DNA from: Siphonodentalium dalli
Taxonomy: Eukaryota > Mollusca > Scaphopoda > Gadilida > Siphonodentaliidae
Assembly (NCBI GenBank): GCA_032622095.1
Contig: CP136068.1
Location: 48,540,443 to 48,604,442, forward strand
Length of the DNA stretch: 64,000 nucleotides
Direction of reading: 5' to 3'
Shown: positions 1 through 64,000 of the stretch, piece by piece
How positions within the stretch are numbered: the stretch's first letter is position 1
How the letters are laid out: each line of letters begins with the position of its first letter
Position numbers and translations under genes: made by a program
Notes under the pieces: model-generated
Told to the model about the DNA's origin: nothing
Database searches by the model: none
What the model saw: only the letters and a program-made list of their open reading frames with translations

Positions 1-1
1 A

Positions 2-91
2 AGTAAAGGCAAGTTGAAGTTCATTCCGGCTTGGTTTGGTGATCGAGACTGTTACCTGTTCGATTGCGGACAGTTGTTAAAGACGGTCTGA
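2..91 (+). CDS. Possible partial exon, Cys-containing extracellular module (left edge)
   Basis: The window opens in a reading frame of 29 codons that ends at TGA (89-91). It contains the stretch WFGDRDCYLFDCG, a Cys-x-x-x-x-Cys pattern with aromatic neighbours like that seen in PAN or MANSC-type extracellular modules. It may be the end of a gene lying to the left. Alternatively it is the exon preceding 2,841-2,919: a phase-0 GT at 88-89 would join correctly in frame, but that donor (GTCTGA) is far from consensus. The exon start is outside the window. Identity is uncertain. Confidence 0.35.
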   Translation, partial: SKGKLKFIPAWFGDRDCYLFDCGQLLKTV

Positions 92-1120
92 TTTCGGTTC
101 CTTTGATAACCGCACAAGTTTAAATTCTGCGGAAAAAAAAGGTTTATTAATCATTGACAATTTCCACTAAATTCATCGAGAGCAGAGATGCATGCCAATT
201 AATCGATGAATCATGACATGATCCATTCAATCGAATCAATGGTCTGACTTCATTCAGATGAACACAAGCTTCGATGTCAAGCAATAGTGACAATAATAAC
301 AACGACTCAACGAGCAGCTATTAATATTAGAATGTTGAAAATGCAGTTGACAGTACTTGTTCAGAATCTGATTCTTTCAGAGCACATTGACATGTATGTA
401 CAATTACGGTACAAGAGAGGATACCAGTGTAATTCACAGAGCTTCAATGTCAACAAAACACCAAAAACAATGAAACTGATGCCGTGTACGGTGTAGTGAT
501 GGATGATCACATATCTACAATTCCAACTTTACAATGACCAATTCATCTGTGTTCATCATTGTTCATTGAAATGTGTGGATATGAGACATTGTCATTATTC
601 GCCATGTTATCGTCAAGTTATCGGTATCACGACAATTTACCAGGAGTACACTGTTATTGGTTGGATGTTCTTATCAAACCATCTTCGGCTGATTCACTGA
701 TATTTCATGGAAAATGTGCGACTACGTGAGAACATTGTCGCCAAGTCATTGCGAACAGTTACATGTTTATTGCATTTGCTGTTGTCTTGAAGGGACCAAT
801 CCCAAATACCGGTAGCTGTTGTTGATATATACAGTAGTACAGTACCAGTCAAAAGGAGTGGTATATTAAGCATGCTATTTTCGCAAGTGGAAACACTTAT
901 AAGCATGTCGCTTGTGATATTATTGCAATATTTTGCGCTTAATATGGTGACACTTTGCGCTCAATATTGTGACATTTAAATCAAATATTGCGAGGTTTGT
1001 TTCCGCGATTCACTCAAAATGTGACCGCAACAAAGCGTTCATAATTGCATGCATTTCTGAAAACAAACATTCATTTGTTAAATAGGGGTATTCACCAAGT
1101 GCTATGTATGTGTGGATATG
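92..1120. other. No gene recognised
   Basis: AT-rich sequence with only short chance reading frames. I see no domain, splice-bounded exon or repeat array here. Confidence 0.5.
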
Positions 1121-1123
1121 CAC

Positions 1124-1225
1124 GCTTGTATCAAGCCAAGGCGGTGTTCCTGAAATTATTGTGACGAGTCTGAAGGCAAGTCGCGATCATGTGTGTCGGA
1201 AACTCCACCGTGGCTTGATACAAGC
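1124..1225. repeat. Imperfect palindrome, about 100 bp
   Basis: The outer 18 bases (GCTTGTATCAAGCCA...) recur in reverse complement at the right end, and the pairing continues imperfectly inward. Smaller member of the group of long palindromes in this window. Confidence 0.6.
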
Positions 1226-1611
1226 GCTCAGTTCCACACTGTAGTGGTGAAGATATTTATCATATAACTTTTCTTCTAAAAAACTCTTCATTTCCTCCGA
1301 TTTAATCTTCTATGTTGGTAGCTCGTTATCATTTTAATGTAAGCATAAATTTTTGTTTCAATTTGAAACAATTATCGACTGGTCAGATATTGAATGTATA
1401 TTCAATGCATACTAGTATTCTGTGATGAATAATTTTCTTTCAAGATAAAACATTGTTTATATTGTCTAATTGTTTCAATAGTTAATAAAATTTATGTTGA
1501 TACCTGTAAGTCATTATTTTCAGTTATTTTAATCTGCAGCTGCGATGTTCAGCTGAGGCTGCAGGGCTATGATAACCCCAATAATTAGGCCCAATCAAAT
1601 GTACTAATGGA

Positions 1612-1789
1612 TACAGTGATGACTTAGTCAAGCCTTAGTTATTTCTGACTAAGGCCTTAGTCATTTCTGACTAAGGCCTTAGTCAGAAATGACTAAGGGC
1701 AACCTTAGTCATTTTGACTAAGCTAAGTTAGTTAGTTTTGAGACGGGGGTTCTGACTAAGGTAACTTAGTTACTTTTGACTAAGTTTTT
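1612..1789. repeat. Array of self-complementary CTTAGTCA/TGACTAAG units
   Basis: About ten copies of CCTTAGTCA and its reverse complement TGACTAAGG alternate at short intervals, so almost any pair can form a hairpin. The array ends in a T run. No coding content. Confidence 0.75.
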
Positions 1790-2147
1790 TTTTTTCAGTG
1801 AGGTGGCGGATAAGAAACTTTGAAATCCAAGGCAATCCAGTGTCAATCGTAATATCTTTCTCACCACAATGTCTTTTGACTATAGGAGGCACATTTAATC
1901 TTATCAGGGGAGTTTTTGTATTGATGTTAACTCAGTTATTATCTACTTTAAAACAATGTTTGTTGTTGAAACAATTTATCAGGTCAGGGAAAACCCAAAC
2001 TCGATCTATTAAACCTCGTTTTGTCTATTTAACCTCGTTCGAGGTTTCTCAGATATTATACAATTCCATCTTAATTGCCTATTGTTTAGTTCACACCGAA
2101 AGTGACATTAGATAATGTGATTTCGAGCGAGTGCTCAACTATACATA

Positions 2148-2464
2148 CACTGTTAAAAAAAATCCAATTTGAAAAGGAAGATAGTACCGGAAAATTGCTG
2201 CCGGAATTATGATCTGTAAAATCACGGAACATTGTAAGCATATTGGTACAATGTTCCGTGTGTTTCTGGAACAATGTTCCGTGAGATTCTGAAACTATGT
2301 TCCTTTAAAATGTTCCGATTTGAAACAGAACATAGTGCCGGAAAATTGCTGCGGAACTATGACCCATAAGTACGGAACAAAGTTCCGTGATTTTATAGAT
2401 CATAGTTCCGGCAGCAATTTTCCGGCACTATGTTCTGTTTCAAATCGGAATTTTTTTTAACAGT
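2148..2464. mobile_element. MITE with long terminal inverted repeats
   Basis: A 317-bp element bounded by ACTGTTAAAAAAAATYCGAT and its reverse complement. The inverted repeats extend about 85 bp each and include GCCGGAAAATTGCTGC. ACATA lies next to both ends and may be the target duplication. It contains no gene and is presumably mobilised by a DNA transposase elsewhere in the genome. Confidence 0.7.
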
Positions 2465-2840
2465 ACATATAATCTTGAATCTAAGGAGGGATCACATCAG
2501 CCATATTATCAATAACACACACGACTTTGTTATCATTTTCGTTCGATTCGCCATTATATTGGTCACCAATTTCTCTGTAACAAATGACGCCAATCCGACA
2601 GAATATTCAGTTGTATTCCAAACGCCATTTTTCATCGAAAGTTTGTAATTTCTTGTTCGAAAGGCTAGGTAGTATATCCGTTCGTGTATTAGCCCAAGCT
2701 GAAATTCGTTCGTAACTCTTGTAATGTTATATAGGTCTACTATAATAATGTTTGGCAACTTAATTTGTCAGAAGCAGTGGCTATTAGCAATCGGAAGGCC
2801 AATAGACGTTTGTCAGATGATCATCATTATTTGATTGCAG

Positions 2841-2919
2841 AAAGACGACAGTGAATGCAAATTTGACGAGTTGGAAATACCTACGTTATCCGGTGCACCT
2901 GCATGTGCCGCGCTACCAG
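2841..2919 (+). CDS. CTLD gene: exon before the lectin domain
   Basis: Acceptor TTGATTGCAG and strong donor CCAG|GTAAGT bound a 79-bp exon that starts in phase 0 and ends after the first base of a codon. It encodes 26 residues with two cysteines (ECKF and PACAALP). It leads in frame into the CTLD exon. The module is not recognised; it could be the end of an EGF or PAN unit. Confidence 0.65.
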
Positions 2920-5900
2920 GTAAGTACAGCACGCGGGTGACACACCCAACACACACGCACACATACATTATTATGTATGTGGATCCAGTAACGCAGAAAG
3001 AGTCAAGTTACTACGAATCGGGCGGCTGGTTCGATGTCAGGTTACTACAAATCGGGCGGCTGGTTACTATGAATCGGGCGGCTGGTTACTATGAATCCGG
3101 CGGCTGGTTACTATAATCGGGTGGCTGGTTACTATGGTTACCACGAATCGGGCGGCTGGTTCGATTGGATCATTGGCGCAAGGACCAGTCTAATGCGCGC
3201 AATTCGGCAGCAAACGCTCTAAGTTTTGGTGTAAAAGTACATTTTAGTAACCGATTTGTGTCTCATGATTGATATAATTGCTAACTGAATTGACATTCAT
3301 ATCAAGTTGTTTCCTTACATCTCATATCTTATATCGTATAGTGATGAATAGGCGCGTGCTTCGGAGGATACTTGGCATCGCGCCAACAAAATAACCGCGC
3401 GGATTAATACTATTTCGAAATGCAGCGCATGGGACGATCACCAGACATTGCAAAATTGTCTCTATCTTCATTAAATTTAAATTATTGTCCAACTTTGTTA
3501 CACAATCGAAAATAGGCACAAAATTAAAGAGGCAAATTGGGGGACTATATTTTTCGTCGCCAGAGCGCGCAATTCTGTCGTATGCGCTTGTGAAGCGTCT
3601 CAGTCAATGCCGTGCATGTATGCAATTTGCATGCATTTTTTAGCTTATTTAAACGATTCTGATCTGTTGAAAAGGCATAAAGCTCTAGTTTTGTGATATA
3701 AAAGTTGTTCAAATCGTTATGTTGTGATATAATATTTTATGAAAATCGTTTCATAAATTTGATTCATAACTCGTCTACGACTCGTTGTGAATCAAATTTA
3801 TCAAACTCGTTTCATAAATTCTTAGATGCCAACATAACTTGTTGGAGATCTTCTATCTATACAGTTCAACACATAACAAAACATATCATTTCCAAGCACC
3901 CGGCTAATGATATCCCTCATTCCAACTATGTAATTATAGACCGAAAGTTCAAATGAGCAAATAACATTTAAACACCTGATAATGATGATGATGATTTTTA
4001 TATCTGTTCCTGGTTGAACTGCAATTTATTGAGTCATCAAATCAATTAAAAAATTAAGGGGGCAGCTGGAACTTGCAATTTGGACGCCCCAATGAGAATT
4101 GTCTGCGGACGTCCCTACGTCCAATTTCAAATGGTTTGATTGCCGTTACAAATATTTTATTTCCAGCTACCGAAGACGCCTGTCCCATTGGGTACTCGAT
4201 TAGTACATACGGCTCAGAAACGGCGTGCCTGTGGTATGATAGCTCTGAATCACTGGATCACTCCGCTGCCGAAAATCACTGTGATAATGACGGGGCGCAT
4301 CTGGTCAGAATATTATCAAATGATAAGCGCCTACTGTTGGTGAACGTCTTGCCACCCACAGTTCGTGAGTATGCGGTCAATTGTTTCAACTTCCCAGCAT
4401 CAGTGCTTCGTTTATGGAAATGAATCGTTTATGTTGCCACACAGATTACCGAATACCAGTGACATTGTCATGACGCTGGGAGAGCGTTTGCTTAAAACAT
4501 ACATCAAAATGAGCATTCCGTCTACTATTCCTTGTTTTTCGTTTACATAATATGTCTCAAGACTTCCTGCCCAAAACCACACATCGCCTATGGCGGAAAA
4601 TCTTATCAGTTGAAAGGAGGTCGCCAGATAAAAACAAGAAAACCATAATCAGAAATGGTAACGCCCTCAAGATTATATTATTACGCATAAATATAAATTA
4701 TAAAAAAAATGTAAAATATATTGGTTACATGAATGCACTGCCTCAGAATTCCGTTAAAACAACTAATCCTTCAAATTATAACAAAAAACTACGCCTTATT
4801 ACTGCAGGTTTCTAATTCACCACATCAGAAGTCTCTAAATGCGGATAAAAAATCGGAGTCATTGTGTTCCTGCTATAAATCGTGTCGTTATTTGTTTAGA
4901 ATACGTATCAATTGACATATACGCACCCGTTCCCTCATTAAAATCAACATATTTCGACAATTTTAGGGGAACTCCGCGAATTCAGGGAACCCCGCAAATA
5001 GACTTCCGCAAAAAGGGACCTACTGCGAATTGTCACAACGGGCTCCCAATGGGTTATAAATTATTTTCAGGCTATCACTTGGTTGAATACTATTCCCATT
5101 TTACTAAAGTAAACAAGTAAATATCGAATGACGATACATATATTTGTAAACAAGCATTGCAAATAATTGTATTGGGACGAAAAGTCGAAAGACTTGTTCC
5201 GTATTATGATGACGATGATGATATGATATGATTGATAGAACAAACCACTATTATGATGATCGTGTCGTTATTTGTTTAAAATACGTATCAACTGACATAT
5301 GTGCACCCGTTCCCTCATTAAAATCAACATATTTCGACAATTTTAGGGGAACTCCGCGAATTCTGGGACCTCCGCAAATAGACTCCGCAAATAGGGACCT
5401 ACTGCGAATTGTCAAAACTGGAAAAACCGATTATCTATTTATAAAACGTCCATAGACACACGGCGCTCTAAAATTTGCCCACCAGTATACACCCGATGGG
5501 CGTTAATAATCATACACAGGCCAACTGGATGCTGAGCACTAGCTACTCAAAAAGCAGGTGAACTCAATACTCTACACCAACACCATGTCAACGGAATAAC
5601 AAGAAACAACGACCGTACATCGTACGATTTCGTCGAATTTTGTGACATCTGCATGTAAGAGTTTGTAAACAAGAATTTAGTTGTGTTAAGTCGTATTAAC
5701 TATATAGCTCATCACTGTGAGAGGCACCACACAGAGTGTAATCGATTGTTTCGATGATTACGTGACGTGATGCACGGGTGGTGCAGTGACTTTCCGTATG
5801 TGTATTTTGCCATATTCCTTTATGTTTCAGAAACAATATGGATAGATGGGGTGGACCTTGATGGTGACGACACATTCTGGACTGCTGATGACGAGGTTGT

Positions 5901-6030
5901 TACGGGGGTTACCACATCCGACTCCAATAATGACTGCTTGTGTGCACACAGTGTGGACGGTTACCAAATGCAAGACGTATCTTGCAGCAGCTCTCAAATG
6001 ACAAACGTTGTTTGTGAAATAAACTTATGA
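2841..6030 (+). CDS. C-type lectin-domain protein, 3' part of gene (3 exons in window)
   Basis: Joining 2,841-2,919, 4,167-4,364 and 5,831-6,030 gives 158 residues plus a stop; every junction is phase 1-1. The product has a short Cys-containing linker, then a full C-type lectin domain. The N-terminal half has CPIGY, an extra Cys pair typical of long-form CTLDs, and the conserved A-x-x-x-C...GAHLV segment. The C-terminal half has WIDGVD, DCLC, QDVSC and VVCE. CTLDs of this type are secreted or membrane-anchored recognition modules. The calcium/sugar motifs EPN/QPD and WND are absent, so classical calcium-dependent sugar binding is not predicted. The 5' end and any signal peptide are not identified. 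The gene converges on the minus-strand ILEI gene. Confidence 0.85.
3003..3165 (+). repeat. Minisatellite, about 23-bp unit, about 7 copies
   Basis: Units of the form GGTTACTATGAATCGGGCGGCT follow one another with substitutions and small gaps in the intron after the 2,841-2,919 exon. Flanking 3,170-4,160 shows only chance reading frames. Confidence 0.8.
4167..4364 (+). CDS. CTLD gene: exon for N-terminal half of lectin domain
   Basis: Acceptor TTTTATTTCCAG and donor TTC|GTGAGT bound a 198-bp phase 1-1 exon. It encodes the first half of the domain: CPIGY start, long-form Cys pair, then H-C...GAHLVRI, the conserved helix-to-strand transition of CTLDs. Confidence 0.8.
4876..5442 (+). repeat. Direct duplication, about 165 bp, in CTLD intron
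   Basis: The segment at about 4,878-5,036 (starting CGTGTCGTTATTTGTTTA) recurs at about 5,262-5,420 with about 90% identity by eye. The copies are about 385 bp apart. The intervening DNA shows no gene. Confidence 0.75.
5831..6030 (+). CDS. CTLD gene: terminal exon, C-terminal half of lectin domain
   Basis: Acceptor TATGTTTCAG starts a phase-1 exon of 65 full codons plus TGA (6,028-6,030). It carries TIWIDG, the Cys pair DCLC and the closing VSC...VVCE of a CTLD. An EPN-type motif is not present, and the position of WND reads MQD. One extra Cys (CLC) is present compared with the canonical set. Confidence 0.85.
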
Positions 6031-6275
6031 TGGGAACAGTCCACGTGCCATAACATTGACATACATATTATTATCTACATTGATTTGGAGTCTCCATATC
6101 ACGTCTATTTGAGATGAGATCCAGCGTTAGACGAGTTGCCTGGGTAACAACGAGACGTGATACGGAGAAGGATGCCACTCCACTATATAAGGACACACCG
6201 TTTATTATATGATCCGTCTATAACTATAAATTATCAAATCGAACTGTCCTTGTTATGAGCGTAGATGATATATAT

Positions 6276-7131
6276 GTTACAGTCAGATTGTGAAACCTGT
6301 TATTTCGTGAAATGACTAAAATTTTCAGTCATTTCCCGAAACCACTGTGAGGGCCAGTCACTTCATGAAAAGACTGAAATTTCAAGTCATTTCATGAAAT
6401 GACTGAAATTAGTGGTCAGACATTTCACGAAATGACTGAATGCTATTTTTGGTTCGGGGACTTCAATTGTGAACATAAAAATAGGACTTGATTTAATTTT
6501 TATTCATAATAATAAATCATAAATGTAATAGAAACATAAAATATACATTTAAATAGTTTGATTTCTTCTATTGTCTTAAATTAATCATCCTTGGGAATAA
6601 GGTATTTCGGACATTTACTGTACTTCTCAAACAAATCACTACAGAACCTAAACTCTATACTGTCTGACATTTTTATTGTAGGCAAAGAATAGTAGTTTGA
6701 GAAATAAACTGAATCAACAATGAAAATGAGCTAGATGATATGTCTTAAATACATGTACTGACCAAGTGACCACATTTCAATTGTGTTTTCTTAGTATCAA
6801 ACAGTTCACCTACATGTCTTAATTGTCATCGAGGGACTACAATTCATAAGTGTTTTCTTAAGATCAAACAGTTTGTCTATCTTAATATTGATCAGGTGAT
6901 TACAATTCATAAGTGTTTTCTTAAGATCAAACTGCTCACCCAGCCATTTTGTGAATTATAGCAGTATACAAGTGAAATTACACAAGTTGACTGAAATTAG
7001 TCAGATTGTGTAAAGAATATAACTAAATTTCAGTCATTTCATGAAGTGACTGGCCCTTACAGTGGTTTTGCGAAATGACTGAAAATTTTAGTCATTTCAT
7101 GAAATGACTAGTTTCACAATCTGACTGTAAC
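6276..7131. mobile_element. MITE with about 95-bp terminal inverted repeats
   Basis: The element begins GTTACAGTCAGATTGTGAAAC and ends with its reverse complement inside TA-rich flanks. The arms (about 6,276-6,370 and 7,038-7,131) contain repeated copies of GAAATGACTGAA and TCAGTCATTTC, so the ends are themselves small palindrome arrays. The inside carries a repeated CATAAGTGTTTTCTTAAGAT segment but no coding region. Confidence 0.8.
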
Positions 7132-7175
7132 ATATATATATTAGTGACCGAGACATATAGAATACACGCGTGGTG

Positions 7176-7284
7176 TTCTGAATACAAAATTTACACCACG
7201 AGCAGGATTGATGACTTAAAGCACGAGCTGTTGCGAGTTCAGTAAATCATCAATCCCACGAGTGGTGTAATTTTGGTATCAGAA
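7176..7284. repeat. Long imperfect palindrome
   Basis: TTCTGAATACAAAATTTACACC at the left pairs with GGTGTAATTTTGGTATCAGAA at the right, and ATTGATGA/TCATCAAT further in. Confidence 0.6.
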
Positions 7285-7573
7285 AAACTAAACGTATGTG
7301 TTTTGTTTATACCATGCTCCTACCGATAAGAATAATATTAGAAAGTTACAATTTTAAAAGATCGATAAAATCTGTCAACACTGCAACCCTCCGTGGACCC
7401 CGCGGCAACCCGGTACATTAGTACTGTACTGTTACCTGGCGAAGGGATATGAAACTGAGGGAATAGTGAAAGTGTATAACAAAGCTATTGAAATCCATGA
7501 TAACATTTGTTTGGTCACATAATATCACAGATGTTACATAATATCACAAATTTATAGAAGTATAATTAACGTT

Positions 7574-8294
7574 TTGTTTATTAACGTGTCAACTTGGAAC
7601 TATATCATAAAATTGTCATTGAACATTAATAAAACAAATTACATACTCTTCCCTAATTGTTCACTACCCGAGGTATTGCCAGTCCTAACTGTAAACAATA
7701 AAAACGTTAATAAATGTTTAGGCGTCAATATTGAAGACAATTTATCCTGGGACAAACACATAAATCCATTATGCTCTAAACTTGCCAGTAATGTTGGAAT
7801 CCTGAGGAAAATCAGTGACTCTTTCTCCGGCAAACACATTGAAAACCTTGTACTTATCACTAATTATCCCATACTTGACCTACTGTAATGCAATATGGAG
7901 CTCGACTACCAAACATACCTAACCAAAATCATAAAACTATACAGAAGAATGCCCTCAAAATTATCTCAAATGATACAAGTGATATTTTGAGATATTTTGA
8001 CTACTAATATTTGATTATATTGGTAACATACAGCTCATTAGAATACTACATGATTATCATATGCATGCACTACCTGATTCATTATCGAAATTATTCACGC
8101 ATATTGCGGATATCCAAAGCCATAATACCCGCTCAAAAACAAAAGGTAATTTTTATCATGAATTTAAAAGGACTAAAAACAAAAAAAAGTTCAATCTCAA
8201 CCAAAGCTCGAGAATTGTGGAAATTTTAAACCACATTAAGATTGAAATTGTAATGATTGTTCTGATGTTCCAACCAGTAATTAGTGGTAATTAG
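7574..8294 (+). pseudogene. Decayed non-LTR retrotransposon (reverse transcriptase C-terminal part)
   Basis: The frame starting near 7,574 carries a typical post-catalytic LINE reverse transcriptase stretch (KLSLNINKTNY..., CLGVNIEDNLSWDKHI, SKLASNVGILRKI). It breaks after about 100 codons. Recognisable continuation is found in other frames: LTYCNAIWS near 7,880 and LPDSLSKLF...HNTRSKTKGNFY near 8,065-8,150. Frameshifts and stops make it non-functional. The pattern resembles CR1/jockey-like LINEs; clade assignment is not certain. No N-terminal or endonuclease part is visible. Confidence 0.8.
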
Positions 8295-8490
8295 TTTATT
8301 TTAGATCAACAATAGCTTATTTTTCTACTTTTGGTCTGAAAAATGCGTCAGTTCAACACAAGGGGCTGAAAATGGTAGTTCGTCATGAGAGTTTAATCTG
8401 GTTCAAGCGGGTGCAGTTATAAAATGCAAGGTTGACACGCCATCGGAGACCCTTTCACCACGTCCTTTATGGAAGTGGGTGGTAACTCAA

Positions 8491-8700
8491 TCATTTAGGC
8501 GCACGTTGCATTATGCTGCTGAAGCTGGAACGAATCCAGATAGGCTCGCATTGTTCAACCACACAAAGGGAGCATAATTTGATTTGTGTATCTGGGCAAG
8601 TTTGGCAGTTGCATTCCGGTGTGTCGGTAGTTTGTATGGACATTTCTTCATCTATATCATATACGGATGCGGTGTTCTCATTGTTGGTGTGCTTTATTTT
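8491..8700 (-). CDS. Doubtful Cys-rich open frame
   Basis: Minus-strand frame of about 70 codons with a hydrophilic acidic start and a Cys cluster (ECNCQTC...KLCSLC...EQC). CAG at about 8,701-8,703 could be an acceptor. No family recognised. It may be chance. Confidence 0.2.
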   Translation of the reverse strand, partial: KIKHTNNENTASVYDIDEEMSIQTTDTPECNCQTCPDTQIKLCSLCVVEQCEPIWIRSSFSSIMQRAPK

Positions 8701-8709
8701 CTGATGCAA

Positions 8710-11700
8710 TGTACAAACATGGATATTGAGAATCAGGAATCAGACTCACTGTGACTCATATCTTATTATGAATTGATATGGTGGATGCTCTTAGCGACCA
8801 CCAGGTGCGTGCATATAACTAATTTCGGTTACGGTAATTCACAATCTTGGCGTGACCTTCACATTCGAATCGCAACTATTTCGATTAATTTATTGACGAA
8901 TATCATTTTGTATATTACATGGTTACCATTTGTGACTGATTTAGTTATGCATGCTGTCGCTTGCATATTGCATACTTGCTTCTGGTCAGCGGTAATTTTG
9001 TTTTTCGATGTTTGAGGTCAAGGACACACAAATCGGACTGGCACGGTGGATAATTTTCTTCAGCATACCTAAGTTATGTAAAATGACAAGGGTTACCACT
9101 TTTCCGCACAAATGCCGTTAGATATCCACTTTTGTGAAAACACGTCTGGACTATCTTGGCTTGAACTAGCTATTATTAGTTTTGTCGGCAACCCCCAAAT
9201 AAACCTCGGAAGAGTTGTGATATATAAGCTTTCTATAAACGTAAGTTGCCAGCACGATCATGTGTCCAATGATTTATGCATTGTACACGAAGTTCATTTG
9301 GTCAATAACATAATGTTTAATAAAGTAAAGAGTTATCCCGCCTCGATCCGAGTCAGAATGGAATATGATCACGTTAGTGCATGACATGACCCGATATGGA
9401 TCACGAAACGTTCCCACGGCGGTATATCGTGTAACTAGACACGTTTCACATGAAGTACTACTGATAAGAATCACGATTAGGGTACTACGTCACTAGAATT
9501 TGTGTTCTTTCTATCAGTTGTCGTTTTGCTATATCCATAGTTACGGTTTCGAGAAGCCAAGCATAAACACGCGAGCTTTGCGTGCAACCATCGAGCCTAT
9601 CCCTATGGTGAGATAACTAACGATATAGTTTAGTACAAAATAACGGCCAACAGAACTATATCATCTTACAGCGAGAGGCAGGAAATTGAACGGCACTATG
9701 TTTCGCATAGGAGCTCGTAGTAGTCAATTCTGCGAAAAAAAGAATTGTCTGTCCGAAAAAGTGTACGACTACCATAAGCTATTCATAATTCGTATTAGTA
9801 GTAGTTCATTATACGAACGATGTCAACTTAGTTAACATTGCAAATTACGGTGGTGTCTTGGGGTATTGGTAATAGTCTCATCATAACGAGTAATTCGCAC
9901 ACTATCCAGACACACACCTTCACACACACACACCCTCTCACACCCCCTCTCATACACCCTCACTCACACACACAAACACACCCCCCCCCCCCACACACAC
10001 ACACACACACCCTCACACACACACACACAAAGGTGGCATTTCGTTGAAGTTTATTAATACTCTTAGGTGGTTTATATTGAACGTCGTTCCAATCCCGCCT
10101 GCGATGACTGAACAAAACATATTGCACGTGGATGGTCTCATTAGCGCGCGCACCGCGTGTATACTGTTCGGCAATTTCTTGATAGCCGTGGACCCATGGG
10201 CATTTTATTTATAAATAATTGTTTTTTTCCGGTTTAAAATTCGAACTGCGCGACCAGGAGGCCGAGTCCGGTAAAAGGTGTAGTTGGGAATTTCAATTTC
10301 GTTTATTGTTAGTGTTGATTTTTGTTTTGTGACAAGCTATGTCAATTATTACCAATAACAGAAATTTAAAAGATAATTTGTAAGTCTTATATTTCAACTG
10401 TTATAGATATTTTTCGTACTGCAGCCCACTGATGGTTGTGGTCGGAGACTGCCGAGTCGGCCGCCGGTTCGTTAATTAGGTGCTGGTTGTTATTGTTATT
10501 TTAACGGAGTTGGTCATTCGCGAAACCAATATATTTTATATTCTATATAATTACAATCATGGGTATATATAATATATGACCTTGAGCGCGTTACCATTTC
10601 TGACTATGGTTGTCTTGTCATTTATGGCCTATGAATTTATATATATATGGTGGGGTGATATGGTGCACGGTTTTCGTGAACTCTATTAGAGCTCCAGAGC
10701 AACAGAAGAACCGATCGTTTACAATACAATACCGATGGCAGATAACCGAAAAGTATAGAACACATGATGTTGATAGTCAATGCCACCGTGTCTTCTGTGC
10801 AGTTCCGTATACCCTCACGCGTTCAAAATGAATCACAACAGTAAACAGGCGGCACTGCTGATGGTATGGTATATGGTATATCACTGTCATTGTGCGTGTG
10901 ACCTTCTGTTGCGTATTGTGCGCAAAACGAAGTGACGCAAAGAGTCATAATAGTATGGGGACAAATGTATCTTTGTATATTTTTAGTAGAAGCAAGCCAG
11001 TATCGTTTTAAACATTGTTGAGTTTGAGTTCCAATTAAATGGTTCGCTTGTAGTATAGAATAGACGATATGGCACCAGCATGATGGAAAAACTGCATATA
11101 AATCATCCATAACCTTCAAAACGGAAATCGCTAAATAACCCATAATGTTGACTCTGACCATCCCAAGTACACATGCCGTGTCCTGAACTAATAAACCATA
11201 AAAGAAAGTGGATTGGATGATTTGGGTACATACCACGACTGTTTGGGGTATATTTGTTCTGGACAGACACTTGCATAAATATTCGAAAATATGATGGAAT
11301 TTTGCTTCAAGATGGCAGCCAACTTGAATTTTGAAGTCTCGTGACATTTAAACAATTGGAATAGAGTTAAATTATTTAGCACAACCAATCCCGGTGTTAA
11401 AAATACACATGCCTTGCTTCTACTACAAAAGTATACAAGGCGTCAGTTTTTTAACATTGATTTTGCGGCCCCCACACTATATTATACAAACACGGAAGCG
11501 ACAACAAGTCTATAATGGCCTTCGGTATGGTATGAAATACTTAAACGAATACCAATATACAGCAAATTTTGTCAACATTGTGACCATTTGCCTCGTTGAT
11601 GATTATTTGAACTGAAATGCCATGTACATTGGTTGTGGTATTCTAAAACAAAATTCGTCGTCTATACTCACTACACGTTTTTGCCTTGACAATGCGCATA

Positions 11701-12420
11701 CAAATCTAAATCTCAGTGGAGCTATGGAGCTTAAACAAATCGGATCAGATCAGAGCATCTGTTCGCGTTATTTGCAAAAATTATTTGTCGAACAAATGAT
11801 ACTAATAATTTACAAATGCCGTCCCATGTAATTTACAATGAATACAAACAATCAGTCACCATGGAATCCAATAAGGAGGAAAAGAACTTTCTGATAGGGC
11901 TATACATGTGGAGTTGATCGCACGGTTGCCATTTTAATCAGACGATGACTCAGGTTCCAGCGGTTTCGACTAGAACGCCATAGTCCCGAAACCGTAATCA
12001 GGAGTGGGGCTAGTTTACAATCGAACATGAAATATCACAACTAAGATAATCGTCATTTTCTCAGCTGTTTGAACGAGATGAATCCTGTCGTCGTTGATAC
12101 ATGTAGTTGTTCCAACAAGCCACGTGGTTTGCCTATCTCACATAACCCACACAGACCATGTGTTTTGGTATCTCACAGATCCCACTACTGTTATCGTGGT
12201 CTGGTGCACGCGGTGTCCTCCCTTTCATGGAACTATGTTGACAGTGCATGATTGGAATGTTGCGACATTATCAACCACACGTAGTTCCCATTCCAGTATT
12301 AGTTTTCTGTCTGTTTCTATTAATCTAGGTGACAATCCTTCACAGTGATTGGTAAGATCTAAAAGAGAGCAAATGCACAACTTATATTTAATTCTGAATA
12401 TTCTGGTCTAGCCATCCACG
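8710..12420. other. No convincing gene; CA microsatellite at 9,899-10,030
   Basis: Contains a CA/CACCC-rich simple repeat with a C run (9,899-10,030). A 174-codon minus-strand frame at 10,823-11,347 has no recognisable domain. The rest is AT-rich single-copy-looking sequence. Confidence 0.5.
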
Positions 12421-12422
12421 CA

Positions 12423-12823
12423 TTAACCCTTTACCCAACAAACCGGCCAAAACCGGCCAAATAAAGCTTCAACAGCCTAAAATATCTTCGGTCTGTCTCA
12501 ATAGAACCATACAAATATGGATATCATTGGAACCGGCTCCTTGACCACATTGTGATAGTTACAGTTATACCCTGTGCCAATGCATTCTCTTATATATGCG
12601 AGTCGACCATAGGTCGCCTCGCATATATAAGAGAATGCATTGGCCTAACAAAAATCATTTTTTAACACTTTTTACCATTTTTTCCATACAATCTTTAACA
12701 ATTTTATAATTGTTAATGTGTTAAGCCAATGCATTCTCTTATATATGCGAGGCGACCTATGGTCGACTCGCATATATAAGAGAATGCATTGGCACAGGGC
12801 CCTTCTGTTGGGTAAAGGGTTAA
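12423..12823 (-). mobile_element. piggyBac-like double-hairpin MITE, copy 1
   Basis: TTAA flanks both ends, followed by the inverted terminal sequence CCCTTTACCCAACA. A TTAA target site and CCC-starting ends are hallmarks of piggyBac elements. Inside are two separate long hairpins of about 68 bp, each with arms CCAATGCATTCTCTTATATA and a GTCGACCATAGGTCGCC centre, separated by an A/T-rich spacer. There is no coding region. Orientation is opposite to copies 2 and 3 (33,263 and 52,932). Confidence 0.85.
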
Positions 12824-13399
12824 TGCATAACATACATGTAGGAAGGGAATTGCTGTTGATTTTGTTATTTACTTTGAGTGTTTCACTGAAGCATATAGCG
12901 CTGTGGCTGATTGGACACAGCAAATGTGTCCCAGTGACGCTAAACCACTCAATTAAACACTCTAAACACTATGTTAATGTCTTATATTTACACAGCTGTT
13001 TCCTTATTAATTTATATAAGCCCAGCTAATTGTGTTTCTTCTGACATCTGGCTACAGTTTGGTTATTATATCATGTAGTTCTATAAGATTTCTCAATATT
13101 CTACCTGTGAGCAGAGGGATGTCCGAATATGGTTTCTATGCCATTCCACATGCCATCGACTGACTTTTGTTAAACAAAATATTGAGGTGCTGTCCCCAAT
13201 ACATTGTTTCCAAACACCACAATACCCCACTCAGATCCAAAATGGCCGCCGCACGGGTGCCTTTGTTATACCTTAAAACCAAATTGACTAATAAGAAATC
13301 AGTAGCGGATGTCACCTTCGTGAAGCAAAGTGAATGCGCGGACATATTATTATATTCAGACAGCCGGCCTAGTAATCGCATGGGTCTACGGAAAGTCGT

Positions 13400-13714
13400 C
13401 TAATACCAACTCTTTCTACACGACAAAAATTATTAGTCAATGCGACCTTTCCGAGAAAATTGCTTCAAATCAAAGCATTAACATGCACTCCACGGTTGGT
13501 GATTATTGGAATACGATAGGGGAACACTCCGACGTTCGTACTCAGATTTCACTAATGTTCCTACCTTGCTTGCCTGTACCAAGAAAATGACCAATTTGAT
13601 TCTATTTGTCGTTATATATATTTATTACCCCATTTGTTATTCATTTTCATAAAAATAAAATAAAACAAGCCGAAAATGATATGTTTAAAATGTCTTAAGC
13701 ATGATATTGGCGAT
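13400..13714. repeat. Dispersed repeat into which a LINE inserted
   Basis: AAGCCGAAAATGATATGT and GGCGATAAGTTGTTAT (13,669-13,724) match 28,771-28,830, and the match resumes at 14,705 after the LINE. GATAGGGGAACACT near 13,507 also recurs in inverted form near 28,870. Confidence 0.65.
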
Positions 13715-13739
13715 AAGTTGTTATTTTATAAGTCATAAA

Positions 13740-14358
13740 TTACAAACTATGTATAACATTGTAAATCAGAGGGCCCCTACTTACCTCACTAAAATAATAC
13801 CACCCAGGATAGCCGATATATCCGAGTATGAATTCAGAATATGAATTCAGAAACCCCGAAATATTTTACACATACTTTAGCAATACCGAGCACTATAAAA
13901 AGTCATTTTTTCCCTCAACAATAAAAGCGTGGAACGACATGCCTTCCACAATAACAGAAGCTCCGACGATTTTCGATTTTAAAGAATATCTTAGAATAAT
14001 TGATCCCACCGCTAGACCTCCAATATATTTCTATACAGGTCGTAGGAAATATAATGTATTGCACGCAAGACTAAGAAACTATTGTAGTGATCTTCAGTCT
14101 GACAAATTTCAGAATTATATTGCAGGAAGCCCACGTTGTACGTGCGGCAACCAGTGTGAAGATGCCTATCACTACTTCTTTATGTGTCCCCACTACCAGT
14201 CAGAACGAACTGAGATGTTTCATATGCTACACAGAGAAGGAATTAAATTAACGCACATGAACAATCTACTTGCTGGCCTCCCGAATGCTCATAACAAACA
14301 AAATGTGAAATTATTCAAAATAGTCCAGCATTTTATCGCGGAGACTAAACGTTTCTAG
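13740..14358 (+). pseudogene. LINE reverse transcriptase C-terminal region, one frameshift
   Basis: The 176-codon frame 13,828-14,358 has STIKAWNDMPS, a basic RRKYNVLHARLRNYCSDL segment, and a C-x-C-x3-C...H-x6-C zinc-knuckle-like motif (CTCGNQC, HYFFMC), then ends KTKRF-like (AETKRF). These are the hallmarks of the tail of CR1/jockey-like reverse transcriptases. The same protein continues upstream in a different frame (about 13,762-13,839, NIVNQRAPTYLT). The frames are separated by a 13-bp tandem duplication, TATGAATTCAGAA, at 13,827-13,852. Confidence 0.85.
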
Positions 14359-14616
14359 TTAAATTTCAAGATAAGAAATTAGTTTATCAATTATCACATG
14401 TTTTCCTTTCGCCTCACCATAGAATGCAACTCGGCGTTGGCACCCCCCCCCCCCCCCCCCCCCCCACCAATCACTCTCACTGACTCACTCTCATCCTTCC
14501 TCAATGATTCGTTACAATCTGCCATCATCACCTTTCTCATTCACCACGTGCAGCTGTAAATAAGTTACTTATTGTGCCATTTTGTTAAACAAATTGTTTG
14601 TATCAATGTATACCGG

Positions 14617-14650
14617 AGAGGGGCTCATTAAGTTTTGTAACTTGTGCCCC
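14617..14650 (+). other. LINE 3' UTR hairpin
   Basis: GGGGC ... AAGTTTTGTAACTTGTGCCCC forms a stem-loop shortly before the A-rich tail. A better-paired version is present in the second LINE copy at 37,260-37,295. Such 3' hairpins are commonly the element's reverse transcriptase recognition site; that role is inferred here. Confidence 0.6.
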
Positions 14651-14714
14651 AATCCATTTTGTATTATACTACAAATAAAATATGTTTAAAAAAAAGAAGA
14701 AAAAAAGTTGTTAT

Positions 14715-16330
14715 CAGAGTACGTTATACTTGTGATAGTTACGTTACGCACACGGTATTAGCAAATGTGACTCTTTCACATTGGTCAATATACACAATTT
14801 TTTTTTTCGGACCCTCATTTCGTAAACAAAGCCACGTGAATATCGGCCAATCAGAAGAGGGCATTATGTTGCCACGATTAATGGTGAATCGTCCCATGTC
14901 TATGTTTAGATTAGAAAGATTTCTAACACTTGAACGTGTAAAACAGCACTTTACATGGTAAGGAATGTTTATATCACTTTTGGAAGTAGCAATATACGCG
15001 ACAATACCGTTTATCCGAACAAAATCGGTGCAGTGAGTCAGAAAATCAACGTTGACGGCGTTCGGCGCTATTCCGTATCGAATTAGTGCCCCCCCCCCCC
15101 CCCCCCTGTTGTATGTATATGAGGTATATATTTCAATATGTTTTTGCTACAAGTTCCCCGTGCAATTGTATCCTCACGCTGTTGTTTACTTGTCATGTCG
15201 TCTAAACCTCCTCTCTGTCCAATTCCCCCTAAGCAATTCTAAAGGTTATGTTCTATCGGATGTATACAGTATAATGTTGTGCATATATTGCCATATTGTA
15301 CACATATTTCAACTTAATCTCATATATTGGAATAGTGCTCTATATGTTCAAGGCTGGTTTTGGAATTATGTTGCTATCAAATTATTGACTAGCTCACTGT
15401 TTGTTTCAAATTTCGTGTCGCATGCAAATGGCTTTTGTTATATATCTGGTTTGCTACCTATGTCACACTCGTTTGGTCTGTGGCATATGTCACACTCGTG
15501 TGATCGTATAACTTATTGATTGTGTGTTTAATTTTCAGGTTGAAAATAAACCAATTTAGACAACCTTGTCGTCGATTTCTTCCCCCGACGAAACAGGGGG
15601 GCAAATTGTGCGCGAAGTGACTTCACAAGCTTGGAATAGATTGGGACCAACAATTAACCAGATGATCCTGTTATTATGTCGAGCTCTTGTCAGACATTTT
15701 CTCTTCTCATTTATCCTTGCACTTCAGTTATCAGAATGTCGCCCACCACCTTTGTTATCGCGACGACGAATGCATGTGTCGCCTTCAAATAGGAGGAATT
15801 TTGCACGTAAAATATACTATTTGACAGCGACCCAAATATCCCGCTGGTTTGCCACAAAGCGAGAAATGGACGAAGTATAAAATCACTACTGTGATCGCGT
15901 CGTGGTCAGCGATTCAGTCGCTTGCAGGGTGAATATAAAACTCGCGCGCTTTGAACTGCTACGGACGACAGAAAACGGCCGTTATAATCGCGCGCTAGCG
16001 TCCGTTGTGGATTGACCTTTAGACATGTAATTGACGCGATTTGTGTGAGATACTTCGGAGATAAATAACAAAGCTGCCACTCATAACTTAGTTATGTGGA
16101 ACAATAGGTCATTTCGGTACCCTATATAACCTACGTGTCATCATTGTTTATAATTATTTGCAAGCAGACGAACTGTCTTGTAGACAATACGCCACATAGG
16201 CTATGTGTCGTTAAGCCAAAATGTCGCTTAGACTAATAGTTGTGTCAAGGAAGTGACTTTTGGACAAAGCTTATCTAGAAAGAGCCTAGTTTCGAGAATC
16301 GAATCGAACGTAGCTTGCTCTATATCCAAT
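14715..16330. other. No convincing gene; poly-C run at 15,089-15,106
   Basis: Two longer frames (15,052-15,519 and 15,566-15,880) have no recognisable domain. The first is extended by a C run and is rich in hydrophobic residues as expected of AT-rich DNA. Confidence 0.45.
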
Positions 16331-16338
16331 AACGTCAA

Positions 16339-16497
16339 TGCATGTATACTATAGTGTTAACTTCTTTTCTGTGTAAGCTTACCCCACATTCCTCCACACT
16401 TAATGCTAATACATGTATAATATAGTGTTAACGTATGCGTCCTTACTTCCTTTCTGTGTAAGCATACCCCACATTCCTCCATAGTTAATGCTATTGA
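16339..16497. repeat. Tandem duplication (about 75-85 bp) covering the end of the ILEI gene
   Basis: TATAGTGTTAAC...CTTTCTGTGTAAGC(A/T)TACCCCACATTCCTCC...TTAATGCTA occurs twice. The right copy (16,411-16,497) is inside the last exon of the minus-strand gene; the left copy lies just beyond its stop. In both copies the minus strand reads ATGTGGG|GTAWGC, a potential splice donor. Confidence 0.8.
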
Positions 16498-16567
16498 TCA
16501 TCGTGCTTCCATAGCTTGTACTGAGATATTCCTTTGTAGGTAACCCCATGTACCAACTGGCTTCATT
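16406..16567 (-). CDS. ILEI gene exon 8 (terminal): last ILEI part
   Basis: Acceptor TTGTTTACAG then 53 codons in phase 0 and TAG. Residues 299-351 start NEASWYM, matching the D/N-E-(A/G)-S that follows the core strands in FAM3 and POMGNT1, and continue with YGSTMI and MWGMLTQKG, equivalent to the family's GS-x-x-I and W-x-F-x-x-(Q/R)KG. An alternative donor at MWG|GTATGC would skip the last 20 residues, so the exact C-terminus is uncertain. Confidence 0.75.
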   Translation of the reverse strand, partial: NEASWYMGLPTKEYLSTSYGSTMINSINYGGMWGMLTQKGSKDAYVNTILYMY

Positions 16568-19500
16568 CTGTAAACAACAAACACAAAAGTCGATTTAACA
16601 TCGTCGACAATTCCTGGGCTTTAAATGTCGTTAACAAAATTAAAGAGAAATTAAAAATAATCCGTTCGTGTGTGTGAACCCCTCCATGACTGGAGCTTTC
16701 AGAAATCAGAAATTTTGCGAAGACCCTGTGCCAATGCATACACTTATATACGAGATTGCATTGGCCTAACAATATGCACCATGACTTTGTAAACCAGAGC
16801 ATTCTCTTATATATTCGAGGCTCGCATATATAAGATAATGCACTGGCACATGAAGACTAAAAGTATTTCACCAGGACAAACTTTGAACGAAACCATCTCA
16901 AATTTATCGAAAAATATAAGAAATGACAACTACAGTGTACATGTATAAACTGCGACTGTCATATTCCTTTCACACGTGTAACCATGTGTTGCATATCAAA
17001 TGAATCAATTAATAATTATGTTTAAGCACCAAAGTATGTTGTATAGGTCGATGGTTTAAGATTGAGAGTAAAATATGGTTTACACCAAATGAGTAGCTAT
17101 TTATGATGTGACCAAATAGCCAGCAAAACTCAGGTATTAATCGATCCACACAAATATACAGCGTTATCCGCTGTATATCAAATCATATTATCATAACAGA
17201 TAACATCACCACCACAATACACATATAACATTTATCGCAGAGAAAATATCTCTGGTTAATGCCACCCAACAAAGCTTTGTTAAACATTTGGATACTTGAC
17301 TAGAAGGTTAATTATCAACAGTTTTATCGAGTGTGTCGTGGGTCATATGCGTACACATGCACTACATTACTGTCTGCAATAATGACAGCGGGTGGTCGTA
17401 CGTGTACCCAGCGTATATCGCAGGTTAAATTGTGGGGTGCTTGTCAGGGCGATTTATAGTGGAACCCAATCTAACCTCATTCTGTGTGGCCACTCTAACA
17501 GTATTATATAGGTGGACACTCTAAACGCATTCTATGTCGCCACTCTAACGACATACTATAATTATGTAATCACCATAACCTCATTCTACAGTGGCCATTC
17601 TAAACGCACTATATATGGGGTCACTCTGACCTCACTTTAGCGGCATGCTATGTGTTCACTCATATGGAATTATAGCTGATAGCTGGGCCCACTAAAAAAA
17701 CATTCTATGTGAATACTCTAATATCACTATAGCTGGACACTATAGTGGCATTCTATGTGGGCACAATAATGGAATTCTAGCTGACCACTGTAATATAGTT
17801 CTAGCTGGACACTCTAAAAGCATTATATGTGGCCACTCTAACCTCACTATAGCTGGCCACTCTAGCAGCATTCTTTGTGTACACTCTAATGAAATTCTAT
17901 CTGGCATTCTACTGGAATTCTAGCTGACCACTCTAAAACAGTGAAAATAATCCTGAGCTCGGTCAATCATCGACCCACTGGCAAGGTCGTGATATTGAAA
18001 TGACACTACCGCCCAAAATAAACAAATTGTACTGATATATCCTATATATCTGATGTTGTCCGAAGATTTCTTAAAGTTCATGGTAGTCTTATTTTGTCCC
18101 ACATTTAAAAAATGTTAGACATAGAGATATTCCACTGAAACTGCTTTAGGTCATGACTGTGTTGTGGGCCTCGTGAGTTTTTGTACCAAATTTACTATGC
18201 ATCAAACCAACGCTGTGTATAGGTGGATTATATATCATTCACAGTTGTATGGTTATATCCATTTAGTCCAGGAGATATTGGTCGACCTCTGCACCCACCG
18301 GGACTCAACTTCACCCCACTAATTTTCTTTCTTAATGTCTCCTCTAATTTTGTTCGGTTGTTAACAAGAAACAAAAGTGGCCGCAGAGACTCCAGACAGG
18401 ATGACGTCCATCATGGCGGCCATTTTTTTAATATGCACCAGGTCTCTTTGATCGCCGTTATAGTGAAGATGATATCACATGCGGTCTTGTTTTCCGCCCG
18501 AATCATTATGCTAATATACAATCCTTACACATTAGCCAAATATCTGATACCAGAATCCAATATGGCGGCCAAGATGGCCGCCGAAGTGTGAAAATATGCT
18601 ATTTTTCTGACATGTTACCACCTTTCGTTTGTCTCTGTGGGAAAATATTGGCATCTTGGCGTGATGTTATACATTTATCGTATAGAAGAGTCATTGGCGA
18701 ACACATGGGGACCATCCTATATATTCATTGTGGGATATTTTTGTCCAATATCACGTTTTCCCAAATGCCGGTGCAATAGGTCAAAGCCGAATCTACGTTA
18801 ATAACGCGATGTAATGTTTCGAATCAATGAATGTTATTGCTATCATAACAACACCCATGCATATATATGTGCAGGATATACTCGAACTAGAATTCCTCTT
18901 ATACCTGAGTTGAGGAATATTCACCCAAATCCAAGATGGCGGCCAAAATGGCCACCAGAAATAGAAAAATCGCCGAAAATCGCTGATTTTAACATCTTGA
19001 CTGTGAGTATCAATTGCCAAACCATAATAAATACTTCATGTCACTATTCCATATCGACATGTAATGGTTGGTAGAAATCGCGAAACAATAACGCCCATCG
19101 TAAGAAAGTAAAGGAATGTAGACTTGTTTTCAAATTTCGGTCGCCATTTTGACGCCATCTTCGATTTGCAAAACCATTTCTTTTATATGGATATGGTACA
19201 AGGAAAGTGTTCACAACTCACAATAGTAAGCAGGTGTGGAGTTGCCTTGACAATAATGCTCACTGATGTTAAATCAGCGATTTCCTGCGATTTTTTATTT
19301 CTGGTGGCCATTTTGGCCGCCATCTTGGATTTGGGCGAAATTCCTCAACTCAGGTATAAGAGGAATCCTAGCTCGAGTATCACCTGCACATATATATGCA
19401 TGGGTGTTGTTATGATAGCAATAACATTCATTGATTCGAAACATTACATCGCGTTATTTGTGTGGATTCGGCTTTGACCTATTATACCGCCATTTGGGAA

Positions 19501-22500
19501 AACGTGATATCGGACACAAATATTCCAAAATGAATGTATATGATGGTATCCATGTGGTCGCCAATGACTCTTCTATACGATCAATGTATAACATCACACC
19601 ACGATGCCAATAGTTTCCCACAGAGACAAACGAAAGGTGATGAAAGGTCAGAAAAATTGCATATTTTCACATTTCGGCGGCCATCTTGGCCGCCATATTG
19701 GATTCTGGTGTCGGTTTTTTCGCTAATTTGTAAGGGTTGTATATTGCATAACGAATCGAGCGGAAAACAACCTGTCTGCAGTATAAAATTATTTCTGGTA
19801 GCTCCGGTCTCCGGAAAAACTTATATGTTTTATTGAAACATTCAGCTTGTCTTTCACAACGCAAAATCATGCTTGCTTTCTATTGTTAGTTATATATGTT
19901 AGACATCACCTGACTAACTTTAATGTGGGTGCGTTCCATTAGCCCGATAATATAGAGTATTGCACTTTTAGTAGAGTTGTCTTTCTTGGACACGCGCTGT
20001 TGGCGAATGTCAAGGTCAGACTGATGTGAATGGAGATTCCAGAGACATAAATCGAGATTCGAGATTGCGTCGGATTTTAAGAGGGAGGTCAAGTGACCAA
20101 TTTTTAATGGGGATTTCCATGCAAATCTGCGGAGCAAAAGTTACAGAGTTGCACATACTTCTGAGTGTGACTTGATGTGGTATTGAAAACAACAGGTATT
20201 TATCTGGCGGATCCGCTTGAAACTTGTTACATTATAATGTTGGTATATTTATTTTTGAATTTTATATTGATTTTCAAATGTAGGTCAAATGATGTAATTT
20301 CAGAAAAACAATTCTCAAAAATGTATTAGTGCAAATTTTTATAATTTACCAAGCGGACCCGCCAGATAAATACCTGTTGTTTCCAATACCACATCAAGTC
20401 ACACTCAGAAGGATGTGCAACTCTGTAACTTTTGCTCCGCAGATTTGCATGGAAATCCCCCATTCAAAATTGTTCACTTGACCTCCCCATTAAAGAAACT
20501 GAGTTTATTGTTGTATAATTTGCTGAACTCTGATTATTGTTTTACATAAAGTATATGAACATCGACGCATTATACGTTCTAGCATTCGCGATATCCCGGC
20601 CATTGTGAAGTCACTGCCATGCTTATTTTACCGGTGACTGTACATCTTCACAAAATGTGCCCCCAATAATAGGTTTGCCCCACCCCCTGCCCTTCAGTCC
20701 TTCCGGTGGCCCTGTCTTTAAAGCTGCACCAGCGCAGCTCCCATCACGGAAGGGTTAAATGTACAGAAGACGTTCCCGGTGTGTAGAGTTGAACAAATAT
20801 TACGAAACTTTTCAAGATAATATTAACAAAAAGAACGTGAAATTGGACAGGCTTTTTTTTTTTTGAAATCTTTTACAGTAGAGCGAATTAACTAAGTCAG
20901 CAAACACCGCCGTTTTTACGACATCCTATTTTGTCGCTAATCAAAGAACAATAGCACTCATGAAAATCTTGCAAAATTTTCTTGTAATTACAGTAGTGAG
21001 TAATACAATTTCATTAAATTTAAATAGTGTAATAACTCAATTAATATAAGTCCCTCTGACATCGATGCCCTATCATTCCATCATACCACCCATATAATTA
21101 ATGGAACTATATATATATAATAGTACAAACATCTCTGTTTGACATTCTGGCTGTTGCCATCGTTGCGTCGTGGATCGTGCCCAATTTCCCATTTCAAATA
21201 TTTCAAATAACCATCATTTATCATCTCCATCAAGCAGTCGGACCTCCAGTGAGCTTGGATCGCCACCTCTCAGGATGAACACGCAACCGCTAATCCCAAT
21301 TAGTGTCACTAATATGCTGGACTCCATGCATGTCACGCCTTGTATGAGCTGGTCACTCCACGCTCACAAAGGCGGATACCAGTTGATTCTGGATTTCCAG
21401 GGTTTCCAGGGCTCTCTACCGGGAGTGGACCGGATAATACCAGATCAGCACGGAAGCCTCGACAAAAAATGAAGAAGAAGAAGAAAAAAACACCATCGAG
21501 AAACAAAGAGATGCCGCGAGACTCGCTGCATGGAAAGCGAAAAAGTCGACGGAAACTCCACCAGTCGACTCCGCCCATACAGCTGGGATCCCGGCCCAGT
21601 CTGCACAGGAGATGGAATCTCCACCACCATCACCACCACCATCACCACCACCATCACGGCCAGACGAGGATACTGAAGACGAAGACGATGACCCCTCTGA
21701 CTTCGTCCCCAAGACTCCGGAGTATACCGAGCCGGAGCCTTCATCCTCAATTGAAGCAAGAGCCGCCGAAACCATGAGAGGAATCGACTTAAAAACCATC
21801 GATATAGATATTATCCTGCAGAAAATATACGAAGATTTCACCGGACCTTCTCCGCCGATCTCACCGCTTCCTTCATCATCAACATCAACATCTTCTACTT
21901 CACCACCACCGAAGAAGAAGAAAAAGAAGGAAAACAAAAAAAAGAAAAGAATAACAGCTAGAATCCCATTTCCCCTGACCCACCTGAGCCACGGCCTAGA
22001 CAATCGCTGGTACTTACATGTCCAAAACAAATTCAAGTCAGGGCATAAGGGCGATCTTCGGATGAGCCCACCACCGTCCTCGTGTCGCCATTCGGGCGGG
22101 CACGCAAACTCTTTTCACGACGGCGACACATTAGGTGAAAATGTGATGCTAATTGGTGTGTGATATTCATTGTATGTTTTGTTATTTAATAACAATATAG
22201 AAAAAATTTAATTTAACACACCGAAGAGCCAAATTGCACGACAAATGGGCCAGTGTGAGAATATAGTATAAGACGAAAACGCGGCCAACCATTACATTTA
22301 TTGGTATTAGACGTACCTTCGTGAGGAAAAACACATAATCACCTATTACTACAGTGTCTAGGAAAGCAGCGATGTTGGAATACTGTTCAACTTGATGTGT
22401 GTCGAATTTTCCGAGGGCAGTTTTCGTTCCCTGTAAATAATCCGTTAATATTATAATTTAGACAGTGAAATTATTAGTCAATTAATACCCTTTATGTTAA

Positions 22501-25500
22501 TACACCGACCATTTGATGAAATACACTCCACGCATAGCCTTCTTTTTTGTGGATGTCGGTATGGGTGCTACAATATGCCAAACGACCAAATGTTTGTGTA
22601 TACCCGTATGTGACGTTTACTTTTAACTACATCAAAGGTCCAGAAATTATACTTATATTTAAGCAATGTAGCAGTTTTAAATATGTCTACATGTAAACTA
22701 AAATAAAGCAGCATAAATATGTGATTACAACCATACGACGCCATAATGTAATTAATATGCACCCAATAGTCATCTTACATTATTATGGAACAACACGTTC
22801 TCGCAAATGGAAAACACAAGGCAACCAGCTAATATTTTCCAGATGGTAATAGGTGGTGGGCTGGTGTATATGATATGGTTACCGAGTTACTGGAAGGTGA
22901 CAGTCTCTTTAAAAAGCCGATGGTAATGTTACCAGATCTATTTCTCACGAAATCCAAATCTATCTTATTTATATGACGACGGGGGAGGGTTCTGTCCCAA
23001 TATCACGTTATAAATTGTTTCCAAATATAGATCGAGTAACTGGTGTAGTAAATGTTTGTGATAATCGTAGTACTCAGTTATAGTTCTACAAAAACAACAG
23101 GATGCGATAAAATAATCAGTATAATAAATAGCATTGACTGATCAAAACTCGAAGATTTTGTTCTCCTGGATTGCAATGAGTATTTTTATCGCATTCATTT
23201 GTGAATATATCGTCATTTATTTTGTGTTATAAAATGTGTCGTGTTTCGTATTCGTGGGGGAAATGGTCAGCACGCCATTGATCTCCCAAAAAATATAACC
23301 AATCACGAAGCGATGTTTATAATTGGCATCTACATTTTAAAGATACGGGCGGCGTTGGCGGTGGGTATGCTGTTAAAATATTCACCTCCGTCAAAAACCG
23401 CCATAAACAGAAAGAATAGTAAAATATAGACAGACTTTGTTCTTACACCAATCAGAAATATGGCATAAACAGTATGTTATTGTCATTTTTTTCCTTTGTT
23501 GTGTAAACAAAAGCAAAAAAACGTTACGTTACCTGTCTTTTGTTTAGATCCGGATATGGTAAACATAAAGAGCGCTATTGGCTACTATTTTCCTGATATG
23601 GAAATAATAAAGAGCGTTTATATAATTTGTGTGTGATTAACCAATAGAATTGCGCTGTGTTATGTAAACAGAAGCACAACTTATGTAACACGAGCAGGCT
23701 CTTGTCTACGTACACCATCGTCCGTCTTGACGACACTATACTATTTACGCGCTGATTATGTTTGGCATATGAACAAAACTATATATATTTTAATATTCAT
23801 TCTGTTGATGGCGATTTGAACAAATATGAATATTTCTTCAACGAACGCCGCCTGTGCCTTTAAAGAGATTTTATTTCGCTTGAACGGCGATCAGTCTGAG
23901 ACATGACTACTAGAATGAAGGTATAATCCCATCTATACAGAAATCAGATCTGAATAGCAGTTCTAGAGACGAAGATGTGATAAGATTATCACCAGTCATT
24001 TACAGATACTGGTCACGTGAATTGAGTTGATGAGGTATAATGTGTGAATGTACATGTACAGCCTAGTTAGCGCCATATAATGATACTTACTGATGTTTGA
24101 TCCAGTATATATATGTTGATGCCCCGTGCCCCCGAACCCAGGTTCTGGAAATAAATGAAACATAAGGTACGTATAGAGACAAGGTGATCAAATACGTTAG
24201 TCCACACTTCTGAGATATATATTTCTTATTTACAGGGTATTTGAATATGATTTGTATATTATCTGTATATGATTTGTATATGATTTGTGTATGTATATGA
24301 TTTGTATATGATGTGTAAATGATTTATATATGACTTGTACATGGCTTGCACGTGGTTTGTAATGGTTTGTACATGAGTTGTACATTGTATATGATTTCTA
24401 TATGATATGTATGATTTTTGTATGGTTTGTATATTATTTGTATATGATTGTTGTATGATTTATATATGATGTGATATGTATATAATATTTGCATATTATT
24501 TGCATATGATTCGTAAATGATTCGCATATGATTTATACATGTGCATTGTGTGTATTTGACGTGTGTATATCGTGTGTATATGATTTGAACATTATTTGTA
24601 TATTGTTTAATATATGATTTGTAAATTGTTTGTATATGATTTCTGTAATATTGGTATATGATGTGTATATGATGTGTGTATATGATGTGTGTATATGATG
24701 TGTGTATATGATGTGTGTATATGATGTGTGTATATGATGTGTGTATATGATTTGAACATTATGATTTGAACATTATTTGTATATTGTTTAATATATGATT
24801 TGTAAATTGTTTGTATATGATTTATGTAATATTGGTATATGGTGTGTATATGATGTGTATATGATGTGTGTATATGATTTGTATATGATGTGTGTATATG
24901 ATGTGTGCATATGATTTGAACATTATTTGTATACTGTTTAATATATGATTTGTAAATTGTTTGTATATGATTTCTGTAATATTGGTATATGATGTGTATA
25001 TGATGTGTGTATACGATTTATAGATGATTTGTATGTGGTTTGTAAATGATTGTTATATGATTTCCATATTATTTGTATATGATTTATATATGATTTGCAA
25101 ATGGTATATAATACGTGTATATGATTTATATATGACTTGTATCTGATTTGTATGTGATTTCTAAATTATTTGTACATGATTTGTATATGATTTATATGAT
25201 TTGTACACGAATTGTATATGATTTGTATACGATTTGTATATAATTTGCATATGATTTGTATATGATGTGTATATTTGATTTGTTTTGATTGATTATTATA
25301 GCTACACAATGTCACGAGTGATTGCTTGTTGTTTCTTATTAAATATTTTAACGCTAATTGTGGGTGAATGTCATCTGAAAAACAACTTGTAGAATTTGGG
25401 TTCAACTCAAACCCTGCTCATATATGATAGCTATGTTTCAACGTTTTCGGTCTAGCGGGTAAACAAATTTCCACACAGAGAGTTTCACTGGGAAATAGTT

Positions 25501-28500
25501 CACTGCAAGAAGAAACGACCGACCACCAGAAAGAAGCCAACAAACCTGCCCAGATATGTGATTCAATTTAACGTCCGTGTTCGTGGATCACTGATATCGG
25601 GATTCGTTCGAGCTTCGTCATCGCCGGAAGTCTAGAGCTCTGCTGTACTTACCAATCCATTTCTCTGTACCTTTTCAATCCAATTTTGCACATGACCATG
25701 ATAGAATGGTGCTGGATTAAAAACACAGTAAACAATTGAGTCATTGGTTGGATACGTTCACATATACATTAATGACTTTGCGTAGATGATCATACACATG
25801 AATCGTCCCTATCGAATGGGCGCATATCGTATCGTGTCAATCCAAACTAATTTCGGTTAACGCTAAATATATATCTTTATTCCTCCATATAATGAAGAGC
25901 ATATATACATGTATACACATTATAAATAAATCGAGAACATACAAACACATCAGGAATTTGGCTATATAATATACAGGGTTATATAATTTGACTGACGACG
26001 AGATCATCAAGAACGCAGCATTTAGTGTATAAAAGCATGCGTATATTCACGACATATATATGCATGCATACACACATATATATATACACCTGATTATACA
26101 TATTTATATATGCATGTAAATAATCTTACATACACCATAGCATACGAGAAACCTTATGCGACACGGGTGTATGGCGATATATAGAGTATGAAACAGTTGA
26201 GGTTGTGCTGAAATGTGATGTTCGCCGAGCTCGTGACATATACTGTGTTAAAAGTTTATCTGACGTACAAACAGTTAACTCCAATTGCGGATATTGTATT
26301 TCTGAGTTCTATATTGTTCCAAGCATTTGATAGTTATGCGGCAATGGCATACAGCAATGCATATCCGATAAATGATGCAAGTGTTATTATGGATAGGGCT
26401 TGTACGGTAATGCATCCTGGAGAGTACTATGATGATTTTATGGATGTCATTTAAGGTGGGGTTATCATGAAAATATGTACGTATATTCTGTACTAATAAC
26501 GTACGACTGTATGGGTATGGAAATATGGGTAAGTGAAGTATATAATATATAGCATATATTCGTCGGAATGATGCAAGATATTGAATTGGCCATTATTGAG
26601 ACAGAGCTAATGATGGTAGTGATACCAACTGATTGCAAATGTATTAATAAAAACATGGCTATTCTGCTCTGAAAGAACGCCGATCGCTTTACTCAACCAT
26701 TATCAAAATGAAACCGTTTCCACATAAATGCGGCTGACCGAACCGGCAAGCGAGTCAGATTGGAGTGATCATCTGACAGTAGAGCGAGATCTCTTGGAGG
26801 AGATCACAGAAGGACAGACAACAGCTGCAAACGGGGTAATTGGTCCAGGCAGAGGAACCATTCAATACCATATTGGTAAAATGACATGATACCAGATGTC
26901 ATTCCGAATATGTAGCAATGACTGGCAGTCTAAGGCCCTTTCCAAACGACGGATTTTTGTCGACTCGAATCTAATACCAGACCCACAATTGTATTAAATG
27001 CGTCAAAATGCGACGCTTGAAACAATTAGATCTGTGTCAGACGGGGTGCAGGACCTGGTTTTCTGGACGTTTCGGCACCTGGGTTTTCGGCACTTGGTTG
27101 TTTCGGCCCAGGTGCTTGGACGTTTCGGCACTTCGCCGAAGACGTTTCGGCACTTTACTTGTTTCTTTTTGTTTTCTTTTCATATATGACATTGTCTTTG
27201 CTGTTGGTATAGCATCGAACGTGCAGCAGCGGAATTTCCCAATATGAATACCGACAGGCCAAGAGACAACAAACGCCAATCGACTTTACTTGTTCGTCAT
27301 GCCCCAACCTTGTATATATATTGATTTCAACTTGTTCTACCGTGGGTAGGGTTACCCAACCATTTTGGGTGTTCGGCCGCTTCACTATTTATGTGGTACA
27401 TTTTGTTTTTGAAACATCGTTATTGATGTCCCTCTTATATATCGCGAATTGATCGGATGGTCTGTTTTGAGAGCTATCATGTTATGACGTATGAGCTATC
27501 GACCAATTTGATTCTCACATCGACACGACATCAACAGCCCCTTGATAGAAGTGTCTGGACTTCATACTCCTCACTCGGGTGCAGTGTTTGTGAGTATATC
27601 AGGTATTGATGGACCTCTTATATATCGTGAACCGACAAGGCTATCTGTTCAGAGAACTATCATAATATGACGTAGCGAATCGACAAACGGAATTTTCAAA
27701 TCGACACCACACCACCAGACTGTTGATAAAAGTGCCTGGACTTCAAGCTCCCCCCCCCCCCCCTCGTGCAGTATGTGAGTATCTTAGCAATATCATTATC
27801 GATGACCCTCTTATATATCGCGAACAGACAATGTTGTCTGTTCAGATAGCTATCATAATTTGAATTGACCAACATAATTTTCACATCGACGCCGCAGCAT
27901 CAGACCCTTGGTAGAACGGCCACATGTCGATATATATGAGTAAACATTGTGCATCTTGAAATACGCTACGTTAACCCATCCTATACATGGTTTGCGACAT
28001 GACGCTATGATTCCGTTAAACGAATCCACGATTCATGACCGTATTGCGCCTGTGTCAATAGCTGGTTAATTTGAATTTTGCCGGAGCCGATTTGAAGTGC
28101 GTCCAATCGCTTTGGGAGTCTATCACATTTATTGAAATAAAGAATACAAAAAAAAAAATTGTCTTCACTCATAATTTCGTTGGTCTGAAAATTAGCAGGT
28201 GCCGAACAGTCCAAGGTGACGAAAAGTCAGGTGTCGAAACGTCCAGGTGCCGAACGGCAACCACAGGTGCCGAAACGTCCAGGTGCCGAAACGTCTAGCA
28301 TTCGTCAGACGCATCACAGACAAACTCCGTCCAATTCAGACGAATCTTCGTAGGTGATGCGTCTGAAATCCGTTTTGGTTCAAACGACGGATTTTTGACG
28401 ACTCGAATCTAATACTTGTGACGAGAGATCCGAAAGTTGCCGAAGTAACGAATGCAAATGATATGATAATGATATTTTAATGGTATAATAATGAGGGGTT

Positions 28501-31500
28501 TCCCCTTATCTGCGGAAATACCCACATGACGTCATTTGTCGCACGGTCTCTTTGTTATAAAGAAAGATATATATATATAAGCATTGTAGCTAACTTGATT
28601 AAACAAGTTAGCATCTGACCAATCACTAATAGCCATTTTATGTCGGGGGTTTCTATTCGTTGTGACCTAATGACTGTTTGGTGCATGCGCAGCAAAGGGG
28701 CCATGCATATGGCCTGGTGTTGTAAGCTAATAGTAGTCAGTGTTGCACGGTGTGGCTAGGGCAAAAAACAAGCCGAAGATGATATGTGTAAAATGTTTGA
28801 AGCATGAATTTGGCGATAGGTCGTTATCAAAGTACGTTATACGTGTGATAGTTACGTCATGAACACAGTGTTCCCCTATCGTTTTGCGATAATCGCCAAC
28901 CAAATTCACATTTAATAATGAATTGAATAGCGCTTAAGCGCAATTGATTGCGCTTAAGACGTTAAGTGTAATTGATTACAAGTACTTAAGCGCAAATGAT
29001 TGCGCTTAATCGCAAATACCACATATTGTGCTTAACCACAAATAGGGCATTTACGCTTAAGCATAATAAATTGCGCTTAAGTGCAATGATTTGCGCTTAA
29101 GTACAATGAATTGCACTTAAGTGCAATTAATTACGCTTAAGTGTGAGTGTCACTACTATCTAAGAACCTACCTATTGTGTATCACCTAGCAACACAAGAG
29201 GAGCATTGGGCTAATTTTAACCTGTTTTAATTAGCATGAGTACTCAACAGTCAACTGTGACTATGATAATCCAATTACATATCAGCATCCCTATATCTGA
29301 AGAATTGATGTCTCCTTCCCGGAACTCTAGTAATTTTTTATATGATGTTTTTTATTGTATTTTATCACATATTTGGAATTTAACTAGTAGTATGGTCATA
29401 TGCCATAGCATGCATGTTGTGTCACTGCATGAGCGCTTGCCCCATATGTTTACTTATTGACTTAAATCAGGGGAAAAAACCCTATTTTAATATTATCAGC
29501 ATCCCTGTCCCAAAACTTCTATCGCGAGTAGTCCCAACCAATAGAAAAACCCGACATATAATGGCTATTGGTGATTGGTCATATACTAACTTGTTTAAAC
29601 AAGTTAGCTAACTTGATTAAACAAGTTAGTAACTTGATTAAACAAGTTAGCTAACTTGATTAAACAAGTTAGTAACTTGATTAAACAAGTTAGCTAACTT
29701 GTTTGAACAAGTTAGAAAACTTGATTAAACAAGTTAGCTAACTTGATTAAACAAGTTAGCTAACTTATTAAACAAGTTAGCTAACTGGATTAAACAAGTT
29801 AGCTAACTTGATTAAACAAGTTAGCTAACTTGATTAAACAAGTTAGCGAACTGGATTAAACAAGTTAGTTAACTTGTTTAAACAAGTTAGCTAACTAGAT
29901 TAAACAAGTTAGTTAACTTGTTTAAACAAGTTAGCTAACTGGATTAAACAAGTTAGTAACAAAAGAGGAGGTGTCGGTTCTACGCTGCCGTAGCATTGCT
30001 TTGGTAATATTGTGCAAATTGTAATTATTTTGGTAGTTTGATTTCTCAACGAACATGGCATGTCACTGACTCACATCTTATAATGGATATAGTATCAATG
30101 ATTTATAATAATTCATATATACCGGTATAAGGGGTAGGGGTTGTAGCAACTGATTTATAATAATTAATATAGACCGATATTCCTTATTGTAAGGAATAGG
30201 GGTGGTATTCTCTGATGTATAATAATTAATATATACCGGTATTACTTATTATAAGGGGTAGGGGTGGTACCACTGATTTATAATAATATTCATATATACC
30301 GGCATTACTTATTATGAGGGGCATAAGGGTGGTAACCTCTTATTTATAATAATTCATATATTCCGGTACTACTTATTATAAGGAGCAGAGTGGTAGCCTA
30401 TGATTTATACTAATTTATATATGCCGGTATTCCGTATTATAAGGGGTAGGGGTGGTAGCCTCAGATTTATAATAATTCATATAAACCGGTATTACTTATT
30501 GTGAGGGGTCGGGAAGGTAGCCTTTGATGTATAATAATTCATAGATATCGGTATTCCTTATTATAAAGGATATAGGTGGTAGCCTATGATTTATAATAAT
30601 TAATATATTGCGGTATTCCTTATTATAATGGGTAGGGGTGGCAGTCTCTTATTCATACACATTATTGTATTCCTGTATTTACATGCATGGTATACACATA
30701 TATGGCAATTGGTTGCACGATATAACATTTATTTATTGCGCCTATTATAGTATATTATATAACTATATGTACTATATACATCCTCATATACATGTGTACA
30801 TATATTCGCGCTGCAATCGCGCATATATATATACATAATTTATACTGTATTTTAGTATATATATATGTATAACATACCGGTATATATAGGCCTCTATATC
30901 TACGAGTGGCCATTTTGTGACGGTAACCGGGAATCCACTTTTAAATAAATCGACCAATGTATTAGATTCGACGTGACGAAGATGCGTCCGTCTGAAACAA
31001 AATTGACCGCAGTCGCATCACCGACGGATTTAATACAATTAGATTCGAGTCGACAAACATCCGTCGTTTGGAACGGGCCTAAGATGTGTTGTACTACACA
31101 CGAGTAGGTCGCTAAACCGTGTTTATGTGTGTCTTTGTCTCCGAACGCTGTATGTGCGATTGACTGCGAAGTCGTGTCAAGGGAAATACAAGGAAACAAT
31201 TGCAGAGGAATTTAGTTTAATTCTGATGATCACTTACTTGAATCACATGTTCCAGGATAGGCTGTAGAAGTCTTATAGTACGGCATGCATTGACAGGTGT
31301 GAAGTATCTGGTCACACTGTGTCCCATCTGCCGAACAGTGCTGGTAACACACGGCTCCGTGTGTGGTGCCCACGACTACAAGAAAGTGTGTTCATTCTCG
31401 GTTATTAAACCTGGTTAAGCTGTCGGGCTATTAAGGGAAATTTATTTTGTTAAATATAATAGAACAAAGGGATAACAGACTTATATTTAAAACAAAGAGG

Positions 31501-34500
31501 GACACTAATTGTGGAATAACTTCCATGAATATCAGAAATTTGTAATTATGAATCAAGAAAACTAACAAAACAATATTTTATTGGAACTTATTCCATAATG
31601 TTTTAACAACGTAATACTGAATTATTACGGGAATAAGCCTCAACCTTCATATACATTGCTATTGAACTCATAATAATAGCTATAAAACGTACAAAAGTAG
31701 TACAAGAATAGATAATAAATAGCAAATAAATAGACAGAACACAACGCGCATCTTAATCGAGACTCTTTTATCGAATAAGTTGCGGATGGCGTAAGGATAT
31801 ATTTCGCGAGATCGTAGCTCGAGCGAAATACATCTTTGGGACGTCCGCAACGAGTTCGATACAAGATTCGAGATTATGATGCAAGTTGTGTTCTGTATTT
31901 ATTCTAAACGGTTCAGTCAGATAAGTTAAATACATGAAATTCACCTTCATTGTTACTATAGCTACCTTTATTGTGATGTAAGTCTGACAAATAACCAGTA
32001 ATTATGGGGGGAATCACCAAAAGCAGATGGTCGACGTAATGCACGTCATCTTTCTTGGCGACAACGTCAACAAGAATAGTTCTGGCTTGTATTCCACTAG
32101 AGGTATACATTAATATGTATTCAATGGCTGGGATTCCGTTGAATACATGTGACTCACGCCAATGGGTGTGGAATAAATAACAGGAAATACCAAGCAGGCA
32201 AATATGTGAAGTATCTTTTTAAATCAGTTTTTGCAGTGATAAGGTATTTATATTTGATGAATCGCGTACGAACCTTCATCAATGCGTCAAGCTGATGGTC
32301 GGGTGGGTGAGACAGAATTTTTGAGAGTCGAAACGTTTGAGTGACTTTAGCGATCTTTGTTTCGAAGAAACATATTTTTTTCTTTTGGATCAATAGGATC
32401 AACTTGCATAGATTGTTTCGGACGGCAGAAGTTTATCCATAACCTGCGCTTCATGTTCTGAAACAGGAATGATATCAGTCCCCTCAACTTGTGTTGCTAG
32501 TGATATACTGACGAGTTTGGTTTGACTCTGTGTCTGAGTGCTTGCATCAACACACTTTTTTGTCATGTGGAATAGATGGTCGAGGACCGACTATTTTCTT
32601 AGCATATTTATATGGTATACATCCAGAAGCCGAGCGACTTTTTGAGACAAGGTAAAAAATTGAAGCGCTGTTGTGGAACGTTTATGATTAATTCAGAGGA
32701 TCATTTCCTCCGCCCACAGAACGGAACAACAAAACACAAGATCCTGACAATTTGGTGAACTAACAAACTCCGTATAACGCAAACAATATCGTAACAGAAG
32801 TGTTAAACGACAAGCACAAAGCCTTTAGTTTAGCAAAGTCACTTGTCAAGTACATTTCACGGTTGAACACTACATGAAATACAGGTACATCTCAAAGCCA
32901 ATCAGAAGGCGGGAAAGTCCCGTGAGATACAACATTAGCAAATAAAGAATAATGACTTGATTTGATATTCAACAACATACTAAAATCAGCAAACATCAGA
33001 AAAACGGAGATTTCTGTTAAATAAATTTGGGGTAATTTGGTCAAATCATAATTTTTAAGATTTTCATGTCCATTTTGTCGATCTCATTTTCCTGATTAGA
33101 GAACTGAAAACCGTTCCTAGATTTGTTAAGGATTTGTCGAGTGATTTGCCTTCAAAACGGGACATAATCTTTTAATTTCGGAGACTCAATTTCTCAGAAT
33201 GATCTAAATTCCATATTACGCGTATTTTTTAAAACTAGAGAAAAAAGCGGGGCTCTTTACTGTTAACCCTTTACCCAACAGAACGGCCCTGTGCCAATGC
33301 ATTCTCTCATATATGCGAGTCGACCATAGGTCGCCTCGCATATATAAGAGAATGCATTGGCTTAACACATATTAAAAATGATAAAATTGTCAAAGAATGT
33401 AGAAAAATATTATACAAATTGTTAAAAAATGTAAGAAAAAATTATAAAATTGTTAAAGAATGTAAGAAAAAATAGTAAAAAGTGTTTAAAAAAGATTTTT
33501 TTTAGGCCAATGCATTCTCTTATATATGCGAGGCGACCTATGGTCGACTCGCATATATAAGAGGATGCATTGGTACAGGGCATAACTGTAACCATCACAA
33601 TGTGATCAATGAACCGGTTCCAATGGTATCCATATTTGTATGGTGTTATTGAGACAGACCGAAGATATTTTAGGCTGTTTAAGCTTTATTTGGGCGTTTT
33701 TGGCCGCTTTGTTGGGTAAAGGGTTAAAGTAAATTGATTACTAGATTATAAACTGAAAATTATTAATTTATGCTTCTATGATTAAGAAGACATTATATGG
33801 AAAATTTCATATGAAATAGAACTCTCCATATGCATACCTTTTCTCATAACCTATCAATTATGTAGAGAGTAATCAATTGGTTGCGAGAATTACGTTAAAT
33901 AATTCACGAGAGGCGAGAGACGTCAGTAAGACAAAAACGTCTCTCGTCTCCAGTGAGTTATTGAACGTAATTCTCCGAACTAATTGATTACTCTATTTAT
34001 TACACTTCTGCAACAATTTGGTTCGCCAAATATGATTAAAACACACAGAATTAATGCATGAATGTCCCGATGTGGAGAAAGATCAACAATCGAAAATTCA
34101 GTTTAGATCAGTAAGCGACGTAACGTCAATGACGTCACGGGAAATGACATTATTCACTAGTGAAATTAACATTTTGAATTAACAGCGTTTTCAATGGAAA
34201 TGGCGCATAGGAGTGTAATAAATAGTTTAAACCTATATATATATTGATTTTGAGCGGACTTGTAATTTTCTTGAATGTGTTATATACGTCCTCAGACTAA
34301 ACGGCTAAGTAACCACCTTGAATGTGGTCAGATCGCAGTCATCATCGTAGTAATTTTCACTAAATCTGTGATATCTGTGTACATAAATGCTCCCTGCTGA
34401 TAATGGCTTTATATTGAAACGTCGATACTTGCCAAAATCTTGCCAATGATATTTTGCGAAAATTAACCGTAATTGTGGATGATGGGAGAGGAGTTACGTT

Positions 34501-37500
34501 ACCCATAAGTGAGACAACACTTATCTTCAAATCCCATTGTCTGAATAAAATTGGATGTGTTATATACCATATGCTATCAAAATGAGACAACTAATTATGT
34601 TTAAATTAAACCGTAATTTTACTTAGCAGTATCGCTTTGACCCAGACAATAGTATATCTAGATTAACAAGTCCCGCATTAGCCATTAACACTTTCTTTGC
34701 TGAATGGATTCTCCCACCCAGTTATAAAAATGTTAATTGGAAGGGTTTAATAATCATTTGGAGGGATGTTAAAGGAAAACAAAAGGCACACGAAAATGTC
34801 ATGCAAGTGCTGAAGTAATCATATTCTTTGTTGGGATACTAAGTTCAACATATTTGTGCGGCCTATGGCATTTGTTGATCTTATTATCGGAGATATGTTA
34901 TCCCAAATGGGGCCGGCCACAGAATAATGCATATAACACATCTCCCGTACCGTACCGTTCCAAACACTGGACGTATACATAGTTCTTCGATCAAGAAATA
35001 TTAACGCAATGCGCGTGTGTTATTGTGAATCCGTTCCTTGGTTGGCCAACACCACATTTGTGTTTTCGTTTTTTAGCCCACAAAGGACGTTACCCCTTCA
35101 AAGTTTGCGTTTGGGATTTGAATTCGGTTGGGCGCATTAAGCGCGCGGTCATAGACTGATATATCGATAATGCACAGGTAATGTATTGGGATAACTTACA
35201 ATGCTATATGGTATGATCTCCATATTTCCGCACAAAAATAATTTCGGTTGATTGTATGGATACTAATATTGTGGTGTGCGGTGCTACAGTAGTTACGTAC
35301 ATAGTATAATAATTAGCTTTCTGTTTCTTTATTTGCAATCAGTCAGCTGAAATAACTGTTGTAACTTTTTCCCAACTCTGCCCTTCTTTTGGATAGTATG
35401 CCACATAGCTCCAAATACAAGTTATAGATTTTTTTTCCATTTCTGAGTTTTGATTACGTGGTACCGGTTAGCTGTATGGGCTCTTTTAGTTTTGGTATGC
35501 AAACAGCAAGCAGTGTCTTCTTCTCACCACCATTATCAGTTACACATATCACTCATCAATGGAAATATTTGATATTTAGTTTGCTTTCGTGTTTTCGAAA
35601 CATCAGGTTGCGTCACGAAAAACTTATTGATAATCGCGCTCCACTTACTTGGCTCGCAGATTCCAGGATCGTCTGAGGAGACTATGTGGTATTGTATACA
35701 TTGACATGTATGTAACGTTTGGTCACATGTCGTCGCCGTGGCAGTACATTGTCGGCAACAGACAGCTCCGTGTGTCGTTCCGATGACTGAAATGAATATG
35801 ATGTACCACTTCATTCATTACTGAGGAAGGGGTAGCTTTCATGGTGGCTGTATTATAAAACTATATGGAGTGTATTATATGGAGTGTATTATATGAAGTT
35901 TGGGTTTTCGAGATTCGCATTCAGGTCGAGCTACCTTTCTTCATATATTTCTTCGTATATCGAGGAGTCCATCAGGGTGCGATTGACATGTAGAATGTAT
36001 GGACTAGCTTACAGTGTTAGTTTTGCATATCACCTAATAAGGAAAAAGCTATATAAATATAATAAATTAATGTAGTTTGGGTTATCTTTTTGGGGATATG
36101 ACTCTGTGACCGATGGAGAACATTTATTGCGTGAAGCAAGATACTACATTAATTTCTTTAAGTTATGTGAAACACTCATGTAGGGTGATCCAATAGAAAT
36201 GGGGATATAATCTTGCTTAAAGTAGTTATTTTTACCAATATTAATCCAGAATTACAACACATACCCTAATAATTCTTACATATTAATTAAATGCAATTAC
36301 TTTCGATGGCGAAATCATTTGCGTTGGTTGCGTCCCGAATCGATATGTAAATATTTACAATCGTGCTTAGTTCAGGCGATGTTTTCTATGGAGTTGTCTG
36401 GTTGATTTCTTTGAGATTTTCGGCGATGTTAGTAGAATGCTCCATTCCTCCTGTTGCCAAAGCGTCTGAATACTAACACATCAGTTTCACACACCCGAAC
36501 AAGTCCATAAAATGTCTTTAAATTAAGTAGTTATCGACCGACATTTTCTAATGGCCGGAATGTCAAAATATTGACACATTACTATACATGTTTATCTTGA
36601 AGCCTGCAATTTGTATGGGCCGATAACAATTTAAAATACATATCTCACCCCAATTCTCCGAACCTAGGCACTGGTAACCGAGAGCGATGGATAAGTCCTG
36701 TGTACACGTAGAGTAACTTCCACATGGATATCGACTGCATGGGGTCGATGCTACCTGTAATAAGTGAAAAACGTCATAAGACCTATTGCAACATTCTTCC
36801 GTAGACGGTCGTCGCCAGCTGGTTTGTGTCAACGCTTAGCTATTGTGTGACCTTTATTTATAGAATGCCCTTTATTTATTTGTATGCCCTTTATTTATAG
36901 ATCAGAGAATTTACTTTTATCGAAATTTAAGTATTAATGGCTTTCAACCATTAGAAGCTAATCATTTCTTATATGGGGTTAAAGTTATATCAAACCACAA
37001 GCACACTACTCTTTTTCGCATTACTCAATCTTTTACAGCTAGAACAAAGCGGTTTGAACAAACCCATGTATGATAACATGGTAAATCTCGCCATTCATCA
37101 TTCAAACTCACTGAATTCTAGGCTTTTCTTCATAACCGAGATTGGAATACAGATGAAAACCCGACATCCGCAGCACACACACACTCTGCACTATTATGTA
37201 TAAACACTTTGTGCTATATCTGCTATGTATTTTATGTATGTTCCAGGTTTGTATTACAAGAGGGGCAAGTTTGTAAGTTTTGTAACTTGTGCCCCGATCC
37301 CTATGTATATTTTTCTAGATACATTAAAATATGTTTAAAGTAAAAATGTAAAGTAGTTATTGTGAACAATTAAGATACGTTAACATGGCATTTACTTTTG
37401 TTAGCTGTGTTAATGTAGCCTGGACCCTTTCATGGCGGGAGCTGCGCTATTGTAGCATTAAGGATAATGTACCAGTGCAGGAGCCTCGCATATATAACGA

Positions 37501-40500
37501 AATGAACTGGCTGACATGGTCAAGGTAAATAGTGTTAGGCCAATGTATGCTCTTATATATGCGATGCTTCATATAAGAGAATATGCATTAGCATAGGGTT
37601 TTCGTAAAAGTCACCTTCCCCTGCATGTATAACTAACAGCAGGAATTTAGTCACCACACAGATATAACAATTGTATTTGGTATCAAACATTCAAACCTAT
37701 CGAATAAGAACCCCATAAGTTACAAAGAAGCATATATTTTAATGTTAGTCGCGAACGTCCACGAACGTCCGACCAACGTCAAACTAAACGTCCACAGACA
37801 TCCGACGTCCAACCAATTTCTCACCGAATTTCCATGACATGACCAATATTTAACGTCAAACCAACTTATCACATCTTATGGTAGATCTTAAAACGTGAGT
37901 GCAACGGGTCTACACGGGTGATGTGTTTCAACCCCACTACAACTAAAATAAAAGTTGGAAGTAGCCAACTGCTATGATTTACCAATTTGGACAATATGTT
38001 ATTTATCTGAAGCAATTCACTTCATCCAGCACGGTCATTATACTGTTCAGATGTGAGCTTAATCATCGCCATCTAAACCACCGCGCTCTCACGGGTGTAA
38101 TAGTTGCAGCAATGACATAACAGGGTACATTTGTGCCTGATATATTCGTGAATATATCTTCTTGAAGTAACGTGTGGACATGCCATTAAATACTAGTAAA
38201 GTATGCAGAACAATTGTTCACAAAGTCATCAATTTCAGTCCGAAATCTAATTTGAAAATAAAAAAGAAATTGACCAACAATGTTTCCATTTGGTAAACAC
38301 AAGAGTAAATGTTGGGAAAAGCGGACCCTGGTAGTGATAGTGGTAAATGTTAAGACACGCGCACCCTGGTAGTGATAGTGGTAAATGTTAAGACACGCGC
38401 ACCCTGGTAGTGATAGTGGTAAATGTTAAGACACGCGCACCCTGTTAGTGGTCGTGGTATGGTAGTGAATTGATTGCGAATTATCTCAGTAATGTGGACT
38501 GGTCCAGTGACTTATTATTAAGAATCTATTCCCAAACAAATAAAGCCTTGAAACCAGTCCCCAGCAGAACAAAGCAGAATAAATTAATATTTAATCTCAT
38601 ATTTTATTCGATTGTAATTTCTCGGTTTCTGCGTGGGGTGTTCAATCGATTGTCGTTATATATAATTGAGGAACACATGTATATATACAAACATATATAG
38701 GGTGGATACACACATGCATGTAATGTCTGTATGTAAAATACATGTATTTTACATGGTCACACCAATCATTGATAGCATTAATCGCCTGCGCGAGATCGTT
38801 CCAATTCAACAGGCGAGACCGGTGAGTAGTTATAAGCCAAAATCAAACTAACTGTTATCAAGAGATATCAGGCCAGTCATAAACATGTCTTTTTTCATGG
38901 GTGCCGAAATGAATAAATCCTGTCTGATATATGTTGCTGTTTTTCACGAGTTTTAGTTCATTTCGAAAAGTGGATTTGAGTCTGTCGATTTTATACTTGA
39001 TTTGTTTCTCGTCATTTCTTGGAAACAGGGTCATCCAAAATAAAAAATAAATGTGTAGACTTTTGAAGCTATTTTAGGACGATTGTGATACATGAGTGTT
39101 TAATGCCCCACACACTGACTCCCAATTTGATCTCGTCCAGCAGAACCCGAACGGCTTTCTGGCTCCACATTTTGGAAGTGCTATATTAATACACATGGCA
39201 ATCAACTAACTCATACATGGTGAATTCCATGTTATAAAGTGATTTAGCCTAATTGGACAACGCCGAATCGAGTCAGGATAAGGGTATTTGTTCCTCGACT
39301 ATGCATGGCCTCAGTTCAAATTTTAACAATCCGATATGGTGCTCTCATGCCTTGAATACAGGCATTGGAACATTAAGACAGACAATACCAGTTTGTTGAG
39401 ATTGCTCGGATAATTTGAGGGCGAGCTCATGTGATAACTTTCAATTGGGATTTCTTTGCATATATCCATTACAGCGCCAAAACATTAATGCAGGTACAAC
39501 GTTGAAAGAAAAAAGAGTCACCCCCCCCCCCATTTTAACCCAGAATTTACAGAGCAGTGTTTGTTTCTCAGGCCAAAGGATGAACAAGTTCCTAACTGTC
39601 ACCATTTTAGCCTGTACAGGATTGAATTATCACCATGATTGGGGGAGGGGCTGGTTCTCGAAAGTTTCGAATAACTAAGGGATTTAGTTGAATGTATCGG
39701 CCGGGATTATCTGGGCAAGAATGTACAACATAATGTTTTACTTAAATATTCCATAGTTGTAAATTGTGTGTATATAACACAAGAGAGGAAAGGTGGCGTA
39801 GTTGTGGACTCGTAGCTGGACAACCCTTTTTCCGAATGAAGACACACATGCAGCAACACCACCTTCTGTATACCTTCAAATTTAAAGCTGTAATAATATG
39901 TTCATAATTATATGAATAGCATCAATTGCTGCATATGAGATTAATCACTCGTAGCAAACAGGCACGGCAGATATGACTGTCAACTACAATATTTACAAAT
40001 CAGGAGTGGCTTCGTGGCTTCAGGGGGGTAGGCCTCATGTTGCTGCATGCCCCCCTCCGGTCGATGAAATATGTAATTGTCAGTCCGGTAGCTTCCGGTA
40101 TAATATAGCCCCTACATTGTGGAAATCCTGGGACCATCACTGGTATACAACCAAGAGAAGACTGACAATGATTTAAACAGAACGTCCAACATTTGGGTTA
40201 TCGCGCGAACAATTATTTTAAGCGGCCTGACGACTTCGTCCAGTCAACGACACTCTACACGCTCAGAGCGTTACTCACTGTGGTCAAACATAGCCGCAAT
40301 GATTGGGTTATCAGCAGACACATATTACATGGTCTGTATGATCCATGTAAAACGCCAAATACACGATATTTACAGAGATTACATGCATGTGTGTATCCAC
40401 CCATACACTGTACCAATGGCCACACATGATGAAATGCCAACATGTACACTACACATGTAGCAGGACCCAGTCATTATTAACATACAATATGAGTTCTTGA

Positions 40501-43500
40501 GTTTACCACATGTATGTATCCAAATTACATGCAACGCACGGGCTCCCGGTGGCTCGGTTATAAAGGAACATAGCGCATTAGGCTATAATTAGCCGCACAG
40601 CACTAGCAAAGCTGGATCAAATCAGGATAGGCGCGTATTTCCAAATCACATAAGGGAGACAAGCCTGGTTCGTTATCTGGACACATTTGTTAGTTGCTCA
40701 CCAGGGGATGGTTTCTAATTGCAGTGTTTGGATTAATTTCCCAATAAAATCTGCAATTCAATTAAATTATGTGCGGCCTTTCCTCCACCAAACATGTAAC
40801 GCCTGCATTCAAAGTCTGACTAACTTAATAAAAAAAATGTCCTATATATAATTGTGTCATTCTTTTGTGCCTGGTTCGCCCCCTCTTCGTCGGATCCGTT
40901 CAAAATGTAAATATTTGGCAAACAGTCGTCGAAGAAGCAATGAGTATGCCCTTATATAAGCTATAAGCCTCATATTACCAAATAGTCGGTGAGTAGTTAA
41001 CCCATATAGTTTGGTTACCTGTGTCTTCAGATTTTATTTTCATGGGGATCTTGGAAACCATATTGTTTTAAATGGTAATGCTTACAGAGTTTGGTAATTC
41101 ATGGGGTTTTTTTTTCGACGCCCCCGGCAGACATTTGGGATGTTTACAAATGGCCCCCAAATAATTATATTAACCTGTTTTCTCATTGTTTGGAACTACC
41201 CTATGGACAGATATACTCCAAAAAGTATACTTATTAATTTAAAATGGATCACTGACTAAGTCTGGGTAGACTTGTTTTCATGTTAACCAAACAAGCAGCA
41301 ATGATGAAAAGGCTATGGACAAATTATGGGTTTGTCTCAATATACACCATTACATGGTCAACCAATCAACTTGATGGCTCTGATTTACAAACAGCATCGT
41401 GATTGGCCGAATAAAGGCATGAAACTTAGTACATATGTTCTTTGAACCAAGCGCAATATTTTTTGATGGAGCTTTCCAGCCTACCTGACATTGGTAAGTA
41501 GTAATATGGTTTTTATGGCAACTGCATCTAAATAATTGGAAACAAAACAGAAAATACACGTTTCTGTAACACTAATTTGTATGTTTAGTGTTAGTATATA
41601 TGTTGGCATTGAAAGTGCAAGTGATTGTTCACATCATGGTCGACACAAGAGACAGTCACCCAGTTAAGTCAAGGTCATTGGTTGAAATGTTCATTTGTGA
41701 CAGGTAATTCTACATTCCCCTGACCATTGGTGTATATATTTCGCAAATAACACCGTGTGATTGCCGTAAAATCGCATATTCCTATAACCTTTAATTTGAT
41801 ATCAACTGTCTTATATATGTGTATTCAATTTTCAAGTTTTAACTTATCAGTGTCATACATGGGGCCTGACATTTCAGATTTTGTTAACTCAGCTGCCTAC
41901 ATTTGGAGCTGTGTGTGATCATCAAGGTGGTCTGGGAGAAAACATCGAACAGCTTGACAGATAAATAGACAGACATATCCTACACTTGTTTGTATATAAA
42001 TACACTTGTTTATATATAGTGAGATGCCTAGATCCAGCAATCGCATACCATGTATATATTATTGATTGTGTTTGCACACTAGTGGATCTAACATTCTACA
42101 TCTGACAAAACTTGTTGAGAGACCACTGCGCAACCGAGACATCATTGGAATAGCTCGGGATAGAACATGCATCAAAATTAGAAGAACAAATTTGCCCGAA
42201 ACTGTAAGGTTTTTTTTCTTATTTCCCCTGACGCATTGTTTTGTGGGGTGATTATGATTAACTACACTCAGTATGGGTTTCGTCGAAAGGGTAGACACTA
42301 AACTTAATTTCGTAGTTTTTATGACAATCGTACATTCGGGAATCTGAGAAATCCAAAAATCACACTAATGTGAATCGTACGTGTCACGTAGTGGAGCAAC
42401 CACACATGATGTGCCTCAAATTTGCCTTTTTTCGGCGACATAACGCTAAGAATAATTTATTTAACACCATGCAGTGGTCACGACGGAGACGACATGCCAA
42501 ATTGACAAGACGTGTCGTTGATTGTAAGATCTTGTCTGGATTATCGTCGTGACTTCTTCATTTTTCGTTTTCATTAAAGCTGACCAACGAAAATGGTCTA
42601 AATGAAATTAATAGAATTAAATCACATGTGAATTCTTCGTAAGTTGTGAAGTAGTTACTTTCATTTTTATCGCGATGCTACATTTCCAATTCCGCGTTTT
42701 TGCAATCTCCACACGGTTGCAAACCGGAAGTCAGTTGACAATTTCTCCTAATTCTATACCCGCTATCTTGAAAAATCACTGATGGATATATAAAAATATA
42801 TTTGACGTCATTCACTTGCCTTAGGTATAAGCACTCTTGGTGGTTGCTATAATTAAACGACGGGGATCCACCAACAGGAAGTTTTAAAACCCCAATAGGG
42901 TATAGGAAACTCTTCGCTTTGGATAAATAATTATAGAATATAAACTACCAACGTATTTACTACCAATGTAGAAGACAGTTATATGTTGTCGGTGGGAGCC
43001 GGGAGTATTTTATTGAAACTAAACACTATCTTTCGTTCCGCCGTGGAGATTCCCTCATAACTGGTTGGGATGCGATATGGCTATGCATATCCACTTTATC
43101 GTACTCATTCCGTCCATAAAATGTTCTCCATGTAGCTTTCCCAATTGTCCTAATTCTAGTAAACGACGCACGTTTCTATTCAAGTAATAGTAGGAATAGG
43201 ATATAAATATAGTTTATCAGATGCATATGACGTAGTTCTATGATAATTCCGTATTTAAAATGTTTATGTCAGTTTATGTTAGTTTTTATGAAATTTGTTC
43301 GCATGACCAACATTGTAGTGCCGACAACAGCCACATTGTACATCAAGTGTTTTGCATTACTATTTAACTGGAAAATACATATGTGACGTGATAAAGTGTA
43401 TTCAATCTGGACGTGTACACGTTGGTCTATAATAAAAATGTTAACCAATTTATTTCATAATCTGTTTTAAATACTCACATATTTGGTACATAATTTGTTG

Positions 43501-46500
43501 GTCGTGAAAATTAAAACATTCTAGATAAATGTACAACTGACAAATTTCAAGTGTTATCCAAAACGTTCCTATACGGATTGAGAATGCAATTTGTGGATGT
43601 CTGCCTGTCCGCCACATAAATTAACGACGGACTATCTAGAAGTTGCTCCGTTCGAGTCAGATTGAGGGAGGGGACGGGCATCAAATTTATCAAATATATT
43701 TACCGCCGACTTCATTCAATTAATATATATTCGTATGCAATGCATCTAATATATGAGGGCTAAATAAAGGTAAATTGGTGCCGTTCGTGTACGGTGGAAA
43801 AGAGGGAATACAATTTATAAGAATCTTGTAGTCGCCGATTTCCACAATAATTATATTTTCTCAACTCCTTGATAGATGATTCCAATGAAATCAAAGTGGT
43901 CATATTCGAGTCAGGGATGGGGAGGGAAGGTGCACCAAATGTTAAAAAAGTGTTGTCCGTTAATTGTATTAACAAACTTATAGCTCATTATCTCTATGCT
44001 GCAAGGACACGAATGGTGTATCCTTAAAGGTGATGTCGTAGGACCTTGTTTGGAGAGATGAGTACAGCAACATTGATAATATATTTATCGTCAAATTCTT
44101 CCAAACTTAATACGATGTATAAATCTTAACGAAACAATAAATCTAATGGTGTACACGTTTTAAATTTCTAGAGTCAGGGTCAGGGATTGTGGTCAGTCGA
44201 TGGCACCAGAATTGATCAAACATTTTTCTGACATGCAATTATTACAAAAATAAGATTGGCTTCCCATGAGTCTGTTTCAAAGTTGGTGGAGCGGTGGCAG
44301 GGCCGGGAACCTTGTTAATATATCCAATATTTTCCAAAGTAAGCTGTTAGACTAACAAACTGTCAGAAGAGCTCATCCCTGTTAACTCAACAAATCGAAG
44401 ATGCAACATAAGAAGATTTTAGAGATCAAATTTCACAACCTCGAAAATGGTGATCGAAGTCACTTGAACTCGAAATAATTCTTCTCAACGGTGATATTTA
44501 TATATTTATACACGAGATTCATAGCCGACTAGAACAAATTGATTTCGGTTTAGTCTGTATCCTCCAATCCAATTGCCTGTATAACATTTTATTACACGCT
44601 TGTTCCTAGAAGTACAGCGTTATTGCTGTTCCATATTTACAAATCCGTATGGAACGTACGTTCCATGCGCATCTCGTTGACGTAAAATGACGTACATGAC
44701 GTTCGCCTCAACCATGAAACTGGAACTATTTAAATAAAAGAATCACCACACATGACAAACACGCCCTGTATGAGCCTAAATAAACCTTCTAATCATGTAT
44801 TTTTAATGCACGGATTCTAGGACCCGAAGCGTGTAATAAACACAGAACGACACGGTGTGTAAATGAGTTTGTCGATATGGCACTCGTGCTGTCGCGGAAG
44901 GATAGAACTCGAGGCGCAAGCGCCTCTCGTTCTATCCTTCCGCGACAGCACTCGTGCCGTATGACAAACTCATTTACACACCGTGTCGTTCTGTGTATGT
45001 ATGTATCATTTACTATATGTGTTATCAAATTAGACAAATAAATATGTTTAAACTAAAAACTTTATCCAATTTTCCGAATGTTCGTCTGTCTGTCCACTAA
45101 ACAATTCGCATTTTACAATATAGAGGCTTCCAAATGAGTTTAACTGCAAGAACCATTCCTGACTCCTATCCACGGGCATCTTGTTGTAAAATTTTAACTT
45201 GCAGCTTTGTATAGCTACCCCACGGCAAATGTGGACACCAATACCGATGAAATTTATTGTAACAAATTCCATTCAAACTTATATATATATCATCATCCAT
45301 CAGAGTTATGGAGTCCGTTCGTTTCGGCACTAAAATGTAGACCCGTTTTATGTAATAAAACGCCGCCCTCTGTGCTCCCCGAAGAATTGTGATGGGCCAA
45401 TCTCTTCTATCAGAATATTATATGAATATTAAAGAGCATTAAAGAGCATCATAGTCCCCACGTGCAAGGGCGTGCACACACCGGAAATACACTAGATACA
45501 TGTACATAATATATAATTATGTAAGAGTATAGTGTGTGCTTATGGTTTGCTTGTGAGCTAGAGCTTTATAATTCCGTCAATGATTTAACAGCTGGAAATT
45601 TTCAAAAAGTAGCTTCCACATATCGATCCAGTGAGAATCAATCGTGAAATTATTCAGTATAATCATGTCATAGTTGTGATCACACATGTAATATTTAGTG
45701 CACTTCGCGGTGGTCTGATGGTTAACATTTTAAAGGCGCAGACAAGACATATTTTTTTCTTATACTCATTGCCCCAATTTGGAGATTTTTGCGATCCTAG
45801 TCATCGTCTATTTTATAAACAATCACTGCATTTTATTGAAATTGGATGGCGTTTACTCACAAGCAATCATAAAATGTCAGCATCAAATCATTGTAAGTTG
45901 AACATTACAAATAAGTCCGTTCCGTGTAAGTACAAATTTTAACCCTCGGACCAATCGCGAATTAAAGACACGGTTGGCCTTGGCGGTGGGTATCCTGTGA
46001 AAATATCCCCACCCGTCAGAAACAGCCACAAACAGAAAGAACATCAAAATGTAGATAGACTTTGTCCGTATACAAATAAGAAATATCGCATAAACAGTAT
46101 GTTATGGTCATATGTTTGACCATTGTTATGTAAACAGAAGCGTAAAAAGTAACTTTTCTGGTGTTTGTTTATATTATGATGGTAAACATAAAGAGCGTTC
46201 TTTGTTGGTGAATACCTGATATGGAACTAATAAAGAGCGTTTATTCCATTTGTATGTGATTAGCCAGTAGCATTGTGCTGTCTTCTGTAACACAATCAGG
46301 CTCTTGCTTAGGTAAAATTACGCGATGGTCATGGTATATATGAACGGAATTGTATGCGTTTTACTGTTTTTCTGTTTACGGTGTTTGGAACAAAAATGAA
46401 TATTTTCGACAATTAAGGCCGCACGTGCCTTTAATGCCTAAAGTCGCCTTGATATGTGATTGAAAAGTATATAACTCGAAAATGCTGTATGGTATTTGCA

Positions 46501-49500
46501 AAACAATTATCAAATGAACAAACGGACAAAAGATACATTGAACGTTGTGTATAGTATCACTCGCGTACGTGCCGTTCTCTTTGTTCTGTTCTATCTCATG
46601 AAATGTGCAAATGCATTTATTATTTCTACGGGAAAGAAGAACCAAGTTTACCCCAGACTGACTATCAAAAGTTAAATAGTTCAGCACAAACACTGACCAG
46701 AAAGTTGAAAATCAGCAAATCAATAACATCGATGTGTTGTAGAAGCTGATTGCAATACAGTTGCTCGAAGAAATGCATTCGGAAATGGATTTTTAATACA
46801 ATATTATTTGAAAACTGAATACTGTTATAATAGCTTCACCAAACAGGGAAAATAGAACACAATTATATATCAAACTTTGACTCTCAAAAACACCTGGTCA
46901 AACAGAAACACAAGCACATTTGATCTGGTAATCACGGTAAACAATGAGATCGGGACAAGCCTTTTAACTTGGACTCGAAGCCCAGTTATATTAACTAAAA
47001 TGTTGTTCGAAATCGGCAACAGTTGAACCGATGAGCTAATTTTGCTCAAGAATACCAAGGTCGATAAAAAACATTGGATATAAATGACTTTAACAAATGC
47101 AATTATATACGCAAGTTGGTGAATCACAAAGCGAATTGTGTTCTAGAAGATCAAACTTAAACTCACAACAAAGATATGAAACTCTCAATTAAGTACGATA
47201 TTCATTATGCAAATCATAAAGCGTTCGTTTCATTTGTGACCGAACATCATAGTTGGACAAAACTATTACCACAAAACAAACATTATACCAAACACGAACA
47301 AAAATTGTTTCATAAAATTGTCTGTCGACCACTGGCAACCAGTGTATCATGCTTCGTATGTCGACAATGTTCTCCTTGGATAGAATATGTTTTGTCCATC
47401 GCTGGAGCTTCCAATAAAATGCTATCTGCTGTGTATGTAAACTGTCTCCCTTTGGTGTTGGGGATCAGATATACAATCGAGAATGTACCATCACTAACAC
47501 GCACGTTGAACGCACACTGAAATCAGTGCATGTGTCACTTTTGTGAATAGGACTAAACTGTAATTGATTATAGCAGCGTGATCTAATGGACACAAGTTGT
47601 AGTGTTGATTGCACTCAAATAACTCAAATATATTGTATTTCAGTGGCTGCAATGCATTGTTGTAGGTATCTTGCGAAAGTGTGCCAATTGTCTACACCCA
47701 TTCTCATACTGACCGATCGAAGTCGCTGAAAGGTCGCTTAAATTGAAACTCATCCCACTGGGCAACACAATGGAATATTTTACTTCAATGTACGGCCATC
47801 AGCTGAAATATCAAAGGCAAATATATCGTATTGTGTGAGTCAGTTTAAAGGAATGCGAGGCTATATTCTAAAATAATGAGTGTGATAAATCGCCTTGAGA
47901 GATCAATCAGATTGGTCCATTCTTGCCAGAACATAAGAATTAGTTCAGGCGCTTGGTGCATGAACTTGTAAGAATTGCACAAATTACGGTAAAAGCATGA
48001 AACTTGGTGTATATGTTCCTTTGACTGATCATTGTCAGATATAGACCCCATCGAGATTTGGCCCTGCTTATCAACGGTTGCTAGGCAACTACCCGAAAGT
48101 ATAAAATGTTCATATAAGGATGGATTACAGTATTTCATTCAAATTTAGTTGTGGTGAATTACATATTTGAGATCTAGTTGTGACATAGGAATCATTAAAA
48201 GGCTTGTCCATATTAACAGTTGCTATGCAGATACCCATCGATACAATGTATCTTTGGTACTCTTCTTGGTGAAATTTTTGGAACATTATTGATGGTAAAT
48301 TAATCTGAAATACATTTGACATGTGCTAATACTTCACATAGTGTATATTGCATAGGGATGGATAGTTTCTATACAGATTGAAGATGTCCTTGCGACCGTT
48401 CTTACGAGACCTACCCGTTTTTGCTTTATATCAACATCATCAATGATCACAACGCGAAATGGTTGGTGAAAATAGTGTAGTCATACCCTGGGTAGAATAT
48501 GTTCATTATTCAGTAGTGAAACATGATCCTCCAGAATTAAAGCCTTAATAAAAATTACAATCATAGATTATTATATCCAAACTAATTGACAATATTGATG
48601 ACTTCTAAAGTTTTTGGAGTGGGAATAATAGAAGAAAATAAAGCAAGGTAAGTTTGTTACTATATTAAGTCCTTGGACCCACTGTGTGTGGACGGAAGTG
48701 AACGCTGGTTTGCGGTAAACACCCATAAATAAAAGTCGCTCACCTCAGACTGACTACGATACGTATATTTCCGTCTTTTCCTCCAATTGTGTAAAAAAAC
48801 CCATCCCGGGTAACAATCTGCCTCGATGAGGGGTGCGTTCCACTACATTTTCGTGCTAATTACGTTTCAGTGTCCTGGCTACAATGTACTCTCGTAAATC
48901 AAGGTTAAACATCCTGTTTTCGTGCTAAAAACACGTCACGTTTGCGATCAAAAGCACATTTTTTTAAACTATACGATGTCGTATTTAATAACAAAGACAT
49001 GTTTTTGATGCCTTAATATCCCATTGAAAGCCACGCTTAACGTTTAGCCCCTGTTTCCTGTGTTTTCTAACTTGATTTTCACATGTCACAAATGTACATT
49101 TTTACATTTCCACAGCCAATATTGCTACTTGTGCTAACAAATGTTTATTAAAATGGTCAAATGTCACAGTCAAGATATGAGATGCATTATATCATCCTAC
49201 AAATGGTCCTTGAATGTCCATTGTTTGAGATTTTCCTTCGTTTGTTATCTTAACTAGCACTTTAACTATCATGAGTAACCATGAAAACCCCACACTCTTT
49301 TGTCAATGGTAATCTTTTATATTTTAAAACTATAGATTAACTATAGTTTACAATGTGCTATAATTTATCCAAAATACGACAAATTGTATCTTGGTTTAGT
49401 GAAAATAAGTCACATTTTTTGAAAAATTACGAATAGGCGCCTTCTCCCAACCCCATACCTGACCTGGTTGGCATCTGTAGGTAAAGTTAAACAACATAAG

Positions 49501-52500
49501 TTTCCTCTTTCCATGGACAAAAACATCTCTCCCTTTTCCACCGTATACCGTGACAGAATCATCAAAGAAGTCTTTGACCTGCACCGTGATCTTCCTCAGA
49601 AAATGATGCCCTTGTTAGACCCCTTAGTGGCCCCATAGGTCGACCCCGTTAGTTTATACAGGGAACATACAGACATTCGCAAATATATATATACTAGCAG
49701 GTGGACCCGACTTCGTCCGGGCTGTTTCCCCTCTGCTTTTCGGCGAATTGCGCGATTTGACCTTGAATTGTCATATTTGAAGGTCAAGGTCAGGTGGGGT
49801 CACGATTTGACCGTCCAAAACACTGCCCGGACAAAAGTACCCGACAAAAGGACCTTGAGTTGAACATTTTGAAGGTCAAGGTCAGGTCGGGGTCACGATT
49901 TGACCCGTTCAAAACACTCAGTGGACAAAAGTAACCCTATGTATCAAAATTCGTCGAAATCCCATCAAAATTCGCGATTTGACCTTGAATTGACCCGATT
50001 TCAAGGTCACGGTCACGTCGCACGGGCAAATGAATAGGATTATGACATTCTCCGTACGAAAGTATCCCTAGACACTAAGTTTCATCGAAATCCCGCAATA
50101 CTCGGGCGTTTTACCTTCAAATGACCCGATTTCAAGGTCAAGGTCACGTAGCAACACCGGGCCGAACCATGGTCGGCCCGGTGTGTCACTGTCCCTCCCC
50201 CGTGACCAATACTAAACTGCTAATTAGTTTAACAAAACAATAGTTTAGCACATTCGGTCAAACTTGTGGACTGAAATGGTCATCAGTTGGAGAATTTTCC
50301 AACCTAAGAGGGAGTATGAGGTTTTAAATTTCCAACTCTAGGGAAGCTTCAGTTGAGGCCAGTCTAGATGCTAGGATTTGCGATTTTCTTGTATAGTTTT
50401 CCAAATTTTCTCACACCGGGCTGAACAAACATGGACGGACACAATGTCCTGGTGTCTTACCCTTAGCCGTGTGCATTTGTCTGGAGTAGGCTACTTGATG
50501 TTAGGATTTATGCAATTCTCAGGTTAAAGTATCTGAATTTTCTTATACCGGGCATATAGAACAACATAGTTTATGAATACATAGGATATTAGGCATGAGG
50601 ACTGATGTGCAAAGGGGTGCAAATGGAATTATGCAAAACGTGTGTTTGGTCTGTGATTCTGATTCAAGGGGGTGCAAATGGAATTATGCAAAACTTGTGT
50701 TTGGTCTGTGATTCTGATACAGGGGGGGGGGGGGGTGCAGTTGGAATTATGCAAAAAGTTGTTTTGGTGTGATTCCGACTCAAGGGGGGGTGCAGTTGGA
50801 ATTTCCCAAGGTGGACACCCCCCACCAAGGCGTTACCATCTCATCGCGTTCATATTATTGGAGCAATGAAATATGCCATTCATAGCCCCTTCCGAGCCCT
50901 CAAAAAGTTGAGTGTGTGTATACATGGAATGACGTGGGATGCTGTATTGTCATGGGTGTATATATATACATGTTTTGGCTGAATGATTATGGGTGTGGTG
51001 TGTGGATAAATAGAGAGTGTGTAATATTGGTAATGTATATACGTGTACATGGAATGATTGAATTGTCATGTTTGTTGAATTGTATATGATATATGTATAG
51101 CTGGATGGTCATCGGTGGGCGTGTGAATATTTTGGAAGTGCTATTGTGGTATGGATGTATGTGACATGTTTATACATAGCTGTTGCTGATACATTGTCAT
51201 TTGTGTGTGTATATGTGTAAAGGGAGTAGATGGATGGGGTTTATGGGTGAATTGCTATGGGTGAGGTTTATATGCAAGTGTACAAATGGCCGTGTGCGAG
51301 GGGTATTGGTATGTCCATTCAATGGTGAGATGTATATGTTGATTTGGAGTTAATCTATGGTGTGTGAGGTGTATACGTATATACTGAGTGCCTATATGGC
51401 TATGGATGAGGCAAATAGTCTAATAAGGAGTGACCATATGGCCAATGGTGGAGTGAATAGGTATACAATGCGTGACTGTATGGTCACAAATATGGTGTAT
51501 GATTGTCGTGGGTGATGTGTATATTTGAATCTGGACTGTATGAATGGCCGATTGTGCGTGTATTGGTATATATATGCATGTATAGAAGGGTTGTATGGTC
51601 ACCGATGGGGTGTTTATTTCTTCATCTGTCCTTATTATTTAAAACTAGCGAGAACTGGACTGCATGTAGTACACATTGATCAGCTACCAGACGGTCCAAC
51701 CAGCGTAACCAATGAAAAACATTATTTTATATTCAGCTCTTCAAAACTATATAATATCATCGAAACGTTAAAGCAACGATGAAATAGATTGGATCAATAA
51801 AACGGAACCCACATAATATCAGTCTGTAATTTTTACACCTGCATATAACATTTTTTCTGTGATTTGAATCCTCTTACCTCCGAACCAACCCAACTTTTAC
51901 TAATCATTATTATTCTATTTGTTTCAGCCTTGACATATCCCTATGAGTATTGTATATACCCATTTAACTTTAGCATCAGTTCTAATCCGTTGCTGTTAAT
52001 TTGGTCATCATTGAGGAGAGAAGGGCTTTTCTATGTTGAAATAACTTGTGTTTCCCATCCCCATTGTTCTCCCTACTGTCTGTCTCTCACTCTACTGTCT
52101 GTCTCTCACTCTACTGTCTGTCTCTCACTCTACTGTCTGTCTCTCACTCTACTGTCTGTCTCTCACTCTACTGTCTGTCTCTCACTCTACTGTCTGTCTC
52201 TCACTCTACTGTCTGTCTCTCACTCTACTGTCTGTCTCTCACTTGTAAACAATTATGTATGAATCCATTTTCGTTTGACATTTCTAATACATTTTGTCAT
52301 CAATCATGGTAACGTCGGCGATGTTGAAATGTTTGTAAGTAATAAACATATTCGAGCTTGCATATGCACCACTCTGCGCGGAATGCCTCCGTGACCAAAC
52401 AGTCTGAGTTAGTTATGTCATCACAACCCGCAGCCAAGATTGATTTTTCTGAAGTCAGCTGCGTGGTTCTCTGCTTTCGAGTTTATCTCATTGATGTCCA

Positions 52501-55425
52501 ATACATAACTATTTCAATATAATTAGCTGGAGCATATAAACATCCCATCGTCGTAACAAACTGATGATGCAGTGATGGTCTACAGTATGTAGATCCGCCG
52601 TGATCGTGTTTAATATATACATTTGTCTTCAGCAACGATAAGAATTGAAAATGTCATCAGATCCAAGACTTTTTAAAAGTATTTCTGTCAGTTTTGAATT
52701 CGCGCAGCCAGGTGCGCGAATTTAAAATGCGCGAATTCAAAACTGAGCGAAAAATAGTACTGCGTAAATTTAAATACGAGTAAGGTATTGGTATCTCCGT
52801 TATATGAGGAATTCAATTGTATCGTTTGTGTAAACATATTTACAATCCCAAATTAACATAAACATACATGTATATCAATTCAGATAAAAGCAATATAACG
52901 AAATACATAAATGAAATTCTTGTAAAGGGCCTTAACCCTTTACCCAACAGAAGGGCCCTGTGCCAATGCATTATCGTATATATGCGAGTCGACCATAGGT
53001 CGCCTCGCATATATAAGAGAATGCATTGGCCTAACACATTAAAAATTATAAAATTGTTAAAGAATGTAAGAAAAAATTGTAAAAAGTGTTAAAAAATGAT
53101 TTTTTTTAGGCCAATGCATTCTCTTATATATGCGAGGCGACCTATGGTCGACTCGCATATATAAGAGAATGCATTGGCACAGGGCATAACTGTAACTATC
53201 ACTATGTGGTCAAGGAGCCGGTTCCAATGATATCCATATTTGTATGGTTCTATTGAGACAGACCGAAGATATTTTAGGCTGTTGAAGCTTTATTTGGCCG
53301 GTTTTGGCCGGTCTGTTGGGTAAAGGGTTAAGTTTGTTCCCAGCTGTGTTGTTTGAATGTGCTAAAGTAATACTATGAGTCCCAATGGGAGTTGGAGGAG
53401 GACCACCAAAATCGATAGCTAAATTTATTGAATTTCAACGAAACATTAATTCAGTAGAGAAGGGGTTCACATATAAGTTGATGTATCCGTGAGAAAAGGA
53501 ATATTTAGCGATTAGTTTCAGCTTCGAAAGTGCGTGCAGCACCACCCCACCCACCCATGACACAGACAATGTTTGTTTAAGGTAAAATTGTAAGTGCAAG
53601 CTTTGTTTGTCAAGAAATGTCTTGTAGGGATATATGTGCATGTTATCCGAGAGTAAGCACGGTCAAATGCGTGGTATTCATGTTACATACGTATTTGTAT
53701 TTTACATGCATTTTTGATATTATAATATGCTGTACGATATGCACACTGAATCTGCATACTATATCATATATATACACACTGAATCTGCATACTATATCAT
53801 ATACACACTGAATCTGCATACTATATCATATACACACTGAATCTGCATACTATATCATATACACACTGAAGCTACATACGTTAACATGTCTTTCTAGATT
53901 AAAACTTAGTTCCTAGAATTCGTAGTTGTTATTCTGTAAATAATTTATTATTATTCGAGTGAAACGATTAAAACATATAAAGACATCTTATCGCAGATTT
54001 TCTCCAAACGTATTGACATCACATCGAATGGTTGATATAAAACATTTCCGAAATTGCGCCTTCTGAATCAGGGATGGATTACGGAGCAAGGCATCAAAAT
54101 TTCAATCAAATGTTACAGCCGCATTTTTTACATGATATATAGGTATAGATATCTATATATATTTCCACGATTCGAGCATTCTAATTGTGAGCATGGATTT
54201 AAATTGATGCCACTGGAATCAGTGACGATGCTTGGTGGAAGGCAACACAACTCTACCGAGCTCTCTAAGTATACAATGTGCATTATTTTCATCTATCTAA
54301 CGGTGAAGTTTATAGTTGAGCAAGTGGTGCTGTCCGAGTCAGGTAATGATGACCAGTGGAAGTGGCACCAAACTTTATTAAAAGAACTCTCGCCGATTTC
54401 ACCGATATGGATATCTTCATGATTCGACATATAGCGTTGTTTAATTTTCTGAATTAGTCGCGCTGAGTCAGGGGGGGGGGGGGTATCTGTGAACCATAAT
54501 AGTTAGGTGCTCGGCTTATTCTTTCGAATTAATTAAGAACACAGAACTATTTAGCCAATTCGTATTGTGCATATTTACTATAGTCGGTATACTGGTACAC
54601 GTATGGAAATATCAAAGCTCTGATTACTTGTTTACATGGACAGCGCCAGATAACCCTGCCGGGACACAATGTATACATAAATTAGATACAAGTACGTACC
54701 CACCCTAGATGGCATAATCTACCGGTATGCGATTATTCATTCGTTTTTCTCTTTTTGCTGTGACAATTTAAAATTGAAGGTTAAGAGAATCGGAATATCA
54801 AAATAAAATTGAATCGAAAATCACCTAGCATAACGCGAGATATCTCCCTATACAGTACTATGGATAATACTGATTAGAAGATAATTGTTTTAATACTGTA
54901 AGAAAATAGATTAACATAGCACATGTTTGAGTATATGTGTACTTAAAGTTTAATGATAAGATGTCAATTCATGAAATAATATAATACAAATTAGTTTTCA
55001 CTTAATTGGATAAGGTTTATTAGAATAGGGCCATAAGTTATGACTGAAACATTTGAAGCCAAATTTACTACACCCGTTAAAAAAATTGTCTCCAAACTTT
55101 CGCAACAAGGGTAATTTCTTCAGTAGTACAATGTACCTACCGCGGGCGCTTTATCGGCGTATTCATACTGTGGACCGACGGGGAAATTTCCTGTTCCAAA
55201 CTCCACGAAGTAGCACATTCTGGTTGCGACATCGAATGTCACGGACTGGCATCCGACGGTGTAGACACATGACTTTTGACATCGCCGAATGTTGAGAGTT
55301 CGAAATGTAGGGTAAGCTCGTAGACCCGCCCCGGGTAAGTAATTGGCACCACAGTCACTTACAAAAGATGTATAAAACATAACTGCTAAAATTCTTAAGG
55401 AGCACAAGTTGAAAGTAGAACTCAT
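16406..55425 (-). CDS. Secreted PAN-EGF-EB-EB-ILEI protein, 8 exons
   Basis: Eight exons with clear acceptors and donors (55,425-55,141; 36,754-36,649; 35,786-35,649; 31,375-31,238; 25,711-25,653; 24,144-24,091; 22,430-22,317; 16,567-16,406) join without a phase conflict to 352 codons including TAG. Predicted order: signal peptide (1-23), PAN/Apple (about 25-90), EGF-like module (96-130), two near-identical Cys-rich EB-like modules (131-176, 177-222), linker (223-242), ILEI domain (about 235-340). PAN and EGF modules mediate protein or carbohydrate contacts. ILEI domains occur in FAM3 cytokine-like proteins and in POMGNT1, where the domain binds carbohydrate. The product is therefore likely a secreted recognition or signalling protein; its function is unknown. 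The model assumes no unseen exons. It is supported by phase agreement at all seven junctions. Confidence 0.85.
16728..16852. mobile_element. Decayed double-hairpin fragment related to the TTAA MITE
   Basis: CCCTGTGCCAATGCAT..., TTGCATTGGCCTAACA, and GCATTCTCTTATATATTCGAGG...GCACTGGCACA match the hairpin arms of the piggyBac-like MITE. The TTAA ends are missing. Confidence 0.7.
17440..17935. repeat. Degenerate tandem array, about 35-40-bp units
   Basis: Repeated variants of GGCCACTCTAAC...CATTCTATGTG (about a dozen) in the DNA between exons 8 and 7. Units vary in length and sequence, indicating an old array. Confidence 0.75.
18485..19770. mobile_element. Fold-back element, about 510-bp inverted arms, rich in YY1-like motifs
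   Basis: Arms at about 18,485-18,995 and 19,266-19,770 are reverse complements with about 85% identity by eye, separated by about 270 bp. Each arm carries two clusters of AAGATGGCGGCC/GGCCGCCATCTT, and more copies occur at 18,411 and about 19,145. AANATGGCGGC is the core of the YY1 binding consensus. No transposase is visible. The element lies in intron 7 of the ILEI gene. Confidence 0.8.
20082..20489. mobile_element. MITE with about 130-bp terminal inverted repeats
   Basis: GGGAGGTCAAGTGACC and the following 115 bases recur in reverse complement ending CACTTGACCTCCCC. The arms include GCAAATCTGCGGAGC and AACAGGTATTTATCTGGCGG. The 130-bp centre is A/T-rich. There is no coding region. Confidence 0.8.
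21170..22163 (+). pseudogene. Pro/Ser/charged-rich frame, broken; possible retroelement ORF1-like
   Basis: Three partly overlapping plus frames appear coding-like in sequence. The main one, open from 21,438, has EKQRDAARLAAWKAKK, a Pro/Ser run, an acidic stretch (DEDTEDEDDD), IDLKTIDIDIILQKIYEDF and a Lys run. The upstream part (from 21,170) is in another frame, so a frameshift near 21,440-21,480 is likely. The mix of basic and acidic low-complexity is reminiscent of ORF1/gag-like proteins, but I do not recognise a family. It sits in intron 7 of the ILEI gene, antisense to it. A host gene is possible. Confidence 0.35.
22317..22430 (-). CDS. ILEI gene exon 7: central ILEI strand region
   Basis: Acceptor TTATTTACAG and donor AAG|GTACGT bound a 114-bp phase 0-0 exon. 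Residues 261-298 include GKFDTHQ, matching the FDT(H/Y/W) signature of ILEI domains, then NIAAFLDTV and a hydrophobic strand (GDYVFFLTK), where FAM3/POMGNT1 have F-x-x-I/V-x-x-G-x-(I/V)(V/L). Confidence 0.85.
23336..23864. mobile_element. MITE, TTTAAAGRYACRGGCGGCG ends, copy 1
   Basis: Left end TTTAAAGATACGGGCGGCG pairs with right end CGCCGCCTGTGCCTTTAAA. The body, including GGTAAACATAAAGAGCG and GTTATGTAAACAGAAGC, matches 45,961-46,435 in the same orientation. No coding region. Confidence 0.8.
24091..24144 (-). CDS. ILEI gene exon 6: start of ILEI domain
   Basis: Acceptor CATTTATTTCCAG and donor TCA|GTAAGT bound a 54-bp phase 0-0 exon. Its 18 residues contain GSGARGINIYILDQ, equivalent to the GRGIN(V)x(L)(N/D)Q strand that opens the ILEI core in FAM3 and POMGNT1. 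The exon is in frame with exon 7. Confidence 0.85.
24236..25290. repeat. AT-rich minisatellite, about 11-13-bp GATTTGTATAT units
   Basis: About 1 kb of degenerate repeats of TATATGATTTGTATATGATG with higher-order repeats (for example the block GATTTGAACATTATTTGTATA, seen three times). It occupies most of intron 5 of the ILEI gene. Confidence 0.9.
25653..25711 (-). CDS. ILEI gene exon 5: linker into ILEI domain
   Basis: Acceptor TTTTTAATCCAG and donor TTG|GTAAGT bound a 59-bp exon. Entered in phase 1 from exon 4 (completing a Thr codon) it stays open and ends in phase 0, exactly what exon 6 requires. It encodes PFYHGHVQNWIEKVQRNGL. Short but fitting on both sides. Confidence 0.7.
26218..26454 (+). 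CDS. Doubtful small open frame
   Basis: 78 codons from ATG with a fairly protein-like composition, ending MHPGEYYDDFMDVI. No splice support and no family recognised. It lies antisense in intron 4 of the ILEI gene. Probably chance. Confidence 0.15.
   Translation: MFAELVTYTVLKVYLTYKQLTPIADIVFLSSILFQAFDSYAAMAYSNAYPINDASVIMDRACTVMHPGEYYDDFMDVI
27045..28305. repeat. Inverted CGTTTCGGCACCTGG arrays flanking a 3x tandem repeat
   Basis: Short units GGACGTTTCGGCACCTGG at 27,065-27,155 recur inverted (CCAGGTGCCGAAACGTC) at 28,190-28,305. They enclose 27,422-27,965, three tandem copies of a unit of about 185 bp beginning ATTGATGNCCCTCTTATATA. A C run (27,751-27,762) interrupts the second copy. Confidence 0.7.
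28589..29608. mobile_element. Non-autonomous element with palindromic termini
   Basis: About 75-bp inverted ends (28,589-28,665 and 29,532-29,608) each begin with the palindrome AACTTGNTTAAACAAGTT followed by GACCAATCACYAATAGCCAT. Inside are the repeat related to 13.4-14.8 kb (28,770-28,900) and the CTTAAG array. No coding region recognised. Confidence 0.7.
28930..29148. repeat. Array of GCGCTTAAGCGC-type palindromes
   Basis: Some 15 variants of (T)GCGCTTAAG(T/C)GCAAT are spaced at about 15-20 bp. Each is a near palindrome centred on CTTAAG. Confidence 0.8.
29586..29958. repeat. Tandem array of the palindrome AACTTGNTTAAACAAGTT
   Basis: About 17 copies of a 22-bp unit (GCT or GT plus the 18-bp palindrome). 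It continues directly from the right end of the element at 28,589-29,608, whose terminus is one such unit. Confidence 0.9.
30085..30655. repeat. Satellite-like array, about 60-bp unit, about 9 copies
   Basis: Unit: GATTTATAATAATTCATATA, then ACCGGTATTACTTATTATAA, then GGGGTAGGGGTGGTAGCC, with scattered changes. In intron 4 of the ILEI gene. Confidence 0.9.
31238..31375 (-). CDS. ILEI gene exon 4: second EB-like Cys module
   Basis: Acceptor ACACTTTCTTGTAG and donor CAA|GTAAGT bound a 138-bp phase 1-1 exon. Residues 177-222: V-G-TTHGAVC, C-x6-CDQ-x-LHTCQC and YPGTC. The Cys spacing fits EB-like/EGF-like modules of invertebrate secreted proteins. Same length, phases and Cys positions as exon 3. 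Confidence 0.85.
31748..31882. repeat. Long palindrome, about 135 bp
   Basis: GCATCTTAATCGAGACTC... pairs with ...GAGATTATGATGC, and the centre CGAGATCGTAGCTCG is self-complementary. Confidence 0.75.
33263..33727 (+). mobile_element. piggyBac-like double-hairpin MITE, copy 2
   Basis: TTAA-bounded, ends CCCTTTACCCAACA/inverse, two hairpins as in copy 1. It is about 65 bp longer because the A/T spacer between the hairpins is duplicated (AAAATTGT(C/T)AAAGAATGTA repeats). Lies in intron 3 of the ILEI gene. Confidence 0.85.
33866..33994. repeat. Long palindrome, about 129 bp
   Basis: AGAGTAATCAATTGGTTGCG pairs with TAATTGATTACTCT. The inner part GCGAGAGACGT...ACGTCTCTCG pairs around a short loop. 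Confidence 0.75.
35649..35786 (-). CDS. ILEI gene exon 3: first EB-like Cys module
   Basis: Acceptor CATTCATTTCAG and donor CCAA|GTAAGT bound a 138-bp phase 1-1 exon. Residues 131-176: V-I-GTTHGAVC, CRQC, TCDQTLHTCQC, DPGIC. Near-copy of exon 4 with identical Cys register, so one arose from the other by exon duplication. Confidence 0.87.
36649..36754 (-). CDS. ILEI gene exon 2: EGF-like module
   Basis: Acceptor CACTTATTACAG and donor TGGG|GTGAGA bound a 106-bp exon, phase 0 in, 1 out. Residues 96-130 read TPCSRYPCGSYSTC...GYQC, the C-x4-C-x5-C...G-(Y/F)-x-C start of an EGF domain. The last two EGF cysteines (C-x-C...C pattern) are not in this exon, so it is either a shortened EGF or shares cysteines with exon 3. 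Confidence 0.8.
36928..37350 (+). mobile_element. Second 5'-truncated LINE copy (same family as 13.7 kb)
   Basis: From about 36,934 a frame reads LEANHFLYGV...LFRITQSFTARTKRF, equivalent to the end of the reverse transcriptase at 14,260-14,358 (LLAGLP...LFKIVQHFIAETKRF). It is followed by a 3' UTR with the same hairpin and the same end (ATTAAAATATGTTTAAA). Only about the last 40 codons plus 3' UTR remain. Confidence 0.75.
37260..37295 (+). other. LINE 3' UTR hairpin (second copy)
   Basis: GGGGCAAGTT, a loop, then AACTTGTGCCCC: a 10-bp stem with one bulge, conserved with 14,617-14,650. Confidence 0.65.
37476..37600. mobile_element. Decayed double-hairpin fragment (TTAA MITE relative)
   Basis: GCCTCGCATATATAACG, GTTAGGCCAATGTATGCTC and TATAAGAGAATATGCATTAGC match the hairpin arms of the piggyBac-like MITE with many changes. 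Confidence 0.6.
38306..38462 (+). repeat. Minisatellite, about 46-bp unit, 3.4 copies
   Basis: Unit GTAAATGTTAAGACACGCGC followed by ACCCTGGTAGTGATAGTG. The middle copies are identical, so the array is young or homogenised. In intron 1 of the ILEI gene. Confidence 0.9.
38470..43600. other. Intron 1 sequence without a recognised gene
   Basis: Only short chance frames; a C run at 39,521-39,530. A TGAAACTTAGTACATATGTTC segment at 41,431 resembles 47,998-48,022 (dispersed repeat). Confidence 0.5.
43600..44480. repeat. Degenerate repeats with CGAGTCAGGG...GGCACCA motif
   Basis: CGAGTCAG followed by a G-rich stretch and GGCATC/GCACCA recurs near 43,652, 43,908 and 44,171, about 260 bp apart, and again near 54,338. 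Probably an old tandem or dispersed repeat. Confidence 0.45.
44840..44996. repeat. Near-perfect palindrome, 157 bp
   Basis: ACACAGAACGACACGG... pairs almost without error with ...CCGTGTCGTTCTGTGT over about 76-bp arms. The centre is GAGGCGCAAGCGCCTC. CpG-rich compared with its surroundings. Confidence 0.9.
45961..46435. mobile_element. MITE, TTAAAGRYAC ends, copy 2
   Basis: Same orientation and order of motifs as 23,336-23,864. Ends ATTAAAGACACGGTTGGCC and GGCCGCACGTGCCTTTAAT. Confidence 0.75.
46376..47520 (-). other. Cluster of minus-strand open frames, unrecognised
   Basis: Three frames (47,519-47,310; 47,127-46,870; 46,693-46,436) have fairly protein-like composition. The first follows GCACTGATTTCAG, a plausible acceptor, and reads CAFNVRVSDGTFSIVYLIP. 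They do not join in an evident way and no family is recognised. They may be a decayed gene in intron 1 of the ILEI gene, or chance. Confidence 0.25.
47845..49400. other. Intron 1 sequence; dispersed repeat at about 47,960-48,110
   Basis: GCATGAAACTTGGTGTATATG...GGTTGCTAGGCAACTACC looks like a dispersed non-coding repeat (compare 41,431). No gene recognised. Confidence 0.4.
49441..49600 (-). CDS. Candidate exon, unrecognised
   Basis: Minus-strand frame of about 50 codons with strongly coding-like sequence: KITVQVKDFFDDS, GGKGRDVFVHGKRKLMLF. A branch-point-like CTAAC lies upstream and CCAACCAGGTCAG|GTATGG could be a donor. The alternating strand pattern with a basic GKRK turn suggests a beta-rich domain, but I cannot name it. 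It could belong to a retrogene or an unseen gene within intron 1. Confidence 0.3.
49690..50180. repeat. Dispersed repeat with GACCTTGAA / AAGGTCAAGGTCA blocks
   Basis: Starts CTAGCAGGTGGACCCGACTT and contains three to four imperfect repeats of GATTTGACCTTGAATTG plus AAGGTCAAGGTCA(C/G)GT. The look is that of a SINE- or LINE-end-like family common in invertebrate genomes. Confidence 0.55.
50614..50810 (+). repeat. Tandem repeat, about 55-bp unit, about 3.5 copies
   Basis: Unit: GGGTGCAAATGGAATTATGC, AAAACNTGTGTTTGGTCTGT, GATTCTGATTCAAGG. A G run (50,721-50,734) separates copies. 50,900-51,600 beyond it is TG-rich degenerate simple sequence. Confidence 0.85.
52075..52243 (+). repeat. Minisatellite, 19-bp unit, about 9 perfect copies
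   Basis: TCTACTGTCTGTCTCTCAC repeated with essentially no variation. The three overlapping open frames here are products of the repeat. Confidence 0.95.
52688..52746. repeat. Short palindrome with GAATTCGCGCA arms
   Basis: TCAGTTTTGAATTCGCGCA pairs with TGCGCGAATTCAAAACTGA across a 20-base centre. Confidence 0.85.
52932..53331 (+). mobile_element. piggyBac-like double-hairpin MITE, copy 3
   Basis: TTAA-bounded 400-bp copy with ends CCCTTTACCCAACAG and CTGTTGGGTAAAGGG, two intact 68-bp hairpins and an A/T spacer. Same orientation as copy 2; opposite to copy 1. In intron 1 of the ILEI gene. Confidence 0.88.
53737..53872 (+). repeat. Minisatellite, 29-bp unit, about 4.5 copies
   Basis: ACACACTGAATCTGCATACT plus ATATCATAT repeated, nearly identical copies. 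Confidence 0.9.
55141..55425 (-). CDS. ILEI gene exon 1: signal peptide and PAN/Apple domain
   Basis: ATG at 55,425 opens a 95-codon exon ending in donor GCG|GTAGGT, phase 0. Residues 1-23 are a good signal peptide (hydrophobic core LRILAVMFY, cleavage expected near S23). Residues 25-90 have the PAN/Apple cysteine pattern: C25, C49, C53, C59 and C71, with SVTFD between, matching C-x3-C-x5-C-x-(A/S)-(F/V)-x(F/Y)...C. The frame is open upstream to 55,500 without another ATG, so this start is preferred. The exon is 18 kb from exon 2. Confidence 0.85.
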
Positions 55426-55677
55426 GATGTAGATTGATGTAATATTCTCCCGGCAACGTTCTGTACTACCCTTAAGTAGCCACAGAACAAAAACCCTCAC
55501 ATTGATTACTTTTAAGGCAGCAACAACTTAAATTAAGCGGCACATAATATTCATGTATGTATGTCATTACATGGATCAATATAGCTGTGAATGCCGGGAA
55601 GCGGTTTGGTCCATTTTATTTATACCATATGTATATGCAGTAATGGTGTAACAATGAAACACCGTATATTGACATAG

Positions 55678-55684
<7 letters not shown>

Positions 55685-55765
<81 letters not shown>

Positions 55766-55782
55766 CCTCTCTATCTCTCTCT

Positions 55783-55816
<34 letters not shown>
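55685..55816 (+). repeat. CT dinucleotide microsatellite
   Basis: About 130 bp of CT repeats with a C run. It lies about 260 bp upstream of the ILEI gene start codon, in the likely promoter/5' region. Confidence 0.97.
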
Positions 55817-55817
<1 letters not shown>

Positions 55818-56124
55818 CTAAAATGTTTGCATATCGATATGTCTACTACTTATTTTGTGCTGTTATATTAATTTCTAAATCAATTAGTTTAATAAATTTT
55901 AAATATAAGGTGTTCATCAGAAAAAATTCTATCAAACAGGAAGACTCCTCCAGCTAAAGTTTAATGGATGTTTGATCTTATTTTGATTATACGATTTTCT
56001 CCTTTCTTAGCATGCAGTGATTAGATGAATAATGTGTTTCCATTCATTCTGCAAGTTTATGGAAGAATGTGAAAAACCTACCAAATATTTTTTGAATTTG
56101 GAACTGAATCCAAAGGACTTTCAG

Positions 56125-56720
56125 AAATGATAGACAATTCTGGACAACGAGTCACAAAATCAGACGATATAGTCAAATCCACACACATTTATTTGTCAAG
56201 AACTATATTTATTTTCCGCAGCACTATTCGTAATGATATCCCAAACAGTCTTACTGTCCGACGAACAAAGGTCACCAATAGAAGGTCCCCTCGTGTACGA
56301 TCAGCTGACACAATCCCTCAGTAAACTAAAAATGGAAAGTCGCCTGGACCTGTCAGATTTTTCGCACATCATTTTTTTATTCTTCTGGAAAAATGTATTT
56401 GTTTTAAACGCATTAAACAGTTCACTAGAAACACCGGAACTATCCATCCGGCAAAAATAAGGCATTGTTATGCTTATTCTGAAGAAAATCATAGCTCGAC
56501 AATATTTTTAAAAAATGGCGTCCGATCACATTGTTGGACGTTCCATTCATATTGGCTTGAGCGTGTATAACAAATAGACTCTAGAAAGTTCTTCCATTTA
56601 CCATCCGTCGGGACCAATCGGGTGTCATCACATGGGGAAATCGATCGAAGGCAGCTCCGAGAAATCGGAGGCGACTCCGAGCAGCCAACGAGGCGCACCG
56701 AGTTTTTGAGTCATTTTTGG
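56125..56720 (+). pseudogene. LINE reverse transcriptase relic, L1/Tx1-like
   Basis: The frame 56,233-56,460 reads LLSDEQRSPIEGPL, SKLKMESR, FFWKNVFVLNALNSSLETPELS, in the order found in L1-type reverse transcriptases just before the polymerase core. In a second frame the same stretch shows the NGKSPGP motif, and further on FLKN, so several frameshifts are present. A stop ends the first frame at 56,458. Different clade from the 7.6-kb and 13.7-kb LINEs. Confidence 0.7.
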
Positions 56721-56786
56721 AGACATGAATTTACAATTCCGCACTAAAACAAAGATTCAGGACAAATGAAGAGGTATGTATTATAA

Positions 56787-56927
56787 GTTACGGGATGCTT
56801 AGTGATCGGATATGGTGTCATGTGATGCGAAGTGAGATCAATATTAGGCGAGGCCGTAGGCCGAGCCTAATATTGATCTCGCTGAGCCTCACATGACACA
56901 ATATCCGACCACAAAGCGTCCCGTAAC
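56787..56927. repeat. Long palindrome, 141 bp
   Basis: GTTACGGGATGCTTAGTG... pairs with ...GCGTCCCGTAAC. The centre ATTAGGCGAGGCCGTAGGCC is self-complementary and CpG-rich. Confidence 0.85.
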
Positions 56928-57134
56928 GTATTTATTATGTCAGTGGACAAAATCCAACATATCCCTTTAATTAATCGTCGCTGTAATTTATTTTAATTTG
57001 GTAAGTTAAATGTGTCTGTGGCCATTAACTTATGTAACGTCACAGTGACGCGTCATGGGCGTTGAACTCCAACGTATTGAGTCAATGGCTAATCACAATA
57101 AGTAGGACAACTTTTTGAGTTTGATAGTTAATTT

Positions 57135-57452
57135 AGGAGTCTTTAGAATTCCTCAAATATATCGCATGCAGGTTTTGGTACATGGTACTATGTCCTTAAA
57201 TTCGCAGAAAATGATTTCCGCCATTTCTTGGCGCCCAAATATACAAAAAAATATTCCCGAGGCGACAGAGATTCTGAAAACAATATTGTGGACCTAATAT
57301 GGGTTCATATACCGTCACTATTTATCGACGCTGATTGGCTAATCGCAAGAGCTGACATAATAATATCATATTTAGGTTTGCCCAGTGATATGGTTATTGT
57401 CCAGCGGCTGTGCGTGGTGGAACTACAGAGAAAACGATATATAACGCCGTAG
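57135..57452 (+). CDS. Open frame, unrecognised fragment
   Basis: About 100 codons open without an early ATG; contains GFGTWYYVLKFAENDFRHF and NNIVDLIWVHIPSLF. Composition is coding-like. It may be part of the LINE relic upstream or of another element; no family assigned. 57,460-58,740 shows nothing convincing. Confidence 0.25.
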
Positions 57453-58751
57453 GTGTGTCAGAAAATGGTCACACAGACTTGCTATTTGCGATTAAGGGCG
57501 CGTACACATGGCGGGCAAGAAAATATCAGGTATGCCCCATGTGACTTACTTGACCAATCAAATAAATAATACCGGAAAATATCCGACGAAGGCAGCGCGC
57601 TGATTTTGTATCGCCAGTTAGTGATATGTGTTCACCTTGATTGGTGGCCATCGGTATCCGTTTACTAATCTCTATAAGGGACACGCTGGTAACCGTTCAC
57701 GCACTCGAGTTATGATCCATCAATATTATCGCCTGTTTCAACAATTGACTTCGTAATTCCATTTTGGATTGTTTTACATAATCGCTGAGCTATTATATGG
57801 ATATGTGTGGGGACATATATCTTTTTGAGGGCTTCCGCTGACGGAATCCGCTGATACAGGAATCTGGCAATTATCGGTGATGGTGAACATATCTTCCTCG
57901 ACCACAGCCAGACTCTTTGGCATTTGGCTAGGTTGCCTTGATATCAGAAAGTCTCTCGACTGAATCAAGAATGTTGAGAGCATCATGGAAACTAGTTTCG
58001 CTACCATCGAGGATGAGCTTGGTATCGTTTGCTTATTGATTCATTTTGCATTCTGTCCTGTCAAGAGGTATCCCTATTATGTTTCTGTTTTCTGTTTGAT
58101 CAATGTGGCAAACACAATATACTATGAGTCGTGTCAGTTTAGGCCAGACAAAAAAAAATCAGCTATCAGCAGACCAAAGCAGTTTATTCTTACACAAGTT
58201 GATAATGGTTCGAAAAAAGAATGAAAGGCGCATGAGAACAACTCACATATGAATACACAATGAACAGTGTACATGTACACAAATAGAGATAGGGCTACTT
58301 CATCTACCAGTACACAGGTTCTCGCTTACACAGTGTGAAATACATGGGTTGAAATGACAAAGAAATATTAAGAGTTCACATTCGCCAAGCCCGAGTAACA
58401 ATTAATCAAATCAGATTTGCCTGTCTCAATGCATCGGTGTTGACCGTGACTTATAACGGACACGATTTTTGCTCACACGAACGAATACCGTTTTCTTTCT
58501 GTGTGCATTTCTATATCAACCCGTTTACACTAATATGCGTGTAGAACTGTATACAGATCTACAGCAATGTAAACACACCATAAGAAGGGAACACAGGAAA
58601 TCATAATGTTCTTAATGACAATGCATTTCACATGTTGGCATGCATAGGTCCAGTACATGTACTGATTTTTACAACGGATGGCTCTCAGCAGTGACGACTG
58701 ATCAACACACTTGAATATTCTATCCTTATCTCATCGAAACCCACTTAACGT

Positions 58752-59003
58752 ATGGCCGATATGGGAAAGGTTGCAACTAATTGGTACACATCACTCCTCG
58801 AAGTACACGAATATGGCTCGACTTTGAACAGAACTACATTTGTGAACAGCTCACCGTGTGCACTGTGTTCTACGCGGTACGAAAACGAACTGGTGCACAT
58901 AATGTTTTCCTGCCAATCTAGTTTATTAATAAATACTGGGGTTTCATTCTCAACTGCTTCGGTATTCAAACATTTCTATTCATGTTTGAATTATAACCGG
59001 TGA
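58752..59003 (+). pseudogene. Probable LINE tail fragment (zinc-knuckle-like)
   Basis: 83-codon frame with SSPCALCSTRYENELVHIMFSC, the C-x2-C...H-x4-C arrangement typical of the C-terminal end of non-LTR reverse transcriptases. No polymerase motifs nearby. Could be chance. Confidence 0.4.
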
Positions 59004-59257
59004 ATTTATATGCTCTGTTCTTCGGATCTAGACTTCAACATGCGACATCCAACTTTTCTATGAACCAACAAAACCAAATAATACATTCTACAGCCACATT
59101 CCTTCTATGTGCAAGCGATTCATTGAGATGAATTCAGGAATGACAAACATGTTAAAACAAGTGGCAAGAAAATTTAATGTAAACTCACACGACAAAGCCA
59201 ATGACCGTAGCCACCAAATTCAATAACATGCCACTCTGATATTGCTTTAACAGTTTA

Positions 59258-59508
59258 TTGGGTGGGCCATTTCCATGTGACATTACATGTGTTTATTATA
59301 TTACCTGTGTATAATAATTGATACATTTGTCCATGATCGCACATTAACACAAGTCTAAATCACAACACTGCGAGTTGTATAGTATATAAACCACACACAT
59401 GATATATTAATATATTCCGTATATATTGTAATAGTTATACTCTATTGATTGTGGTACATATATATATATATATATACCAGTTATACTATACTGATTGTGG
59501 TACATATA
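59258..59508 (+). repeat. Direct repeat A, left of the Crypton
   Basis: GGGTGGGCCATTTCCATGTG...CACTGCGAGTTGTATA...GATTGTGGTACATATA matches 63,500-63,695 in the same orientation with indels. The last part (GTTATACTATACTGATTGTG) is duplicated locally around a TA run. Confidence 0.8.
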
Positions 59509-59509
59509 G

Positions 59510-59645
59510 ACAGAACTGCATTCCCGTTCGAACTGTCATTTTTTCCTGCACGAGATCGATTTTGGCGGAAGGATAATATTATCCTTCCGCCAAAATCGAT
59601 CGAGTGCAGGAAAAATTGACAGTTCGAACGGGAATGCAGTTCTGT
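59510..59645. repeat. Near-perfect palindrome, 136 bp
   Basis: ACAGAACTGCATTCCCGTTC... pairs with ...CGGGAATGCAGTTCTGT over 68-bp arms with no loop (centre AGGATAATATTATCCT). Begins immediately after direct repeat A. Confidence 0.92.
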
Positions 59646-60150
59646 ATTTAGTTCACGCCGGCGGAACTTAAAAAATGCTAATGATTTGAGAAAACTTAAA
59701 TAATTATGAAAATGAAAACGAAATCACGGCAGAAGAGGAGTTAATCCGTTGGAACTTAATTTTTGCCGTGGAACCAGTCTACCAATGTCTCGGTATGCGT
59801 CCTTCAACTTGGTGACGGATGCCGCCTCGAATGTAAATTGTTCGCAATTTCACAATATTTAATGTGTAAAATTAAGTATTTTGGGACATGACAGGAGATG
59901 GTTATGTATCTTTTGGATTTAATGAGCAACGAACTTCGATAATCTGTATTTCTTCATGGAGGAGTGACTCAAGTTGACAACTTATTCCGAGAATTCTAAA
60001 ATGGAAAGTTTGTGATTTAGTCAATGTTTGACTTCGAGCGTGGAAAATTCGAGTTCACACGGTGCAACAAAGCTAAGAGAGAACGTTTACTGACAAAATG
60101 TCTATGATCAACTAAAATTAAATTCTTGAATCTATCGAACGGATCTAGAT

Positions 60151-60274
60151 ATGGAGTTGGAGAATCTCCATCAAACTTGCCACATCATGGCCAATTCTGA
60201 CTCGAAATTCTGGAAAACTAGTGATTTTCGAAAATACAAAGTCAAAATGTTTCAACTTTCACTTTCACTTTCAG
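60151..60274 (+). CDS. Doubtful first-exon candidate
   Basis: ATG followed by 41 codons to a strong donor, TTTCAG|GTAAGT. No family recognised and no partner exon found downstream. Possibly a non-coding or chance donor next to the Crypton. Confidence 0.2.
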
Positions 60275-60964
60275 GTAAGTTTTTCTTTTCTTTAAATAAA
60301 TCAGAAAAAAATACATGTAAATTCCTATTTCAAGAGTTAACAATCAAAATTCCAATCCATTTGTCATTTGAATGATTTGTCAATGAATTATTCAAATTTT
60401 TGAAATATAATTAATAAGTTTTTTCAGTTTATTTTTTTGAAATTTTTACTATTCACTAATTCAGGCATATTTTTCTAACTAGTGTCTAGTACCAGCTGAG
60501 TACTACCAGTAGTGGTGCAGAAGAAAAATTTAAATTCCACATATATCAATATTAGGACTGTTTGTCATTCGACATTACCAAATACCATACGGCGTACAAC
60601 GATTTTGAATAAAAAAAAAAGGCTGATACTAGAACAATTTAAACCATTTTGTTCAATACAAAATTGGAATATATAAATTTATAATATGTGTAGGCCTACA
60701 TGTATTTCTCTCTGATTTTAGCATATAATGATTAGTTCGGCATTTAATTAATTTATAAATTCAAATGTTAAATTAGTGTTACTTCCAAAAAATATTTGGT
60801 CAGTTTTTCATACTATTAAAATAGTAGAGGGAAAGATTGCCTATTTGCTGTCCCCAGGGAAGGGCATAAAATTACATTTGAAATACAAGATCAAAACATT
60901 TTCTTCTTAAATAGAATATCAACATGTACATGTATGTAATAACAATTAGTGAATTTTACAATAA

Positions 60965-62926
60965 TTAGTCTGTGTCGCTGTCTGATTCAATACGTGCAAT
61001 TCTCCTGTATTTGTTCTTGCTGTGCCTATTAGAACTTTCTGCATCTGAATCACCACTGTTGGCCCTGGGCATTTTAACGGTTATTTTAAATGTACCACCA
61101 GAAATGTTGGCATTACTGAAAACACCTTGCATCAATCTTTCTTCAACTGTGTTACTAGTAGCTACTTTGCTCAATGTTGTACTTGTACTGGTACCTGTGT
61201 TGGGGACTACTTCCTTCAAACGAGTAGTGGCCTCACTGTAATAAGTGTTTCTGATCCCGGTACTAGTACTTGGCAGTAAAGCCCTGCAATAACTTTCACT
61301 GATGGGTATTTCATTGGCTACGGGCATCAGTGGTTTGAAATTATGAGAACCGGTAGTCGCTGCATTAGCTGAACACAATGCTCTGGGAACAATCACATTT
61401 GTATTACCGGTATTTGGATTGTTGCCTTGCAGAATAGCACACATCCCTTTCTGCTGATTTATGGAAGCTGTGGCATAGTTATTCAAGCTGTTCACATTTT
61501 TATGACCCGATAATTGGGAGATAATTTGGGGGTTCACACCAGCATGGAGTAATTGTGTGCACATCGTCTTCCTCAGCGAATGATTGGTTTTATTTCCAGG
61601 GATTCCTGCTTTTGTGCACATGTCTTTCACCATAGATTTCACTTTGTTTACACCAATAGGCTGAGCCTTGAACCATAAAATGTTCGGTCCCGTTGTCCAA
61701 TGCATATTGCCAGAAATATAAAAAGGAGATCCAGAATCCATCATTTTTTGTGGTCGGTTTCTTGCATAGAGTTTGTACATTTCTATTGGGCATCTGTTTT
61801 TGTTGACTTCATTTGGAAATATTTTTGGACTGAATGGCCTCGTTGTTGAATTTCCATCTCTTGTTTTGCTAAGGCGTTCATTGAACTCAAGATATTCTGT
61901 CCCACTACTGTCCACTTTCAATTCAATATCTCCAAATTTTAATTGTGAATTTTCATGTGACCCGCGGAATCCTAGCAGTTTTGTATTGAAAAACCACAAA
62001 GTGTTCAATAGTGCTTCTGGTGTACTGCTCCCCAACTGCCCTGTCTCCCACAGTTTCTCTTCTTCCTCCTCTGTCAATGGCTCCGCTTTGTTCGGTTTGT
62101 TCCCAAAACCCCGTTCTTTCAACTCTTTTCGCTTCGATTTCAGTACATCTCTGCTCATTTGAAATTTATCAGACGTCAATATTTCCTCTCCATATTCTGC
62201 ATCTTTCAAATGTCTCTGAATTCCTCTGTGCAAAGCTGTTAAGCTATCTGGCTCGAACTCTGATCCATTTTCTTTACGTGCCGTCAACAAGAAACCACCG
62301 ATATATGTATCCAGTTCAGTCGGTGGAATCTGTTCTGGTTCCCTGCCCTCACCATTCACTTGCAACCATTTTGTTAGCTTTCTGATGCAGGACTCAGTTT
62401 TTTTAATTGTATTGGGGTTTCTTTTACTCGCCACATACTTCTTCAGATCAGATACATTGCACACCGGTGCGAACTCAGTATTACTTGACATACTTGTATT
62501 TGAAGTAATATTCTCATCATTTGTTTGTTGATTTTCTTTATTTTGAACTTCTTCAGTCTCAGAATTATTACTAGTACTGTCTGCTTGCAACTCTGGCACT
62601 GTATTACACGTACCTTGCACTTCAAGTTCTTCAATCTCATGCCGCTGACTTGCTATGTAGTTTCGTAAATCCCTTATGTTGTTTGTTGCTATTGATGGTT
62701 CAGATACTTCATGCTGATCATTGGAGTCGTGTTGACTTTCACTTTGTGTCGCTGTCACCGGGACAGAGGCAGTCACAGTGGGCACCTCTTGGTCTGATTG
62801 AGAATTTTCAACGAAATAAAAGTCATCAGCTAGGATGCTTTCAACGAACCGTTTGTCACTTTCAGTCAGCGATTCATTTCCAGATTCACAAATATAAAAA
62901 TCTCCCAACGGGAAAGGTGAATTCAT
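60965..62926 (-). CDS. Crypton-type tyrosine recombinase, intact
   Basis: Intronless 653-codon frame from ATG to TAA. Residues about 155-260 resemble the N-terminal SAM-like core-binding domain of tyrosine recombinases (LKKYVASKR...IRKLTKWL...PPTELDTYIGGF). The catalytic domain (about 280-500) has R321 in LLGFRGSH, a candidate Lys at 354, H449-x-x-R452 (NHSLRKT), H475 (LSGHKN) and Y484 (NNYA). The H-to-Y spacing of 9 is the standard one for this superfamily. The fold matches the DUF3504/Crypton group to which animal KIAA1958, QRICH1 and ZMYM proteins also trace. A Ser/Thr-rich region and a basic-then-acidic C-terminus follow. All catalytic residues are present, so it is probably an active or recently active mobile element recombinase rather than a domesticated scaffold. 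Its element boundaries are not defined. Confidence 0.88.
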   Translation of the reverse strand: MNSPFPLGDFYICESGNESLTESDKRFVESILADDFYFVENSQSDQEVPTVTASVPVTATQSESQHDSNDQHEVSEPSIATNNIRDLRNYIASQRHEIEELEVQGTCNTVPELQADSTSNNSETEEVQNKENQQTNDENITSNTSMSSNTEFAPVCNVSDLKKYVASKRNPNTIKKTESCIRKLTKWLQVNGEGREPEQIPPTELDTYIGGFLLTARKENGSEFEPDSLTALHRGIQRHLKDAEYGEEILTSDKFQMSRDVLKSKRKELKERGFGNKPNKAEPLTEEEEEKLWETGQLGSSTPEALLNTLWFFNTKLLGFRGSHENSQLKFGDIELKVDSSGTEYLEFNERLSKTRDGNSTTRPFSPKIFPNEVNKNRCPIEMYKLYARNRPQKMMDSGSPFYISGNMHWTTGPNILWFKAQPIGVNKVKSMVKDMCTKAGIPGNKTNHSLRKTMCTQLLHAGVNPQIISQLSGHKNVNSLNNYATASINQQKGMCAILQGNNPNTGNTNVIVPRALCSANAATTGSHNFKPLMPVANEIPISESYCRALLPSTSTGIRNTYYSEATTRLKEVVPNTGTSTSTTLSKVATSNTVEERLMQGVFSNANISGGTFKITVKMPRANSGDSDAESSNRHSKNKYRRIARIESDSDTD

Positions 62927-63235
62927 TTTAAATATTATTTTCTTCTATTTCTGAATTACGCCTATTTACGGAAAATCTGAAGAAGTAAATAGTTGCAGAC
63001 GATAACATCGTCATAAAACGCTTTTTAAATAAACAAAATTAACGTATATTGCACTGTAAGAGTGTTGATAGCATGGAATTTATTTTTTTATTTCTATTTC
63101 AGCAGTTAGTCATATTTTATAACGTTTATTTCTTTAGTATTTCAATTTTAATCGTAATTATTTTCTTCGAATCACCGAAGAATTTGACAGTTCAAAGGTC
63201 CGCCCACTCGGATTTTACAACTCCACTACGAGTGC

Positions 63236-63290
63236 GCTCTGATTGGTTGAATGCGTTTGCATTGGTCCAATCCGCTTTCGCGAGGGAGAA
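63236..63290 (-). promoter_or_regulatory. Possible Crypton promoter with CCAAT boxes
   Basis: Read on the minus strand this GC-richer stretch contains CCAAT twice (63,265-63,261 and 63,246-63,242) and an inverted one, about 320-340 bases before the ATG. The surrounding DNA is AT-rich. Assignment by motif only. Confidence 0.35.
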
Positions 63291-63421
63291 CCAGCTTAAG
63301 AATTGCGCGAAAATGCACGTGTTAAATAGTTCGTTGTCAGTTTTGTATTCTTCTAGAAGAAGACAGATTTTTTTATTGAACGTTTCAAATATCCATATTT
63401 TTAGGCGTATTTCGGGCAAAT

Positions 63422-63775
63422 AAAGCTACGGCGTGAAATAAATATCTATACCACACGCATGTGATAGATATTTACAATCGGACACGAAATTATTAATTTA
63501 ATGGGTGGGCAATTTCCATGTGATATTACATGTGTACAGTAAATGATACATTGTCCAAGGTCGCACAATAAGGCGACACATGTCTATTTCGTGTAACAAA
63601 TATAAACACTGCGAGTTGTATATAGACCACACGCAGGAGATATTTATCTATTTCGTATATCTGTAACAGTTATACTATAACGATTGTGGTACATGTTTCT
63701 AGACCGGACGCATGTGACATAGATACATTTGCAAAACATTTACGATATTGGATACTGAAATTATTAAATATCATA
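63422..63775 (+). repeat. Direct repeat B (right of Crypton) with partial tandem structure
   Basis: 63,500-63,695 matches direct repeat A. Its flanks (CACACGCATGTGATAGATA... and CGGACGCATGTGACATAGATA..., each followed by GAAATTATTAA) repeat with a period of about 255 bp, so B is part of a small tandem array. 63,776-64,000 shows no gene. Confidence 0.7.
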
Positions 63776-64000
63776 ACATAACCATGTGTGTGTGTGACAT
63801 GGCATCGTCAGTGCAATGCACGTGCCATCGCGCGCCAATATGACACATAACTTACCATATAATTAGACGTGTCTTATAATGTCTAATTCAATAATGTTCT
63901 GTGCACACAAGTTGTTTTGTGTTCACATATTGTCATACATACTTATATATGTACATTTGTCACTTGTATATATGCTCTCCAAATTTGATGGTGATGAACA

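Follow-up and report, generated by a model that had tools for sequence, protein, structure and literature searches.

Introduction

The ILEI domain has been studied in a few conserved proteins (FAM3 and POMGNT1), and its ligand is not settled. FAM3 proteins are small secreted proteins that consist essentially of a lone ILEI domain and are not known to have PAN, EGF or EB modules, and ILEI domains are also carried by CEMIP/TMEM2. POMGNT1, FAM3C and FAM3A are reported to bind sugars, the POMGNT1 stem holding GlcNAc via Arg129, Asp179 and Arg207, three residues shared by FAM3 proteins and by that domain of the worm protein FAMP-1 which binds sugar, and a FAMP-1 domain without Asp179 and Arg207 shows no sugar binding (PMC9802357). 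Titles in the reference list of the same paper indicate that the fold of ILEI proteins is a non-cytokine one (PMC9802357).

The protein described here is encoded in a stretch of 64,000 nt of the Siphonodentalium dalli genome (assembly GCA_032622095.1, contig CP136068.1; C8:48540443-48604442), hereafter the window. Its domains are known, its layout is unreported as far as seen here, and its pocket is changed. The combination of PAN, EGF/EB and ILEI was not found in the literature searched for the architecture or its parts (in part the best 20 of 13,359 and the best 20 of 54 entries), and the protein may sit in databases under a locus number.

How does it compare with the closest described systems? 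It aligns with the POMGNT1 stem (PDB 5ggj) across the ILEI domain, including the equivalent of Arg129, but no GNT-I match follows its ILEI domain, the equivalents of Asp179 and Arg207 are N and G, and PAN and cysteine-rich modules precede its ILEI domain. Like the FAM3 family (FAM3B, PDB 2yop), it has ILEI close to the C-terminus and is probably secreted, but it differs by the PAN and cysteine-rich modules before that domain and by its changed sugar contacts. Caenorhabditis elegans FAMP-1 (M70.4) is also an invertebrate protein with FAM3-like domains, one of them a sugar binder, but its FAM3-like domains are described as being in tandem and accompanied by another C-terminal domain, unlike in the window protein (PMC9802357). 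Finally, a PAN match and an apple-like model of modest confidence link exon 1 to the PAN/apple proteins (PF00024; among them the lectins SML-2 and TgMIC4, of apple fold), but here a single PAN domain sits at the N-terminus of an ILEI protein. On balance, we lean towards the reading that the window encodes one secreted protein with a PAN/EGF-like/EB-like stalk and a lectin-derived ILEI head, which would have been retargeted from GlcNAc and would belong to a multigene recognition family.

A predicted gene of eight exons

A span of 39 kb holds one eight-exon gene, predicted from genomic sequence (Table 1). When joined computationally from genomic DNA, its eight minus-strand exons give one open frame of 351 residues ending with the stop codon TAG, and all seven introns are of the GT...AG type, with phases 0, 1, 1, 1, 0, 0, 0. 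The sequence-only reading, made before any search, had proposed just this (eight minus-strand exons, seven phase-compatible junctions, 351 residues), with coordinates that proved right almost to the base.

Table 1. Exons of the window gene, with positions in the window.
Feature	Positions	Strand	Phase	Support
Exon 1: PAN domain after a signal-peptide-like start; 95 residues	55141-55425	-	0 out	PAN_1 match
Exon 2: EGF-like module, four cysteines	36649-36754	-	0 in, 1 out	Weak relatives genome-wide
Exon 3: EB-like six-cysteine module and one extra cysteine	35649-35786	-	1-1	33-module alignment, splice sites
Exon 4: EB-like six-cysteine module	31238-31375	-	1-1	Relatives on C5 and C8
Exon 5: 20-residue link into ILEI	25653-25711	-	1 in, 0 out	GT/AG sites, relatives at five paralogous loci
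Exon 6: ILEI start, ARGIN motif, equivalent of POMGNT1 Arg129	24091-24144	-		Part of joined ILEI match
Exon 7: ILEI middle, FDTH motif	22317-22430	-		Part of joined ILEI match; borders common to 9/9 rows
Exon 8: ILEI end and stop	16406-16567	-		ILEI 18.8 bits alone; acceptor codon common to 19/19 rows

Relatives of the gene were sought in the whole genome (2.23 Gb in nine contigs, C1-C9). The exon 8 acceptor falls at the same codon and in the same phase in every row aligned, and the exon 7 borders are placed identically (the window is included in both counts), while the donor of the PAN exon falls at the same codon in 22/22 rows read, of 30 loci. The weakest exon is exon 5, for which there is one candidate under strict splice rules and 42 under loose ones. 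A genome search with the exon 5-6 part returned ten matches: two in the window, five to exon 5, two to exon 6 (C8:106209152 and C5:253680707) and one stray on C3 (E 10). Each of the five places with an exon 5 relative lies between an EB exon and the ILEI exons of a related locus, and it is because of these relatives that 25711-25653 was chosen. An alternative exon 5 at 31093-30939, which resembles the missing first ILEI strand, was rejected owing to its weak splice sites.

The introns of the gene contain long arrays at 24197-25261 and 29565-30705, in which the copies are about 11-13, 22 and 62 bp apart. Rfam and tRNA scans of the window gave no matches.

Domains of the encoded protein

The ILEI domain at the C-terminus, which the sequence-only reading had assigned to exons 6-8 from its motifs, is borne out by a full-length match of the joined exons to the Pfam profile (PF15711; 55.9 bits, positions 1-90 of 90, cut-off 27), scoring 52.2 bits in the whole protein. 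Exon 8 alone stays below the cut-off, and segments with exon 6 or 7 give no match at E up to 1; since the joined exons pass the cut-off and no single exon does, it is the joins that make the domain. In the PDB, the POMGNT1 stem comes closest in sequence (E 6.8e-5), followed by FAM3B (E 7e-4). The stop codon comes 12 residues past the ILEI match, and no GNT-I match was found in the window protein by Pfam search. In the FAM3/POMGNT1 fold, a first strand precedes the ARGIN motif. It has no clear counterpart in exon 5, no exon was recognised for it between exons 4 and 6, and none turned up when the surroundings of 30 related ILEI matches were scanned for its motif.

The PAN domain proposed for exon 1 is likewise upheld, with 26.5 bits against a PAN_1 (PF00024) cut-off of 21.4 (22.7 bits in the whole protein), and PAN_1 is matched by 18/18 aligned PAN exons. 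An AlphaFold model of exon 1 has a mean pLDDT of 62, and its first Foldseek matches are to apple domains, those of SML-2, TgMIC4 and factor XI/kallikrein, with E from 2e-3 to 6e-2 and never as low as 1e-3. A hydrophobic start, read by eye, precedes PAN both here and in 17 aligned PAN relatives, from which we infer that the window protein is probably secreted.

The cysteine-rich modules in between are present as resemblances to EGF and EB, but these Pfam names, used in the sequence-only reading, are hardly supported: in the window protein neither is matched at E up to 10, and EB (PF01683) is matched by two of the 33 module relatives (best E 0.0042). Exon 2 has four cysteines versus the six expected of an EGF-like domain, and its relatives across the genome are weak (E 0.01 to 9). 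The modules of exons 3 and 4 are 58% identical, exon 4 reaches 77% identity with modules on C5 and C8, and six cysteines are invariant across the 33 aligned EB-like modules. A profile search with the EB alignment against the PDB gave three matches at E of about 0.8 to CRISPR nucleases, which were taken as chance, and NCBIfam gave no match at E up to 1.

Related loci in the same genome

The window gene is not a single oddity, as the genome searches give at least 13 loci, including the window, with EB and ILEI exons in a row. At least 12 other loci, on C5 and C8, have one or more EB exons and then exon 7 and/or exon 8 on the same strand and in window order, five of them with exon 5 and two with exon 6, all in window order (this ordering drew on the best 50 of 77 EB-part, 49 of 56 ILEI-part and 30 of 150 PAN matches).

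The same modules are linked genome-wide. Outside the window, 23/53 ILEI-part matches have an EB-part match upstream of them on the same strand, at most 60 kb away, compared with a mean of 0.08 and a maximum of 2 in 1000 runs of random placement. Relatives of the EGF exon are within 25 kb downstream of a PAN exon in 14/26 cases when the 150 PAN matches are used (random mean 0.016, maximum 2) and in 17/26 with a hand-picked subset of PAN matches. As for EB-part matches, 4/74 (one of the four being an EGF match) have a PAN match no more than 60 kb upstream, against a random mean of 0.13 and a maximum of 2. These counts used 76 of the 77 EB-part matches (two of these rows are really EGF matches), 56/56 ILEI-part matches (rows that include tandem copies at one place and the open frames on C1) and 150 PAN matches, from which the window's own were then removed, and random placement assumed a length of 215 Mb for C9. 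Because duplicated loci are not independent, the counts are statements on linkage, not probabilities.

The weakest join of the gene model is that of exon 1 to the remaining exons, and the window could instead hold two genes: one for PAN-EGF, whose end would lie at exon 2 or within the 18-kb intron, and another for EB-EB-ILEI, with a start of its own. This would agree with the widespread occurrence of PAN and PAN-EGF without ILEI, and with the fact that 10 of the 13 EB and ILEI loci have no PAN match upstream among the 30 PAN matches first used, to which the list of 150 adds none; however, missing PAN matches say little, as the PAN search scored 150 of 316 candidates. Two genes appear improbable to us, since exon 2 is only 0.86 kb from exon 3 and phase-compatible with it, all 22 PAN exons read have a phase 0 end and could be followed by EB only via a phase 0-to-1 exon like exon 2, and PAN, EB and ILEI occur in a row, among the PAN matches listed, at two loci besides the window (C8:107.45-107.53 and C8:106.57-106.63 Mb). 

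Several side observations concern these relatives. The PAN family is large (at least 150 exon matches genome-wide, from the 150 of 316 candidates that were scored, and 125 in a second search), with clusters on C1, C2, C7 and other contigs, and most of its matches have no ILEI-part match nearby. Pairs of similar EB-ILEI loci are found inside C8, inside C5 and across the two contigs, a pattern like that left by segmental duplication (e.g. C8:103.695-103.711 with C8:124.018-124.034 Mb, and C5:251-254 and C8:106-108 Mb). On C1, two near-identical open frames of more than 840 residues (L001 and L002, at 56.14 and 56.75 Mb) have two ILEI domains, followed in L001 by a GNT-I match; this layout recalls nematode FAMP-1, whose counterpart is likelier to be this pair than the window gene. 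Minisatellites seeded by the end of the ILEI exon, and running on behind it, are seen in L007 (1608-1944, 112 bp x 3.0) and L017 (1611-2258, 59 bp x 11.1); in the window there is one faint further copy of the motif just past the stop, and a tandem-repeat search just behind exon 8 called none.

Sugar-contact residues of the ILEI head

In the PDB-search alignment, the window equivalents of POMGNT1 Arg129, Asp179 and Arg207 are R, N and G. Computed across the 21 exon-8 loci read (with the C1 frames left out), the replacement is paired: N is found at the Asp179 site in nine loci, whose Arg207 site is G, A or M in 9/9, and D in 12, of which 12/12 keep R. The nine N loci form one group, with support 88/85 in a tree from 40 columns, so that the simplest account is one paired change, not nine. 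As two of the three GlcNAc contacts are replaced in the window clade, we infer, by analogy with FAMP-1, that its ILEI domain probably no longer binds GlcNAc as POMGNT1 does.

These residues also bear on the possibility that the window protein is a FAM3-like signalling factor, with an ILEI end that acts on a receptor and N-terminal modules that only localise it. Such a factor would fit with a C-terminal ILEI, with the lack of an enzyme domain and with FAM3B being among the best PDB matches, but not with the amplification to a dozen loci, which is unusual for a signalling factor. Moreover, the contacts changed in the window clade are among those reported to be conserved across FAM3 (PMC9802357), and we consider FAM3-like signalling unlikely. 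The term cytokine-like, offered by the sequence-only reading, finds no support, since the ILEI fold is a non-cytokine one and POMGNT1, FAM3C and FAM3A are reported to be sugar binders (PMC9802357).

Rates of change in stalk and head

The EB exons are conserved, with dN/dS of 0.08-0.45 (mostly 0.1-0.3), and 0.15-0.30 for exon 4 of the window versus nine relatives. These and the following ratios cover pairs with dS between 0 and 2.5, which leaves out window exon 3 and the EB pair L045-L046 (two amino-acid changes, no synonymous one). In recent duplicates, the ratios for exon 8 are 1.07-1.80 among L009, L014, L016 and L018, 1.39 for L010-L011, 0.80 for L024-L028 and 0.62 for L007-L008, and those for exon 7 are 0.64-1.47, with 0.29 in L019-L020. 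Compared with its two nearest relatives, the window gene is constrained in exon 8 (0.32 and 0.36) and less so in exon 7 (0.89 and 0.68). The window copy is older and its exon 8 constrained, so the fast change is one seen in its relatives.

Rates at amino-acid sites of exons 7-8 were also compared with those of the alignable introns beside them, in four duplicate gene pairs. There is a clear excess in L010-L011 (0.072 vs 0.020), an about twofold one in L007-L008 with L012-L015 (0.054 vs 0.028), little in L014-L018 with L033-L034 (0.018 vs 0.011) and none in L019-L020, the only D-type pair (0.006 vs 0.014). Pooled over the four gene pairs, exons 7-8 are faster than introns with a one-sided p of about 0.009, the value being about 8e-5 for three chosen strata before L033-L034 (exon 7, with no change in 88 amino-acid sites) and L019-L020 were included. 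Flanks that could not be aligned (10% or more different, e.g. upstream of L012-L015) were left out, and so was L009-L014, which shares L014 (0.065 vs 0.029 and 0.031). Synonymous sites are also above introns in the first two pairs (0.053 and 0.062, on 1.7 and 3 changes), and the EB exons of three of the four gene pairs are not faster than introns (z -1.6). Within exon 8, columns 4-6 hold 7/12 changes in three pairs, or 7/14 when L014-L018 (0/2) is added; they align with POMGNT1 residues 182-184, adjoining Asp179, and a null scanning every three-column window gives 1.5e-5 for 7/12, for columns that were picked after inspection. This rate result is modest, and it suggests that the ILEI head changes faster than introns after duplication.

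Could relaxed constraint account both for the speed of the ILEI exons and for the loss of sugar contacts, by decay and not by selection? Some copies have stops inside their matches, some have coding-derived minisatellites past exon 8, the dN/dS of recent pairs is around 1, and in one pair synonymous sites change as fast as amino-acid sites, all of which is as expected of decay. Relaxation alone, however, reaches intron rates and never exceeds them, against which stands the pooled excess (p about 0.009), and splice sites are kept in the rows read, as are the W of exon 8 in 19/20 rows and its final G in 20/20. Decay strikes us as somewhat unlikely, although it is the most serious competitor of a retargeted recognition family.

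How a retargeted head might work

In the proposed mechanism, a disulfide-rich stalk, or partner-binding part, would consist of PAN, the short EGF-like module and the two EB-like modules, and the ligand-binding head would be the C-terminal ILEI domain, descended from the sugar-binding POMGNT1/FAM3 fold. With two of three sugar contacts replaced together in the window clade, this head probably reads another extracellular ligand, glycan or protein. A conserved stalk and a head that tends to change quickly after duplication would recall the recognition molecules used in defence or in gamete interaction, and the role of the window protein is possibly one of these two. The loss of two GlcNAc contacts, along with a neighbouring loop that is the most divergent part between duplicates, favours a non-GlcNAc partner, possibly a variable one, over FAM3-type signalling. 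A bolder version, which we think rather unlikely, is that ILEI serves as a variable recognition repertoire, with a conserved PAN/EB stalk, a pocket rebuilt once (the paired D-to-N and R-to-small change) and an adjoining loop under diversifying selection. Such a use of ILEI did not appear in the literature searched.

The sequence-only reading had anticipated a lineage-specific extracellular recognition factor. The recognition part gains from the multigene family and, more weakly, from the rates of the ILEI exons; the lineage-specific part is the reading's own deduction, the comparison made here being within this one genome.

A family in which the fold has multiplied and lost its usual sugar contacts would offer naturally occurring variants from which the ligand of the ILEI pocket could be learnt, the paired residue change opens the way to a direct binding test, and ILEI might add a recognition scaffold to those known from animals without antibodies.

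Neighbouring features in the window

Two other open frames were seen in the window. The first (13813-14358, plus strand) matches zf-RVT weakly (E 0.099, short of the cut-off) and is perhaps the end of a non-LTR reverse transcriptase. The second (60968-62944, minus strand) has 659 residues, with matches to DUF3504 and Phage_integrase, and to QRICH1 just under its cut-off; we take it to be either a Crypton-like tyrosine recombinase or a gene descended from such an enzyme.
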